Source of the DNA: Mesorhizobium sp. AR02
GTDB taxonomy: Bacteria; Pseudomonadota; Alphaproteobacteria; Rhizobiales; Rhizobiaceae
Direction: 5' to 3'
DNA length: 64,000 nucleotides
NCBI RefSeq assembly: GCF_024746835.1
Contig: NZ_CP080530.1
Location: forward strand, 434,001-498,000
In this document: piece after piece, positions 1 to 64,000 of the stretch
Numbering within the stretch: position 1 is the stretch's first letter
Layout: every line of letters begins with the position of its first letter
Program-made: the position numbers and the translations under genes
The notes under the pieces: model-generated
Database searches by the model: none
Told to the model about the DNA's origin: nothing
What the model saw: only the letters and a program-made list of their open reading frames with translations

Positions 1-603
1 ATGAACCAACGCGCTCGTGAAGATGCTTTGCGATTCAGCGAGCAAGAATTGGCCCGCGCAGAGAAGCGTGCGACAGAAGCCAGGCAGCAAATGGCTAACT
101 GGCGGAGCGAGACCGGCATCGTCGATCCGACGGCCGACGTGACAATGCTAAACGGATTGATCAATCAATTGGAAACACAGCGGACAGCTGATCAAAACGA
201 GCTCGCCACGATCGACGCGTCCGGTGCGAGCGATCATCCTCGCCGTCGACCACTCCTCCTAGACATCAAGACATTGACAGATCGGATCGCAGAGACGCGC
301 AAGCGATTAGGCGGCCCCAGTGGATCAGCAACTGACCAGATCTCCCGCTATGAGGCTCTGAACGCTGCCCTGGAATATTCCGAGACCAATTTGACATCGG
401 CCCGGCAGGCGCTCGATTACGCTCGGCAAGCCGCCATCCGACAGCAAAAATATGTGGTTGTGATCGCCGAGCCCAGAGCGGACGGAAGACCGTCTTATCC
501 GGACCCCGTCACAAGCCTATTGGCCGCATCGATCATCGGTGTCGGTCTGGCTTTTTTCGGCTCTTTGATAGTAAGCATCGTTCGATCACAATTCGCCGCG
601 TGA
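1..603 (+). CDS. KpsE/BexC-like capsule export inner-membrane protein, C-terminal part
   Basis: The reading frame is open from the first base, so this is most likely the C-terminal 200 residues of a longer protein whose start lies left of the window; the ATG at base 1 may simply be an internal Met. The visible part is a long Ala/Glu/Arg-rich helical, coiled-coil-like region (about residues 1-150). A Pro-rich stretch (PSYPDP) follows and then one hydrophobic segment of about 22 residues near the C-terminus. This coiled coil plus terminal membrane helix is the architecture of polysaccharide co-polymerase/KpsE-type proteins, which bridge the capsule ABC exporter and the outer-membrane channel. 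The next gene is a Wza/KpsD-like lipoprotein, which supports the call. Family-level assignment only. Confidence 0.7.
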   Translation: MNQRAREDALRFSEQELARAEKRATEARQQMANWRSETGIVDPTADVTMLNGLINQLETQRTADQNELATIDASGASDHPRRRPLLLDIKTLTDRIAETRKRLGGPSGSATDQISRYEALNAALEYSETNLTSARQALDYARQAAIRQQKYVVVIAEPRADGRPSYPDPVTSLLAASIIGVGLAFFGSLIVSIVRSQFAA

Positions 604-905
604 CGTCAGGTAGGCTTTGGCCAGCGCAACAGGGTCGATGACCGTCCAACTGGCGAATACAGCACGCGATGTCCCGCGCCATCGCCGACAGAGTCTGACT
701 TACGACTAACTGGATCGCCAGCAACGGATGACTACGCCGCGCCTGCGCGCCTCAAGGTCAACATAGCTATGCAGTTCGCCAGTACGATCGTCGGCGCCGC
801 GGCCGATGGCGAGTGTCGGCCCGAAGTCCAGTGCAGGTCTCCTTCCGCTTGCTCTACGACGAGTCCAACCAATAGCTGCTACCGCTAGGGGACGTTATCA
901 AGCTG
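604..905. other. Intergenic region, no gene seen
   Basis: About 300 bases between the KpsE-like gene and the export lipoprotein gene. I see no convincing ORF, hairpin terminator or recognisable promoter here. A 63-codon reverse ORF overlaps the end of the preceding gene and is taken as a shadow. Confidence 0.4.
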
Positions 906-2063
906 ATGAAAAAAGCAAGTCACTTACTATTACTTTTGCCCGCGCTGTTGATGGGCTGCGTTAACTTGCCGGCCTCGGGGCCTACGGCCAGTGCAGTAGT
1001 TAATGCGCAGGGTAAAGGTGCCGATTCCGCACTCTATGAGGTAGTCGATATCACTGATGCTACCCTGGCTGTGCTACGCAACTGCCCAACCGGTGATCTT
1101 GCCAGTCAATTCTCACGTCATCCGCCAGCGCCTTCGCAGGCACTCACGGTCGGAGACCAGATTGTTGTGACGATTTTCGAAGCGGCTTCCGGCGGACTTT
1201 TCTCCGGATCATCGACGCAAGGCGCACCCATGGGAAACTCGCACAGCATTTCACTTCCACAGCAAACCGTCGACCGTGATGGATCAATCAGCGTACCCTA
1301 CGCAGGCCGTATCACTGCAGCCGGCCGCACGCCAGGCTCCCTGGCAAAGGCGATAGAGGCGCGGTTGGCAAATAAAGCTGTTGAGCCACAGGTCATCGTT
1401 TCGACGCAGGGCAGCGCGGCTACCGCGACCGTTTCAGGCGACGCGACCGGCGCGGCGCGCGTGCCGCTTTCTTTGAAAGGTGATCGTCTACTGGAGGTTA
1501 TCGCTCAATCTGGAGGCATAAGGACGATGCCGCAGGAGACGAAGGTTCGCCTAACACGCGGTGCCCTGAGCGAGGTGACCCTTCTCGACACGATCCTAAA
1601 AGATCCCAGTCAAAATGTCTTCGTATATCCGGGGGACAATATCTATGTGTATCGCGACCCCCCGATTTTTGTGGCGCTTGGTGCCGTTACCGCCCAAAAG
1701 GACTACCCCATAGACAAAGAACCCATGTCTCTCCTTCAAGCGATTGCGAAAGCAGGCGGTCTTCAAGATGCGCAAGCAGATAGTAGTGCGATCTTTCTTT
1801 TCCGGCGCGAAGGAGCAAGCTTAGTACGCGCACTAAAGCCAACATCAACTCATCTTACGGGGCCTGACTCAGTTCCCGTTATTTATCGTCTGCGACTAAA
1901 TAAGGCGGATAACTACTTCTATGCACAGCAGCTCGCCATTCGTGATAGGGACATCATATACGTTGCCAACTCGCCTGTGGTTCAGTTCAACAAATTTGTA
2001 ACGATGGTCAGAGGGATTACCTCAACAGCAGGCTCGTTGCGAGGTGTCGCTTTCGCCAATTGA
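906..2063 (+). CDS. Wza/KpsD-like polysaccharide export outer-membrane lipoprotein
   Basis: 385 residues. The N-terminus is a lipoprotein signal: MKK, a Leu-rich core, then a lipobox ending in Gly-Cys at about residue 18, so the mature protein should be anchored in the outer membrane. A Poly_export-type domain follows (about 75-170), with the typical phrase on the system having an interface of type DGSISVPYAGRI. After it come two SLBB-like segments with repeated PLSLKGD / PMSLLQAIAKAGG phrases (about 185-310). These features match the Wza/KpsD/BexD family, which forms the outer-membrane exit channel for capsule or K-antigen. Its position after a KpsE-like gene and before transferases fits a surface-polysaccharide locus. 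The transporter ATPase and permease are not in the window. Confidence 0.85.
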   Translation: MKKASHLLLLLPALLMGCVNLPASGPTASAVVNAQGKGADSALYEVVDITDATLAVLRNCPTGDLASQFSRHPPAPSQALTVGDQIVVTIFEAASGGLFSGSSTQGAPMGNSHSISLPQQTVDRDGSISVPYAGRITAAGRTPGSLAKAIEARLANKAVEPQVIVSTQGSAATATVSGDATGAARVPLSLKGDRLLEVIAQSGGIRTMPQETKVRLTRGALSEVTLLDTILKDPSQNVFVYPGDNIYVYRDPPIFVALGAVTAQKDYPIDKEPMSLLQAIAKAGGLQDAQADSSAIFLFRREGASLVRALKPTSTHLTGPDSVPVIYRLRLNKADNYFYAQQLAIRDRDIIYVANSPVVQFNKFVTMVRGITSTAGSLRGVAFAN

Positions 2064-2211
2064 ATTCGCCGCCGTATGACGTTGGCGGTCATTCGGTTCG
2101 GATATGTCAAGCATCGCGTCAACATTGCGTCTGACAGGCGCGAGTGACGGTCACGTGGACGCTCCCTTCCGGAAACCCACGGCCAGTATTCTTATTGTTA
2201 CGCGGAGATCG

Positions 2212-3705
2212 ATGGAAATGATGGTGGATGTAGTTGACAGGTTTCTCTCGGTCGCTTCTCGTTATCCTGAGCGCTTGGCTATCGATGTTGGTGCGTGTCA
2301 ATATTCTTATGCTTGGCTTGAGGAGCGTGTCCGACTCTACGCACAGATTTTTTCGTCATTCGAGCAGCCGCGAATTGCGATCGCGCTCCCTCAAGAGGCC
2401 GATGCCTATGCGTGCATCCTAGCGGCCGGATTAGCCGGGGGCTTCCATACGCCCCTGAACACGCTTGCGCCGATACAAAAGCTTCGGCGAATCCTGCATC
2501 GGTTGCAACCTGATCTTCTCGTGGTCAAGCCAAAGTTGGCGGCTGACATTGCCACCGCAGTTCCTAACTTGAAGGTCTTGCACCCAGATATGATCAATAC
2601 AGATCGCTGTTTATTGGGTAATGGAACGCGCCATGAACTAGCTTATGTCATGTTCACTTCGGGATCGACTGGTGAACCAAAGGGCGTAATGGTTTCACGC
2701 AAGGCATTGGCAAACTACGTTTCCTGGCTGGAGAGCCTTCATATCACCCCGGATGATCGTCTTTCGCAACAGCCAAATCTAGCATTCGATATCAGCATGA
2801 CAGATATATTTGGGGCACTATGCCATGGCGCTTCGCTTCACCCCTTGCTGGATGAGGGCGACAGAATGTTGCCCGCCGAATTTATCGCGAGGCAAGCTAT
2901 TACGATCTGGAATTCCACGCCTAGTGCCGTTAGCTTAATGATGCGGGCGCGGCAAGTAACAAGGAACAACTTAGGGAGCGTTCGGCTGTTTAATTTCTGC
3001 GGGGAACCGCTCGTCAGACAGCAACTGGACGCCATTTTTTCCGCATTGCCAGACACGCTCGCCCAAAATACCTATGGCCCCACCGAAGCTACAATCTCTG
3101 TAACTAAGCAAGTTCTGACCTCCGACAACTACGGTTCTTACTGCCATACGTCTGCCGCCCTAGGTCAGAGCATACCAGGCATGAAGATCTCGCTTATTGG
3201 CGGGCGTTCTCCCACCGAGGGTCAGATTGTGATTAGCGGTCCCCAACTTGCCGAGGGCTATTGGAACGATCCGGAAAAGACCGAGCAGCAGTTCCGCGTA
3301 TTGGATGAGTTGTCGGGGGACCGTGGGTATTTGACCGGTGACTGGGCGGAAATCCGTGACGATCGCTTGTTCTTCAAGGAGCGGATCGATTTCCAAGTTA
3401 AGGTAAAGGGATACCGCATCGAGCTCGATGAGATCGTTTCCGCCATTCGGCAGTGCGGGTGGCCTGTGGCTGTCGTCTTCAAACGAGCCGATGGACTCGC
3501 GGCTGTCGTGGAATCTAACGGGCTGGGACCGCTCAATGAGCGCGAGCTGAAAGCAGCGTTGTCAGAAATCGTCGAAGCCCATGCCATACCGACATGGATC
3601 CTTGAGATTCAGAGAGCACCGCGCAGCGAGAATGACAAACTGGATCGCGCAGCAGCAGCAGCATGGTTCGAGGACAAGCTTGTTATGAAGAAGGAGCGGA
3701 CATGA
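2212..3705 (+). CDS. AMP-binding adenylation enzyme (amino-acid/acyl-activating)
   Basis: An ANL-superfamily adenylation domain. The P-loop-like core TSGSTGEPKGV lies about one third in, followed by the YGPTEAT motif and the hinge motif YLTGDWAE; a late Lys-Gly-Tyr-Arg-Ile-Glu motif (KGYRIE) matches core A8. Such enzymes activate an amino or hydroxy acid as its adenylate and load it on a carrier protein. The stop overlaps the start of the acyl carrier gene (ATGA), so the two are probably translationally coupled and act together. The open frame extends back to an ATG at 2104, but the ATG at 2212 has a purine-rich GCGGAGA upstream and starts where family homology would be expected; 2104 remains possible. 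The substrate cannot be read off the sequence. Confidence 0.85.
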   Translation: MEMMVDVVDRFLSVASRYPERLAIDVGACQYSYAWLEERVRLYAQIFSSFEQPRIAIALPQEADAYACILAAGLAGGFHTPLNTLAPIQKLRRILHRLQPDLLVVKPKLAADIATAVPNLKVLHPDMINTDRCLLGNGTRHELAYVMFTSGSTGEPKGVMVSRKALANYVSWLESLHITPDDRLSQQPNLAFDISMTDIFGALCHGASLHPLLDEGDRMLPAEFIARQAITIWNSTPSAVSLMMRARQVTRNNLGSVRLFNFCGEPLVRQQLDAIFSALPDTLAQNTYGPTEATISVTKQVLTSDNYGSYCHTSAALGQSIPGMKISLIGGRSPTEGQIVISGPQLAEGYWNDPEKTEQQFRVLDELSGDRGYLTGDWAEIRDDRLFFKERIDFQVKVKGYRIELDEIVSAIRQCGWPVAVVFKRADGLAAVVESNGLGPLNERELKAALSEIVEAHAIPTWILEIQRAPRSENDKLDRAAAAAWFEDKLVMKKERT

Positions 3706-3953
3706 TAGAGGAAAGCAAATTGTTTCAGAAAGTCGTCGAAATCATAAACGGCGAGTTTCCTGAGAATGACACCGAAATTGCACGGGAGACCGTTGCGGAA
3801 GATGTCATTGGTTGGGACAGCATGGCGCATGTTAGTCTCATCGCAATGATTGAAGAGGCATTCAGCGTTCGTTTCAGCGGTGCGGAGATCGTCACTTTCG
3901 AGAATGTCGGCGGCCTTTTCGATGTTCTTAAAGAGAAGCTATCGAAGAAGTAA
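3702..3953 (+). CDS. Acyl/peptidyl carrier protein
   Basis: 83 residues, very acidic, with the phosphopantetheine-attachment motif GWDSMAHV (Ser in Asp-Ser-Met at about residue 42) followed by the helix that ends in GLFDVL. This is a discrete carrier protein of the ACP/PCP superfamily, loaded post-translationally by a phosphopantetheinyl transferase. Its ATG overlaps the TGA of the adenylation gene by one base step, so it is the obvious partner of that enzyme. The following GNAT gene begins 49 bases on. In the context of a polysaccharide cluster I infer delivery of an acyl or aminoacyl group for decoration of the glycan or of a sugar precursor; that role is not shown by the sequence. Confidence 0.85.
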   Translation: MIEESKLFQKVVEIINGEFPENDTEIARETVAEDVIGWDSMAHVSLIAMIEEAFSVRFSGAEIVTFENVGGLFDVLKEKLSKK

Positions 3954-4002
3954 GCAATAAGCTTCTTTATAGTAAGCGTGCATTATTCTTATATTACAAG
4001 AG

Positions 4003-4614
4003 GTGGATACCTTGGACCAGAATATCAGGCGATTGGTGAAGGGAGAGATTGAGAACGACTTGTCAGAAGAGGGAAAGGCGTTTTTGGGTGACCTCGTATA
4101 TCAAGCGTTGCCGGAGTTGTATGACAAGGTTCCAATCGACCGTCCGAAGCTCAACCTCATTTTAGCCGATCAAATTGATTCACCGTCGACCGAACTCTCA
4201 GAAACTTGGACCCTGTGGGAAGAGGGTGCAATTTTGGGGCTTCTATCCGTTGTCGACGCAGGCGAACTGGATGCATCCCAGCGGATGGGAATGTTGGACA
4301 TCGTGCGGCACCTGGATCGGGACGCAAGGACTAATTTCAAGAGAGCCCTCGAAGGCCATGGCTCGAATGTTGAAACCCTTGCATCCGGGGAGGGAAAATA
4401 TCTCCCGCGCATGGCCGTGGCAGAGGCGGCTCGGGGAAAAGGAGTTGCGCGGCGGTTGATGCATCATGTGCTTGATCGCTATCCTAATACTCCAATATAC
4501 CTACACGTTGCGAACACAAACGCGATCGTCATAAAGCTGCACAAGTCTCTAGGCTTTCAGTTTCAATCCGAATCAGACTTTCCGATTCGCGTTCTGGTCC
4601 GTAATCCACAATAG
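4003..4614 (+). CDS. GNAT-family N-acetyltransferase-like protein
   Basis: 203 residues starting at a GTG. The C-terminal half carries the GNAT signature: a strand LPRMAVAEAARGKGVARRL (the R/Q-x-x-G-x-G/A acetyl-CoA loop appears as RGKGVA), then a strand with YLHVANTNA and the helix LHKSLGF, which is the classical GNAT motif B ending. The N-terminal half is not recognisable. It follows the carrier protein closely, so it may transfer an acyl group from CoA or from the carrier to an amino sugar or amino acid. A TTG at 4012 is an alternative start. Confidence 0.75.
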   Translation: MDTLDQNIRRLVKGEIENDLSEEGKAFLGDLVYQALPELYDKVPIDRPKLNLILADQIDSPSTELSETWTLWEEGAILGLLSVVDAGELDASQRMGMLDIVRHLDRDARTNFKRALEGHGSNVETLASGEGKYLPRMAVAEAARGKGVARRLMHHVLDRYPNTPIYLHVANTNAIVIKLHKSLGFQFQSESDFPIRVLVRNPQ

Positions 4615-4747
4615 TTCGGATCGAGAACTAGTCATTCACCTTGAGGAATGGCGTAGATCCATAGCGCACCGCTGTGCGAGCCAAATCGCGTCACTTATTG
4701 GTGATAGTTTGGCGTTAAAAAAGCTAGGAGCAGAGTCGTTGAGGCCG

Positions 4748-7099
4748 ATGAAAGGAGTTATTGCATTGGATAATATTCGCCCGCTATCATTCGGCGGTTG
4801 CTTGCTCAATAATTTAATTTCGGCTTTACATCAGAATAATAAGCTGGGCGGAATATACAAGGAGATGGGCTTCCTTAGGACGCCGTTCTCCATTTCTGCA
4901 GCGAGTGCTGTCCAGCTCTTGGACTTTATAACCGGCAGCAAAACAATCCCGCCGCACGTGCGGCGGTTCTGTTATCTCGATAGCAGCCGAGAGCCTAGCA
5001 ATGAGCAGATGGCCATCCCATATACTGCCGACATAATAATTGTCGAAATGAGCACCTCTATCGATATCTTGTACGATGGCTTCGTTGTTAACACGAATCG
5101 GTTTCAAGAAATCATCCTGCCAGAGCTTGAGCATCTAACTGTGCCGCCACGAATAGTGGCCAAATGGAGGTCGTCTCTTGTCAAACAGAACGAATCCGCA
5201 CGCGCCACGTATGCAAAACAACTCCTCGAATTGGTTCCTCTTACGGAGGATTTCGAGTGGCTTCACGATCTAGTCGGACGAACGACTACGCGTCAATTGA
5301 ACGTTGACGATATGACCAATTACATCGGGCGCATCAAAGAAACGCTAGATGTGCCGCTAGCGATGGTTCATCACAATTTTAGATACATGCCCGACGGGAG
5401 GCCTATCTCCTGGCCCACTGAACTTAAGGACCAATCGATCGAGGTCGCACATCGGCTCAAAGCCTACGAGATGGACTTTGCTCCTTTCGTAGCACGCCAC
5501 GGCGTGAAACGTGTCCTGGCCGATGATTGCCGCCATTGGAACCCCGGGTTTTTTCCCGAGATCGCCAACCATCTATATAAATTCATAAGCAGAGTCGCCG
5601 GGCGAGGGACGCCGGAGGATCTCATTGAGAGGACGTTCGTTCCAACCGAGCTCGAAAACGACGAACCACCACCGATCCCAAATAAGCGCCAGAGTCCAGA
5701 CAAGCGTCTGAGCGAAACCACTAGCGTCGACGGGAGCGAGAAGGACAACTCAGCGGTTGGGCGTGAGGATCCCCCGGGAGACGCTAGAGAGTTACAACCG
5801 GGCACGGACGGTGGGACGTTGAGCGCAGACGATCTCGTTTATCATCCGGAAACGGCGTCTCATTTCGATTTCGACGCGAATGTGCTCAACATGATTCTTG
5901 TCGTCGGCCAGTCTTGGGCACTTGGTGGCAATAACGATGAGGCAGGGGACGCGCCTCTTACCTCCGTGCCAGAACATCCTGGGCGCGCGCTGATGTTCGA
6001 TGCCGGATCTGCTCCTCGAGGCAGGCGCGTGTCAAAACTGGTTGACCTATTTGAGCGGGCCACCGGTTCCACCAAGGAAACACCCTGCGGAGGTTTGGCC
6101 GATTACTTGATGCGTACCTGCGAAAGTCGATTCGGAAAGAAGCCCACCGTGGTGTTTGCCTCTGTCGGACGCGGGGGCACAACCCTGAGCGGGCTTAATC
6201 AGGGGAGCGCTGACGGGTTACTTCGAGGATCGGCACAGCATCTGGAGGCCATGCGTTTGGTGGCGAAGGCAGCGGAATTTGCCCGTGCCGAAGGCAAATG
6301 TGTCCGAGTCCTGGCGATCTGTCTCGCACACGGCGAGTCCGACGCCGGACGGGGAACGCCTGCCGATTCTTATCAGCGAGGCCTGATCCTGCTTCGGCAG
6401 CAATATGACGCGGACATCCGGCACCTAACTGGCCAAGTGGCTTCTGTACCTATGCTCACATATCAAGCCAATCGCGGAGCATCGCGACCAGGAATAATAG
6501 CAGAAAGCGTCTGGTCACAGCTTCGGGTGGCAAAAGCTGACCCGCATATACGATGTGTTGGGCCTGTTTACCATCACGAGCCCGAAATGCGTTCCGATGG
6601 TCGGTCGGCTCATCTGAAAGCAATCGGCTACCGCCGCATTGGCTTCCAATTCGGCCATTTTTTACTTGATGACCTTTTCGGGCCTGGATTGGAACCGCTA
6701 CGCGTCAGTCATGTCCGGTTGCTGCGACCAAATTTGATCGGTCTTGAATATTCCAGAACAATCACGCTCGAGCAAAACGATGATCGCATAAATGTATCAA
6801 ATCTGGGGGCTGGGCTAGGTATTGATGCAGTAGGGATGGGAGCGGCTTGCCCGACAATAACTTCCCTCGCCATATCCGCTCGCGACGACAAACTTCTCGA
6901 AATACATTTTTCGAGCCCAATAAGCCGATCTGGCGCCAAGCTTTTCATAGCTGCACGCATCACTGGGACTAATTGCGGGCGACATGAAGGAGCGCGAAGC
7001 GGCATTCGTGCGAAAGTTCCGTACTATGTAGATCCGCACGACAATACTGCAATGTATGATTGGGCCTGCTCAGAGAGCGTCGATTTGCCCTACCAATAG
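4748..7099 (+). CDS. Two-part protein with C-terminal SGNH/sialate-esterase-like domain
   Basis: About 783 residues. The N-terminal part (to about residue 310) opens with a Gly-Gly-Cys phrase (SFGGCLLNN) of the type found in polysaccharide-biosynthesis GSCFA/WcbI-like proteins; I do not assign a function to it. A low-complexity, charged, Ser/Asp/Pro-rich linker follows (about 310-375). The C-terminal domain begins with GQSWALGGN, the block I of SGNH/CE6 esterases. It continues with HGESDA around base 6330 and ends with a His-containing block (AHLKAIGY) near base 6615, consistent with a Ser/Asp/His catalytic set for O-deacetylation of a glycan. A TTG start at 4709 would add 13 residues; I prefer the ATG at 4748, preceded by TTGAGG. 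Confidence 0.65.
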   Translation: MKGVIALDNIRPLSFGGCLLNNLISALHQNNKLGGIYKEMGFLRTPFSISAASAVQLLDFITGSKTIPPHVRRFCYLDSSREPSNEQMAIPYTADIIIVEMSTSIDILYDGFVVNTNRFQEIILPELEHLTVPPRIVAKWRSSLVKQNESARATYAKQLLELVPLTEDFEWLHDLVGRTTTRQLNVDDMTNYIGRIKETLDVPLAMVHHNFRYMPDGRPISWPTELKDQSIEVAHRLKAYEMDFAPFVARHGVKRVLADDCRHWNPGFFPEIANHLYKFISRVAGRGTPEDLIERTFVPTELENDEPPPIPNKRQSPDKRLSETTSVDGSEKDNSAVGREDPPGDARELQPGTDGGTLSADDLVYHPETASHFDFDANVLNMILVVGQSWALGGNNDEAGDAPLTSVPEHPGRALMFDAGSAPRGRRVSKLVDLFERATGSTKETPCGGLADYLMRTCESRFGKKPTVVFASVGRGGTTLSGLNQGSADGLLRGSAQHLEAMRLVAKAAEFARAEGKCVRVLAICLAHGESDAGRGTPADSYQRGLILLRQQYDADIRHLTGQVASVPMLTYQANRGASRPGIIAESVWSQLRVAKADPHIRCVGPVYHHEPEMRSDGRSAHLKAIGYRRIGFQFGHFLLDDLFGPGLEPLRVSHVRLLRPNLIGLEYSRTITLEQNDDRINVSNLGAGLGIDAVGMGAACPTITSLAISARDDKLLEIHFSSPISRSGAKLFIAARITGTNCGRHEGARSGIRAKVPYYVDPHDNTAMYDWACSESVDLPYQ

Positions 7100-7129
7100 A
7101 CAGTATACTCGAACGCCGGATTAGGTTGC

Positions 7130-8500
7130 ATGAAAGCCAAGTCTCGAAAGTACCAACCTAAGACGCAAATGAGGAACCCCGAAAACATGTCCGCCACCGC
7201 CAGTATATCACCTGATCTCGGATTTTTTGAAAGCGTCGTCAGCGCACACGCGGAGTTGAACGTCTCCTGGAAGCGGAGAGACTATGTCCGCGTCGGAGAC
7301 GCCGCGGCAACGCTGTTGGCACTCATCCCCGACAACCAGAATGCGCTGAAACTCCAACTGAAAGCCGCCATTCGCAGAGGGGACGACACAGACCTCGTCG
7401 CAACTGCTCGCGCCGCAGCGGCCATTGCCGCGCCCGACGTGCAAAGTGCGGCTCACCAGCTCGCCGCGAAACGAAGGTGGGAGGATGCAGCCACGTTACT
7501 GCTAGCTCTACCGGAAAACGCGGAGAAAACGGAACAGCGCGAAACCTTGTCACGGCGCATCGCCGCCCAATTGGCGGCCGCCGGACTCCAGGCGAAAAAC
7601 GAAGGCGACGAAGAGAAGGCTGCCAGGCTTTGGCAATTGGGACTGAGCCTCAGTCCCGGAGACGCCAAGATGAAGCGCAGGTTGCGCCAACTCATTCATG
7701 CCGCCGCCGTAAAGGCGATCGAGGCCAATTTTGAAACGGACGCAAATACCTATATTCGAACGTGGCACGGTGTCCTGGCGCTCAGTCCCGATCACAGTAC
7801 CGCTTTGAAAAGATTGGCGACCGCGTATGAAAAAGGCGGACATAACGAAGCCTCTCTGGAGTTATGGGCGCGTCTGGTGCGCCTGACACCTGAAAATCCA
7901 TCGGTGGTGCGTCGCGTTTTGCGGCTGGCGCTTTTGACTAACCAGGAACTGGACGCTCTTGTCCTTTTGGCGAGCGTAGGTGCTGCCGTGCCCGATGATA
8001 AGATCGGCGAAGCAACCCGACGCGCTGTCTTCCTTCAGCTTAGGGAATTCCTGCGCACCCACAACTATCTCTTGGCTGCACATCGTTTCTCCGTCCTTAA
8101 GAAATCCTCTTTGGACTTGTCCAAATACGACAACATCGAGGAACGCGTCTTTCGCGGCACCGTCCGTGAGTACAAACGCTTAATGAAGGATGGGAGCGTT
8201 AAGGAAGCTACCCAGTTGGCAGAATTGGTGCTGGATATCGACAGCAACAATCCATTTGCGTTGGCGAACCTCGCCCAATACTCCTTCAAGGTCACAAATT
8301 TCGAACAGGCAGTATCCTACTATGAGCGGTTGGCATCCGTAGACGGGTCGAATGTGAAGGCTTGGATCGGACTGGCCCGCAGCCGCAAAAAGCTTGGCGA
8401 TCTTCCCGCAGCTGTTGAAGCGGCAAGGAGATGCCTTTCCATTGAGCCTGGAAATCAAATTGCAGAGCAAATTGTCACCGCTTTTGCGCCAGTAGCTTAA
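7130..8500 (+). CDS. Tetratricopeptide-repeat protein
   Basis: 456 residues built almost entirely of TPR-like helical pairs: repeated phrases such as ALKLQLKAAIRRGD, LWQLGLSLSPGDAKMKRRL, LWARLVRLTPENPSVVRR and a last clear repeat WIGLARSRKKLGDLPAA near the C-terminus. There is no signal peptide or membrane helix, so it is probably cytoplasmic. The same kind of repeat forms the N-terminal half of three glycosyltransferase genes downstream, so it may be a scaffold in the same assembly complex. ATGs at 7187 and 7160 are alternative starts. Confidence 0.75.
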   Translation: MKAKSRKYQPKTQMRNPENMSATASISPDLGFFESVVSAHAELNVSWKRRDYVRVGDAAATLLALIPDNQNALKLQLKAAIRRGDDTDLVATARAAAAIAAPDVQSAAHQLAAKRRWEDAATLLLALPENAEKTEQRETLSRRIAAQLAAAGLQAKNEGDEEKAARLWQLGLSLSPGDAKMKRRLRQLIHAAAVKAIEANFETDANTYIRTWHGVLALSPDHSTALKRLATAYEKGGHNEASLELWARLVRLTPENPSVVRRVLRLALLTNQELDALVLLASVGAAVPDDKIGEATRRAVFLQLREFLRTHNYLLAAHRFSVLKKSSLDLSKYDNIEERVFRGTVREYKRLMKDGSVKEATQLAELVLDIDSNNPFALANLAQYSFKVTNFEQAVSYYERLASVDGSNVKAWIGLARSRKKLGDLPAAVEAARRCLSIEPGNQIAEQIVTAFAPVA

Positions 8501-8569
8501 GGGCGCGATGCCCTGCGCTCATCTTCTTGCACATGGCGTCGCGGAAAATCGGATCATAAGGATTTCGAC

Positions 8570-10732
8570 ATGGCAGGGGCTAAAGATCATCAAAGCGGTC
8601 GTATGCTCAATAGTCTATTTGGGGAAGGTCTCGGGACGAAGTCGGTTTCGCGATTGATCGACGAAAATCTCCCGCCGCTCCCCAAAGGTGCCAAGAATGG
8701 GGAACCTCTCAAGACAGCGCAGATAGATGCGCTGTCAGTTGCGGAGCGAAAAGCTTATGAAGTGCAGATCGACCTGGCTAGCCAAAAGGAGGCCCGGGAC
8801 CGGGAGCGTATCCGTGAGCTCGAAGCCAATATTCATGCGCTCACCATCGAAATATCGAGAGGCGACATTTCGTTACGAGTGAACCAGATCGAGAAGGAGC
8901 TGGACTCTTATAAGCAAGCGAAGAAGAATGTTGATGTTCTCAACCTCGACCTCCTGGCCCAGGTCAAAACTATAAATAATAAGCTCGAGACGCTGCGTAG
9001 TAGCCCGATCTTGAGTTTGGGTGAAGATATCTTGGCAATCAAAGGAGACTGGAAACGCGCTTTTTCGCTTCCAACCAAATTCCGTGCCGCTCAAGATCAA
9101 GCGATGAAGGACAAGGCCGCTTTGCCGGTCGAGCTGGGCCCCGATCTGGCAACGGCCGAAGCCCTACAGCATGCCGATCGCGCTCTGGCCATCGCCGAGC
9201 AGGATGGCTGGCATTCTGCCGAGCAATGGGTTCGCGATCAGAGGCTGCCCGCGGGCATCTTATCGCGGGTGCTTTTGGAACTATCGCGTCGCGCGCGCTT
9301 TAGCGATATTCCCGTCGCCGTCTCGTTGGCCAAGGCCGCCCTGGCAGCCGATCCGCAACAGTGGAGAGTTAAGCATCTCGCATTCGTTCTCGCGGATGTT
9401 GGGGTGGTCAAAGAGGCTTTGGAGGTGATGCGATCGGCGATCGCCACCGGTGTCAACTTCAACCCGAGCGAACTCAAACGCTTCGACGAATTATCCGCGC
9501 TTGCCAGGCTCGAAGTGACTGGGCTTTCCTTGCCGAAGCGTAGCGCCAGCCAAAACGGCCGTCCCAACTCGGTCATCTTCTACTGGCCGAAATCTTTCCC
9601 TGGCCACTGGTCCGCTTCCAGCTTGCGCGGCCTCTCATTAGCTAGTGCCTTCCAGAAGGCCGGCAACGAAGTCAAGATAGTGACCGTCCCTGGCTACCCC
9701 GCAATCGACAAATCCGGCCGCGTCGAACTTACCAAGGATATAGTTGCGGGCATTGCCCACTTCCGACTGCCGGCTATCGAAGTCGACGGTAGCATACTCG
9801 ACACCCACTCCTGGGATGCCAGCGAACTGCTTGCGGAGAGGATCGCTGCCGCGAATGCCGGGGCTGTTGTCGCACCAAGCTCGATTGAACTTGCCTATCC
9901 GGCGGCGATAGCGGCGCGCCTTAACGGATCTCGCTTCATTCTCGATTGTACGACTATGACTCGAGCGAAGAGCAGTCCAGCTAGCGAGCGCGAAAAAATC
10001 CTTATTGCGCTGGAAAATGCTCTCTTGGCCGAGGCCGATACGGTCCTGGTGCGTGACGACTTTTTCACTGACCGCTTAGCCGAAGCTGGCGTGTCGGCAC
10101 ATAAGGTTCTATCTATCGGAGAATCGGTTTTCCAATTCAACGCCGACAAGAATTCCTCCGACTGGTCCTCATCGCCAATTCTCAAAGGCGGCTTCGTCAT
10201 CGGATATGTCGGCGACGCTTACGACGAAGTGGATCTCGAATCTTTCCCGGCGATCCTGGATGAACTGGTCAAGCGCGGGCTTCCAGTTAGGCTGCTCATT
10301 TTTGGCGTCGGCACGCGCTTCCACCGGATTCGCGATAAACTGCAAGCCCTAGGCCACGGGGACCGATGCCTATTTCCTGGACGCCCGCGCAACGGACATA
10401 TCGCAGCCGCCTTCGCCGCGATTGATCTGGTCGTCATCCCAGCGATGCCAGTGACCCAGCGCTGCGGGCGATCACGCTTCGAAATCGCAGAAGCCCTTGC
10501 GTATCGGCGCCCTGTACTCGCGGCAGGGCCGATCGCAAGCGCCGTGAAGCCCAGCCTGAAAACCATCGAGGCTTTTGGAGAGGAGATGGTCGCGGCAATG
10601 GTTGACGCAGTCTCGACCTTCATCCTTCAGCCGGGCAGCCTGGAACAACTTTCGCAAGCAGCAACCAAAGCAGCCCACGACATGACCGTTGCGGCCGCCG
10701 CCGAACGGCTAGTGCAGGCATCGCCTAATTAA
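8570..10732 (+). CDS. Glycosyltransferase (GT4-like) with N-terminal coiled coil
   Basis: 720 residues. Residues about 60-145 form a strongly charged coiled coil (KEARDRERIRELEANI and following heptads). A helical TPR-like segment follows (about 195-310). The C-terminal half (from about 335) is a GT-B glycosyltransferase: an acceptor domain opening with VIFYWPKSFPGHWSASSLRGL, then a donor domain with GYVGDAYDEVD, the phrase LLIFGVGTRFHRI and a late ANLF-type block RFEIAEALAYRRPVLA. It probably transfers a nucleotide-activated sugar during capsule synthesis. Substrate unknown. Confidence 0.75.
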   Translation: MAGAKDHQSGRMLNSLFGEGLGTKSVSRLIDENLPPLPKGAKNGEPLKTAQIDALSVAERKAYEVQIDLASQKEARDRERIRELEANIHALTIEISRGDISLRVNQIEKELDSYKQAKKNVDVLNLDLLAQVKTINNKLETLRSSPILSLGEDILAIKGDWKRAFSLPTKFRAAQDQAMKDKAALPVELGPDLATAEALQHADRALAIAEQDGWHSAEQWVRDQRLPAGILSRVLLELSRRARFSDIPVAVSLAKAALAADPQQWRVKHLAFVLADVGVVKEALEVMRSAIATGVNFNPSELKRFDELSALARLEVTGLSLPKRSASQNGRPNSVIFYWPKSFPGHWSASSLRGLSLASAFQKAGNEVKIVTVPGYPAIDKSGRVELTKDIVAGIAHFRLPAIEVDGSILDTHSWDASELLAERIAAANAGAVVAPSSIELAYPAAIAARLNGSRFILDCTTMTRAKSSPASEREKILIALENALLAEADTVLVRDDFFTDRLAEAGVSAHKVLSIGESVFQFNADKNSSDWSSSPILKGGFVIGYVGDAYDEVDLESFPAILDELVKRGLPVRLLIFGVGTRFHRIRDKLQALGHGDRCLFPGRPRNGHIAAAFAAIDLVVIPAMPVTQRCGRSRFEIAEALAYRRPVLAAGPIASAVKPSLKTIEAFGEEMVAAMVDAVSTFILQPGSLEQLSQAATKAAHDMTVAAAAERLVQASPN

Positions 10733-10941
10733 GTCAACTGCCGCATATTGTAAGTACGCCGTATAGGAAACCGCAAAAGTCGTCCACACATTATTTGGGC
10801 GATACTAGCTCGTATCGCTATCGTGGAGATAATGCCCACGCAACGCGCTTTTACCCGGATCTTCTTTTACTATTTCTTTTTTGACGGCTCTTTGACCCAC
10901 AATATGTGTTATTGATCGTCATACGAACTGGATCGGCTAAT

Positions 10942-13014
10942 ATGTTATTCACCGCCAAGAAGTGGTTGCGGGGTCCAAATCGGATCGACAAGGTACAATC
11001 AATTGAGCGACATGATGTCGATCCCGTAACAGTTGCAGTTCTTCAGGGGCTACAAGAAAACACGATCGCAGCACGTCCTGACACGAAAGCGCTTGGCAGG
11101 GCGCAAAAGCGAGTTAGTTCATTGCGAGAAATGGCAGAATTGCCTGACACTCTCTCTTATCTTCTAGGAGAAATCGCGCGGTTCCCCAACGAAGAGAGGC
11201 TTCAACAGATGGCCGCGCAGGCACTCGAAAGGTTCCAAGACCCGCGTGCATTAGCCGTTTGGCGCGGCATCGACTCTCGATTTCCAAATTCGCGCCATGC
11301 ATATGTACGCCTCTTGCGCTGGACCATACGGTTAGGCGGGACAGATGCCGGGCGAAATATCCACGCTGAGCGATACCCTGAAGAGCCCAAGCACTCTGAA
11401 GGCATGTTCGTATTTGCGCGTGCGCTTATAGAACTAAAAGACTTCGAAGAGGCAGAGCACGCTCTATCGAAAATAACCCAAATGGCTGATATTTCAGAGG
11501 CCATACTTCTTGACGTGGTGAATCTATACTTAGCCATAAACCAACCGCTTAGAGCGCGAGAAATCGTTAATGCGAGTCAGGATAGATTTGGCCCTACCGT
11601 AAAAAATCTAAGTGTCGCCTCACAGGTCGACGCGAATATATCTGCCCTAGAAAGCGCTGCCGAAAGCAGTAGCGGCGCAGAGATTAATCCACACGAATTT
11701 CTTATCGATCACGTCTTTAATGAAGCCAAGCGCCTCCGGCCGAGCGCCCCAACGGACAATAAAGGATTTTTGGGGCACCTAATTCTTGTCAATGGCGGCC
11801 TTGGCTCCGGTGGTGCCGAGCGCCAGTTAACCAATACCGCTCTCGCAATCAAATCGGCTATGGAAGCGGGGCTCTCAATTGACGGGCATGACGTGATTGG
11901 CCCGGTTCAAATTCTATGCCGGTCGCTCAATTCGCGCTCGGGGTCGGATTTCTTTGCTCCGCTGATGTCGCACGCGGGGTTCAATGTTCACCAGTATGTG
12001 GAATTCGACAAGTTTGCCGGGCGACCAGGATGGTCATGCCTACGGGAGGTAATCCATTGTCTCCCCTACCTTCCATTTCCGATGCGTGAGGGCCTGGTTC
12101 AGGCGGCCGACGTTCTGCGTCAGGCATCGCCGGATGTCATACACATCTGGCAGGACGGGTCTGTATTGGCCTTGGGACTAGCCGCGCTATTTGCCAACGT
12201 ACCGCGTATAGTGCTGGGTGTACGAACTTTGCCGCCAGTCGACCGAGCCGAACGAAATAAATCTGAATATAACATCGTCTATCGGTTACTATTGTCCGCT
12301 CCGGGTGTGGTGATCGTCTCTAACTCTCTCGCAGTGGCTAAGCGTTACGAGGAGTGGCTCGATCTACCGCGCGGAACCGTCCGGATCATTCCGAACGGTT
12401 TGGAGCCGTTGTCTTTGGCCGCCGACGAGGCAACTTTGGCAATGGCGCGAGCCTTCAGTAAAAATAACCCCCGCGGCTGCTTTACTATTGGCTCAGCAAT
12501 GCGATTTGACAACAACAAGAGGCCATTAGAGTGGCTTGATATCGCGGCAACCTTCGCCTCATCTCGTCCCGACGTGCGGTTCATAATGGTCGGCGACGGA
12601 CCGCTTCGTAGCGGAGCGATGAACCATGCTCGAAAGCTAGGCATTGAAGATCGGGTTCTTTTCACCGGACGATCGCAACATGTAGGCTTTTGGCTTTCGC
12701 AAATGGATGTTTTCTTGCTGCTGTCGCGGCATGAGGGTTTGCCCAATGTCCTCATTGAGGCTCAATACTCCGGGCTGCCTGTGGTAGCCACGCCCGCTGG
12801 AGGTTCCGGTGAAACTTTTGAAAACGGAAGAACGGGAACACTTCTACCCAGCATAGATAAGGTAGACCCGGAGCAGGTTGCTAAGGTGTTGAATTCTTGG
12901 TGTCGTCCTGTTCCTGAGCAGAAGCTTTTGGCGGAGCAAATTCGGGACTATGCTACCGAACGTTTTTCAATTGACAACATGCTTGCGCTAACTCTCGAGG
13001 CCTACCTTAACTGA
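10942..13014 (+). CDS. TPR-fused GT4-family glycosyltransferase, copy 1
   Basis: 690 residues from the ATG at 10942 (the frame also opens at 10906, where no ribosome site is seen). The N-terminal half has TPR-like helices (about 85-230). The glycosyltransferase starts with NGGLGSGGAERQL, a typical GT4 nucleotide-sugar/acceptor loop. The donor domain has SAMRFDNNKRPLEW, FIMVGDGPLRS and the characteristic SRHEGLPNVLIEAQYSGLPVV block (the conserved Glu-rich donor-binding motif). It is a paralogue of the gene at 13854-15854, which shows the same domain order and the same motifs in the same places. Confidence 0.85.
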   Translation: MLFTAKKWLRGPNRIDKVQSIERHDVDPVTVAVLQGLQENTIAARPDTKALGRAQKRVSSLREMAELPDTLSYLLGEIARFPNEERLQQMAAQALERFQDPRALAVWRGIDSRFPNSRHAYVRLLRWTIRLGGTDAGRNIHAERYPEEPKHSEGMFVFARALIELKDFEEAEHALSKITQMADISEAILLDVVNLYLAINQPLRAREIVNASQDRFGPTVKNLSVASQVDANISALESAAESSSGAEINPHEFLIDHVFNEAKRLRPSAPTDNKGFLGHLILVNGGLGSGGAERQLTNTALAIKSAMEAGLSIDGHDVIGPVQILCRSLNSRSGSDFFAPLMSHAGFNVHQYVEFDKFAGRPGWSCLREVIHCLPYLPFPMREGLVQAADVLRQASPDVIHIWQDGSVLALGLAALFANVPRIVLGVRTLPPVDRAERNKSEYNIVYRLLLSAPGVVIVSNSLAVAKRYEEWLDLPRGTVRIIPNGLEPLSLAADEATLAMARAFSKNNPRGCFTIGSAMRFDNNKRPLEWLDIAATFASSRPDVRFIMVGDGPLRSGAMNHARKLGIEDRVLFTGRSQHVGFWLSQMDVFLLLSRHEGLPNVLIEAQYSGLPVVATPAGGSGETFENGRTGTLLPSIDKVDPEQVAKVLNSWCRPVPEQKLLAEQIRDYATERFSIDNMLALTLEAYLN

Positions 13015-13077
13015 CTAGGAACCGGCCATAACAGAGGCGGAAGTCCAACTCGCCAAGCTGTTCAGACGAAAGCGGCC

Positions 13078-13805
13078 ATGTCTCCAAAACTCAAGAGGGT
13101 GTTACCGTTGATGTTAATCGGTTCGGAGTCGCGCTCGGGTGATTTTGTGATTCGTGAGAGCGTTGGCGTGGCGGTTGGCACCGGCTGGACATGCCGGGAC
13201 GGGAGCAGTGTTCAGGGGCGAGCGTCGCGATGTTGTGAGGTGGTCGCAACGCCAGGGCTTGAGCGGAAGCGCGTCAGCGCTACGCATGGGACGCCAATCC
13301 GGACGGGATTTGGGACGACTCGCGGGGTTGGTGGAGCGGGTAGCCTCACAGTCGCGTTGGCGGAGCTCGCCGAGCGCCGGATCCTGCCAGCCCGATATCG
13401 GTCTGGCGGGTGCTGAAAGAATTCAGCTTCAAAAAACACTGCTCGCCAGCGAGTAGGACAGGCCGGTGACTGCACGCGCCGGGCGCAACGGAGGAAGTAC
13501 CGGGCGGGCTTGATCCACGGCGCACGCTGACCTTCCTGGCCGTGCTGCGCCGAGAACGCATCGACGCGCCCTGCATCATCGACGATCCCATCAATCGCAA
13601 GCTTTGGGCCTGGGTCGAGCAGGTCTTCGCCAAGCTCAAGCACCTCACACGGAAGGCTGCAAAACGGACAGCCGAGGCCGCATGGCGACGTATTCGGAAC
13701 GCTCTTCGAAACCTTTCAAAGCGGCGAATGCGCAAATATCTTGCTTTTAGCAAGTCGCAGCGCAGGTTTGTACCATTGTTGACCTGCCCCTCGCGAGGGT
13801 TGTGA
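13078..13805 (+). pseudogene. IS630-family transposase remnant (frameshifted, deleted)
   Basis: Three short plus-strand frames together recall an IS630-type transposase. A segment with VRWSQRQGLSGS resembles the N-terminal helix-turn-helix region. A middle piece with LQKTLLASE resembles the linker before the DDE core. The last piece has APCIIDDPIN, then jumps directly from AWVEQ to FAKLKHLTRKAAKRT, so much of the catalytic core, including the expected Asp region, is missing. Frame changes and the deletion make it non-functional. It sits exactly between two paralogous glycosyltransferase genes. Confidence 0.65.
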
Positions 13806-13853
13806 TTATCGTTGTTATAAAATGAACTCCAGAATACTTTAAAGGGGCAAGCA

Positions 13854-15854
13854 ATGTTGGACGTGAGCGCGGAACTCAAGGGAATTCCCTCTCCACAGAG
13901 CGCCGATTACCTTATCGAAATTCGGCAATTGATGCATGAGACCGGAACCGCCACGGGCGCGCGGCGCGTGGAGCCTCGCCTACGGGAACTGGTATCCGTT
14001 TATCCGTTGGAATTCGATGTCAACTACAACCATGTCCTCGCCTTGGAGTTGTGTCGCACGAGGGATGATATGCTCTCGCTGTGGCTCCAGTTGCACGAAC
14101 GGTTCCCTCAAGAACTCAAACCTTTGCGCTACATCGTCCGGTGGTTCTACCGGGAAAAGCGCGTGGACGAGGCGTGCGATTTCATCGAAGCCGTGCTGCC
14201 GTCCGTGCCGAAAGCCGCAGACGACCTCTTAGAAAAGGGAGAACTGTACTGCGAACTGCGTAAACCCGAGCGCGCTCAGACTTACTTCACGCAGTTTATC
14301 GAACGATTTCCAGAGGATATGCGCGGAAGGATATCTTATGCGCGCCGCCTTAAGGACTGGGGCAACAGTTTCGTGGCGCTGTCCGTTTTGGACGGCATTG
14401 ATCACGCAACTGTCGGCTCCCATGCCTCCGGACAGTTCATTAAGGAGCTGCGCGATGGCATGGCGGTCCTTGCAAAACGCTATGACGATGATTCGCTCAA
14501 GTCGCGAGACACTTCAGGATTGGCCCTAGCTTTAGTGATCGAGAAGTACGCATCCAAACGCGAGGAGCCGACGGCAACGAACCGACTTGGGAAAGTCTCG
14601 CTTATTACCGGAAGCTTAGCAGCGGGAGGGGCGGAACGTCAGATAGCGCGCGTCGGCATTCGCTTGATGGATGCTTTCCGGATGAAAAGCCCCCTCGCGG
14701 GCATCGTATTAACCGAGCCGTGCCATGTCGTGCTTAAATCGCTCAAGAGCGCGGAAGGATGCGATTTTTTCCTCCCAGCCGTGCGTCGAAACGACGTGGA
14801 AACACGTGAGATCGATGATTTTCCTACCGTGCGCATTCAAGACCTTGTTTTGGGCGACGACGAGATATCAACTCTTCTGCCAATGCTTCCCAAGTCTGCG
14901 CTCTATGGCGTCCAGAGGATGGTGAACTATTTTCGGGAGGAGAAGATCGAAGTCGCATTTATCTGGCAGGATGGGGCAGTCTTATTTGCCGCCTTGGCCG
15001 CGCTAATAGCGGGTGTTCCTCGCATCGTAGTCTCCGTTCGCGGCTTACCACCTTCACTGCGTGTACATTTGTTTCATCCTGCTTATCAAGATATGTATCG
15101 CGCACTCGCAGTGACTCCTGGTGTGCGCTTTTCCTCCAACAGTGAGGCGGCAGTGAAGGCGTATACGGATTGGCTTAAAGTCGACAACCTGCGTTTTAGC
15201 ATTGTGCATAACGGCGTTCTTGTGCCGCTGCTTCCTGCCGCCGATGGCGATGTCGATTTGTGGCAAAACTTTCAGTTGTCCAACCCTGATGCGACGACCA
15301 CCATCGGCAGCGTTTTTCGCTTCGATACCGATAAGCGGCCCTCTCTCTGGATAGATTTCGCTCATGCCTATCTTCAGCGCCATCCGCAGACGAAGATTGT
15401 GCTAGTCGGCGGTGGGCGCATGCTCAAGGAGGCAAAAGAGAAGGCCGCTCGCCTCGGCATTATCGATCGCGTACTATTCACTGGTTTATCCGACAATGTC
15501 GGTTTCTGGTTGAAGAAAATGGATGCTTTCGTGCTGCTTTCCCGGTTCGAAGGCTTGCCCAATGCTCTTATTGAAGCGCAGTTGTGCGGTGTTCCGGTTG
15601 TCACCACGCCGGCGGGCGGCGCGGCCGACACAGCGGTGGAGGGTATCACTGGCTGCGTACTGTCGGCAGTGGAGGAAGTCGATCTGGAGGAATGCTGTGA
15701 CAAGGTCAACGAGGTGCTTGCATTCGCCCAGGCAGATGCTGAGGCACCGACCAGAATTCGTCTGATTGCCGAGGAGCGGTTTTCAACCGAAGCGATGGTT
15801 CTTCGTACCGTCCGATTGCTCGCAGGACACTACGAAGGTGGTTCGCTAACATGA
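13854..15854 (+). CDS. TPR-fused GT4-family glycosyltransferase, copy 2
   Basis: 666 residues. Residues about 40-230 are TPR-like helices. The catalytic half starts with TGSLAAGGAERQIAR and then has FIWQDGAVLFAALAALIAGVPRIV. The donor domain follows with SVFRFDTDKRPSLWIDFA, LVGGGRMLKEA and SRFEGLPNALIEAQLCGVPVV. Each block has a counterpart in the gene at 10942-13014, so the two are paralogues. The stop codon overlaps the ATG of the next gene (ATGA), so the pair is translationally coupled. Expected role: cytoplasmic addition of a sugar to the growing surface glycan. Confidence 0.85.
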   Translation: MLDVSAELKGIPSPQSADYLIEIRQLMHETGTATGARRVEPRLRELVSVYPLEFDVNYNHVLALELCRTRDDMLSLWLQLHERFPQELKPLRYIVRWFYREKRVDEACDFIEAVLPSVPKAADDLLEKGELYCELRKPERAQTYFTQFIERFPEDMRGRISYARRLKDWGNSFVALSVLDGIDHATVGSHASGQFIKELRDGMAVLAKRYDDDSLKSRDTSGLALALVIEKYASKREEPTATNRLGKVSLITGSLAAGGAERQIARVGIRLMDAFRMKSPLAGIVLTEPCHVVLKSLKSAEGCDFFLPAVRRNDVETREIDDFPTVRIQDLVLGDDEISTLLPMLPKSALYGVQRMVNYFREEKIEVAFIWQDGAVLFAALAALIAGVPRIVVSVRGLPPSLRVHLFHPAYQDMYRALAVTPGVRFSSNSEAAVKAYTDWLKVDNLRFSIVHNGVLVPLLPAADGDVDLWQNFQLSNPDATTTIGSVFRFDTDKRPSLWIDFAHAYLQRHPQTKIVLVGGGRMLKEAKEKAARLGIIDRVLFTGLSDNVGFWLKKMDAFVLLSRFEGLPNALIEAQLCGVPVVTTPAGGAADTAVEGITGCVLSAVEEVDLEECCDKVNEVLAFAQADAEAPTRIRLIAEERFSTEAMVLRTVRLLAGHYEGGSLT

Positions 15855-17422
15855 GTGTGGAAATCGCTGCCCAAAAACCTGACGTGAGAGCCGTCGCTGC
15901 GGCATCGGTCGCCATTTTGCGCGCCGGTCAGGCCGGCAATATCGAAGAAGCGATCCACCTTGCTCTCGCCCACATCTCTTATGCTGCGGACTTTCCCCGG
16001 CTTACGCAAGTGTCTCTGCAGGCGTTTTTGAGGGGTAATCGCAACGACGCGGCTTCACGATTGGTCGATAACGTCGTCGCAAAAGGCAACACATTGCCTC
16101 AAGTCGCCGTATTGGCCATTCGCCATTTGCTCGGCTCTGATCGAGCCGGCGAAGCCTACGCCTTTGCCCGCACTCTACTTGAGGGCAACGGAAAGGTCGA
16201 ACCTCGTCTCGCCGAAGCGGCGGCGCGCGCCGCTCTCGCCAGCGATAAACCGGTCTCAGAAGCATTGGAGATCCTTGAAAATGCTAAAAGTTGCGCCGGC
16301 AACGACGGTATTTTCCTGCGCGCCTACGGCGAACTTCTATTGTCTGCCGGGCGTTACGCAGAGGCTGTCGATGTCCTCGCCCCTATTGTATCGTTGAGGC
16401 CTAACACGACTAATACCCGGCTTCTTTTGGCCCGTGCTCTCAAGCATGCTCACCGGCTTGAGGAGGCGTGTACCGAGATGTTGACCGTTGTGAAGCTCGA
16501 TCCCTCCGTAACGAACAGGCGCGGCGCAGTTGCCTTGCTGTTGCAGGTCGGGCGCGAAGCCGAGGCAAAGCAGCTTTATGGCGACATGGTGAGCGAACGG
16601 AAGAACAAGCTAACAAGGACTTTCTCCGCAGGATTGGCTGCACTCGATGCACGTCTGGATGAGGTCAAGCTGCCGCAGAGGCGACTCGACTGGGCTTGGG
16701 AAATCGTGAGCCGGAAGCTTGGACACCCACCTTCACCCAATCGCGAGGACTGGGATCGGCGCGCGAAATGGGGACATCTTCTAGACAAACTTATCCAAGA
16801 TTGGCTGGAGTGTTCTATTGATCAAGCTGGAGAGATTGCCAGCTTTTTCAATGTCAGCGATGCCAATAGAAACACCGTCATCGAGGCCAGTGACGAAGGC
16901 AAAGGCGTGTTGCTAGTCAGCGCGCATATCGGCCCGATGTTTGCAGGCCCTGTAGCCATCCACTCGTTTGGAAAGCCCTACAGGTGGCTATCGTCAACGC
17001 CAAGAATTTCGACCACCAGCTTTGCGAATACCTTGATCTCCACGGCCGACTTAAACGAAGTTCAAGTGGCGCGATGTGTCATCGATTCGCTGCGTGCCGA
17101 CTGCCTCGTCACCCTCGCCGCCGACGGCGCGATGTCCCCCAATGCGCCACGCATCACCTGGGAGGGAAAGTCCATAACATACTCCCCGTTTTGCGCGATG
17201 CTCTCTTACAAGACCAAAGTGCCTACGATCTTTACCTCTCCCCTCTGGGCAGAAAACCAATTTCGGTTTGTTGTAAAAAGGCTGCCGACCGCCGAAACAG
17301 GTGAGGGGTTGAGACAGTTTTCCAGTCGCTGGCAGCAAGCCTTCTTCGAGGAGGTTAAGAATGTATTGGTAACGGGTCCAGAAAATCTACGCCTCAACGG
17401 CGGACTCTGGCGCAATATTTGA
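15851..17422 (+). CDS. TPR protein with C-terminal lipid-acyltransferase-like domain
   Basis: 523 residues. The N-terminal 260 residues are TPR-like helices (for example TNTRLLLARALKHAHRLEEA). The C-terminal part has GKGVLLVSAHIGPMFAGPV, which sits where LpxL/HtrB-type acyltransferases carry the HxxxxE/D active site, then LVTLAADGAMSPNAPRI, matching the downstream block of that family that contains the conserved Asp-Gly. The expected acidic residue four after the His is not present (His-Ile-Gly-Pro-Met-Phe), so either the enzyme is divergent or the similarity is only structural. It overlaps the preceding glycosyltransferase gene by four bases, and it ends the polysaccharide run. Confidence 0.6.
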   Translation: MSVEIAAQKPDVRAVAAASVAILRAGQAGNIEEAIHLALAHISYAADFPRLTQVSLQAFLRGNRNDAASRLVDNVVAKGNTLPQVAVLAIRHLLGSDRAGEAYAFARTLLEGNGKVEPRLAEAAARAALASDKPVSEALEILENAKSCAGNDGIFLRAYGELLLSAGRYAEAVDVLAPIVSLRPNTTNTRLLLARALKHAHRLEEACTEMLTVVKLDPSVTNRRGAVALLLQVGREAEAKQLYGDMVSERKNKLTRTFSAGLAALDARLDEVKLPQRRLDWAWEIVSRKLGHPPSPNREDWDRRAKWGHLLDKLIQDWLECSIDQAGEIASFFNVSDANRNTVIEASDEGKGVLLVSAHIGPMFAGPVAIHSFGKPYRWLSSTPRISTTSFANTLISTADLNEVQVARCVIDSLRADCLVTLAADGAMSPNAPRITWEGKSITYSPFCAMLSYKTKVPTIFTSPLWAENQFRFVVKRLPTAETGEGLRQFSSRWQQAFFEEVKNVLVTGPENLRLNGGLWRNI

Positions 17423-17709
17423 GCGTCCAACTTGGGTCTGCAAAGGTGTTACTGCTGGACTACGTCAAGTGTTGAAAGCGATGCCATGATGCCGCCAAGT
17501 GTTGAGCTAAACAAGCCAGTTCGAATAAATCAATCGCTGAAGACGTATCCGCAAACTCGACGGCCATCGCTGTACAAAACAACAGCTAGCGGACGGGCAT
17601 TTCTTTAGAATAAGATTTAGACAGAGTTATTGCCGGCTTTTTGCTTGCTATGCAAGCTCCAGTTTGCCTCATGGTCTGCCCTGAATAGACCTAAAGACGA
17701 GAGTAATTC

Positions 17710-19083
17710 GTGGCAACATACCTCAAAATGTTGGTAATCTCCTTCCGTCTATTTGCGCTGTCAGCGTTTTTGACGCCCCAGATCGCAATTTCAGCCTCCT
17801 CGGCAATTTTGGACGAATTTGCTCAAGCTCAAGCTATAGCACTTGTAAACTCGGCGAGAGCACGGGCTGAAGAAATTGGCCTTCACGATGCTTGCCAGCA
17901 AAAAAAGCAGGATTTCGACCAAATACCAGGATTTGCCGGAGACGCGCAAACGAGCGGTGGGCAGGGGGGGGTAGTCCTGCAGGTCCATTCAGACGAGGAC
18001 AATCAACCGAGAACTCGGCCACTGCCGGGGACACTGCGAGAGGCGGTGGAATTCGGATATAGGCATCGCACGGCTACTCGTATCGAGTTTTCTCCGGAGT
18101 TGAAAGGGCACGTGATTAAACTATACTCAGCGTTACGGCCTAGCGACAATACAACTATTGACGGCAAATGTACAGGCGTGACACTTGTCGCAGACGCCGA
18201 TATAGCACTGATAATTCTTGCTGGCAGGCAGAATGTGATTATTTCCGGGCTGAAAATGAGGAAGTATCCTTATACGGGCGAGAACAAGGGGCGAGCAGAT
18301 GGGAAGGATTTTCGAGACTGTATAACCGTTTCCGGGTCGGTCGATCGGCTGGCCTTCCTTTATAATGATTTCGAGACTTGCGGCGATGGCGAACTCGATA
18401 TCACATCCGGCGTGGGCAACCTTATGCCAAACGCTGGCGGACATATGACGATCGCATTCAATCGATTTGGGCATCATGATAAAGCTATGCTTTTGGGAAC
18501 GGACGGATGCGGCGATGCAACCGTTGGTCCAGTTGACTGCCCTGACTATGCGAAAGCCAACTCTGAACCCCTAGCGCCGCTGTACAAGGTGACGCTTTTT
18601 GCCAATTTCTTCGAATGGGCGGGGCAAAGACAACCGCGAGCCTTCGGCCGAGTGTTGCTGGACGCCACCAACAATGTATTTGCATTCACCCCATTCGATC
18701 GAGGGAATGGCACGTCAGGGTCGACCTATGGTATTTTTGCAAGCAACGGAGCTTTAGTTTCCGCTCAGGACAATCTTTTCATAGGTGTACCCTTTTCTGG
18801 CCGCCCAGCCTACGGCCTCACAACAACAACGTCGCCAGGGATCTCCCTTTTGGAGTCGCAGGCCGCTATCCGCTCAGAAAATAATTTAGCCTATGGCAAT
18901 GAAATTATTTCGCAAAACCGGCCTGAGCTGGTTCCGCAAATCGCATATGCTGGTGGCGCGGAACTTGAAAGGATCGATTTCAAGCCACTAGGCGCTCGCG
19001 ATGCGCTTGCCTGCGTCATCACGCAAGTAGGACCGTATGGAAGACTTGAGTGGCCTTCGTCGTGCCAGCGAAGTGGCAGATGA
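17710..19083 (+). CDS. Secreted pectate lyase, polysaccharide lyase family 1
   Basis: 457 residues from a GTG. A signal peptide covers about the first 30 residues (hydrophobic core ending in AISASSA). The lyase domain is a right-handed beta-helix: early PLPGTLREAVE, then NTTIDGKCTGVTLV and NVIISGLKM turns, the calcium-binding region with CGDGELDIT, and the loop GQRQPRAFGRV, which holds the catalytic Arg of the conserved RxPR motif. It should cleave pectate by calcium-dependent beta-elimination outside the cell. Lying just before nodM in a symbiosis-type region, a role in softening plant cell walls during infection is plausible but inferred. Confidence 0.85.
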   Translation: MATYLKMLVISFRLFALSAFLTPQIAISASSAILDEFAQAQAIALVNSARARAEEIGLHDACQQKKQDFDQIPGFAGDAQTSGGQGGVVLQVHSDEDNQPRTRPLPGTLREAVEFGYRHRTATRIEFSPELKGHVIKLYSALRPSDNTTIDGKCTGVTLVADADIALIILAGRQNVIISGLKMRKYPYTGENKGRADGKDFRDCITVSGSVDRLAFLYNDFETCGDGELDITSGVGNLMPNAGGHMTIAFNRFGHHDKAMLLGTDGCGDATVGPVDCPDYAKANSEPLAPLYKVTLFANFFEWAGQRQPRAFGRVLLDATNNVFAFTPFDRGNGTSGSTYGIFASNGALVSAQDNLFIGVPFSGRPAYGLTTTTSPGISLLESQAAIRSENNLAYGNEIISQNRPELVPQIAYAGGAELERIDFKPLGARDALACVITQVGPYGRLEWPSSCQRSGR

Positions 19084-19568
19084 CCATCTGGAGTATCCGG
19101 ATTAGTCAAGCCTCACTTGGGACTTCCCCGGTCGACCTTGATGAGAGTGTTCGGGAGCCATTTTGGTTTTTCATCACGGCCGTTTTGGCAGATCACGAGC
19201 CCTTTGAGGGTTTTCCGGGCCTTGAGCTGATCATAGTTTGCTTTTGAGGTCCGACGTGAGGCGGCAGGCGACCGGCCAGTGCTGGACACCTCGATTTACC
19301 TGAACGAGCAGCGATAACCGGTGGAGTTTGATGGATGCGACGTTCAAGGGGCAATTTTCCGCAGTGCGGGCCGGTCAATTCGCCGGCGGCTGCCGATTTC
19401 ACCGATTTGTCGTGATGCGGACGCAGTTCGCCCGTTGTGCCGGACGTAGCGCGTGAGGGTAGGCCAGATTGCTATGTCTGGCCCGCTCGGGAACCGGAAA
19501 AGCAGTCGTGCTAAGCCCGCGATCGCTACAGGCTTTACCACAAATGACATTTTTTTGAGGATCATAGT
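19084..19568. other. Intergenic region upstream of nodM, no nod box seen
   Basis: 485 bases. I searched by eye for the nod-box pattern (ATC..GAT repeats with the conserved AACAATCGATTTTACCAATC half) and did not find it. A GAGG ribosome site sits 10 bases before the nodM ATG. Short ORFs here do not look like genes. Confidence 0.4.
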
Positions 19569-21395
19569 ATGTGCGGCATTGTTGGAATTCTGGGTAAGCA
19601 AGCAGTTGCGGCGAAGGTGCTGGAAGCGTTGCGGCGGCTTGAATATCGCGGCTATGATTCGGCTGGCATTGCTACGCTGGAAGGCGGGCTGCTCACGCGC
19701 CGACGCGCCGAAGGCAAGCTAAGAAATCTCGAAGTTCGGCTCTCGATGGAACCGCTCGACGGGTTGATAGGTATCGGCCATACTCGATGGGCGACGCACG
19801 GTAAGCCCAACGAGACCAATGCCCATCCGCACGCGACTGCAAAGCTTGCAGTCGTTCACAACGGCATCATCGAGAATTTTCGGGAATTGCGCGCTGAATT
19901 GCAGGCGGACGGCTGTGTATTTGACACCGAGACCGACACCGAGATCGTCGCACATCTCGTCACACGCGAACTCGATCGCGGCAGAACCCCGTTCGAAGCG
20001 GTCGGAGCATCCCTGCCGCTGCTGCGTGGCGCTTTCGCGCTCGCCTTCCTATTCCAGGGCGAGGAAGATCTGCTCATTGGGGCACGCAGGGGCTCGCCAC
20101 TGGCCGTCGGCATCGGCGACGGCGAGATGTATCTCGGGTCTGACGCGCTCGCGCTTGCGCCCTTCACCAGTCTCATCGCTTACCTGCAAGAGGGCGATTG
20201 GGTCGTTCTCAACCGTGAGGGCGCTACCTTCTATGACAAGGCCAATGCGCCGGTCGAACGTCGCGCCCAGCGTGTCGCCGCTGGTGCATTCCTGGTCGAC
20301 AAAGGCAATCATCGGCATTTCATGGGAAAGGAAATCTACGAGCAGCCCGAAGTGGTCAGTCACACGCTGACGCAATATATCGACATGGTCACAGGCAGCG
20401 TCCGATTGCCCGTCGACATCGATATCGACTGGAAGGCCTTGATCCGCGTGTCGATTTCAGCCTGCGGCACCGCCTATTATGCCGGCTTGACCGCCAAATA
20501 CTGGTTCGAGCACCTCGCGCGCCTGCCGGTCGAAATCGATGTTGCCTCCGAGTTCCGCTATCGCGAGGCACCTTTACCGGAAAACGGTCTTGCGCTTTTC
20601 ATCTCGCAATCAGGCGAAACCGCTGACACCTTGGCGTGCCTGCGCTATGCGCAACGAGAGAAACAAACTGTCCTCTCGGTGGTCAACGTAGCAACCTCGA
20701 CGATAGCGCGGGAGAGCCACTCGGTTGCACCCACGCTTGCAGGCCCCGAGATCGGAGTCGCCTCGACCAAGAGCTTTACCTGTCAGCTGACGGTGTTGGC
20801 TTGCCTCGCCGTCGCGGCAGCGCAAAGCCGCGGGAAGCTTTCCAAAGAGGACGCAACACGTCATGTCCAAAGCCTGATCGCGCTGCCTGGCCTTCTGGCA
20901 AAGGCGCTAGAACTGGAGCCGCAGATCGAGAAGCTGAGTCACACGCTCGCCAAGGCCCGCCACGCGCTTTATCTTGGTCGTGGGACAAGCTTCCCACTGG
21001 CCATGGAAGGCGCATTGAAGCTGAAGGAAATCAGCTACATTCATGCCGAAGGCTATCCGGCCGGCGAGCTCAAGCATGGTCCCATCGCGCTGATCGATGA
21101 GGACATGCCGGTCATCGTCATTGCCCCACATGACGCGCTCTTCGAGAAGACAGCCTCGAACATGCAAGAGGTTGCCGCGCGCGGCGGCCGCATCATTCTG
21201 ATTACGGATTCGAGGGGCGCGGCCGAATGTGGCATTACTCCCGAAGCGACCATCATCATGCCTGTCATGGATTCGCTGTTTGCTTCGATTGTCTATGCGC
21301 TGCCGATCCAAATGATCGCCTACCATACGGCCGCATGCATGGGTTTAGACGTCGATCAGCCACGCAATCTTGCGAAGTCCGTTACCGTCGAGTGA
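19569..21395 (+). CDS. nodM: Glutamine:fructose-6-phosphate aminotransferase (GlmS/NodM)
   Basis: 608 residues, the usual full length. It starts MCGIVGILG: after removal of Met, Cys is the N-terminal nucleophile of the glutaminase domain. Other glutaminase motifs are GHTRWATHG and HNGIIEN. Two SIS domains follow: the first with [10 protein letters not shown] and SQSGETADT, the second with [19 protein letters not shown]. The C-terminus ends LAKSVTVE as in GlmS. It makes glucosamine-6-phosphate. I prefer nodM to glmS because of the symbiosis-type surroundings and the absence of glmU next to it. In rhizobia nodM boosts precursor supply for Nod-factor synthesis. A 3' copy of the gene lies near 27.8-28.05 kb. 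Confidence 0.85.
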
Positions 21396-22156
21396 TTTTG
21401 GTAACCCCTGCTAGAAGAACAATGAATTGCCTTGCTTCGACCCTGGCCGTGGCGTCAGATGCAGTTCATTCGGACTTGTCGCGCATGCCAGAAAGCGGCC
21501 GAGGGTGAAGGGATGCGTTTTGGTCTGCTCGAGAAGCGTGGCGAGCGAATAGACCGCATAGTCCTGGTACAGCGACTGATGGATACGGCCGAACGATCGG
21601 CGGGTTTCGTCCTTGCTCTAGGCAGCATGTGCGGTGGCGCCGTCGATGCCCCTGCTCTCCCAAACCGGCCGTCCTTCCCCATAGGTCGCCATTTCGGCCG
21701 AAGACAGGTTCGCAAGGGCGTAGAGGCCTCAGACCATGTTGTCGACCTCTGCCATCTGCTTGACCGGTTTCGTGCCACGGCTGCGCATCTGCCCGAACGC
21801 CGGCTCGCCTCGATTGGACCTGCGAACTGCTATCCCGGGCCAAAGCATGGCGTGGATAATCCGATCCGACACGATCGTCGAGTGCTGGGACGAGATCATC
21901 CGTACGGCTCCCTCGATCATGCAACTGTAGCGCCGTCTATCACCCACAAGAGACTTGCCGTCTAGGCTCGGCCAGGGCCGCAGTGGCTACGTTTTCGGGC
22001 GACGGCTTGCTGAGAGCTGGGTTTCGGCGGTCCGTGACGAGCAGCCCTGCGCTCGTCGTCTATAACCGAGGGTTGTCGATGTCGTTTTCGGTCTAAATGC
22101 CGATACCGCGGCTTGGGACGTCCACTGTCATTCCTCCCTCCTGATTGCTGAAACGG
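21396..22156 (-). pseudogene. Decayed minus-strand coding remnant, family unknown
   Basis: Minus-strand frames between about 21430 and 21950 show protein-like stretches broken by stops and frame changes: one with ISSQHSTIVSDRIIHAMLW, another with LANLSSAEMATYGEG, a third with HQSLYQDYAVYSLATLLEQ and a tail SPNELHLTPR. Each looks coding, but no single frame joins them. I do not recognise the family. The remainder to 22156 holds nothing I can support. Confidence 0.35.
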
Positions 22157-22561
22157 ATGGCGAATATGGTTGCGGGAGAACCGAGCGACGTGAGATTGAA
22201 CAATCTCAACGGCCAATGGATTGTTCAGGTCGTCGAAAATGGCAAAGTAACTCGGCATTCATTCAACGCTAAAGCCGTTGCCGAGAGTTACGCCGAATTC
22301 CAGAGAGTTAGGCTTGGCCTGCCTGGAAAACCACCAATCTGGGAGGATACCCCAGTGGATGGGCACCCTGAGAGGCTTCGTGAAATACCAGACTTCATCA
22401 TCAACGATGTTCTCGACCTCGCCGAGTATTCTGATCGCGGTATTGTCACTACCATAGTTGATGCACGCGGAGTTCGCCTCCGTCTCCACCTCACAGTCGT
22501 GACATCAGAATTGCTTTGCGAGCGAATTGCAACCGCGCTGGAGCGCCGGTACGCCGAATAG
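22157..22561 (+). CDS. Small hypothetical protein
   Basis: About 134 residues, acidic in the middle, no signal peptide or membrane segment. It contains a neat beta-hairpin-like start (VRLNNLNGQWIVQVVENGK) and a C-terminal helix (LLCERIATALERRYAE). The codon use is gene-like and the frame is intact, but I do not recognise the family. TTG at 22145 and ATG at 22166 are alternative starts. Confidence 0.5.
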   Translation: MANMVAGEPSDVRLNNLNGQWIVQVVENGKVTRHSFNAKAVAESYAEFQRVRLGLPGKPPIWEDTPVDGHPERLREIPDFIINDVLDLAEYSDRGIVTTIVDARGVRLRLHLTVVTSELLCERIATALERRYAE

Positions 22562-22962
22562 CGACCTAAGGCCAAGCTGCTTTGTTGTGATATATGCCAA
22601 TATCCGTGATCACGCTATGCGGCGTCTGCCCAACTCTTCTTGGCCTATTCGCCTAGCTGTGACTTCTCAGGCTGTCCACCCGGTCGGGCCGAGGAAGCTG
22701 AGGTTGCGAACCTTCAGTGCCGCTCGGTCGAGAGCAACTTGTTCAAGCGGTGCTGGGCGCGCAGCTGCCGAAGGCCGCCGCACGCGTCTGCCTGGCGACT
22801 GTCCGCGTAGGTTACGCAGCATCGGACAGAGGGTGCGACCGCCTGCAGGACCGCTCGTCGCGACCGCACCGCCACAAAGGGGGTGGATGACATGGCCGAT
22901 CAACCTACAGCGTGCCTCTTGATGGAAAGCAGGCTGAACGACAGGCTCTCTGGAGAGGCAAA
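22562..22962. other. Intergenic region, no gene seen
   Basis: About 400 GC-rich bases with overlapping short frames on both strands, none convincing. The stretch just before 22963 includes GGAGAGG, used as the ribosome site of the next gene. Confidence 0.35.
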
Positions 22963-23313
22963 ATGATTCCGATCGCACAAATGGAAAAATTGCTCGAAAA
23001 TGGCCGAGCCTCAGCAGAGCGCGGACGCTCTCTCGATCATTTCCCGGTCGTTCGAATTATTTCGCTGGACACGGGATCGGAGTGGCTGCTCTCCGAAAGA
23101 TCGCCACACAACGACATGCTCGCCTTCGGTGCTTTCTTCCCCGGCGACGGCAGTGTACCGCTGATGGGTTGGGTATCAATCCCCGGGCTCATCTACAACC
23201 GCTCCAGGGCGGGCAGGCTGCTCGACTTCGATCCGGACTACCGCCCGTCCAGGCCGATCGGAGCGATAGCCCCCGAGGTCCGTTTCGTCGGCGAAATACC
23301 GTCGAAACCATAA
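22963..23313 (+). CDS. DUF2958-like small plasmid protein
   Basis: 116 residues from the ATG at 22963, which follows GGAGAGG. The N-terminal half resembles DUF2958 proteins common on proteobacterial plasmids: a first helix with MEKLLENGRA, then FPVVRIISLDTGSEWLLSE, matching the family phrase of type PVVKLFTPxxxATWLLTE, then an AFGAFFPGDG block in place of the usual AFGLCDLG. The C-terminal part departs from the family. Function unknown. Two separate C-terminal fragments of more typical DUF2958 genes occur at 32481-32603 and 33907-34029. Confidence 0.55.
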   Translation: MIPIAQMEKLLENGRASAERGRSLDHFPVVRIISLDTGSEWLLSERSPHNDMLAFGAFFPGDGSVPLMGWVSIPGLIYNRSRAGRLLDFDPDYRPSRPIGAIAPEVRFVGEIPSKP

Positions 23314-23551
23314 GGAGAAGGGGCGGCTATGCCGGCACTTTCGCCGTGGCTCCGCCGACGGTGGACCCCTTCCTCCGGAGGCGTTCCCGTCCTTCGGACC
23401 CTTGGCCCTTTCGGAATCGCTGTCGGCAGACGACCGTTAGATGAGATTGAACTAAGCCGCTAGTCGCGGCAATTGGTGCCCGCTTTGAGAGACGCCTCCT
23501 GTCTGAGAGGATTTGGGTGTTGCAAACCCATCCTTCAGACAGGAGATCCAG

Positions 23552-24415
23552 ATGGCTGAGATGAGCCCTCTGCGTCGCCGGATGATCGAGGACATGACAG
23601 TCCGCAATCTATCTCCGGCCACGCAGCAATCCTACCTTTATGCAGTCGCAAAGTTTAGCCGCTATTTTGGCCGATCGCCCGATCGGCTAGGCCTTGACGA
23701 TATCCATGCCTTCCAGGTTCACCTCGTGTCGAAGGGCATTTCCTGGTCGGGATTGAACCAGATCGTCTGTGCACTCCGGTTCCTCTATGGCGTAACGCTC
23801 GGCCAGGATACAATCCCGGAGCATATTCCGTATGCGCGCGAGCCTCGCCGGTTGCCGGTTGTTCTTTCCAGCGACGAGGTCGTCGAATTTCTTCAAGCTG
23901 TCTCCAGCTTGAAGGCGCGGGTGGCTCTGACAACAGCTTATGCCGCCGGTCTCAGGGTCTCGGAGGTCTGTGGTCTTCGCGCCAACGATATCGACAGCTC
24001 AAGGATGGTGATCCACATCACGCGTGGCAAAGGCGGCAAAGCCCGCTACGTCATGCTGTCGCCGGAACTGCTCGGTATCCTGCGCAGCTATTGGCGCTTG
24101 GCGCGGCCCAAGGACATTCTGTTTCCTGGGCGCGATCCTGACAAGCCGATCGAGCCGTGGGTGCTGCATTCCGCCTGCCGTTCGGCGGTTACGGCGGCGG
24201 GTCTTTCCAAGCACGTCACCGTCCATACGCTGCGGCATTCCTTTGCCACTCACCTGCTCGAGAACGGGACCGATATCCGCATCATCCAGGTCCTGCTCGG
24301 CCACGCCCACCTCTCGACAACAGCGCGCTATACGCAGGTCTCCACTGACACGATCCGGTCGACGGCCAGTCCGCTCGATCGATTACGACTGGAGGTGACG
24401 CCGCCGGAATCGTAA
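23552..24415 (+). CDS. Tyrosine recombinase/integrase of IS91-type element
   Basis: 287 residues from the ATG at 23552, preceded by AGGAG. N-terminal SAM-like DNA-binding domain (with TVRNLSPATQQSYLYAV). The catalytic domain has the Arg box AAGLRVSEVCGLR, the beta-hairpin Lys region around RGKGGKARYV, the HxxR box HTLRHSFATHLLE, the GHAHLSTT block and the nucleophile Tyr in ARYTQV. All five catalytic residues are present. Such recombinases accompany many IS91-like transposases. Identical to the gene at 60424-61287. Confidence 0.9.
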   Translation: MAEMSPLRRRMIEDMTVRNLSPATQQSYLYAVAKFSRYFGRSPDRLGLDDIHAFQVHLVSKGISWSGLNQIVCALRFLYGVTLGQDTIPEHIPYAREPRRLPVVLSSDEVVEFLQAVSSLKARVALTTAYAAGLRVSEVCGLRANDIDSSRMVIHITRGKGGKARYVMLSPELLGILRSYWRLARPKDILFPGRDPDKPIEPWVLHSACRSAVTAAGLSKHVTVHTLRHSFATHLLENGTDIRIIQVLLGHAHLSTTARYTQVSTDTIRSTASPLDRLRLEVTPPES

Positions 24416-24419
24416 TCGG

Positions 24420-25604
24420 TTGCGCCCCACCTTCGAAGTCGCCGACATCTTTCGACGACATGGGAGCTCCTACAGGCGTGAGAACGCCGGCCATCTGGGC
24501 CGCGGCGAGCGACGCGTCATGGGCGCGATCGAAGCTTGCCGGACACCCAGGCTCGGCGGTCACGTCAATGCCTGCGACGATTGCGGCAGGACCCGCATCT
24601 CCTATAATTCCTGCCGCAATCGCCATTGCCCGAAGTGTCAAGGCGCGGCCCGCAAGGAGTGGGTCGATGCACGCGTCGCCGATCTGTTGCCGGTCCCGTA
24701 CTTTCATGTGGTCTTCACGCTACCACCTGGCATCGCCGAGATCGCCTTTCACAACAAGGCGGTCGTCTATGCATTGCTGATGCGGATCGCAGCCCAGACG
24801 CTGCAGGCCGTTGCCGCCGACCCCAAGCGGCTGGGCGCCGAGATCGGCATCGTCGCCGTGCTTCACACCTGGGGCCAGGCCATGACCCATCATCCCCATG
24901 TCCATTGCGTCGTGCCCGGCGGCGGTCTCTCGCCCGGCAGGTCAAGATGGGTCGCTTGCCGGCCGGGCTTCTTTCTGCCCGTGCGCGTGCTGTCGCGCCT
25001 GTTTCGGCGGCTCTTTCTGACTGCCCTTGCCGACGTCTTCGCTCACGGTGAACTCCGCTTCTCCAACGAACTCAGCCATCTCAACGACGAGGCGTTCACC
25101 CGCCATCTCGCGCGTGCTCGCCGCGTCGAATGGGTTGTTTATTCGAAGCCACCGTTCGGCGGCCCTGACCAGGTGCTCGCCTATCTCGGCCGTTACACCC
25201 ATCGTGTTGCCATCGCCAACAGCCGCATCGTCGAGGTCGATGACGGCCATGTTGCCTTCAGATGGAAGGATTACCGTGGCAATGGTCGGGACCGCGAGAA
25301 GATCATGCGCCTTGACCCGCGCGAGTTCATCCGGCGCTTTCTTCTTCACGTGCTTCCCGCCGGCTTCCACCGCATGCGTCACTTCGGCTTTCTCGCCAAT
25401 AGCCACCGACGGGATCGGATCGGTCTCTGCAGGCAGCTCCTCGACCAGCCATCACCAGCAGGCGGGCAGCAGCAGGCCGGCAAATCACAGCACAGGCAGT
25501 CCTACGAATGCCCTGACTGCCGGCGTCCCATGCACAGGACAGGGATCACTGTTGCGCCTGTTTCGCCGCCCCGGCCATCATCTTTCTGGTGCGATACATC
25601 ATGA
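24420..25604 (+). CDS. IS91-family HUH transposase
   Basis: 394 residues from a TTG four bases after the recombinase stop. The N-terminal zinc-binding region has CDDCG followed by CRNRHCPKC. The HUH motif of rolling-circle Rep/relaxase enzymes is HHPHVHCVV at about residue 162. The region with the catalytic Tyr reads YLGRYTHRVAI. It nicks the origin end of the element and drives rolling-circle transposition. Identical to the gene at 61292-62476. Confidence 0.9.
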   Translation: MRPTFEVADIFRRHGSSYRRENAGHLGRGERRVMGAIEACRTPRLGGHVNACDDCGRTRISYNSCRNRHCPKCQGAARKEWVDARVADLLPVPYFHVVFTLPPGIAEIAFHNKAVVYALLMRIAAQTLQAVAADPKRLGAEIGIVAVLHTWGQAMTHHPHVHCVVPGGGLSPGRSRWVACRPGFFLPVRVLSRLFRRLFLTALADVFAHGELRFSNELSHLNDEAFTRHLARARRVEWVVYSKPPFGGPDQVLAYLGRYTHRVAIANSRIVEVDDGHVAFRWKDYRGNGRDREKIMRLDPREFIRRFLLHVLPAGFHRMRHFGFLANSHRRDRIGLCRQLLDQPSPAGGQQQAGKSQHRQSYECPDCRRPMHRTGITVAPVSPPRPSSFWCDTS

Positions 25605-25885
25605 ACTCCGACAATCCGCACCCCCTCCGATATGCCCGCAAAACCAAGCGCCCCGCCTGCGCGCGACACCGCTTGGCCCTGGTCACACCGAAAGACCGAC
25701 AGTGTGCATTGAGAGCGCAAAAATCGCCACCGATCGCCCGCCAAGCTGCTCGCGAAGGTCGCCGGATCAAGCCAAAATTCGGTCGTGCCACCGCTGCACG
25801 CGACGAATTCGCTATCGCCGTCAAACAGCGTGCCCTACTATCTCCATAACAGCGGCTAACAACCCGCGCCTTACTTCAATCCGGC

Positions 25886-25936
25886 TTATGTGAGGTCGCT
25901 CGAGCTCGCCGCGACGACCGATGCGACCTCACATAA
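25886..25936. repeat. 14-bp perfect inverted repeat at right end of IS91 copy 1
   Basis: TTATGTGAGGTCGC at 25886-25899 is the exact reverse complement of GCGACCTCACATAA at 25923-25936, with a 23-base spacer. It lies 14 bases inside the right border of the element. Hairpins of this kind are typical of the origin or terminus of rolling-circle elements. Confidence 0.75.
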
Positions 25937-25950
25937 CCCTCCAGATTCCG

Positions 25951-26174
25951 CCTGCGTATCCAGCAATGACTGTATTTCCGTGTCGGTTTCGCCCTGCCGT
26001 TGGACATGATGGCCCATTCTCGCGGCAACGTGCGGCGGCAGTTCCAGCATCATCAGCCCGAACAGCCGAAGCATGAAGAATGATGTGCTATTGGTTGTAA
26101 ATCATCATGCCCGAAGCCGACGAGAGAGCCGACGGATGCCGATCGACGACGACACGAACACAGAAAGCGTTTGG
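25951..26174. other. Right flank of IS91 copy 1, no intact gene
   Basis: A minus-strand frame (with MMLELPPHVAARMGHHVQ) begins at 26074 and runs into the IS91 border at 25950, so it looks like a gene cut by the element. Family not recognised. Confidence 0.35.
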
Positions 26175-26666
26175 TCAATCCGCTACGGGCTCGCCCACGG
26201 GCTCGGGCAATCTCTCGGGGAGATCGTTGCCGGGATTGGTTTCAATCGGGCCTTCACAACCCATGCCTCGACAGGGCCCGTCAAAAACTTCTTGTCTCGA
26301 ACGGGTCGAATTCTCGAACCGCGGGTACTCCGGTAGCTGTTGGGTTTGGTTGGCCTCGTCAATCGTGCAGGGGGCGTCACCGCGCATACCCGCTCCGTGC
26401 GTCCCCGCCGATCCGATAGCAACGTTCACCTTGACTTTGCCGAGTTCCTGGACCGCCTTCTACACAGTGTGGCCTGCGCCCCGGGCTATGGCTCCCGCGT
26501 CTTTGCGAACTTGATGCCAGCTGGGTCCGTGTCCCCAACCTCCGGCACGAGCGGCGCCTATAGGGCTCGCGATGCCGAAGGCGACGAGCATGATGATAAA
26601 GGCACGCGTGGACGCATCCTCCAGGATTGCCTCGGTTCCGCTTGGAACCTCACCTTTGCAACCCAT
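26175..26666 (-). pseudogene. Secreted small protein gene interrupted by one amber codon
   Basis: Reading leftward from 26666, the frame has a hydrophobic signal-like stretch IIMLVAFGIASPIGAARA followed by GWGHGPSWHQVRKDAGAIA. It meets an in-frame TAG at 26460-26462 and continues in the same frame to 26175 with KAVQELGKVKVNVAIG and a Cys/Pro-rich tail. Without the TAG the product would be about 163 residues. It is either a nonsense pseudogene or a sequencing error. Part of its signal-peptide coding sequence is repeated at 28970-29026. Confidence 0.5.
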
Positions 26667-26706
26667 GCCGCCGTGTAGCGTCCGCGCTTTGCCATTGCGG
26701 GGCGGT

Positions 26707-27222
26707 TCAAGAGTCTCGATTTTTTCTTCCTAGGACTCCTTCGCCAGGCGAAGAGCGAATTCCGAATGAAGCGTTTTCAGTCCCTGCTCGATCCTGCTTG
26801 CTTGGGTTGCGCTGGGTGTCATTCAGACGCACGATATCCTTGCTGCTGTCATCGGATTGTTGGCGGCAGACGATGCCATGCCAAACAGCGCCTTGCAGCG
26901 CCTCAGTGGCGGACTGGAAGGTCTGGTCGAGAAAACAGGCCAGACTCTTATGCACCATGTCCGTGGTCGGGTGCTTTCGGTGCGCTTCTTCAAGCTCAGC
27001 GACGACGAAGGCAGGGGCGTAATATCGGAACGGCAGCTTCTTTTCGTAGACCTTAAAGAACAGCTTTGCGCGCTCCCTTTCGAAATCATGGAGCGCGATA
27101 TGGGCAATGCTGCCGATTTTCCGGGTCAAAACGCCGGGATTGTCGCTAGGGAGCAACCCACCGCCCGATCCAGAGCCAAAATCCGCTCTGAACGATGCCC
27201 GGGGGAAAAACGAACCAACCAT
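26707..27222 (-). CDS. Hypothetical protein
   Basis: 171 residues from an ATG at 27222 that follows AGAGGTG at good spacing. The frame stays open upstream to 27546, but the ribosome site favours this start. The product has a Gly/Ser-rich start (SGSGGGLLPSDNPG) and a helical basic middle (LHDFERERAKLFFKVYEKKL). I recognise no family. It may be a genuine accessory gene or part of a decayed one. Confidence 0.4.
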   Translation of the reverse strand: MVGSFFPRASFRADFGSGSGGGLLPSDNPGVLTRKIGSIAHIALHDFERERAKLFFKVYEKKLPFRYYAPAFVVAELEEAHRKHPTTDMVHKSLACFLDQTFQSATEALQGAVWHGIVCRQQSDDSSKDIVRLNDTQRNPSKQDRAGTENASFGIRSSPGEGVLGRKNRDS

Positions 27223-27827
27223 GTTGCACCTCTGTAACGATGCGCCACCTACGCGGATGATGTGGGCATTGACGACGTAGGTTTCAATTCCGGCGAAATG
27301 ATGCTTCGTGGGTTCGGTCAACCCGCCCCCCTGCGACCGCCTTGGAGGGCGGCACTGGCATAGTTCAAACCAGGCGCCGCCGCGGATCTTCGCCCGATCC
27401 GTTCGGGACGTTGCCGTCCTAACAATCCGGGCTAGCTGAGCCTTTTGCAGCAGCACGTTCACAGAGATCACGAGTATTTGATCGGCGGAGCGCATTCCCT
27501 CACGTGTTAAGCGAGCGGCGATCCGACGCGCGCAAGCCAACCACAAGTGACGTTGCGTAAAGACTCAGCTAGGTTTGGGTGCGCGGCGGACCTCTATCCC
27601 GCCGCTTGGCCGGCGCCATCAGGTAACCTCCCCCTGCTTGGCACCGGCCGTTTTTTTGCCTCGACAGCATCAGATGCGTGAAGCCTGGCCCTTGTCGTAT
27701 CTCGGCATAGACCCCGGTTGCGAGGTGTCAAGACAAGGGAGCGCTTGGGCCGATGGCAGGCACAGGCTGCAGAAGTCGGACTATGGTCAGGGTTGCGCAG
27801 CTCGAGCGCGAGCAGCACTTGCTAAGA
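27223..27827. other. No supported gene
   Basis: About 600 bases with short overlapping frames only. The right end abuts the nodM fragment. Confidence 0.3.
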
Positions 27828-28051
27828 GGTCGCCGCGGGCGGCCGCCGCATCATTCTGTTTGCGGATTCGAGGGGCGCGGCTGAATGTGGCATTACGCCC
27901 GAGACAACCATCATCTTGCCGGAGATGAATCCGCTGTTTGCTTCGATTGTTCTATGCGCTGCCGATCCAAATGATCGCCTACCATACGGCCGCATGCATG
28001 GGTTTAGACGTCGATCAGCCACGCAATCTTGCGAAGTCCGTTACCGAGTAG
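27828..28051 (+). pseudogene. 3' fragment of a second nodM/glmS copy, frameshifted
   Basis: About 224 bases closely match the last part of nodM (about 21172-21395): the phrase for [13 protein letters not shown], then SLFASIV-like NPLFASIV. After ATTGTT one extra T shifts the frame, and beyond it the DNA continues to match nodM (ACGGCCGCATGCATGGG, CACGCAATCTTGCGAAGTCC). Differences are scattered through the 5' part. The frame is lost and nothing upstream of the second SIS domain remains, so it cannot encode an enzyme. Confidence 0.85.
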
Positions 28052-28139
28052 ATTTGGGTAGCCTTTCTCGCACCAGCGACCAAAAGCTGGATGCGGCCAC
28101 CGGTGGCGCCAAATCGCGGCTTCGGGCCGACCGAGCCTG

Positions 28140-28496
28140 CTACGTGTCTTCGGATCGCGCTGCCAGGGCCTGGAGATCCTCGGCCAGCCGTACAGGCACA
28201 TCCATTCGATCATGCAGGATGCTTATGACGCCGATCCGGTCACCGGTTAGCTTCCGAAAGAACACGTAATGCCGGCCGTGGTGGCTGAAATAGGCGTCCA
28301 GGTTCAAATCGGCCGAAATCGCCAGGTTGCCGGGGAGCTTTCGCCAGAGCGCAGGTGTTTCGGAAAGGGTCTGCAAGTGCTTATGCAGGTCGGTGATATA
28401 GCGGATGGCCTGCGCTTCGCCCCATTGCTCAACGGTATCATTCCAGATCCCGTCCTGCGCCGCGTCCGCTGGCGGGTAAAACAGGAACCCTGCCAT
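28140..28496 (-). CDS. ParE/RelE-type toxin
   Basis: 118 residues. Features of the ParE/RelE toxin fold: an early helix region with AIRYITDLHKHLQTL, the phrase ETPALWRKL, a DAYFSHHGRHYVFFRK strand pair and a last strand with GVISILHDRMDV. It starts 2 bases after the stop of the ribbon-helix-helix antitoxin gene, in the usual antitoxin-first order. Probable role: plasmid or island stabilisation. Confidence 0.8.
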   Translation of the reverse strand: MAGFLFYPPADAAQDGIWNDTVEQWGEAQAIRYITDLHKHLQTLSETPALWRKLPGNLAISADLNLDAYFSHHGRHYVFFRKLTGDRIGVISILHDRMDVPVRLAEDLQALAARSEDT

Positions 28497-28498
28497 GC

Positions 28499-28759
28499 CT
28501 AGAGGCTTCGGCTTTGGTTGCGCCGAATGACATCCTGGGCCGATACGGCCTTGAATTCGCTTTCGTCAGCCCTCAGGCCCGGCTCCAGCTGCCTTTTCAG
28601 CCAATCCCATGCTTCGTTGCGGGTCTGCAGATCGCGGCGAATCAGGGCGCGGATATATTCGCTCGCGTTTTCATAGAGGCCGTTCTCACCAATCTGCTGC
28701 TGGAGATGGGCCTGGAGTTGCCCGCCGACGCGGACATGAATGCTGTTGTCTGCGGCCAT
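28499..28759 (-). CDS. ParD-type ribbon-helix-helix antitoxin
   Basis: 86 residues. The N-terminal part has IHVRVGGQLQAHLQQQI and then YENASEYIRALIRRDLQ, the strand and two helices of a ribbon-helix-helix DNA-binding domain as in ParD/CC2985 antitoxins. The C-terminal tail would wrap the toxin. It precedes the toxin gene by 2 bases, so the pair should be one autoregulated operon. Confidence 0.8.
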   Translation of the reverse strand: MAADNSIHVRVGGQLQAHLQQQIGENGLYENASEYIRALIRRDLQTRNEAWDWLKRQLEPGLRADESEFKAVSAQDVIRRNQSRSL

Positions 28760-29406
28760 GAGCCAATTCCTTTTCGTCCTCCTGAATTATGGTGAGCGTC
28801 GCAAATATTGTCAATATTTGCTACAACTGGAAGGTAGCTCGGCCCGACCGGCGAACAAATCGCCCATGGCCCTCATTTTCATCGCTGGCCCTTTTTGAAG
28901 GCTTAAAGCGCGTCGGAGGGCTCTTTCAAAGCGATGCGCTTTAAGCACGAACGCTGCAGCTTTTGGTCAATCCCCTATCGGGCTCGCGATGCCGAAGGCG
29001 ACGAGCATGATGGTAAAAGTACGCATGCCAAGGCCTCTACAATTCCATCCAGCAAGGCCTTGTTCTTAAGCTGCACTACCGACAAGTTGACGGAGACCCG
29101 CAAGCCAAAGGACTCCCTGAATTCGAAGATAGCAAAAAACGCGATGCTCCCTTAGGACATCGCCGACCTAACGTGATCCATGCTTTCGCAATTGTGGCGG
29201 TTGGCAATCGCGTTTTCTGTTTCGATGCCTGCTAGACTTGATTCCTAGATTTAAGCTCTATGAAATGCCATTCACTGTGATCCAGCGAGGCTCGGCGCCT
29301 CGGTCGCATCCGGGTGTAACGTCCGTCACGATGCTCAACGCCATCCTCGGGATGGCGTTGAGTGTCGAGGGCGATAGCCGTTCCGCGGCTTTCTTAATGC
29401 CGCCAA
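28760..29406. other. Gene-poor stretch with a signal-peptide duplicate and a hairpin
   Basis: Nothing intact. At 28970-29026 (minus) a tiny frame encodes MRTFTIMLVAFGIASPIG, nearly the same as the signal region of the pseudogene at 26175-26666. At 29334-29362 there is a perfect hairpin (separate entry). Confidence 0.45.
29334..29362. repeat. Perfect 13-bp hairpin with 3-base loop
   Basis: CTCAACGCCATCC, loop TCG, GGATGGCGTTGAG. There is no T-run on either strand, so a Rho-independent terminator is not obvious. Confidence 0.6.
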
Positions 29407-29661
29407 CTAACTTGCGAGCTGCGTGCCTGGAGATTTACCGTCATTCAGCTTCGAGAAAACTGCAGACCAAAAGCGGTAGTCGCGATCGCGACCGTCGAAG
29501 TGTGCCGTCAAGGCGCAGTCGGCCGCGGCAGAAGCCGCGCTCGGCCCATAAACTTCGAGAGCGGCTTTGACCGCCTCATCCGGGTCGGCCAGATCCCAAA
29601 GGGTAACATCGTCACGGTCCGATGCATCGGCGCCGACATTATCCCGGTGATTTCTCAGCAT
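29407..29661 (-). CDS. Small conserved-looking hypothetical protein
   Basis: 84 residues, acidic N-terminal half (DRDDVTLWDLADPDEAVKAA), then CALTAHFDGRDRDYRFW and a short helical end. The ATG follows a GGGGAGC ribosome site. Codon use is gene-like and the frame is intact. It sits 36 bases after the stop of the MucR-like gene in the same direction and could be its operon partner. Function unknown. Confidence 0.55.
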   Translation of the reverse strand: MLRNHRDNVGADASDRDDVTLWDLADPDEAVKAALEVYGPSAASAAADCALTAHFDGRDRDYRFWSAVFSKLNDGKSPGTQLAS

Positions 29662-29697
29662 GCCAAAAAAGCTCCCCCTGGCCTTGATGGCCTTGCA

Positions 29698-30138
29698 TCA
29701 GGCCTTCGCCTTGCGTTTCGCCGCAGGTTTCTTGACTGGAGTTGCCTTCCTTCCCAAGCCCAGCGACTTTGCCAAAGCCGATCGGGTCGCCGAATAACTT
29801 GGCGCAACCATGGGATAGTCTTTCGGCAAACCCCATCTCGCCCGGTATTCATCAGGCGTCAGCCCATGACTGGTCGCAAGATGGCGCTTAAGCGACTTGT
29901 ATTTCCTACCGTCCTCAAGGCTGATGATATAATCCGGAAACACTGACTTTTTGGGGTTGACTGCCGGCGTCGGGGCGGGTTCTGCGATGGGAGCTGACGC
30001 ACCAATATTAGACAGTGCCGAATTCACGCTCGCAATCAAATCGGGCAATACAGAGACTGGCACCGCGTTTTTCTGGACATAGGCGGCAACGATATCTGCA
30101 GTAAGTTCAATCATATTATTGCTTGGTTCCCCGGGCAT
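29698..30138 (-). CDS. Ros/MucR-family transcriptional regulator without zinc-binding cysteines
   Basis: 146 residues. N-terminal helix MIELTADIVAAYVQKN and the family core PDYIISLEDGRKYKSLKRHL, then THE-type GLTPDEYRARWGLPKDYPMVAP, all typical of Ros/MucR. The two Cys that start the zinc finger in Ros are replaced (the family's CxxC region reads DYIIS), while the His region is partly kept (RHLATSH). Zinc-free Ros homologues are known from mesorhizobia and still bind DNA. The Lys/Ala-rich tail (VKKPAAKRKAKA) is DNA-affine. The start may be the Met at 30114. Targets probably include surface-polysaccharide or symbiosis genes, as for MucR. Confidence 0.85.
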   Translation of the reverse strand: MPGEPSNNMIELTADIVAAYVQKNAVPVSVLPDLIASVNSALSNIGASAPIAEPAPTPAVNPKKSVFPDYIISLEDGRKYKSLKRHLATSHGLTPDEYRARWGLPKDYPMVAPSYSATRSALAKSLGLGRKATPVKKPAAKRKAKA

Positions 30139-30498
30139 CGACGTGCTCCTTCAATCATCACATCCTCATATCCGTCAAAGAGACGATATGCCACCAACCT
30201 ATGCCACTCGCACTTTCCCCGATCAAGCCGGATATTTGGCATTTCTGTATGACGCAGGGTTACAACGAACTTTCGTTTGGTAACAAAGCGTATCCACGCC
30301 AAACCAGCCTCCCGATTGGTGCTGGGCCAAAGGATGTTGAAATGTCCTCAATCGAAGATGGTCTAGGGGGTGTCAAAGTTCGGCTCGAGATTATGCGAAG
30401 CGGCATATCATGGAGTGTAGAACGCAAAATACTAATAAAGCCGTCGCTGTTGCTACAGAAATCCCCTAGTCGGATCGCCTAGTGTCGCGTCGCGGTGA
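30139..30498. other. Intergenic region upstream of the MucR-like gene
   Basis: About 360 bases, AT-richer than the surroundings, with the left edge of the IS630 element near 30480. No gene supported. Ros/MucR genes are usually autoregulated, so operator sites would be expected here, but I could not define one. Confidence 0.35.
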
Positions 30499-31629
30499 TT
30501 ATGACTCTTTGAGAGATGGCGTGGGATAGGATTTTGCCATCTTCGCTCGGGCCTGCTGTGTGGAGAACATCCAGCGGATGCGGGCGCCACTTTCGGTGCG
30601 GCGGCGTTCCCAGGTCCGGATCTCTGTTTCAAGGAGGTCGCGGCTAGCGATGCGGCGATCAAGACATTGGCGGCGCATAACGCCGATTTCGATCTCGACG
30701 ATGTTGAGCCAACTGGCGTGCCTGGGTGTGTAGTGGAACTCCAGGCGTCGCAAGATCCGACGCGCCTCGACTGCTGGAAAGGTCTGATAGACAGCGGAGG
30801 CCGTGTGGGTTGATAGGTTATCCATCACGACGCGGACCTTGTCGGCGCCGGGATAGTCCACGTCGACCAGGTCGCGCATGCAGACGGCGAAGTCCTCGTT
30901 TGCGCGCCGGTCGGTGACCTTGACCCTGCGCCACGACCGGTTGGCGTCGACCATGACAAAGAGGTTGGCCGTGCCGTTACGCTTGTACTCGGAGTCGTAG
31001 CGGTATCGCTTTCCGGGTTTCGGCACGATGGGCACGCGCACCTCGCCGATGAGCTGGATCGGACTTTCATCGAAGCAGACCACCGGTCGCTTGGGATCAT
31101 GCGGCTCGGCATAGAGATCGAGGAGATCCTCCATGCGGGCGATGTACTCCCCATCGATATTGGCGATGCACCACATCTTCTGTTGCCAGGGCTTCAGATC
31201 GTTGTCGTTCAACCGCCGGCGGACGGTGTCGCGTGAGACGCTCGGGTGTTCCATCACTTCGACCAGGGCGTTGGCCAGAAGCTTCAAAGTCCACCGGGCG
31301 CATCCCTGCGGCGGATCAGAACAGGCCAGCGCCACCAGTTGCACCTCCTGCTTGCCGCTTAGTTTGCGAGCCGCCCCCGGACGCGGCCCTTCACTGAGGG
31401 CGGCCTCCAGGCTGATCTCCACAAAGCGCTTCTTGGTGCGGTAGATGGTCGAGTCGCTGGTCTGCACCGAGATGGCGATGGCCTCGTCGGCGACCCCGGC
31501 GTCGGCGGCCAGCAGGATCTGCATCCGCTTGAGCCGCCGCACCGGCAGTTTACCCCCGCTCACCAAAGCACGCAGCTCGTCTCGTTCGGATTGGCTGAGT
31601 TCGACCCGATATCGTATGTTCATTCCCAA
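30499..31629 (-). CDS. IS630-family transposase
   Basis: 376 residues and intact. N-terminal helix-turn-helix (LPVRRLKRMQILLAADAG) and a second one in VSRDTVRRRLNDNDL. The DDE core shows CFDESPIQL (first Asp), VRVVMDNLSTHT (second Asp) and YTPRHASWLNIVEIEIG (the Glu block with the typical HASWLN phrase). It should catalyse TA-targeted cut-and-paste transposition. I could not fix the terminal inverted repeats exactly. The element lies between the MucR-like gene and a winged-helix gene. Confidence 0.9.
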   Translation of the reverse strand: MGMNIRYRVELSQSERDELRALVSGGKLPVRRLKRMQILLAADAGVADEAIAISVQTSDSTIYRTKKRFVEISLEAALSEGPRPGAARKLSGKQEVQLVALACSDPPQGCARWTLKLLANALVEVMEHPSVSRDTVRRRLNDNDLKPWQQKMWCIANIDGEYIARMEDLLDLYAEPHDPKRPVVCFDESPIQLIGEVRVPIVPKPGKRYRYDSEYKRNGTANLFVMVDANRSWRRVKVTDRRANEDFAVCMRDLVDVDYPGADKVRVVMDNLSTHTASAVYQTFPAVEARRILRRLEFHYTPRHASWLNIVEIEIGVMRRQCLDRRIASRDLLETEIRTWERRRTESGARIRWMFSTQQARAKMAKSYPTPSLKES

Positions 31630-31665
31630 AGCCCTTCTTGGTGGAAGAGCCTAGGTGAATCTACA

Positions 31666-31944
31666 ATGAATCAATTGCTTGACCGAAAGACGCCGGCGCC
31701 GACAGTACGGTTCACCGCCAAACAAGGCCAGTACCTCGCCTTCATCTGGGCCTATTCGCAGATCAATCGCCGCGCTCCGGCGGAGGCGGACTTCCAGCGC
31801 TACTTCAGGGTCACCGCACCGTCAGTCCATCAGATGCTCAAGACCCTCAACCAACTCGGCTTGATCGACAAGCAGCCCGGTGTCGCTCGCAGCATCCAGT
31901 TGCTCGTCCCGCCACAGGACCTGCCCATTCTCGGCGTAGACTAA
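31666..31944 (+). CDS. Winged-helix DNA-binding protein (LexA-N/MarR-like)
   Basis: 92 residues from the ATG at 31666. The core FTAKQGQYLAFIWAYSQIN, then FQRYFRVTAPSVHQMLKTLNQLGLI and the wing KQPGVARSIQLLV, matches the N-terminal winged helix of LexA-type repressors. There is no protease domain. It begins 36 bases beyond the start codon of the divergent IS630 transposase gene. Role unknown. Confidence 0.7.
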   Translation: MNQLLDRKTPAPTVRFTAKQGQYLAFIWAYSQINRRAPAEADFQRYFRVTAPSVHQMLKTLNQLGLIDKQPGVARSIQLLVPPQDLPILGVD

Positions 31945-32480
31945 CCCGTCACAATCACTGCGACGGTACACTAGCTAACTGACACGTGGTTCGACGAAGC
32001 CAACGAAGAAAAGATGGCGCCGGTATTGGGTTCGATCCGTCGGAGGAGCCACTCGGGCCTGAACGCGGGTCGCAGCCATCTCGAACGATCCTGACCACGG
32101 GACCCAAAGGAGCCCTTCCCAGCCTATAGCTAGATTGAAGGACGCGGAATCCCTCGATCGCGCCAACCACTACCCAGCCTACTGGACTCCAGAACGAAAA
32201 GCGGGCGCGGCTCAAGCAACTGGCGAGGAAACAGGATGGGCGCGCCTCGGCATGACAGACCTTGACTGCCTGATCTGCTTTGGCACCGGCGCCGTCTCCC
32301 AGTGCGCGCGCAATGGAAGCGTTCCGCGGGTCAATGCTGCCCTACTGGAACATAGGAAGCGCTCGATCCGGCGCCGTCGACAGACCCGTGCAACCTGTCC
32401 GAGCGTCGCACTGCAGGGCATGAAGCACCTTAGGCTTCTGCGATCTCGGCTTCCCCGAATTCCGCAGCGTGTCGATCGCA
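31945..32480. other. No intact gene
   Basis: About 530 bases. The last 60 bases before 32481 read in frame as GFCDLGFPEFRSVSIA, which belongs to the DUF2958 remnant that follows; a TGA stops the frame just upstream. The rest shows nothing I can support. Confidence 0.35.
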
Positions 32481-32603
32481 GAGCTGGAATCGGTGCGCGG
32501 CCCTTTCGGGCTTGGTATCCAGCGCGATATCCACTGGACGGCTGCCAAGAAGCTATCCGCTTACGCCGACGACGCGCGTAGGCTCGGCCGCATCAGCGTG
32601 TAG
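32481..32603 (+). pseudogene. DUF2958 gene, C-terminal remnant 1
   Basis: The frame encodes ELESVRGPFGLGIQRDIHW and ends SAYADDARRLGRISV before TAG. This is the usual C-terminal block of DUF2958 proteins. The beginning of the gene is missing or out of frame. About 85-90% of these 41 codons recur at 33907-34029. Confidence 0.65.
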
Positions 32604-32614
32604 CTGACGCCGAA

Positions 32615-32645
32615 AAAGCCCGGAGCGCAACACTCCGGGCTTTCT
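32615..32645 (+). terminator. Rho-independent terminator
   Basis: Stem AAAGCCCGGAG / CTCCGGGCTTT with a 7-base loop, followed by CTG after the T-run. It lies 12 bases after the DUF2958 remnant stop, so it once ended that transcript. Confidence 0.75.
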
Positions 32646-32916
32646 GTGGTCGTCCAAATGACATCGCGATGCCGGGCAGGGGCCTGGCATCGTCTTTAGG
32701 AGAAAAGTTCAAGACTCTTGAAACGCCCTGCGTCGGCGCAATGCCGCCGCTAGAAAAGAAGCATGGATTGCTTAGGCGAGGTTCCGAACGGAACCGGGGC
32801 AATCCTGAGGAGCTTCGAAGCGTACCCTTTCCATCATGCTTACCGCTTATCAGACGGCTTTGGCTTCCTTCGCTCATGGGCAATGACGCCAACGCAGCAG
32901 AGAGAGGAGAATCGAA

Positions 32917-33420
32917 ATGAATCGTCATCTTAAGAAGTACACCGCCGCTGGGATCTTCGTGCTGAGCATGACCAGCTTTCTGCCCGCTGCGCACGCGGCG
33001 GACTGGTGGAGCAGGAATGTCGCTCCCGTCGGCAGGGGGATCAACAAAACGTTCAACTCCATTGTGAAGAACCCGGGGGAGATCCTCCCCGTCTGCTGGG
33101 GCTCGCCGCAGAAGTGCCGCAGCGAGAACATGCCTGGAGACGCTAAGACCTCGCCGGTTGCGGACTCGGACAGCGCGACCTCGATCTGCGTGCAGCCCGA
33201 CGGGCAGGGCGGCGCAATTGCCTGGTTCTACCCCTTCCGGCCCGCGCAGTATCAGCAGAACGGCACCGTAACGGTTACCAATCTACGGCAGTGCGAAGAG
33301 CGCACGATCTCTGGTCCCGTCCTGCCTGATAACAAGCTCACCATTGCTCCGACGGGCTGGACGGAGACCGTTTTCGCCAACGGAACGAAATTCTGGATGA
33401 TGCGCGGGCGCATCCTCTGA
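32917..33420 (+). CDS. Small secreted hypothetical protein
   Basis: 167 residues. Signal peptide of about 28 residues ending in PAAHA-AD, then a Trp-rich start (DWWSRNVAPVGRG), two cysteine-containing turns (PVCWGSPQKCRSE) and a beta-rich C-terminal half (FWMMRGRIL end). The ATG follows AGAGAGG. Likely periplasmic or secreted. Related in general plan to the broken secreted gene at 26175-26666. Function unknown. Confidence 0.7.
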   Translation: MNRHLKKYTAAGIFVLSMTSFLPAAHAADWWSRNVAPVGRGINKTFNSIVKNPGEILPVCWGSPQKCRSENMPGDAKTSPVADSDSATSICVQPDGQGGAIAWFYPFRPAQYQQNGTVTVTNLRQCEERTISGPVLPDNKLTIAPTGWTETVFANGTKFWMMRGRIL

Positions 33421-33499
33421 CCAGCCATTGCGCCTGGCTCGCGCACATCGCGAGCCAGGCGAAGGCTGTCCTTTCCCTCGAAATTATCAGGAGAACACA

Positions 33500-33745
33500 A
33501 TGCGCTATTTCATTCTCACCGTCGGCTTCATCGTTGGGCTCCCCGTTATCTCGGCCGAGGCTCAGAACCACACCGACAATCCCCCGGCTCATGGGCAGTA
33601 CATTTCGCCCTGCCAGGATGGCAATAGCTGCAACACGATGAATGTTGGCTCGCTTGGCGGTAAGCCGGGGCCGAACCCGGTGCCGGGCGGCTACCCCGGC
33701 GTCCCGTCCACCGTTGCGCCACCCCCGCCTCCATCACAGAAGTAG
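33500..33745 (+). CDS. Small secreted Pro-rich protein
   Basis: 81 residues from an ATG that follows CAGGAG. Signal peptide of about 21 residues ending in ISAEAQ, then a short mature chain with a CQDGNSC pair of cysteines and a Pro/Gly-rich tail ending in PPPPPSQK. It follows the secreted protein gene by 79 bases and probably shares its transcript. Function unknown. Confidence 0.65.
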   Translation: MRYFILTVGFIVGLPVISAEAQNHTDNPPAHGQYISPCQDGNSCNTMNVGSLGGKPGPNPVPGGYPGVPSTVAPPPPPSQK

Positions 33746-33906
33746 GCGTCGGCCTCGTCGATGCCTGAGCGGAAATTGCCCCTCCAACGGCCTCATCTCC
33801 TCGATCATAAAAGGTGGTCGAGGAGACCAGTTTGAGGCAATGCTATCAACGGATGGCTCTGGGGCAATTTCCCGGCCATACCAAGCTTTGCGCTGCAATT
33901 TAACAA

Positions 33907-34029
33907 GAGCCGGAGTCGGTGCGCGGCCCTTTCGGGCTTGGCATCGAGCGCTACATCCACTGGACGGCTACCAAGAAGCTATCCGTTTGGGCCGACGACG
34001 CCCGTAGGCTCGGCCGCATCAATGTGTAG
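33907..34029 (+). pseudogene. DUF2958 gene, C-terminal remnant 2
   Basis: Same 41-codon block as at 32481-32603 (EPESVRGPFGLGIERYIHW to ADDARRLGRINV), ending in TAG. No upstream part of the gene remains. It is followed by its own terminator at 34095. Confidence 0.65.
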
Positions 34030-34094
34030 CCGATGGCGCAGATCTGGGTTGCTAGGCATCGCCCTAGGAGCCGGCTACTCTGCCATTGTGCCAC

Positions 34095-34128
34095 AGCGCA
34101 CCGTCCAGGACGGTGCGCTTTTCTTTTT
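34095..34128 (+). terminator. Rho-independent terminator
   Basis: Stem GCGCACCGT / ACGGTGCGC with a CCAGG loop, followed by TTTTCTTTTT. A strong terminator pointing rightward, 66 bases after the DUF2958 remnant. Confidence 0.85.
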
Positions 34129-34266
34129 CACCGATGCAGACGGTCGTGGCAGGCGTCGTCGAGACGGAGAGACCCGGCCCCAGTCAATTGAAATATTTTA
34201 TCCATCCATACTTGTCGTCGTCTTTGAAATGCGATCTCATGATTGGGGTTGTTGGGATGGCTTACA

Positions 34267-35172
34267 ATGAAGCAACTATTGGCGGCTTTGGTGTTTTTCG
34301 TCGTGGCCGGACCAAGCTTTGCCGGAGACGTCGGAATTGACCCCCAGATAGAATTTGGGGCAGGCCTCAAAGGCGCCTTCGACGGTGGTGCACTTACAAA
34401 ACTCAATGTCGCCCCACACTCAATCGCGACATGGTCTAATCCTTCATGGTCAGATGCTGTTCATAACCAACCGGGTGAGGGGCTCAGTTTCGGCTTCGAC
34501 ACGTTTGACCTTAAACCCAAAGTCACGAAATTCCACCTGGGTTTCGACACTCCAGATCATTGCCCAACGTGCATCATCTTCCCTCTCGATCCTCTTCCCA
34601 AAGACGCTCCGATCAAGCTTCCTCCCGACACACTTGCTCACCTTCAACCAGGTGTGAATGCACAGAGCGTCTTCCGAGAAGCCGCTGCGTGGGGCGGAGA
34701 CGACAGCGAGGTGTTGGGGTGCAATATAGGGACCAGTTCGTTCCTGAAGACGCTCAGCCACAAGCGCCCGGAATTCTCCTGGCGCCAGTTCCCGGAAGTG
34801 GTGAAGCTTTCGATCACCCGGCCCGGGACTTTGGGCGTCGAGGGATGCACGGGGACAACCGTCGGCGCCAACTGGGTACTGACCGCCGCGCACTGCATCA
34901 CGGGAAAAAGCTCGGCCGCGCTTGCCAACAACGACGCTGACCAACCGGAGGAGCAGGATTTTGTGTTCTCGCCACCGACGAACGATCAGGCGCTTCAGAT
35001 CAACGCCATGAATTCAGCACTCGTAGATGTCGACAAGGTCCGATATGGCGATAAGGCCATCGTCAATAAACTTTATGATGCCGAACGGCGTTGGTGCGCG
35101 GATATGAAATCGAATCAGCACGCTAACAAATCCGCGTCCAGCGCGAATCCCCCCGCATCCGCGACTTTCTGA
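34267..35172 (+). pseudogene. Secreted trypsin-like protease gene, 3' truncated
   Basis: Signal peptide MKQLLAALVFFVVAGPSFAG, then about 170 residues of unrecognised pro-region with a CPTCIIF motif, then the start of an S1 protease domain: EGCTGTTVGANWVLTAAHCI with the catalytic His in TAAHC. After that the frame runs another 80 residues without the Asp and Ser (GDSGG) motifs and ends in a polar, non-homologous tail. The gene has lost its catalytic C-terminal half next to the GA operon border, so the truncation probably marks an insertion or recombination junction near 35090-35180. Confidence 0.65.
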
Positions 35173-35187
35173 CTCAGTAAGACTAGG

Positions 35188-35209
35188 CGCCCGCCGCCAC
35201 GTGCGGGCG
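35188..35209 (-). terminator. Hairpin at the 3' end of the GA operon
   Basis: CGCCCGC, 8-base loop, GCGGGCG, starting 10 bases after the idi stop on the minus strand. Read leftward it is followed only by CTAGTCTTACTG, so a weak or Rho-assisted terminator is more likely than a strong one. Confidence 0.45.
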
Positions 35210-35218
35210 ACACCGGCA

Positions 35219-36268
35219 TCAACCGGCGGGCAGATGCGCCGAGGGCAACAAGCGCGCCTGACGCAACGCCGCCAGATCAGCCGAGCCGGTGCAGAAGCAG
35301 GCGACGGCCAACTGGCGGATGACGATCTCGAAATGGGCGACAACCGCCTCGGTGGACACCGTCGCCGCGCGCAGCACGCCGGCCGCCTGCCCGGCGATGT
35401 CCGCGCCCAGGCGGATGGCCTTGGCCACGTCGACGCCGTCGCGGATCCCGCCCGACGCGATCAGCTTCACCGTTGGCAGCGCCCGACGTACCGCCTGCAC
35501 GCTGGCCGGGGTCGGAATCCCCCAATCGGCGAACGCCATCGCCACTGCACGGTCGGCGGCATCGCGGGCGCGCTCGCCCTCCACCGCGGCCCAACTGGTG
35601 CCGCCGGCGCCGGCGACATCGATCACCGCCACGCCCGCCTCGACGAGCGCACAGGCCACCGAGGCGGACAGGCCCGACCCAACTTCCTTGGCTACGATCG
35701 GCACGCCCACGCTGCGCGCGGCGCGAGCGATCTGCGCCAGGACGCCGCGCCAGTCGCGGTCGCCCTCCGGCTGTACCGCTTCCTGCAGCGGATTGAGATG
35801 GACGATGAGTCCATCGGCCTCCAGCGCATCCACCGCCCGGCGCGCCAGGTCCAGGCCGTCGGCCTCGCGCAGTTGCGCGGCGCCGATATTGGCCAGCAAG
35901 GGAATGTCTGGGGCCAGGCGGCGCAGCGCGCGCGTCAGCCCCTGGGAGTTGCGGGATTGCAGGCTCACGCGCTGCGAACCGACGCACATGGCGATCCCCA
36001 AGGCTTGCGCTGCCTCGCTCAGATGCCGGTTGATGGCCTCGGCGCGTGGCATGCCGCCGGTCATGGAGCTGATCAGCAGCGGTGCGCGCATGGTCTTGTC
36101 CAGCAGCGAGGCGCGCAGGTCGATCTGCGTCAGGTCCAACTCGGGCAATGCGCAGTGTTCGAAACGGATGTACTCCCAGCCGGCGGCGACCGTGGCCGGC
36201 GCCGTTCGCCGATCCAGCACGATGTCCAGATGGCCGTCCTTGCGCCGGCTCAGGGCGGTGTCGCTCAT
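35219..36268 (-). CDS. idi: Type 2 (FMN-dependent) isopentenyl-diphosphate isomerase
   Basis: 349 residues from [16 protein letters not shown]. Type 2 IDI motifs: [44 protein letters not shown] and the FMN-phosphate site [19 protein letters not shown]. It converts IPP to DMAPP, balancing precursors for the GGPP synthase of this operon. It is the last gene, 85 bases after ks. The open frame reaches 36367, but the internal ATG matches the family start. idi is an optional member of bacterial GA operons. Confidence 0.93.
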
Positions 36269-36353
36269 GCTCGCTCCATCCGTCGCATCGGGCGACGGCG
36301 TTGCGTCGGATCGGACCGACGGCAGCGCGCGCACGCCGCCGCCTCCCGCGCGT

Positions 36354-38797
<2,444 letters not shown>

Positions 38798-39104
38798 GCG
38801 GGATGTTGCTTCTGCAGACGGTTGACGAGAACCAGGATCGGGCAGACGCCGCGCACGTCGCCGCAGGCCTGTCGCGGCCCGGCGCATGGGCAGCGCCGGA
38901 CGGCCGCCCTGCTCCGGCGCGGCGACGCGCCCCGATGCTGGCGCCGATCCGCCGCATAGGCTTGTGCGTAGCGCGCCGCGTGCGCCGCGGCCGTGCTGGG
39001 CAACCGCTGCGATCGGCGCTGCGGACTCGGACACAGTGCAGCATACACCGCTGCCGCCGGCCGATCGCAGCGGCACAGGGGCGACTCCATGCGGACGGGC
39101 GCTC
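38798..39104. other. Spacer between ggps and cps
   Basis: 307 very GC-rich bases inside the GA operon. Several frames are open merely because stops are rare at this base composition. I see no gene and no terminator. Confidence 0.5.
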
Positions 39105-40112
39105 TCATGCGCATGGCGCGTGCTTGAACAGATACGCGTTGGCCCGCTGCAGCATCTGCGCCAACCGTTCCGCACGCGGCCCAAGCGGGGCGATGGCCTC
39201 CCCGGCGTCGCGCAACAGATCCAGCGCGAACTGGCGCGCTGCCTGCAGCCCCATGATCGACGCGCAGGTCGGCTTCTGCGCCGCCGCGTCCTTGCCGGGG
39301 GTCTTGCCCAGCGCCGCGGTATCCGCTGTCGCGTCGAGAATGTCGTCGACCACCTGCAACGCCAGGCCGAAACAGGCGCTGTAGCGATCGAGCGCACAGT
39401 ACAGCGCAGCGTGCGCGGCATCCTCCGCGATGGCGCATAGCGCGCCCATGCGAACGGACGCGCGCACTAGCGCTCCACTCTTCATCCGGTGCATCGCCAC
39501 GATCCTGTCCAGCTCGACGTGCTTTCCGACCAGCGACAGATCCATGGCCTGCCCGCCTGCGGCACCCTCGGCGGACACCGCCTGCGCCAGTTCGCGCACG
39601 AGCGCGATACGGTTGTCGCCCGGCGCATCCAGGCTCGCCAGGGTCAGGAAGGCGTGCGCCTGCAGCGCATCGCCGACCAGGATCGCAGTGGCTTCGCCGA
39701 ACTTGACGTGCACGGTCGGAAGGCCGCGGCGAAGCACGTCGTCGTCCATCGCGGGCAGGTCGTCGTGGACCAGGGTACAGGCGTGAATCATCTCGATGGC
39801 GGCGCCGACGTCGTCGAGCATGTGCGCCGGCGTGTCGGCCAGTGCGCCGGCAGCCAGACAGAGCAAGGCGCGGGTGCGCTTCCCACCATGCAAGGTGGCG
39901 TAGCGCATCGCGGCCATCAGCTCGGTCTCACCGTCGTCTTCGGCGCAGAGAAGACGCGCCAGCGCCTGTTCGACCCGCTTTGCGCCGTCCTGCATCCAGA
40001 TCTCCGGCACCAGCCTGCCGGATGCGCCGCGCGCCTGCGCGCTCAATCCGCCGAGCGCGGAAACGCCAGTTCGGTCGTCGTGTAGCGTGGAACCGGTCTG
40101 CATGTTGTTCAT
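39105..40112 (-). CDS. ggps: Geranylgeranyl diphosphate synthase
   Basis: 335 residues. First aspartate-rich motif DDLPAMDDD at residues 117-125, second DDILD at 256-260, plus GGKRTRALL and the KSGALVRA block. Trans-prenyltransferase making C20 GGPP from DMAPP/FPP and IPP. It precedes cps and follows cyp117 by 145 bases. The start (Met at 40112 with Met at 40103 in the same frame) follows an ACAAGGG ribosome site. The gene looks intact. Confidence 0.93.
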   Translation of the reverse strand: MNNMQTGSTLHDDRTGVSALGGLSAQARGASGRLVPEIWMQDGAKRVEQALARLLCAEDDGETELMAAMRYATLHGGKRTRALLCLAAGALADTPAHMLDDVGAAIEMIHACTLVHDDLPAMDDDVLRRGLPTVHVKFGEATAILVGDALQAHAFLTLASLDAPGDNRIALVRELAQAVSAEGAAGGQAMDLSLVGKHVELDRIVAMHRMKSGALVRASVRMGALCAIAEDAAHAALYCALDRYSACFGLALQVVDDILDATADTAALGKTPGKDAAAQKPTCASIMGLQAARQFALDLLRDAGEAIAPLGPRAERLAQMLQRANAYLFKHAPCA

Positions 40113-40257
40113 GCCCTTGTACCCGACAGGAGACGGCCACGGCGAGCGGCGAGCCGCCGCGGTGTTGCCGGCGTCGCACCGAGCCCGCGCGCCGAGTGCA
40201 GCAATGCCGCGCGTCGCCGGCGCCGCTGCCTCGCCACACGGGGCATGCGATGCCAGC

Positions 40258-41601
40258 TCATGAGAATCCGATGCGGATTTTCATGGACGGCTGTGCGGTC
40301 GGGTAATAGCGCCGGCCTTTTTCGGCGCCGCTCAGCAACCGCGGCCGCACCCCGGCCTTGTGCATGGTCAGCGCCAAGGCGATGCAGAACTGCACTAGTT
40401 CCAGCCATACCAGGTGGTAACCGATGCAGACGTGTGGGCCGCTACCGAACTGCAGCATGTCCACGGGCCGGATCGGCTCCGTGCGTTGCAGCCACCGCGC
40501 CAGGCGGAACTGATCAGGCGCCTCGTGCAGCAGCGCCGAGGTCGAGAAATGCAGCAGCGGGATGCACAGATGGGTGCCCGCGGGAATGCGCCTTTGGCCG
40601 AGTTGCAATTCCTGCAGCGCGCGACGCGGCAGGAGCGTGACCGCCGGATGCAGGCGCAGCGTTTCTCGGAACAGCGCCTCGGCGACCGGACACTGCGCCA
40701 GGTCCGCGTGCCGGGTCGGCACGGCGCCCACGCGTTGCGCCTCTTCGACCAGGGCGTCCCACAGCACAGGCTGCCGCGCCAGCTCGATCACCATCCAGGC
40801 CATCGTCGAGGCGGTGGTCTCGTGACCGCCAAGCAGCAGCAAGCGGATATTGGCGACCAGGACGTCATCGGAGAGCGCATCGTCGCTGCGATCGAAGGCG
40901 CTCACCATATCGTTGATCAACCCGGTGCGCGCGGCATGCGCGCGCGCGTCGCGGACGAACTGGCGCAACTGCGCGTCGATCCAGTCGCGGGCGGCGCGGC
41001 CGCGCCGCAAGGGCAGTCCGGGCAGGTCGATCGGGGGCGCGACGACCAACTGCAGCAGTTGCCGGTACTTGCGATGCCATCCCGGCAGGTCCTGCGCGGG
41101 GATTCCCATGAGGCTGAAGATGAGCTTGAGCATCAGGTCGCCGGTTTCGCGCAGGATGGTTACGTCGCCGCGGTCGCGCCACGCCTGCACCCGCGCCCGG
41201 ATGACGGGCGCGAACAGGTCGCCGATGCCGGCCTGGGTCAGCCCCTTGGGCAGGAACGCCGCCTTGATCGCATCGCGCGCCTGCCGGTGCGCGCCGCCGT
41301 CCTGGGCGACCAACGTTCCGCCGAGCAATTCGGGCGCGATCTCTTCGATCAGCGCGGAGGACACATCCTTGTGCCGGAGCAGTGCGAACGCAGCCGGATC
41401 CACGCAGGTCATCAGGTGTCCGGCAGGGCCGAAATCCAGCCAGAAGTGGCTGCCCAGCGTCCGTTCCGCGCGCCGCAGCAGGCGCGGCAGGTCGCCGACG
41501 ATGGCGGGAAGATGCCCAACCAGGGGGAAAGCGCCGGGCACGACCGGGATGTCGTACCGCAGCCGGTGGCGACGGTTCAGCGGGTTAAGCAGCATGTCCA
41601 T
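40258..41601 (-). CDS. cyp117: Cytochrome P450 CYP117 (ent-kaurene oxidase)
   Basis: 447 residues. I-helix oxygen-activation motif GGHETTAS, K-helix EtlR (FRETLRLHP) and heme loop FGSGPHVCIG with the thiolate Cys at about residue 392. In bacterial GA synthesis this P450 oxidises ent-kaurene to ent-kaurenoic acid. It ends 145 bases before ggps and starts 9 bases before (upstream in the transcript) the sdr stop, so it is in the same transcript. Confidence 0.93.
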   Translation of the reverse strand: MDMLLNPLNRRHRLRYDIPVVPGAFPLVGHLPAIVGDLPRLLRRAERTLGSHFWLDFGPAGHLMTCVDPAAFALLRHKDVSSALIEEIAPELLGGTLVAQDGGAHRQARDAIKAAFLPKGLTQAGIGDLFAPVIRARVQAWRDRGDVTILRETGDLMLKLIFSLMGIPAQDLPGWHRKYRQLLQLVVAPPIDLPGLPLRRGRAARDWIDAQLRQFVRDARAHAARTGLINDMVSAFDRSDDALSDDVLVANIRLLLLGGHETTASTMAWMVIELARQPVLWDALVEEAQRVGAVPTRHADLAQCPVAEALFRETLRLHPAVTLLPRRALQELQLGQRRIPAGTHLCIPLLHFSTSALLHEAPDQFRLARWLQRTEPIRPVDMLQFGSGPHVCIGYHLVWLELVQFCIALALTMHKAGVRPRLLSGAEKGRRYYPTAQPSMKIRIGFS

Positions 41602-41610
41602 CCAGCTCCA

Positions 41611-42442
41611 TCAGCAGCGCGGCGCCGCGGCCGCTTCGGCGGTGTCGCCGGCAGGCCGCGCGGCGCGGCTGTTGCCACCGTCGGCGTACGTCGGCACATG
41701 CGCCAGCATGCCGCCGTCGATGCACACGACCTGGCCGGTGATGAACGCGGCATCGTCGGAGAGCAGGAACGCCACCAGCGCGGCCACGTCCTCGGGGTTG
41801 CCGACGCGCGGCAGGAGCTGGTGCCGGCGCAGATGCCGTTGCATGCACTCGTCCAGCTTGGCGAGGAGACGCTCGGTCATGATGAGACCCGGCGCAACCG
41901 CGTTGCAGCGGATCTGCGCATGACCGTACTGGGTGGCGAGCGAGGCCGACAGCATGTTCATCGCCGCCTTCGACGCGGCGTAGGACGTCTGCGCGGTGTC
42001 ACCGCTGAGCCCCTGGCACGACGACATGTTGACGATCGCGCCACCGCCGCGGGCGATCATTCGTGGGATTGCCTGCCGGCAGCAGAGCAGCGTGCCGCGC
42101 AGATTGGTCGCCATGGTCTGATCCCAGACCGCCAGGTCCAGGTCGAGGATCGCGCGGGGTCAGATGCATGGCGCTCGCGTTGTTCACCAGCAGGTCGACC
42201 GCACCGAAGTGCCGCTCCGCCGTCTCGAACAGCGCTGCCACCGCCGGCGCATCGGCGATGTCCATGGCCAGGGCCAGCGCGTGCCTCGCTTCGGCCGCGA
42301 TCTGCGCGGTGCAGGCGATGGCCGCCGAGCCATCAATGTCGGCCACCACCACTCTGCCGCCCGCGCGCGCGATGGCGAGGGCGCATGCTCTGCCGATGCC
42401 GGCGCCGGTCACCACGGCCACCTTGCCTTCAAACCGTCCCAT
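41611..42442 (-). pseudogene. sdr: GA short-chain dehydrogenase (SDR) gene with two apparent lesions
   Basis: The N-terminal half opens MGRFEGKVAVVTGAG and the second half, in a different frame, carries the catalytic YAASK and INMSS-type NMSSCQG motifs and the C-terminal GQVVCIDGG. The halves belong to one SDR. Lesion 1: the nucleotide motif reads TGAGIG; the family's TGxxxGxG needs two more residues, so a GCCGGC unit seems lost. Lesion 2: after MHLTPR the frame shifts (around 42150-42165) and the rest continues in another frame as AILDLDLAVWDQTMATN. SDR_GA oxidises GA12-aldehyde to GA12. The start overlaps the ferredoxin stop. Confidence 0.85.
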
Positions 42443-42737
42443 CGTGTCCTCCTGGATTGCGTTGGTCTTTCGCGGCATGCCGCTCGGCCTCCGCCGGAGA
42501 AGGCGTAGGGTCGGCGCTGGCGCGCTCGTCATCGCCAGCGCCGCTTTCGACGACCCGAATGGCGGCGACCGGGCACTGGCTGGCCGCGAGCCGCACGGCG
42601 GCGTGCAACGCCTGCGGCACCGTCGCCACGCATACTTCGGCCACGCCGTCCGGTTCGCGCTGGCGAAAGGTGCCCGGCAGCGTCAGCACGCACTGCCCGG
42701 TGGTTCCGCACAGATCCTGGTCGACCACGACGCGCAT
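42429..42737 (-). CDS. fd: GA operon ferredoxin ([3Fe-4S]-type)
   Basis: 102 residues from MRVVVDQDLCG. Cysteines fit a [3Fe-4S] ferredoxin: DLCGTTGQC (C10, C16) and AASQCPVAAI, with no fourth ligand in the usual CxxC place. The C-terminal tail is acidic and poorly ordered. In the GA operon this protein supports CYP114 turnover. It starts one base after the cyp114 stop and overlaps the sdr start by 14 bases. Confidence 0.9.
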   Translation of the reverse strand: MRVVVDQDLCGTTGQCVLTLPGTFRQREPDGVAEVCVATVPQALHAAVRLAASQCPVAAIRVVESGAGDDERASADPTPSPAEAERHAAKDQRNPGGHDGTV

Positions 42738-42738
42738 C

Positions 42739-44031
42739 TCAGGCCCTCCCATGCGCATGCAGCCGCACCGGCAGCGCGCGGAACGTCCTAAGGAACGCGG
42801 AGGGCTCCCGGGTCGGCTGCTCGGCCAATGCCAGCGTGGGGAAGCGCGCCTGGATCCGCGGCAGGCTCTCGGCCAACTGCATCCGGGCCAGTTGCGCACC
42901 GGGGCAGAAGTGGATGCCGTGGCCGAAAGTCAGCATGATCTTCCCGTCGGTCGACATGCCAGGATTGGTGCCGTAGAACCGCGCGGGATCGAAGCGGTCG
43001 GGATCGGCGAAGGCGTCCGGGTCGCGATTGCCGGCCGCGATCAGCAACCGCACGTCCGCGTTCTTCGGGATCACCACGCCGCCCAGTTCGATGTCGCGCT
43101 GGGCGATACGCGGAGTGGCGCTGAACAGGACGGGCGCGTCGCGGCGCAGGACTTCTTCGACGAATGCCTTCACCCCCACGGAGTCTCCCTGCAGCCAGTG
43201 CCGCTGTTCGGGATACGCCAGCATCGCCAGGACCGCATGGTCGATGGTCGCAGCAGTGGTGGCGAAGCCGCCCAGCAGCATGCCCCACAGCATGCTGATC
43301 AACTCCGCATCCGACAGCGTGTCGGCATCGTCGTCGTGTGCGCCGACCAGCATCGACACGATGTCGTGGCGGGGATCGGTGCGCTTGCGCTGTATGAGGT
43401 CGCCGAAGTAGGCCAGCACCCTGGCGCTGGCCGCGTCCGCCGTGGCGAGCTGGGGATCGCTGGCGTGCGGGCCTAGGCCTTCCACAATGGCGCCGATGCC
43501 GGCGGCGAGCCCGAACATGTCGTCCTGGGGCAGGCCGAACAGTTCGGCGAAGCCCAGCATGGGCAAGGCCAGCGCGAATTCCCGATGCAGGTCCACCGCC
43601 TCCCCGCGCTCCAGCGCGGGTGCCATGCCGTCCAGGCGCGCTGCGACGATGCGCGCGGTGCTCGGCCGCAGGTTGTCGATCTGGCGCATGGTGAAATCGC
43701 GCGAGATCAACCGGCGCAGACGCGTATGCGTCGGTGGGTCCTTCATCGCTAGCGTGGACGCCATCAGATTGACCGACAGGCTGGTCGCCGCACGCGGGAA
43801 ATAGCGCGCCAGTTCGCCCGGCGCCGGTCCCCGAAACGCATCGCCCGTGGCCTTGAGCGCCCAGTAGATGTCGGCGTGGCTGCTCAACAGAAAGAGGCCC
43901 GACGCCGCGCCATGCACCGGATCGTGCTCGCGCAACCACCGCATGAACGGATACGGGTCGTGGATGCACGCTGGCGACGCCAGTTCGGCGAAGGCGTCCC
44001 GGCATGCTGCCGTGGTTTCTTGCATGTCCAT
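42739..44031 (-). CDS. cyp114: Cytochrome P450 CYP114 (ent-kaurenoate ring contraction)
   Basis: 430 residues. Heme loop [15 protein letters not shown] with Cys at about 376; K-helix EEVLRRDAP. The I-helix reads GGFATTAAT, so Ala replaces the acid that usually precedes Thr, a known peculiarity of some P450s with unusual chemistry. With its ferredoxin it converts ent-kaurenoic acid to GA12-aldehyde by ring contraction. It follows cyp112 by 94 bases in the same direction. Confidence 0.93.
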
Positions 44032-44125
44032 CTTGGTTACCTTGTTGGCTGGCTGATCTGACCGGCGCGCGCCAGGCGCGCCGGCAAATTGCGGAGAAGA
44101 TCGTGATTCCGGCGGCGTCCGCGCA

Positions 44126-45313
44126 TCACCAGAGCACCGGGAACTCCTCGAACCCGCCAGTGATGATCTCCTTGCGCAACTTCAGTTCTTCGGGCGCCAC
44201 GGCCAGGCGCAGCGCGGGAAAGCGCTGGAAGATCGAACCGAACACCACCTTGAGTTCCAGCCTGGCCAGCGCCGCGCCGGTGCAGGTGTGCGGCCCGGAG
44301 GAGAACGCCAGGTGCGGCTTTTCGTCGCGTCCGATGTCGAAGATTTCCGGGTCGTCGAAATGGCGCGGATCGAACGACGTCGCCGGCAGGCCGACCAGCA
44401 CCTTGCTCTCCGCGGGAATATGCACGGCCGCGATGGTCACGTCGGTCCTCGGATAGCGCATGATGCCGTCCCAGCCCGCGCCCGGCGGGTACATGCGCAG
44501 GATTTCCTCCACCGCCTTGTCCGCCAGGGATGGATCGCCGACCAGGCGTTCGCGCTGTTGCGGATGGCGGAACATGGCCAGCAGGCCGAATTCGATCTGC
44601 GCGGCGGTGCTCTCGTGCCCCGCCACCAGCATGCCCGCCGCCAGGCCGATCGCCTCTTCCTCGGTCGCCTTGCCCTGGTCGACCGCCGCGAGCAGATCCG
44701 TCAGCAGGTTGTCGCCCGGATCCTGGCGCTTGTCCCGCATCTTGCCGCGAATGTAGGCGCGCAGTTCTTCCCAGGCCAGGCGCGACGCGCTGCGCGGGCC
44801 GCTTTCATGCTGGTGCGTCATCACCTCGTCGGACAGCCCGGCGAAAAAGGCGTGATCCTCGTAGAGTACGCCCATCAGCGCGCTGATGACCATGGCCGGA
44901 AGCGGAAAGGATAGGTGGCGCCGCAGGTCGGCGGGCTGGGGCTGGGCCGCCAGCGTCTTGAACAACTGCGCGGCGATCGCCTCGACCTGCTGCGCGAGCA
45001 GCTTCACCCTGCGGTTGCTGAAGGCCGGCGCCACGATCGTGCGTAACCGGGCATGCTCGCCCCCCTCGTGCGAGACCAGCCACCCCGGCGAACCGAGCAT
45101 CACCGAATCCGGGGTGAAAGCCGCCGGCGGCATTCCCGCGGGCCGGAACGCCGCGTCGGACAGCACCGCCTTGGCCTCGTCGTAGCCTGTCACCCACCAG
45201 CCTTCGTGCCCGGACGGGAAGCGCACGCGGTGGATCGGACCGTTGGCGCGTAGCGCCAACATCTCGGGCGAGGGCTCGATGTGATCGACGCGCCACATCG
45301 GCAGCGTCGGCAA
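44126..45313 (-). CDS. cyp112: Cytochrome P450 CYP112 (C20 gibberellin oxidase)
   Basis: 395 residues from a TTG (protein start [19 protein letters not shown]). I-helix [10 protein letters not shown]-helix EEILRMYPP, heme loop [10 protein letters not shown] with Cys at about 344. In bacterial GA synthesis it removes C-20 from GA12 to give GA9. It is the first gene of the operon here; no cyp115 lies upstream. Confidence 0.93.
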
Positions 45314-45599
45314 GGGTTGTTCGGAAATGGCGGCACTTCACTCTCTAAGCGATGGAAGGACTGCAAGCCTGGGGCTAACTATAGCCATGATGGCAGCCTC
45401 CATCCTAAAGCTTGCCACTCTCGCGTGACGTCGAATTGGCGGCAGTATGGCCGCCCGCTCGGAAAACGGGGGTTAACTTTTTGTTAAGTTATTGCTGCAG
45501 TTTTGTAACGTGACGGTCGCTGCTCTCCCGTTCGGATTACAATATCAACGGCCAGTTCGTCATTCGATGCGGCGGCGAACGGTTTCTCCCCCGCTCAGC
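45314..45599. other. Upstream region of the GA operon, no cyp115
   Basis: 286 bases between cyp112 and the IS5-family element. I looked for a remnant of cyp115, NifA sites (TGT-N10-ACA) and a sigma-54 -24/-12 pair and found none convincing. This is where the operon promoter should be unless it was displaced by the IS. Confidence 0.45.
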
Positions 45600-46661
45600 G
45601 TTGGTGCATGGATCCTTTGTCAACGGTTTGGCGATAGGCAGGCAGGATCGAAATCAGCTTGATGCGAGTGCCATGCCGTACAAACACAACGCAGATCGTC
45701 GTCATCACGTCGGAAAGATGAAATTCAGGGTGACGAATTGGCGTGACTACGAAGCAGGTCTGCGCCGGCGTGGTAGCCTGACCTTATGGGTAACGCCGGA
45801 GGCACTTGCGGGATGGCGCGCTCCGCGACGCAAGACCCGCGGCGGCCAAGCCCGGTATTCCGATCTCGCCATTGAGACAGCGCTGACGCTGGGTTGCGTC
45901 TTGGCAATGCGGCTGCGCCAGACCGAGGGATTGCTCCACTCGCTGCTGGATCTCATGGGGCTGAAAGTCCCAGTTCCAGATCATACGACGCTGAGCCGTC
46001 GGGCACAGAAGTGGGAGCCATCAGCCCGACGAAACCCGCCGCTGCCGGACGGCCCGCTGCATGTGCTTGTCGATAGCACGGGATTGAAAGTCTACGGCGC
46101 CGGGCAATGGCTGGAGCAGAAACATGGCGCCAGATCACGTCGCAACTGGCGCAAGCTGCATCTGGCAGTGGATGCCAAAAGTGGCGCGATCATTGCCCAA
46201 AGGCTGACAGATCAGGACACGGATGATCCTTCCCAGGTGGCACCGCTGCTCGATCAGATCGACGGCGAGATCGACCAGTTCACAGCCGACGGAGCCTATG
46301 ACGGCAAGCCAACCTATCGGTCTATCCTGCAGCACAGCGCAACCGCGAACATCGTCATTCCACCGCGTTCCACGGCGGTGGAAAGCGGTGATACCGGACC
46401 GCCTGGTCAAAGGGACAAGCACATTGCCGCAATCGCAAGCGACGGTCGGCTGAAATGGCAGGCAGCCACCGGCTACGGCAAGCGGGCGCTGAGCGAAACA
46501 GCCATCGGACGATACAAGGGGCTGATCGGACGGCGCCTGCGAGCACGCTCTCTTCCGGCTCAACAAACCGAGGTTGCCATCGGTTGCATCGTTCTCAACC
46601 GCATGCTGGCATGGGCACGCCCGGAGTCTATCCGGCGTCAAGTCACGCAGGCATAACCAAC
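45600..46661 (+). mobile_element. IS5-family insertion sequence
   Basis: About 1062 bases with imperfect terminal inverted repeats (left GTTGGTGCATG, right end CATAACCAAC). It contains one transposase gene. It separates the GA operon from a Tn3 tnpA tail. Confidence 0.65.
45676..46656 (+). CDS. IS5-family transposase
   Basis: 326 residues from the ATG at 45676 (an earlier frame opening at 45601 is less likely). DDE motifs of the IS5 group: [18 protein letters not shown] (first Asp), [12 protein letters not shown] (second Asp region) and the C-terminal [19 protein letters not shown] (Glu block with the YREK-like RYKxxxGxxLxxR). Intact. Confidence 0.88.
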
Positions 46662-46823
46662 TACATTAAAGATCGAAATGCGTTCGATTTCATATCCGCG
46701 CACCAACGCCCGCCGGAAGACTATCGCGGCCTCACGCCTCTGATCTACAGTCACGTCAATCCTTATGGCCGTTTCGATCTCGACTTGAATAGTCGGATCG
46801 ATTTTGATCGGCTGGCGGCATAA
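46662..46823 (+). pseudogene. Tn3-family TnpA, C-terminal remnant
   Basis: The frame reads IKDRNAFDF, then [19 protein letters not shown] and ends DFDRLAA. This is the extreme C-terminus of Tn3-family transposases. The rest of tnpA has been removed at the IS5 border. The tnpR, the passenger genes and the toxin-antitoxin-like pair that follow belong to the same wrecked transposon. Confidence 0.7.
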
Positions 46824-46838
46824 TTTTTGGAGAAGCCA

Positions 46839-48404
46839 ATGGTTGAAATTGCTGAATCATGCCTGAATGTTCTCCACCAACATGGGCTGTCGTCGGTGCA
46901 GTTCCAGTTTTGTTTCGAGAGAGCAAAGCATGATCTTCTGGCCAATGACATGGCCTGCGACGCCATCGTTGCGGAGGTTATGCAGTCCATGGACGATCAT
47001 CCGGATGTGGCAACCTTGTTCGGATTGTTGCTGGATGAGGCACGAATGGGCATCGAGAATGACAGCCCATATGGAAAAGCCTTCCTGGAAAATGCGGAGA
47101 AGGCGATCAAGGCTCGCATTGCTGCCGGCGCTCGCGAGCCGCTTCACCGTTTGAAAATCGCTGGCTTGTATCGGCGTGCCGGTCTACCCGTGCCGGACAT
47201 ACTGATGCTTGACCCGGTTGGGGAAAGCCCCGCCGAGGAGATCCCGATGCCGGATCTTGATGGCGCGCTTGCCGTTTTAGCGGCGGAAGTTGAAGCTGAA
47301 GGCGGCGGCGCGTATGAGTTCTTCAGTGGCCTGGATGAGATGTCGGCAGGAATGCCGGAGGAGTTCAAAGCCGAGTTTGTCCATCATCTGTTGAGCCTCG
47401 ACAATCCCTTTCTGGAGCGCTGTGCACTCTATTGGCTGGTATCCGGCACATCATTGACGGGAGAGGCCGTGGCCGCCGGCCTACGAGAAAGGCTCATGCG
47501 CGGGAAGCTGGAGCCTGAAACTTTATCCTATCTGCCGATCATTCGCGGCTGGCTGTCGGCGAGCGCCGCCCGGGCGGCTATCGATGACATTGGCAAGCTG
47601 GCGCTGCGACAAGGTCTCGCCGATGTTTCCAAACAAAACAGGGCAGAGCCGATCGTCAGCGACATCCTGGCGACCACCGCTGACGGGGTCGGAGCGCAAG
47701 GCCTAACGATTGTGGGAAAACTGCAAGCCCAGACATTTGTCGCGATGATCCTGTTAAAGACCGGATACGGCATCAAAGATGCCTTTGTCATTCGTTGCCG
47801 CTCAAAGCGCGAAGCGGCCAGCATCGTCTCTTATGCCCGCCAGGAATCAAACAGCGTCCGAATAGATCGAATGACTGCCGAGCTGCTGCTGGAGGCGGCT
47901 CTGGCGGATGGGATAGAAAACGGCCATCCACCAGCGCCAGGCTTCATTGACGTCATGGAGGCTTGCAGCTTGAGCCAATTGCGGCCCCAGGAAAGGGATC
48001 TGCAGGCTTTGCTGGATCACGTCGATCCGCAAAAGGAAATCCAGAATGCGACAGCGGCACAACTGGATCGGATGCTCCGCAACGAGACTGTACTGGATGC
48101 GCTCGTCCCGTTCACCGACAGCTGGTTTGAAGACACAGGAGAGACACGCGATATCATTCGGGGATCCCGCTCGGCGCGGACTGTTGAAAAAAGAATCTGG
48201 GCCTTTCTCGAAGGCCGACGAGACATCTGGGCAAGGCGATTTCTGCAAACCGCGATCATTGTCAAATCGGCTAAAAAGGAGCGACTGTCAAAAGCACTGG
48301 CAGCCGCAGCCTTTGCACTGATACACAAGCATCCCCTACAGGGCATCCCGCTCATGGAAGATATCGTTATGACCACACTGGATGCAGGCGGTGCACCTTT
48401 GTAG
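46839..48404 (+). CDS. Hypothetical 521-residue transposon passenger
   Basis: Starts at the ATG at 46839 after GGAGAAGCC. A long helical protein with no signal peptide, metal motif or recognisable enzyme signature. It includes LSLDNPFLERCALYWLVSG and a C-terminal region LSKALAAAAFALIHKHPLQG. It lies 15 bases after the tnpA tail stop and before tnpR, so it is a passenger of the Tn3-type unit. I do not recognise it. Confidence 0.65.
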   Translation: MVEIAESCLNVLHQHGLSSVQFQFCFERAKHDLLANDMACDAIVAEVMQSMDDHPDVATLFGLLLDEARMGIENDSPYGKAFLENAEKAIKARIAAGAREPLHRLKIAGLYRRAGLPVPDILMLDPVGESPAEEIPMPDLDGALAVLAAEVEAEGGGAYEFFSGLDEMSAGMPEEFKAEFVHHLLSLDNPFLERCALYWLVSGTSLTGEAVAAGLRERLMRGKLEPETLSYLPIIRGWLSASAARAAIDDIGKLALRQGLADVSKQNRAEPIVSDILATTADGVGAQGLTIVGKLQAQTFVAMILLKTGYGIKDAFVIRCRSKREAASIVSYARQESNSVRIDRMTAELLLEAALADGIENGHPPAPGFIDVMEACSLSQLRPQERDLQALLDHVDPQKEIQNATAAQLDRMLRNETVLDALVPFTDSWFEDTGETRDIIRGSRSARTVEKRIWAFLEGRRDIWARRFLQTAIIVKSAKKERLSKALAAAAFALIHKHPLQGIPLMEDIVMTTLDAGGAPL

Positions 48405-48548
48405 TGAATATTTTTGGTATACCCATCATGAACATTGTCAATAAACAGGTCGCGTTCGTGGTTTCCTGTTTATTTTGGGTCAAAAACGATATATTGAACA
48501 AATTGACACGATGGCACACCCAAATTGAACAGTTAGCATGGTTAGGAC
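48405..48548. promoter_or_regulatory. Probable res site and tnpR promoter region
   Basis: 144 AT-rich bases just upstream of the resolvase gene. They contain repeated short motifs in both orientations (TGAACATTGTCAAT, TTGAACAAATTGACA, ATTGAACAGTTAG) as expected for the three binding subsites of a Tn3-family res site. Exact subsites not defined. Confidence 0.5.
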
Positions 48549-49100
48549 ATGGCTCGCATCGGATATGCCCGTACATCCACAACAGACCAAAACCTCGCCG
48601 CGCAAATCGCCGCGCTCAGGAACGCCGGCTGCGAGGTCATCCGCGAGGAGCAGAAAAGTGGTGCATCGCTCGAAGGTCGTCCGCAACTGATGACCATTCT
48701 CGACTTCATCCATGCCGGCGAAACTCTTGTCATCACCCGCATCGACCGGCTGGCCAGATCGTTGCGAGATCTTCAGGTGATAGTCGACCGACTCAAGGCC
48801 AAGGGCGCGCATCTGGTGGCCGCCGAGCAGCCCGTCGATACCTCCACAGCCGCCGGCAAGGCGTTCTTCGACATGCTCGGCGTCTTCGCGGAATTCGAAA
48901 CTAACCTGCGGCGCGAGCGGCAGGCTGAAGGTATCGCCGTCGCCAGGAAACGTGGCATCTACAAAGGTCGCCCACCGAAGATTGACCGCGCAGAAATCCT
49001 GCTTCGCCTCCAAAAGGGTCAGGGACCCAGCAAGATCGCCCGCGATCTCGCCATATCACGCGGCACGGTCTATCAGGTACGCAACGGTGCTTCCGAATGA
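48549..49100 (+). CDS. tnpR: Tn3-family site-specific resolvase
   Basis: 183 residues. Starts MARIGYARTSTTDQN with the nucleophile Ser at position 10; other resolvase motifs are ITRIDRLARSLRDL, AAGKAFFDMLGVFAEFET and the C-terminal helix-turn-helix ISRGTVYQV. It resolves cointegrates at res. The stop overlaps the next gene start by 4 bases. Confidence 0.9.
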   Translation: MARIGYARTSTTDQNLAAQIAALRNAGCEVIREEQKSGASLEGRPQLMTILDFIHAGETLVITRIDRLARSLRDLQVIVDRLKAKGAHLVAAEQPVDTSTAAGKAFFDMLGVFAEFETNLRRERQAEGIAVARKRGIYKGRPPKIDRAEILLRLQKGQGPSKIARDLAISRGTVYQVRNGASE

Positions 49101-49522
49101 GCAAGGCCAACCGCATCACCCGTTTAACATCCGCCGCCTGCGAGCAGATTCAGGCCCGCATGCTTGAGGCTTGCAGAAAGATCGCCTCAGATCACGGACT
49201 GGTCATCGAAAGTACCGGGTGGCGTGGCCTGGAACCTGGCTTCTCATTCGAACCAGCATTCCGCATCAGTATTCCCGCGCCAGACGGCAAGACGCTCAAT
49301 CTGGATAAGGAGATGTTCGCCCTGCTGGCCGAACAGTACGGCCTGGAGGCTGCTGACTTCGAACGCGAGTTTATCGCTGGTGGCGAGCGTTTCCGGATCA
49401 CCGGCATTGATCCACGAAGACCTAAATATCCCATCTCCGTCGAGCGTATCCCCGATCGCCGCGGCTTCAAGTTCACCGCCGACAATGTTACCATGTTGCT
49501 CAAAGCTCAGGTCGAACCCTGA
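49097..49522 (+). CDS. Hypothetical protein following tnpR
   Basis: 141 residues. The ATGA overlap with tnpR indicates coupled translation. Contains STGWRGLEPGFSFEPAFRI and a C-terminal beta region PISVERIPDRRGFKF; no known motif. It may be a conserved Tn3-passenger gene. Function unknown. Confidence 0.6.
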   Translation: MSKANRITRLTSAACEQIQARMLEACRKIASDHGLVIESTGWRGLEPGFSFEPAFRISIPAPDGKTLNLDKEMFALLAEQYGLEAADFEREFIAGGERFRITGIDPRRPKYPISVERIPDRRGFKFTADNVTMLLKAQVEP

Positions 49523-49806
49523 CGTTCACCAATCGTTCTTCAACTTGGCCAAAATCCCAGCTTCGAGCCGACAGGGCCTATATAGGGCTCATTATTTTTT
49601 CAAAAAAATCATTTGACGGCATCGTCAGATCGCGGTATGTATGTAATTAATAGCGAATTCCTAATTATTATTTGAAAATCACCGTCAGGCGGACTATATA
49701 GTTCCCTGTTACGGTTTTTTGTGTTTTCAAAAATGACCGGTTAACAGCAACCCCTGCCATTCGGCGGGAATATAGGAGTGCGCATGACAAATAAAAAGTG
49801 GGAAGA

Positions 49807-50172
49807 ATGCCAAGAAAAACAATTAGATACGTAAATAATTCAGCAAAGAAGGCGGTTAAGAAGCTGCCGGAAAACATTGCAACAGACTTCCTCAACGACC
49901 TAAACTTCGTTGCGGCAGGGAAAGACCCAAGGTCACCTTTTAAACATTTGCCCGAATTGGGCGCAGGAGTAATCGAGCTTATCGAGAACGGATCACCGGC
50001 TTACAGGGCGGTCTACTGCGCAAAGTTCCTCGACACCGTCTTCGTTCTCCACGCTTTCACAAAGACCACCAACGGGGTCGATAAGAAGGCAATGGACACG
50101 GTGAAGGACCGCTACAAGGAAATGATGGCAATCGTCCGAGAAGCGGAAAAGGCCGAAAAAAAGAAAAAATAG
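49807..50172 (+). CDS. HigB/Gp49-like toxin
   Basis: 121 residues from the ATG at 49807. Strong features of HigB/RelE-like Gp49 toxins: DPRSPFKHLPELGAGVIELIE (the family phrase ending in LxxGxxELR-type), then YRAVYCAKFLDTVFVLHAFTKTT and a Lys-rich C-terminal helix. It probably cuts ribosome-bound mRNA. It stands tail to tail with the XRE gene at 50190-50507, an unusual arrangement for such a pair. Confidence 0.75.
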   Translation: MPRKTIRYVNNSAKKAVKKLPENIATDFLNDLNFVAAGKDPRSPFKHLPELGAGVIELIENGSPAYRAVYCAKFLDTVFVLHAFTKTTNGVDKKAMDTVKDRYKEMMAIVREAEKAEKKKK

Positions 50173-50189
50173 ACGGGAGCGGAGGCGGT

Positions 50190-50507
50190 TTACGCCGCCT
50201 CCATCTCCACTTCGCAGATCACCTTGTGATCCTCATCTACTGATGGCCGCAGGCGGTATCCCAGCTTAGCCAGGTATCCGATCAGGCGATCTGACGAGAA
50301 CAGGCTGATTTTCCCGCGCAACAGTTCGCTAACGCGGGGTTGGGCGATATCCAGCGCCTCAGCTATTTGAGCCTGTTTCCAACCTTTGTCTTCGAATATG
50401 TCGATCAACGTCATGAGCACGTCGGACCTGAATTGTAGGTCAGCAGCGAGCGTTGAGTCATCTGTGATCGACTCGAAAATGTTGGTGTATTCGAGCTTTT
50501 CTTTCAT
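50190..50507 (-). CDS. XRE-family antitoxin-like regulator
   Basis: 105 residues with an XRE helix-turn-helix: KGWKQAQIAEALDIAQPRVSELLRGKI. The short acidic end fits a HigA-like antitoxin. The stop is only 17 bases from the toxin gene stop, convergent. An inverted repeat lies just upstream of its start. Confidence 0.75.
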   Translation of the reverse strand: MKEKLEYTNIFESITDDSTLAADLQFRSDVLMTLIDIFEDKGWKQAQIAEALDIAQPRVSELLRGKISLFSSDRLIGYLAKLGYRLRPSVDEDHKVICEVEMEAA

Positions 50508-50525
50508 TTTTCTTATCTCTCAGGA

Positions 50526-50543
50526 TATACCGATTTCAGTATA
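50526..50543. promoter_or_regulatory. Candidate operator of the XRE gene
   Basis: TATAC, 8-base spacer, GTATA, 19 bases upstream of the XRE start. An 18-base palindrome of this size fits an autoregulatory operator. Not proved. Confidence 0.45.
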
Positions 50544-50574
50544 AATAGGTCGAAATGACGGCCTCGTCAAGTCG

Positions 50575-50823
50575 CTACAGGACTTGTAGGCCGTACCTGT
50601 TCAAAACGGTTGATAATCCGAAGAGGAATGGGGCCGCCCAGGGCGGCCGCTTTTGATCCTTAAGACGGGGAAAGAGGGCGCGGCCCCTCTCCCCAGCAAG
50701 CCGAAAACCGGCATCCCCCATCCTTCCCTCACTCATGGCGCCGGCCAGGTCCGGCCGCATTCATTCGGTGCAGGACACGCGGATCTGCTGACGCGGATCC
50801 GCACGCCCCTTCGGGGTGGGTGG
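50575..50823. other. GC-rich spacer
   Basis: No supported gene. Contains several short GC-rich inverted repeats (for example GGCCGCC/GGCGGCC around 50632-50650) typical of plasmid leader regions. Confidence 0.35.
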
Positions 50824-51089
50824 GGCTTTGTCACGTTGTTTGAAATGTGGCCGCGTGAGGCCGATACCGCGCTTTTCAGGCAGACCGTGCACTCACGGCT
50901 TCCCACGCGGCCATGGCTTGGCGTCGATGGATTCGAATTTGTGCTGCGGAGCGGTTGGTCTGGGATGGGACGAAGAGATTTCGGACGGCGGAGAAGATCG
51001 ACACGAAATGCTGCAATGAGCCGACCGACCGGAAACCCTGTCGCGTTCGTTCCCGTTTTCGGAACGGCAGGTGAGGATTCTCCGCCCGG
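50824..51089 (-). pseudogene. IS6-family element, 3' remnant
   Basis: 266 bases match the left part of the complete IS6-family element at 62850-63657, starting at the same terminal repeat (GGCTTTGTCACGTTG versus GGCGTTGTCACGTTG) and stopping at CTCCGCCCGG. It encodes only the transposase C-terminus. A few base changes separate the copies. Confidence 0.8.
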
Positions 51090-51402
51090 GCGCTTGCCTC
51101 GAGCCCGGACCGTGGGATGGCGAGGCCGACAAGGCTTCGGGCGCCAAGATCACCCATTTCGTGGGTTATCTGTGGGACCCGCCGCGCGACAGCTACCGCC
51201 GCCCCGACTCTGCGAGCGTTTAGTAGCTTCGCCCTGGGCCAGGTCGTTCTCGTGAACTGGGGCACACCGATTACGGCATTTTGTCGCATGACCATCTCTT
51301 CATTTCTGTCGATCCAGGCGAATCCGGTCCTTTCGAAATCGATCCGAAATACGGCGGGGGAGGTCTTTTTCATGGATAATGTCACGGTTGAGACCCCCCT
51401 TT
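51090..51402. other. No supported gene
   Basis: Sequence between the IS6 and IS701 remnants; frames are broken. Confidence 0.3.
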
Positions 51403-52053
51403 TTATTGCTTTTCGACCGGCAAGTTCCTCCGGAAGGGCTTGCGGCGACGTTCGCCGGATTGATCTTGTCGTGCGATGGTGGCCGCGGCGCCGAGCGATG
51501 CCGGTTTCGGCTTCTCGGAGCTCCTCGGTAGGCGTTCGAACCGGCGACTGGTCAGAGTGAGCCTTCCGACCGCTTCGTGGCGCTCGTGGCTTGCCTTGTG
51601 ACGAACCGTTGACATCATCGTGAATGCCAGCATGACCAGCGAGACGTGGCGATGCCATCCGTGCCAAGAACGGGTTATGTTATGGTCAAGGCCCAGTTCT
51701 CTCTTTGCAGTGCGAAGGCCTTCCTCGATAATCCCGCAACATTGCTGCACTGCGATCAGTGTTTCGGTCTGGGTTCCCGCTGGAGACCATGTTGAAAAGT
51801 AGGAGAGGGCCTGGTTCGCATTGCGTCGGATCAAGAGCCCCGGAGTCCAGAGCCCAGAACGCGTTCTGTCGTATTCCGCCACATCCAAGTCAGAGAACGG
51901 ACAGTAAGCCCATTGCTGGGATCCAGAGTCCTCCGGGCCCTCTCCTGGGTCGAAATTCCGCCACAAGGAGGGATCGAGGTTCCCTGCGATATCTTCGGCC
52001 GCTCCCTCTGCAGGGAGCACGCTATTTCGAGAAGCAAAATGGTGCGCCAGCAA
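51403..52053 (-). pseudogene. IS701-family transposase, C-terminal remnant
   Basis: The product has RRNANQALSYFSTWSPAGT and then ELGLDHNITRSWHGWHRHV with SLVMLAFTMMSTVRH, the C-terminal hallmark of IS701-type transposases. The N-terminal two thirds are missing, so it is inactive. Confidence 0.75.
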
Positions 52054-52239
52054 CCCCGGTTACGATTTCGCCCTGCAACCTGTGCAAGTGCACAGGTAGC
52101 GAGCTGCGTGCATCCATGCACATTGAGGGTCGGCGCTGAACAAGGCCAACAAATAAGGCCAGGTCATCGGCGCAAAATCGGTCTGTTGCCCGGGCGCACG
52201 GTATGGTTGCAAGCCCGGAACGTTGTGATAGGGCATTGG

Positions 52240-52560
52240 ATGCGAAGAGGCTTTGAAATGAAGCAGATGCGAGAAGAGGACATTCCGGCGTTCGTGCGTG
52301 AGGTGGCCGCGACCGGCTGCGATATCTGTGCCGTCGGTCCGGGGTACTACTCCTTGGGCGATAGTGATGTTCCGCGGGGCAAGCGTAGGGGGCTGTACAA
52401 GAAGCTCGCCGAAATCGAGGTGCGCTACGGTAGCCGCGATTACCTGCGTTACGAGATCGCGGCGTACTTGACCTCGATTGGCCGCCATGTCGACGCGCCT
52501 CCGGCACAAACGGAAGCATTGCCCAGAGGGCCGGCTTCCACGTCAAATCGCGATCGATAA
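52240..52560 (+). CDS. Hypothetical protein
   Basis: 106 residues (Met at 52240 or 52258). Starts with MKQMREEDIPAFVREVAA and has GPGYYSLGDSDVPRGKRRG and LRYEIAAYLTSIGRHVDAPP. The Gly/Tyr-rich turn suggests a small nucleotide- or DNA-associated plasmid protein, but I do not recognise it. Confidence 0.45.
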   Translation: MRRGFEMKQMREEDIPAFVREVAATGCDICAVGPGYYSLGDSDVPRGKRRGLYKKLAEIEVRYGSRDYLRYEIAAYLTSIGRHVDAPPAQTEALPRGPASTSNRDR

Positions 52561-53032
52561 GGATCACCAGACTTCGACAACGTCACGGCCTACGAAGTGG
52601 CGCACATCCCGACCTACGTAGCCCTTGTTCATCACGGGCACTGAATCAGGAGAAGGCCACCGCCCGTTCCGGTGGCCGCTCTCTATGCCGAGGGCACGGA
52701 GCCGGCCGGCGCCCGTCTCCGCCGATCCCGGTAACGATCGCTTGTCCAGCGGCTGCTTGCGCACCCGGCACGGAGGCCCGCTCCGGGCCACATTGCTTGT
52801 TTCCGCCCCATGACATCGCCGGCCAGGCCGGTCAAGCGGCCCGTGAAGGTGGAAAATCTTCCGCGCCAGTCCGCGAGCGGACCCGAGAAGATCCCCCACC
52901 TTCCGCACCACGCCACTTGACAGTCCCGCCCGCCGCCGTGGGGCGGGCTTTCGCCATTCCCCCGGAAAGACCGGGGAGGCTTCGCCCGAAAGGGCTTTCC
53001 CTTCGGGAAACACACATTTCAGGACACAGACC
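52561..53032. other. GC-rich intergenic region
   Basis: About 470 bases with inverted repeats (for example GGCCACCGCC / GGTGGCC near 52657-52676) and no convincing gene; resembles the leader of a plasmid operon. Confidence 0.35.
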
Positions 53033-53113
53033 ATGACCGAACTCGCAAACTTCATCCGCCTCAACGAGGACGGCACCTATCTCGATGGCGTCGTGCGCTG
53101 GCGTCTGTGCTAA
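53033..53113 (+). pseudogene. 5' stub of a plasmid gene
   Basis: The frame starts MTELANFIRLNEDGTYLDG and stops after 26 codons next to the convergent secreted-protein gene. It has the look of the first part of a longer plasmid protein cut off by rearrangement. Confidence 0.4.
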
Positions 53114-53673
53114 TCGAAATGACGTTCTTCCACAGGTGCAATCTTGCTTCTGTTAAATAAAACCACCTCGTACGAGCTTCCATATTCCGTCTTCACTCCA
53201 TCCAAGCCGTATCTCTGCGCCAAGGTGGCCCATGCGCCTAGTTCATCAGGGTGCACTTGATCACCCTGCTCGTCCATGACCGCTAATTTGAGGGGCTTTT
53301 GCGCCTTGACAACAAAGTACTTGCCAGAACTACCTGCATAGCCGCGTGCCGCGTTTACATCGTTTTCTGAGGTCATCCAAATTGCTTTGCCCGTGTGCCC
53401 GCTTTGCCCCGAACCGCCCCACACCCCATCCCTATTAGCGTGGTTGAACTTTGTTCCCGCCGGAAGTTCTTCCATCTTCTTCCTCTCCCAATCAACTGAG
53501 GCTGCCTGATGTATGTGGTGAACGGTTTGCCCCTTGTCCTCAGCCGAAACCTGACTACTCGGTACGAGGACGATCACGGTCGCAGCAAGGATCATCCCCT
53601 TCCAGAAAGACGGGGGATGCACTCGATGAATCGGGATGGCCGCGGTGGCGGTCTCTTTCGGTGAGGATCTCAT
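53110..53673 (-). CDS. Secreted hypothetical protein
   Basis: 187 residues from the Met at 53673 (the frame opens earlier, at 53865). Signal-anchor-like stretch GMILAATVIVLVPSSQVSA, then about 140 residues with GTKFNHANRDGVWGGSGQ and AIWMTSENDVNAARGYAG. The pattern His-Ala-Asn-Arg-Asp-Gly-Val-Trp plus a W-x-T-S block recalls small ADP-ribosyltransferase-like or other toxin folds, but this is weak. Possible effector. Confidence 0.5.
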   Translation of the reverse strand: MRSSPKETATAAIPIHRVHPPSFWKGMILAATVIVLVPSSQVSAEDKGQTVHHIHQAASVDWERKKMEELPAGTKFNHANRDGVWGGSGQSGHTGKAIWMTSENDVNAARGYAGSSGKYFVVKAQKPLKLAVMDEQGDQVHPDELGAWATLAQRYGLDGVKTEYGSSYEVVLFNRSKIAPVEERHFD

Positions 53674-53857
53674 GTAAGGATTTCCTTGTGCTCGTTTGTG
53701 AATTGTCCGCCATCGCATCCGTTTCGCGATCGTCAAGTCGAACGGAACTTGTATAGCGGCCAGAACTGACAATGCCTGAAAGCATTGCGCAAAGGTCAGC
53801 GACTTGCTGTATGTTAGAACGTGCTTTCCTTGATTCGAAAGGTGGGATCCGCGCCAG

Positions 53858-54370
53858 CTATTCATGGATGCCTAGCGCAATTTGCTGGGCATAGAGGTTT
53901 GAAGCGGGCCTGAGATGCACTCCGTGCACCGCCTCGCCGGTGGCGTCGAAGAACTGCAGGCTGCGACGGATGTTGCTGCCATCGCGCTTCTCGACTGCGA
54001 AGCCATAAGCCCACGCTTCCGGGAAAATGGGCAGGTCGATGTCGTCGCCGAGCACCATGGCATGTTGGTTGCCGGTGACCACTTTGTCATAGATGCCGAT
54101 CTTCTCATGCACGGCACTTTCATTGCGGGTCAGCGCCATCACCTCGCCGACCGCTTCGAGGCCGGTCAGCAGATCATTGACGCGGGGCTCGATGCGCACA
54201 TCGCCAAAACCGCAATGCGCCGCAACCAGTTCCGCTTCCGAAATGCCCAACTGGGCGGCGAGATCGCGCTCGCGTATATTCGGCATGTCCTCCTGCGCCC
54301 GCCGGATTTCGGCCGGCGAGCGTTTCACGCGCTGGTCCATGTCGTCCACCTGTCTGTCTTCTGTCTGCAC
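53858..54370 (-). pseudogene. hmuS: Heme-degrading protein HmuS, N-terminal remnant
   Basis: 170 residues matching the N-terminal half of HemS/HmuS (usually about 350): MPNIRERDLAAQLGISEAEL, then TRNESAVHEKIGIYDKV, VEKRDGSNIRRSLQFFDATGEAVH and KVHLRPASNLY as VHLRPASNLY. The frame then breaks into unrelated QQIALGIHE. The heme-handling half is lost and the neighbours of a heme operon are absent, so it is a broken fragment. Confidence 0.8.
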
Positions 54371-55015
54371 CTAGAAATAGCTGATCCGCATACTTGTTGA
54401 GGATCAGCTGCCCTGCCGGGTGATCTTCAGCCGACAGAGCGCGCCGGCAATGCTCGATCCCGATCGCGTACTCGCCAGGAACGGAGTGTTGCTGGAGAGC
54501 GTGCGCATCGCTTTGCAACCGGGCGTGCTGCTTGAACGGCGAAACGCAATGACACTGACCGGCAAATGCCGGTCGAATGCGATCCCAAGTCGGTCAATGG
54601 GCACCAGGTGGTGGTGAGCGATTGTGGGTGTCAACGCCAATTGGCCGATGGGGCAATCGGATTGCGCGGGCGGTCTGCTTTCCGATAGAAAGCGGATCTG
54701 ACCCAGATCTGACATGTTGCTTTCCTTCCTTCGTTCCATCCGTCGCGAGGGGACGCCCGCGATACGATGATCGGCCGGCGGTTCTTGCCGCCTCGCCTAA
54801 GGGAGCTTCAAACGTCGTGCCAATTGCGTCGAAGCAAGCTCAGAAAACATTTTCTGCATGCTATTCAACGGTTTACGTCAGAGTTGAGCACGAGCTCAGG
54901 CCGAGCAGGCCCATGTCGCGGACTCGACAAACCCGACAGTACGTGTCGGCTACCCGACGTCTTCCCAGCAAAGGGCACAAAGATTCATTGTAGCGTTAGA
55001 GAGACCCCATTGTTT
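54371..55015. other. No supported gene
   Basis: About 640 bases. Overlapping short frames on both strands, none with a family match I can see. Ends at the terminal repeat of an IS6-family remnant. Confidence 0.3.
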
Positions 55016-55113
55016 GGCTCTGTTGCAAACTCTTTGGTCACGGGTTGTCTGGCAATGGCCTTCGATGGGTTTCGGAGGTTTCAGATGTTCAAGGGGCGCC
55101 ATTTCGATCGATC
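55016..55113 (+). mobile_element. IS6-family element, 5' remnant (left part)
   Basis: Begins with the terminal sequence GGCTCTGTTGCAAA of a second IS6-family type and includes the transposase start MFKGRHFDRS. It is interrupted at 55113 by the IS66-family element. The coding sequence resumes at 60284 as GATCCGTCATCCTGCTGCG (RSVILLR), then is cut by IS91 copy 2 at 60316. Confidence 0.75.
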
Positions 55114-55160
55114 GTAAGCGCGAATTTCTCCGCACCTTTTTCCATTGAGCGTGTTTTGGC

Positions 55161-55661
55161 ATGAAGTGTCCACTTAACGGAGGTGGACACCAAGTGATTG
55201 AGGACGATGAACAGAAACTGCTGGTGAGGCGGATTTTGCGCAACGGCCGCCGGCGGTACGACCCGGCGTCGAAAGAGCGGCTAGTTGCGGCCTGCCTTGA
55301 GCCTGGCGTGTCGGTATCGCGACTTGCGCTTGAATATGGGATCAATGCCAACCTTCTTCGGAAATGGATAAAGACGACCAAAGACGCCGGTGCTTTGCCG
55401 CCACCTGCACCGTCTGCGTTCATTCCAGTTCAAGTCACCGCTGCGGACCACAGCCTGCCTATGCAGAGCAATTCGGTGGACAGGCCTGCTGCGCGTGGTG
55501 AAGAGCGGCTGTCGAAGTCGGAAAGCATGGGCTCATTGCCACTCCCAGCCAAGGTGAGCGCGTCTTTGCCGAACGGCGTGAAGCTGGTGCTGGAATGCGG
55601 TGATGTAGACGCGTTGACGGCGATCATTGGAGCTCTGGGCCATGTTCAGACTGGGCGCTGA
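55161..55661 (+). CDS. tnpA: IS66 TnpA
   Basis: 166 residues with the IS66 orfA helix-turn-helix: RRYDPASKERLVAACL and VSRLALEYGINANLLRKW. A GTG at 55194 after GGAGG is an alternative and perhaps better start (VIEDDEQ). It overlaps tnpB. Confidence 0.85.
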   Translation: MKCPLNGGGHQVIEDDEQKLLVRRILRNGRRRYDPASKERLVAACLEPGVSVSRLALEYGINANLLRKWIKTTKDAGALPPPAPSAFIPVQVTAADHSLPMQSNSVDRPAARGEERLSKSESMGSLPLPAKVSASLPNGVKLVLECGDVDALTAIIGALGHVQTGR

Positions 55662-55995
55662 TCTCAACGTCTACCTGCACCGCGAGCCGATCGATTTTAG
55701 GGCCGGCATCAACAGCCTTGCGGTCCTGGTTCAGGAGGTGATGGAGCTTGACCCATTTGCGCCTGCGGTCTTTGCATTTTGCAATCGCCGCCGCGACCGG
55801 ATGAAACTCTTGTTCTTCGACCGGTCCGGCTTCGTGCTGGTTCTGAAGCGGCTGACCGAAGACAGGTTCCGATGGCCACGCCGGGAGACGGCGGTGGTTA
55901 CGCTGACGACCGAGCAGCTCCATTGGATTCTCGACGGCATCGACATCGATGCAATGGTGCGCCATCCGGTGCGGCAATATCAGGTTGCGGGCTGA
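55642..55995 (+). CDS. tnpB: IS66 TnpB
   Basis: 117 residues, the classic IS66 orf2 protein: starts MFRLGADLNVYLHREPIDF and includes RAGINSLAVLV, FAFCNRRRDRMKLLFFDRSGF and LKRLTEDRFRWP. It overlaps tnpA by 20 bases and is intact. Confidence 0.9.
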   Translation: MFRLGADLNVYLHREPIDFRAGINSLAVLVQEVMELDPFAPAVFAFCNRRRDRMKLLFFDRSGFVLVLKRLTEDRFRWPRRETAVVTLTTEQLHWILDGIDIDAMVRHPVRQYQVAG

Positions 55996-56049
55996 CGGCT
56001 CCCGAATTGTGCGGTTGACGCGTCGGTGCGGTTCAGATTCAAAACTACG

Positions 56050-57501
56050 ATGAATCGACCTGGCGAACCGACTGTTGAGGAGTTGATGGCGCGCATTGCT
56101 GTGCTGCAGGCGGAGAACCGTCAGCTCGCAGAACGCGTGGTTAAGCTCGAGGAAGAGTTGGCGCTGGCGCGCTCACATCGTTTTGCGCCCAAGAGCGAAA
56201 AGCACGTTGATCGCCTTTTCAATGAAGCCGAACAGGTTGCCGATGAAGACGACGCCGGCAGCGAAGATGGCAATGTGGTCGACCTGCCGGACACCGGCTT
56301 TCCGTCCACCGAAAAAAAGCCGGAGGGAAAGAAGCGTGGCCGCAAGGCCCTGCCGGAACACCTGCCGCGCGAGCGCGTCGAGTATGACCTTCCCGAAGAT
56401 CAGAAGGCCTGTCCTTGCTGTCGTCACCGGATGCACCACATGGGCGAGGCCATTACCGAGCAGCTTCATATCGAGGTGAAGGCGAAGGTCCTGCAGAATG
56501 TGCGCTTCAAGTATGCCTGCCGCCATTGCGACCGTACCGGCATCAATACGCCGGTCGTGATCGCGCCGATGCCCGCGCAGCCCTTGCCGGGCAGCATCGC
56601 CACGGCCTCGACACTGGCATTTGCTCTTGTTCACAAGTACGTCGACGGCACGCCGCTCTACCGCTTGAGCCAGGCATTCGAGCGAGCCGGCGTGCCCGTC
56701 AGCCGCGGCGCTCTGGGGCATTGGGTGATCGGATCGAGCGAGAAGCATCTCTCCCGCATCTATGACGCACTGAAGCTGCGGCTCAGGTCTCAAGCACTCA
56801 TCCATGGCGACGAGACCACCGTCCAGGTCCTGAAGGAAAAGGACAGGGAGGCCACCAGCACATCATTTATGTGGGCATACCGGAGCGGCGAAGAGAGTAA
56901 CGAGCCGATCGTGCTGCTCGATTATCAACCGGGTCGCGGCCAGATTTATCCGCAGGCCTTCCTCGGCGATTACCGCGGCATACTGATGAGCGATGGCTAT
57001 ACCGCATGGCGCACGCTGGCAGGGGCCACCCATGTGGGATGCATGGCCCATTCCAGACGTCGCTTCGTCGATGCCCTCAAGGCAAGAAAGAAGGGGGGCG
57101 GTCCGCCGGAGCAGGCGCTCAAGTTCTTCGAGCAGCTCTACCGGGTTGAAGGCCAAGTTCGGAACGAAAAGCCGGACAAGGGCGAAACACAAGCCGATTG
57201 CATTCGCCGCTTTCGCCAGCAACACAGCGTTCCCATCCTCAATGCTCTCAAGGCATGGCTCGACGACATCGCGCCGAAGGTCTTGCCCGATAGCAAGATC
57301 GGCGACGCCGTGTCCTACACTCTGAACCAGTGGGAGTACCTGACGCGATACACAGAAGACGGCAGGATGCCGATCGACAACAACCTCCTCGAACGCGATA
57401 TCAGAATCTTTGCAACGACCGATTCATACTGCACCTCTCCTCAAACGTCCGGAAACAGGGACTTTTGGTTTTCCATTTTGATGCGACACGGGCCCCTGTG
57501 A
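56050..57501 (+). pseudogene. tnpC: IS66 TnpC transposase, 5' part (interrupted)
   Basis: The transposase starts MNRPGEPTVEELMARI with an N-terminal leucine-zipper-like region, a zinc-binding CPCCRHRM block, then the DDE core including LIHGDETTVQVL, GRGQIYPQAFLGDYRGILMSDGY and MPIDNNLLERDIRIFAT. At 57420 the reading frame passes into the inserted serine-recombinase element and soon stops. The C-terminal 70 residues are found at 60001-60213. Confidence 0.88.
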
Positions 57502-59510
57502 CGCGGAAACTGGGTTACTTGATCCTTTTCCAGGTCCGTGGCTCGTATTTGGTGCGGCGCATCCGGAACAACCTGCTCGGTAGGGAGCACGCCCTCCTTG
57601 ATCAGTCGACGGACACGATGGGCTGTAACTCCAAGCTTTTTGGCAGCTTCGGTCAGCGTGAGCCATTCGCCATTCTTTTCGGCGGATCGGTAGCCGTGGA
57701 TTTTATGGACCGTGCGCAGTGCCCCGACACGGCGCGCCGTCCAGGTTTTGCCTTGTCCGGTCTGCATTCCCATCCGGTTGAGAGTGGCGGCAATGTTTGC
57801 GTCGGACCAGCGGGTAGCCATAGACCGCATGACGGCAAGGGCGGCCTCCGGAGTACTCTGGCCATGTTCGCCAGCTTTGGGTTTGCGAATACGCAGCTGG
57901 GAGTGCTGGCCACCCCTCCAGTGGATCGTCAAAATAACTTCACGTTGCTCTTCATCGACGTCAGCGATGATATCCGACACGAGGGTGCGGAGGAGCTGCT
58001 GACGGCAACGCATATCGACGTCAGGCGCGCGCCAGGCAGCCTCCAGGTCGGTGGCAATGCCAGCAAAATCGGGAACTGGGGTGACAAGATCGATTTGTCG
58101 CGCTTGGGCCAAACCCGCTTCACAGGCTTCCACGCGCCTGAGCGCTGCCTCCCAGCTCTTCTCAAGTTGGGCAGCGATCAGCCGGTTGTCGGGGTCGCAA
58201 GCGGCATAGCGACGCTCAGCGAGAGATGCCTCGTATCGAGCTTGCTGCAAGTCCAGCTCCACCATACGGTGTCGTTCTTCCAGATTATCCCGATGCGCAC
58301 GATCAGCTTCCATTGCGGCCTCGATCGCCATTGGCGTCACGGCTCTCAATATCTCTTTGCCGATGGCAGGGTCGATGCGAGATGCGCCAAAAGTCATGCA
58401 TCGCGGCTTGGCCAGCATCTGGTTGATACGTTCGCAGCGGTAATAGGGATGACCCGGAGGCCGGCCCGAATAGACAACGCCCAACCGCCTTCCACATCGG
58501 CCGCAGGTGAGCAGGCCCGCAAGCAGCGCACGGCCGCCACGACCCGACTTGATGCCGCCTTTCTGTCCAAAGGCATTGACGGCGATATGGCTCTGGTTCC
58601 GCTCAAACTCACTCCAATCGATATAACCTTCATGATGATCCTGGAGCAGCACTTCCCACGTTCCAAAGGGCTTGTTGTGGCCGTAGCTTTTGCGAGCCCT
58701 GCCATCGACAATCTCCGTTCGCTTCTCGCTTTTACCATAGACATAGACCCCGGCGTAGAATGGGTTCTTCAGGATCGAAATAACACTTCGATAGCGAACC
58801 GGCACCCAGTCGAAGGACACCGTTTTGCGCCCGTCAGAAGGGCGGGGAAAATGGAAATTATCAGCCGTCAGCGAAATCAGCACCTGGCGGGCGCTGCCAA
58901 GCTCGCGGAAGCGCGAAAAGATGAGGCGGATCGCCTGCTGTACCCGAAGATCAGGATCAAGCCCCAGACCGTATTCACGATGCCAGATATAGCCGATCGG
59001 AACACTGAGGCGCAGTTCCCCCCGCCGCGCTTTGGCGCGAGCCGCGTCAAGCATGCGCGTTCGCAATATGCCGAGCTCAAACTCGCTGATGCTGCCCTTC
59101 ATACCCAACAACAATCGATCGTTAGGCCGACAAGGATCGTACACCCCGTCGAGATCTATGACGCGCGCTTCAACCAGGCCGCACAGTTCCAGGAGGTGGT
59201 GCCAATCCCGGCCGTTACGGGAAAGGCGCGATGCGTCGAGGCAGAGCACTGCGCCAACTTTGCCTGTGCACAGGCCGCTCACCAGTCGCTCGAAACCAGG
59301 GCGGTCGACAGCGCCGCTGGCGGTCCGACCAAGGTCATCGTCGATCACCTCGACATCATGGAATCCCCAGCGGCGCGCAACATCCACAAGTTCATATTGT
59401 CGCCGCTGGCTTTCCAGGTTGTTCTGGACCTGACCGGGGGTCGACTGTCGAACGTAGACCACAGCTTTGCGCTTCAGCACCGTCGCTGGAAGGAGATCAT
59501 TGCCCGTCAT
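57441..59510 (-). CDS. Large serine recombinase
   Basis: 689 residues. Catalytic domain with YVRQSTPGQVQNN (nucleophile Ser at residue 23), DASRLSRNGRDWH and an Arg-rich helix GSISEFELGILRTRM. The recombinase domain with VISILKNPFYAGVYVYG follows, then a zinc ribbon TCGRCGRRL with later paired Cys, a coiled-coil stretch, and a C-terminal helix-turn-helix with LTEAAKKLGVTAHRVRRL of excisionase/MerR type. It starts four bases inside the stop of the small gene (ATGA). Complete and apparently functional. Confidence 0.92.
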   Translation of the reverse strand: MTGNDLLPATVLKRKAVVYVRQSTPGQVQNNLESQRRQYELVDVARRWGFHDVEVIDDDLGRTASGAVDRPGFERLVSGLCTGKVGAVLCLDASRLSRNGRDWHHLLELCGLVEARVIDLDGVYDPCRPNDRLLLGMKGSISEFELGILRTRMLDAARAKARRGELRLSVPIGYIWHREYGLGLDPDLRVQQAIRLIFSRFRELGSARQVLISLTADNFHFPRPSDGRKTVSFDWVPVRYRSVISILKNPFYAGVYVYGKSEKRTEIVDGRARKSYGHNKPFGTWEVLLQDHHEGYIDWSEFERNQSHIAVNAFGQKGGIKSGRGGRALLAGLLTCGRCGRRLGVVYSGRPPGHPYYRCERINQMLAKPRCMTFGASRIDPAIGKEILRAVTPMAIEAAMEADRAHRDNLEERHRMVELDLQQARYEASLAERRYAACDPDNRLIAAQLEKSWEAALRRVEACEAGLAQARQIDLVTPVPDFAGIATDLEAAWRAPDVDMRCRQQLLRTLVSDIIADVDEEQREVILTIHWRGGQHSQLRIRKPKAGEHGQSTPEAALAVMRSMATRWSDANIAATLNRMGMQTGQGKTWTARRVGALRTVHKIHGYRSAEKNGEWLTLTEAAKKLGVTAHRVRRLIKEGVLPTEQVVPDAPHQIRATDLEKDQVTQFPRHRGPCRIKMENQKSLFPDV

Positions 59511-59968
59511 CGCTCGTCTCCTTCGTCGCGACGCCGGCCGCGGCCATCAGGAGGGTCGCCAGCCCGGCGACAACAACGCTTCGTTCCGGGTCGCTCAGGC
59601 CTCGCATCTGCGGCGTATCGAGCGGCATGCTCAGCTGCTGGGTCAGCACCGGTAATGTCGAGGGTGGTGGTGGTAAAGCCTTCATGGCGCGCCTCCTGGA
59701 TGGCCGTGAGTCCATCCGTCGAAGTCTGCCTGAAACCGCGCTCGGTAAGCAGTCTATGAAGCTCTACAAGTCCAATCACCGCAACGCGCGGTTCGCCCAT
59801 CTCCATGTTGGCGCAAAACGCCCGATCCAGCATCCACTCTGCGACCTGAATGATCTCACCCGGCCTAATCTCGACCCGAATGATCGAACCGTTAGCCCGA
59901 TCCTCCCGACCTTCATGCCGGAATCGGCCGCCGTAATATGGATGCCAGCGATAATGAAACTCTACCAT
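59507..59968 (-). CDS. Small accessory protein of the recombinase element
   Basis: 153 residues. N-terminal part FHYRWHPYYGGRF, then a beta-rich middle (IIRVEIRPGEII) and a basic Arg-rich C-terminus. It resembles the short DUF5372-type proteins found beside such recombinases, a weak match. Translation is coupled to the recombinase by a 4-base overlap. Confidence 0.65.
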   Translation of the reverse strand: MVEFHYRWHPYYGGRFRHEGREDRANGSIIRVEIRPGEIIQVAEWMLDRAFCANMEMGEPRVAVIGLVELHRLLTERGFRQTSTDGLTAIQEARHEGFTTTTLDITGADPAAEHAARYAADARPERPGTKRCCRRAGDPPDGRGRRRDEGDER

Positions 59969-60000
59969 CTGCCCGACATGGGCAGAATGACCCTGCGATG

Positions 60001-60213
60001 ACCACCGGCAGAAAATCCTGGCTGTTCAGCGATACCGTGGATGGAGCCAGGGCCAGCGCCGTCATATACAGCCTGATGCTGACCTGCCGCGCCTGTGGCG
60101 TCGAGCCCTTGGCCTACTTGCGCTACGTCCTCAGCGAATTGCCGCAGCGCGCCACAGACGCCGACATCACCGACCTGCTGCCCTTCAACTTCGCCAAAAC
60201 CGCCGCTGCATGA
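60001..60213 (+). pseudogene. tnpC: IS66 TnpC, C-terminal part
   Basis: The frame encodes GRKSWLFSDTVDGARAS and ends DITDLLPFNFAKTAAA, the C-terminus of IS66 transposases, continuing the frame lost at 57420. Confidence 0.88.
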
Positions 60214-60423
60214 TCCGATGCAGCCGTCTGACAGCGACCCCGTCAAACGGGCCGCGTCAACGCGCATGGAAATGAGCGCTTACGAATCGATCCGTCATCC
60301 TGCTGCGTATTCCAATGATTGAACTAAGCCGCTAGTCGCGGCAATTGGTGCCCGCTTTGAGAGACGCCTCCTGTCTGAGAGGATTTGGGTGTTGCAAACC
60401 CATCCTTCAGACAGGAGATCCAG

Positions 60424-61287
60424 ATGGCTGAGATGAGCCCTCTGCGTCGCCGGATGATCGAGGACATGACAGTCCGCAATCTATCTCCGGCCACGCAGCA
60501 ATCCTACCTTTATGCAGTCGCAAAGTTTAGCCGCTATTTTGGCCGATCGCCCGATCGGCTAGGCCTTGACGATATCCATGCCTTCCAGGTTCACCTCGTG
60601 TCGAAGGGCATTTCCTGGTCGGGATTGAACCAGATCGTCTGTGCACTCCGGTTCCTCTATGGCGTAACGCTCGGCCAGGATACAATCCCGGAGCATATTC
60701 CGTATGCGCGCGAGCCTCGCCGGTTGCCGGTTGTTCTTTCCAGCGACGAGGTCGTCGAATTTCTTCAAGCTGTCTCCAGCTTGAAGGCGCGGGTGGCTCT
60801 GACAACAGCTTATGCCGCCGGTCTCAGGGTCTCGGAGGTCTGTGGTCTTCGCGCCAACGATATCGACAGCTCAAGGATGGTGATCCACATCACGCGTGGC
60901 AAAGGCGGCAAAGCCCGCTACGTCATGCTGTCGCCGGAACTGCTCGGTATCCTGCGCAGCTATTGGCGCTTGGCGCGGCCCAAGGACATTCTGTTTCCTG
61001 GGCGCGATCCTGACAAGCCGATCGAGCCGTGGGTGCTGCATTCCGCCTGCCGTTCGGCGGTTACGGCGGCGGGTCTTTCCAAGCACGTCACCGTCCATAC
61101 GCTGCGGCATTCCTTTGCCACTCACCTGCTCGAGAACGGGACCGATATCCGCATCATCCAGGTCCTGCTCGGCCACGCCCACCTCTCGACAACAGCGCGC
61201 TATACGCAGGTCTCCACTGACACGATCCGGTCGACGGCCAGTCCGCTCGATCGATTACGACTGGAGGTGACGCCGCCGGAATCGTAA
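60424..61287 (+). CDS. Tyrosine recombinase of IS91 copy 2
   Basis: Same 287-residue product as at 23552-24415, no difference seen. All five catalytic residues of the Arg, Lys, HxxR, His and Tyr set are present. Confidence 0.9.
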   Translation: MAEMSPLRRRMIEDMTVRNLSPATQQSYLYAVAKFSRYFGRSPDRLGLDDIHAFQVHLVSKGISWSGLNQIVCALRFLYGVTLGQDTIPEHIPYAREPRRLPVVLSSDEVVEFLQAVSSLKARVALTTAYAAGLRVSEVCGLRANDIDSSRMVIHITRGKGGKARYVMLSPELLGILRSYWRLARPKDILFPGRDPDKPIEPWVLHSACRSAVTAAGLSKHVTVHTLRHSFATHLLENGTDIRIIQVLLGHAHLSTTARYTQVSTDTIRSTASPLDRLRLEVTPPES

Positions 61288-61291
61288 TCGG

Positions 61292-62476
61292 TTGCGCCCC
61301 ACCTTCGAAGTCGCCGACATCTTTCGACGACATGGGAGCTCCTACAGGCGTGAGAACGCCGGCCATCTGGGCCGCGGCGAGCGACGCGTCATGGGCGCGA
61401 TCGAAGCTTGCCGGACACCCAGGCTCGGCGGTCACGTCAATGCCTGCGACGATTGCGGCAGGACCCGCATCTCCTATAATTCCTGCCGCAATCGCCATTG
61501 CCCGAAGTGTCAAGGCGCGGCCCGCAAGGAGTGGGTCGATGCACGCGTCGCCGATCTGTTGCCGGTCCCGTACTTTCATGTGGTCTTCACGCTACCACCT
61601 GGCATCGCCGAGATCGCCTTTCACAACAAGGCGGTCGTCTATGCATTGCTGATGCGGATCGCAGCCCAGACGCTGCAGGCCGTTGCCGCCGACCCCAAGC
61701 GGCTGGGCGCCGAGATCGGCATCGTCGCCGTGCTTCACACCTGGGGCCAGGCCATGACCCATCATCCCCATGTCCATTGCGTCGTGCCCGGCGGCGGTCT
61801 CTCGCCCGGCAGGTCAAGATGGGTCGCTTGCCGGCCGGGCTTCTTTCTGCCCGTGCGCGTGCTGTCGCGCCTGTTTCGGCGGCTCTTTCTGACTGCCCTT
61901 GCCGACGTCTTCGCTCACGGTGAACTCCGCTTCTCCAACGAACTCAGCCATCTCAACGACGAGGCGTTCACCCGCCATCTCGCGCGTGCTCGCCGCGTCG
62001 AATGGGTTGTTTATTCGAAGCCACCGTTCGGCGGCCCTGACCAGGTGCTCGCCTATCTCGGCCGTTACACCCATCGTGTTGCCATCGCCAACAGCCGCAT
62101 CGTCGAGGTCGATGACGGCCATGTTGCCTTCAGATGGAAGGATTACCGTGGCAATGGTCGGGACCGCGAGAAGATCATGCGCCTTGACCCGCGCGAGTTC
62201 ATCCGGCGCTTTCTTCTTCACGTGCTTCCCGCCGGCTTCCACCGCATGCGTCACTTCGGCTTTCTCGCCAATAGCCACCGACGGGATCGGATCGGTCTCT
62301 GCAGGCAGCTCCTCGACCAGCCATCACCAGCAGGCGGGCAGCAGCAGGCCGGCAAATCACAGCACAGGCAGTCCTACGAATGCCCTGACTGCCGGCGTCC
62401 CATGCACAGGACAGGGATCACTGTTGCGCCTGTTTCGCCGCCCCGGCCATCATCTTTCTGGTGCGATACATCATGA
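61292..62476 (+). CDS. IS91-family HUH transposase, copy 2
   Basis: Same 394-residue product as at 24420-25604, including the HVH motif and the CxxC/HCxxC zinc region. Same TTG start four bases after the recombinase. Confidence 0.9.
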   Translation: MRPTFEVADIFRRHGSSYRRENAGHLGRGERRVMGAIEACRTPRLGGHVNACDDCGRTRISYNSCRNRHCPKCQGAARKEWVDARVADLLPVPYFHVVFTLPPGIAEIAFHNKAVVYALLMRIAAQTLQAVAADPKRLGAEIGIVAVLHTWGQAMTHHPHVHCVVPGGGLSPGRSRWVACRPGFFLPVRVLSRLFRRLFLTALADVFAHGELRFSNELSHLNDEAFTRHLARARRVEWVVYSKPPFGGPDQVLAYLGRYTHRVAIANSRIVEVDDGHVAFRWKDYRGNGRDREKIMRLDPREFIRRFLLHVLPAGFHRMRHFGFLANSHRRDRIGLCRQLLDQPSPAGGQQQAGKSQHRQSYECPDCRRPMHRTGITVAPVSPPRPSSFWCDTS

Positions 62477-62757
62477 ACTCCGACAATCCGCACCCCCTCC
62501 GATATGCCCGCAAAACCAAGCGCCCCGCCTGCGCGCGACACCGCTTGGCCCTGGTCACACCGAAAGACCGACAGTGTGCATTGAGAGCGCAAAAATCGCC
62601 ACCGATCGCCCGCCAAGCTGCTCGCGAAGGTCGCCGGATCAAGCCAAAATTCGGTCGTGCCACCGCTGCACGCGACGAATTCGCTATCGCCGTCAAACAG
62701 CGTGCCCTACTATCTCCATAACAGCGGCTAACAACCCGCGCCTTACTTCAATCCGGC

Positions 62758-62808
62758 TTATGTGAGGTCGCTCGAGCTCGCCGCGACGACCGATGCGACC
62801 TCACATAA
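62758..62808. repeat. 14-bp inverted repeat at right end of IS91 copy 2
   Basis: Exact copy of the inverted repeat at 25886-25936, again 14 bases inside the right border. Confidence 0.75.
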
Positions 62809-62849
62809 CCCTCCAGATTCCGGACAGTGATTCCGAGACGAAACCGGAC

Positions 62850-63657
62850 GGCGTTGTCACGTTGTTTGAAATGTGGCCGCGTGAGGCCGACACCGCGCTT
62901 TTCAGGCAGGCCGTGCACTCACGGCTTCCCACGCGGCCATTGCCTGGCGTCGATGGGTTCGAATTTGTGCTGCGGAGCGGTTGGTCTGGGATGGGACGAA
63001 GAGATTTCGGACGGCGGAGAAGATCGACACGAAATGCTGCAATGAGCCGACCGACCGGAAACCCTGTCGCGTTCGTTCCCGTTTTCGGAACGGCAGATGA
63101 GAATTCTCCGCCCGGTTGTTCAAGCCTTTATGCGAGCGGTGTTCCACGTTCGGCATGAGCTGGCGTTGGGCCGCCCCGTAGGAGCGCAGTTTGTCGGTGA
63201 TCATACGCTTTGGCGGCAGACCCTGCTTCTTCAGAAGTCGCGTCAGCAGGCGCCTGGCGGCCTTGCTGTTGCGACGCGTCTGGACAATCTCGTCGAGCAC
63301 ATATCCGTCCTGATCAACCGCTCTCCACAACCAGCATTTCTGACCGTTGATGCGCACCACGACTTCATCCAGATGCCAGACATCGTCTTTCGTTGGTGCC
63401 TTGCGGCGTATGCGGCGCGCATAATCAGGGCCGTGCTTTCGGCACCATCGGCGGATGGTCTCGTAGGAAACGACGATCCCGCGATCGAGCAGCATTTCCT
63501 CGACATCGCGCAGGCTCAGATTGAAGCGGAAGTAGAGCCAGACAGCACGGGCCACGATTTCGATCGGATAGCGGTGGTTCTTGTAGGTCGGTGCACTCAC
63601 GGTCATGGGCGCGCTGCTACCTCAATTTCCTTACCCCTCAATCAATGTGACAGCACC
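62850..63657 (-). mobile_element. Complete IS6-family insertion sequence
   Basis: 808 bases with terminal repeats GGCGTTGTCAC and (reverse) GGTGCTGTCAC. The flanking 8-mers AACCGGAC and CTCCAGGC differ, so there is no target duplication, which suggests a deletion or cointegrate event. The right end truncates a phosphotransferase-like gene. Confidence 0.85.
62902..63606 (-). CDS. IS6-family transposase
   Basis: 234 residues, standard length. Helix-turn-helix and DDE core: NLSLRDVEEMLLDRGI, VWHLDEVVVRINGQKCW (first Asp), YVLDEIVQTRRN (second Asp region) and NRAENSHLPFRKRERTRQGF (Glu). A shorter 3' copy occurs at 50824-51089. Confidence 0.92.
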   Translation of the reverse strand: MTVSAPTYKNHRYPIEIVARAVWLYFRFNLSLRDVEEMLLDRGIVVSYETIRRWCRKHGPDYARRIRRKAPTKDDVWHLDEVVVRINGQKCWLWRAVDQDGYVLDEIVQTRRNSKAARRLLTRLLKKQGLPPKRMITDKLRSYGAAQRQLMPNVEHRSHKGLNNRAENSHLPFRKRERTRQGFRSVGSLQHFVSIFSAVRNLFVPSQTNRSAAQIRTHRRQAMAAWEAVSARPA

Positions 63658-64000
63658 CTCCAGGCTCACGACGACCAGCAGCAGCACAAGGTCCAACTCA
63701 AATGCATCGAGAATCGCTGCTTCCTTGTCGAGCCCTGTTGGGGCCAATCCATAGCCTCGAAGGAATACAGGGGACAGCAGACCGCAGCCGCGGATGCGCG
63801 CCAGTTCAAGCAGAGGATCGCCGACGATCGCATTGCCAAGGTCGAGTACGCTGACGATGCGACCGCCTCGTACGGCTAGGTTGGGCGGGCGAAGGTCGAG
63901 ATGGAGGAGGACCTTGGCCGCTTCGTCCCGCCGACCGATCAGTGTCAACAAGGCGAGGCGCAACGCATCAGGTTTCGGCATATGGATGTAGCGCCCAGCA
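63631..64000 (-). pseudogene. Aminoglycoside-phosphotransferase-like gene, truncated at both window edge and IS
   Basis: The frame enters from the right edge, so the start is outside the window. It has VLLHLDLRPPNLAV, the Brenner motif of the phosphotransferase family (HxDxxPxN), then IVSVLDLGNAIVGDP, the DxG metal site. The frame runs into the IS6-family element at 63657 and ends 9 codons later, so the C-terminal part has been replaced. The substrate cannot be inferred; resistance is not implied. Confidence 0.7.

What the first reader, a model, noticed from the sequence alone, without database searches (positions are those of the whole stretch)
23445..62822. GA operon and neighbours bracketed by two apparently identical 2.5-kb IS91-type direct repeats
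The 2506-bp element at 23445-25950 recurs at 60317-62822 in the same orientation, offset 36872 throughout, with no difference seen. The proteins and their spacings match exactly. The enclosed 34 kb contains the whole GA operon. Homologous recombination between the copies would excise or amplify a 36.9-kb circle. IS91-type elements can also carry adjacent DNA by one-ended rolling-circle transposition. Identity implies a recent event and would be an alternative to conjugative transfer for GA-operon spread.
Basis: partly seen in the sequence, partly recalled or inferred. Interest (0 to 1): 0.75.

Follow-up and report, generated by a model that had tools for sequence, protein, structure and literature searches.

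The report
Two independent IS91-type insertions
Two identical jumping genes sit on either side of a plant-hormone gene cluster in a rhizobial plasmid, but related strains keep the uninterrupted landing sites, so the copies most likely landed separately and did not carry the cluster between them.

Summary
A third identical copy lies about 440 kb away, inverted. The element is an IS91-family IS: HUH/Y2 transposase, a tyrosine-recombinase gene and a 3' hairpin.

The bracket does not mark a mobile unit. The joined flanks of copy A equal an uninterrupted stretch of AR07 plasmid pMspAR07b (50 of 50 bases at the join; 98.1% over 1,054 bp). The joined flanks of copy B equal uninterrupted IS21-type termini in four relatives (47-50 bp). 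Each copy is a 2,499-bp insertion in front of GATTCC. Backbone DNA crosses border A; in G046 the GA operon abuts DNA that here lies beyond copy B.

Recombination between the copies is possible but untested. Nothing found supports IS91 carriage of the GA operon, whose SDR gene has an 8-bp frameshifting deletion.

By-product: the IS end is followed by GATT, not the GTTC/CTTG reported for IS1294, and 8 of 13 distinct landing sites of close copies are IS21 termini.

The parts
23445..25943 (+). Copy A of the IS91-family element, 2,499 bp (GATTGAAC...CCTCCA), followed by target GATTCC at 25944-25949
   Evidence: identity to copy B; net size from the empty site in AR07; end-to-end distance 2,499
60317..62815 (+). 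Copy B, identical, followed by target GATTCC at 62816-62821
   Evidence: empty sites
23513..24415 (+). ORF1, tyrosine recombinase (Phage_integrase PF00589, 135 bits); same at 60385-61287
24420..25604 (+). ORF2, IS91 transposase (NF033538, 432 bits; Y2_Tnp; HHPHVH and YLGRY motifs; N-terminal zinc domain); same at 61292-62476
25883..25939 (+). oriIS-like hairpin, 17-bp arms, a few bases before the 3' end
   Evidence: (z -4.58)
22880..23444 (+). Left flank of copy A, contiguous with 25944-26432 in AR07 pMspAR07b
25944..27435 (+). Right flank of copy A: same ancestral locus, inside the bracket (in AR07 as collinear blocks with 1.1-1.8 kb of extra DNA between them)
55106..60292 (+). IS66-family element left of copy B with imperfect 8-bp target duplication (GATCGATC/AATCGATC), itself interrupted by a serine-recombinase element (gene 57444-59510, minus)
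60304..60316 (+). Tip of an IS21-type terminus (TGCGTATTCCAAT) interrupted by copy B; continues at 62816-62849
62816..62849 (+). Rest of the IS21-type terminus right of copy B, apparently ended by an element with a DDE_Tnp_IS240 transposase (62905-63606, minus)
35222..45328 (-). GA operon: fni, KS, CPS, GGPS, CYP117, SDR (frameshifted), Fd, CYP114, CYP112
41614..42442 (-). SDR gene of the GA operon, 8-bp deletion relative to six relatives near 42155 shifts the frame
35087..35114 (+). Solitary 28-bp terminal repeat of the IS5-like element at the left edge of the GA block; AR07 backbone homology stops at 35086
45592..46713 (+). IS5-like element (transposase 45601-46656); its right terminal repeat 46683-46710 is the exact inverted partner of 35087-35114

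Best explanation
The direct repeats are two of three identical copies of one IS91-family insertion sequence that transposed separately into GATTCC sites on the same replicon. Events A and B were two-ended and precise: the transposase's rolling-circle product, from the hairpin (oriIS) end to the GATT-starting 5' end (terIS), was placed immediately 5' of a target GATTCC, adding 2,499 bp and no neighbouring DNA. The 34 kb between them, including the GA operon, is a mosaic of plasmid backbone, the GA block and other transposons that happened to lie between the two landing sites. Shown: identity, protein families, hairpin, empty sites, linkage across both borders. Inferred: rolling-circle mechanism (from family), recency (from identity), order of events.
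For: Empty site A: AR07 pMspAR07b equals the joined flanks over 50 of 50 bases at the join and is 98.1% over 1,054 bp; G046 91.8%/668 bp and G049 77.5%/329 bp also run through the site. Empty site B: 47-50 bp across the join at 100%, 100%, 98.0% and 97.9% in G142, G032, G040 and G135. The same 2,499-bp element stands at copy C with other flanks, and 1.0-3.2% diverged copies elsewhere in AR07 and M. amorphae. Linkage: 22880-27435 is collinear in AR07 apart from extra DNA there; in G046 the GA block end (45358) is followed after 43 bases by the homologue, 87.7%, of window coordinates 68262-71406, outside the bracket.
Against: Empty site B rests on 47-50 bp of a repeated IS21-type terminus, not on long unique flanks. 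In G046 and G049, site A is uninterrupted but the target bases differ at the junction. Copy C lacks the first five bases (CACAC for GATTG), so not every event was perfectly two-ended. Whether the left GATT is the element's own end or a 4-bp target duplication cannot be decided.
Confidence: 0.95

Rival explanations
1. The bracket is an IS91-mobilised unit: the 34 kb (or a circle of IS plus 34 kb) moved in by one-ended rolling-circle transposition or by recombination of a circle with a resident copy.
For: Two identical direct repeats enclose the GA operon. One-ended carriage by IS1294 and deletion by recombination between IS1294 copies are proposed in PMC6052338 (passages seen).
Against: Empty sites for both copies; backbone continuous across border A; GA block linked in G046 to DNA outside border B. 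No other genome of the 145 searched showed an IS at site A; only three of the six with any match to left flank A span the site.
Confidence: 0.03
2. The bracket, however it arose, is now an active excision/amplification unit of 36.9 kb through RecA-dependent recombination.
For: 2.5 kb of perfect identity in direct orientation is an ample substrate by established knowledge.
Against: No scar seen in the few relatives that hold left flank A; other direct repeats nearby (IS66 copies, 93% over 2.3 kb) are comparable substrates, so nothing is special about this pair. Not directly testable here.
Confidence: 0.3
3. The GA block came in through IS5-family ends rather than IS91: 35087-46710 has 28-bp exact inverted ends, and backbone homology stops at 35086.
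For:: AR07 homology ends at 35086 where the solitary terminal repeat begins; an IS5-like transposase gene lies inside the right end.
Against: No matching target duplication seen by eye outside the two ends; the sequence after 46713 reads like the 3' end of a Tn3-type transposase gene (by eye), so rearrangement after an ordinary IS insertion is equally possible; no empty site was found.
Confidence: 0.25

Closest known systems
IS91 family (IS91, IS1294, IS801)
   Same: HUH/Y2 transposase with zinc domain, hairpin near the 3' end, no terminal inverted repeats by eye, tetranucleotide at the 5' end repeats the target tetranucleotide beside the 3' end
   Different: target GATT(CC) instead of GTTC/CTTG as stated for IS1294 (PMC6052338, passages seen); an upstream tyrosine-recombinase gene of 300 aa
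Composite transposon or translocatable unit flanked by IS copies
   Same: two direct IS copies enclose a gene cluster
   Different: both copies are separate insertions with their own empty sites, and no unit border was found to coincide with the IS
GA (gibberellin) biosynthetic operon of rhizobia
   Same: gene order and 96.7% DNA identity to M. amorphae pM0123d; IS elements flanking GA operons are already in print (PMC7273348, passages seen)
   Different: SDR is frameshifted here

Membership tests
IS91 family | HUH transposase with two tyrosines (Y2) and IS91 profile | tested here: met
   NF033538 432 bits against cut-off 125; Y2_Tnp 226 bits; HHPHVH and YLGRY present
IS91 family | hairpin at the 3' (oriIS) end | tested here: met
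   17-bp arms, 94% complementary, z -4.58
IS91 family | no terminal inverted repeats, no target duplication | tested here: inconclusive
   ends are unalike by eye; one GATT in the empty site and GATT at both ends of the insert can be read as a 4-bp duplication or as terIS plus target
IS91 family | target tetranucleotide GTTC/CTTG (read on the other strand GAAC/CAAG) beside oriIS | tested here: not met
   GATT follows the end in 34 of 35 exact-tail matches, GATTCC in 23 of 35; the target is known for IS1294 from PMC6052338 (passages) and for IS91 itself only recalled, and is a subgroup feature rather than a family criterion
IS91 family | rolling-circle transposition activity | not testable with these tools
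   needs a transposition assay
IS-flanked mobile unit | unit borders coincide with the IS copies; outer flanks joined in an empty relative | tested here: not met
   each copy's own flanks are joined in relatives instead
IS-flanked mobile unit | circular form or scar | not testable with these tools
   no reads; among six other genomes with any match to left flank A no scar was seen, three of them reaching the junction; right flank B was not searched alone
rhizobial GA operon | CYP112-CYP114-Fd-SDR-CYP117-GGPS-CPS-KS with fni | tested here: met
   all nine found in order; eight in one frame over 98.7-100% of their length, SDR in two frames

The most novel reading that the evidence does not exclude
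This is a branch of IS91-type elements, equipped with a tyrosine recombinase, that recognises GATT(CC) and homes to the terminal repeats of IS21-family elements, in two cases exactly 4 bp inside the IS21 tip (TGCG|GATTCC). It thereby uses other mobile elements as safe harbours and perhaps as vehicles.
Probability: 0.5. Interest if true: 0.45.

Novelty: new member of a known kind. Interest (0 to 1): 0.27.

Why it matters
It removes a tempting but unsupported route for spread of the gibberellin operon: flanking identical IS copies are not evidence of mobility until the empty sites are checked. It also gives exact ends and a target for this IS, and points to a testable preference for IS21 termini that would make insertion predictable.

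Tried and rejected
Carriage of the 34 kb by IS91: rejected by the empty sites. Assembly artefact: judged unlikely because the flanks are distinct and supported in relatives. A sharp operon-wide breakpoint at 45359, suspected because the plasmid hits shown nearly all stop there: rejected, since 25 of the other 29 loci compared share further sequence beyond it (by eye), so the break belongs to this plasmid and a few others. IS5-type end pair as the true vehicle: left open. The genome's species was not identified: Mesorhizobium onobrychidis (PMC9603459, passages seen) has other replicon sizes. Papers: searches listed nothing that I recognised by title or abstract as IS91 insertion into IS21 ends; no wider claim is made.
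Full report
Check of the observation. The two stretches are identical over 2,506 bp at offset 36,872 and the identity stops exactly at the stated ends. The window is bases 434001-498000 of a 988,422-bp contig in an 8.9-Mb, 4-contig genome. A third copy, inverted, at contig position 15967-18466 is identical over query positions 6-2505; longer relatives at 66-69% are common in the genome. The genus search (146 genomes, the own one included, two candidates scored per genome) found copies at 90% or more in 3 of the 145 others: G002, G135 and G119.

What the element is. ORF1 is a tyrosine recombinase and ORF2 an IS91 transposase with HHPHVH and YLGRY motifs. A hairpin closes the 3' end. The ends show no inverted repeat by eye. 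This is the anatomy of an IS91-family IS; the names oriIS and terIS are used by analogy.

Are the copies borders of a unit? If they were, the sequence just inside A would be foreign to that just outside A. It is not. AR07 plasmid pMspAR07b carries 22880-23444 directly joined to 25944-26432 (98.1% over 1,054 bp), and the 50 bases at the join equal the window's flanks put together...GACCGTTAGATGA GATTCCGCCTGCG.... G046 and G049 hold the same uninterrupted locus at 91.8% over 668 bp and 77.5% over 329 bp, with base differences in the target itself. Seven of 146 genomes match the left flank, one being the own genome. Of the six others these three span the junction without an IS; in G025 the similarity ends at 23355, as it does in strain 131-2-5; G085 and G004 match only part of the query and do not reach the junction.

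Copy B lies in a nest. An IS66-family element with an imperfect 8-bp target duplication stands 24 bp to its left and is itself split by a serine-recombinase element. Taking IS66 and IS91 away leaves TGCGTATTCCAAT GATTCCGGACAGTGATTCC..., of which a 30-nt stretch across the join occurs in 8 of 146 genomes with up to 3 mismatches and exactly in G032, G135 and G142. In the four that I aligned (G142, G032, G040, G135; the other four were not aligned) it spans 47-50 bp at 97.9-100%. In G142 it lies beside an istB-like gene (by eye), so it is probably the istB-side terminus of an IS21-type element. This empty site is therefore short and repetitive, and weaker evidence than site A.

The linkage test agrees. 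Of 25944-35086, 5,299 of 9,143 bases match AR07 pMspAR07b in blocks, in two orientations, so much of the left part of the enclosed DNA is plasmid backbone. The GA block starts at 35111 as compared with G136, 35159 with M. amorphae and 35183 with G046, and ends at 45358-45359. In G046 the DNA 43 bases after the GA block (231608-234766) corresponds to window coordinates 68262-71406 at 87.7%, beyond copy B. So 45359-68262, copy B included, is extra DNA in this plasmid relative to G046.

Does the GA operon travel with this IS elsewhere? In one search, 23 of the 145 other genomes hold essentially the whole operon (matches of about 10.1-10.2 kb). Two of these 23 (G002, G119) also have a copy of the IS at 90% or more. 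In G119 it is on another contig; in G002 the two copies that one search placed lie about 73 kb and 512 kb from the operon, and a third on that plasmid was not placed. IS elements flanking GA operons were already noted in print (PMC7273348, passages seen).

How it most likely works. Copies A and B were inserted by the transposase as a complete element immediately 5' of GATTCC. The right end CCTCCA is followed by GATT in 34 of 35 exact-tail matches pooled from window, plasmids and genome contigs, duplicates included, and by GATTCC in 23 of 35; the one without GATT, L164, is a Bacteroidia contig. The left end begins GATT in 15 of the 17 left ends listed, duplicates included; the exceptions are copy C and L113. 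This matches the IS1294 logic in which the terIS end resembles the target (PMC6052338, passages seen), but with another tetranucleotide.

A by-product. I grouped the 34 GATT matches by eye into 24 distinct right flanks (ten rows merged, L164 dropped). Measured against the element, 13 of these 24 belong to copies at least 90% identical over more than 1 kb: A, B, C, L028, L106, L029, L030, L113, L114, L116, L117, L118, L146. Of these 13, 8 match IS91-free IS21 termini at E <= 1e-3: B, C, L028, L030, L114, L116, L117, L118; the matches of B and L028 are weak, and L118 matches by construction, since the references were found with its own flank, leaving 7 of 12. Of the other 11 right flanks, 3 match (L149 with 286 bp of the element at 82.5%, L153 with a 57-bp tail, and the L151 group with no element body), and 8 do not, five of them with a 69-72% relative of the element (L145, L148, L150, L154, L155). 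As a control, 64 GATTCC sites in 184 kb of this contig gave 1 match, and that one lies in copy B's own IS21 remnant. Two IS91-free IS21 copies in Shinella share only TGCG before GATTCC, which makes TGCG the likely IS21 tip; in L028 and L030 the IS91 copy stands exactly between TGCG and GATTCC, and in L114 and L115 between TGTA and GATTCC. Among L028, L114 and L118 the IS21 partners differ more (istA 51-84% aa) than the IS91 copies (91.8-99.6% to the window's DNA; L118 over half the element), which argues for repeated landing rather than one composite. The sample is small and the grouping is mine.

State of the operon. All nine genes are present in order; eight read in one frame over 98.7-100% of their length, but SDR falls into two frames. 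An 8-bp deletion absent from six aligned relatives explains it. SDR is needed for gibberellin formation (recalled), so production by this strain is doubtful. A sequencing error was not excluded.

Verdict. The repeat is real and exact; the bracket is most likely the chance spacing of two ordinary IS insertions. Recombination between them is possible and untested.

Noticed in passing
window 41614-42442, near 42155: SDR gene of the GA operon has an 8-bp deletion that shifts the frame, absent from six relatives; a separate 6-bp deletion upstream keeps the frame.
   Followed up: partly
window 35087-35114 and 46683-46710: 28-bp exact inverted repeats, the right end of an IS5-like element, enclose the GA block tightly; AR07 backbone homology stops at 35086.
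   Followed up: partly
copies B and C, L028, L030, L114, L116, L117, L118: The IS91-type element sits in terminal repeats of IS21-family elements in 8 of 13 distinct sites of close copies, in front of GATTCC, in L028 and L030 exactly 4 bp from the tip.
   Followed up: partly
L151, L159, L161, L163, L165: Rhizobium altiplani and R. mesoamericanum carry only the last bases of the IS91 tail in front of an IS21-type terminus, with no element body, as if a remnant had become part of that IS21's end.
   Followed up: no
L114 and L115: Two Rhizobium plasmids carry nearly the same IS21 flank behind the IS91 copy but different outer left flanks, as if an IS21 with the IS91 inside had itself transposed.
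   Followed up: no
window 48549-49097 and 46714-46820: Resolvase gene and, by eye, the 3' end of a Tn3-type transposase gene beside the IS5-like element: possible remnants of a Tn3-family transposon.
   Followed up: no
window 62850 onward and 50818-51089: An element with a DDE_Tnp_IS240 transposase appears to cut the IS21 remnant right of copy B; a 97% identical fragment lies inside the bracket.
   Followed up: no
window 1-23355: Polysaccharide gene cluster syntenic at about 90% with plasmid MesoLj131b2 of Mesorhizobium sp. 131-2-5.
   Followed up: no
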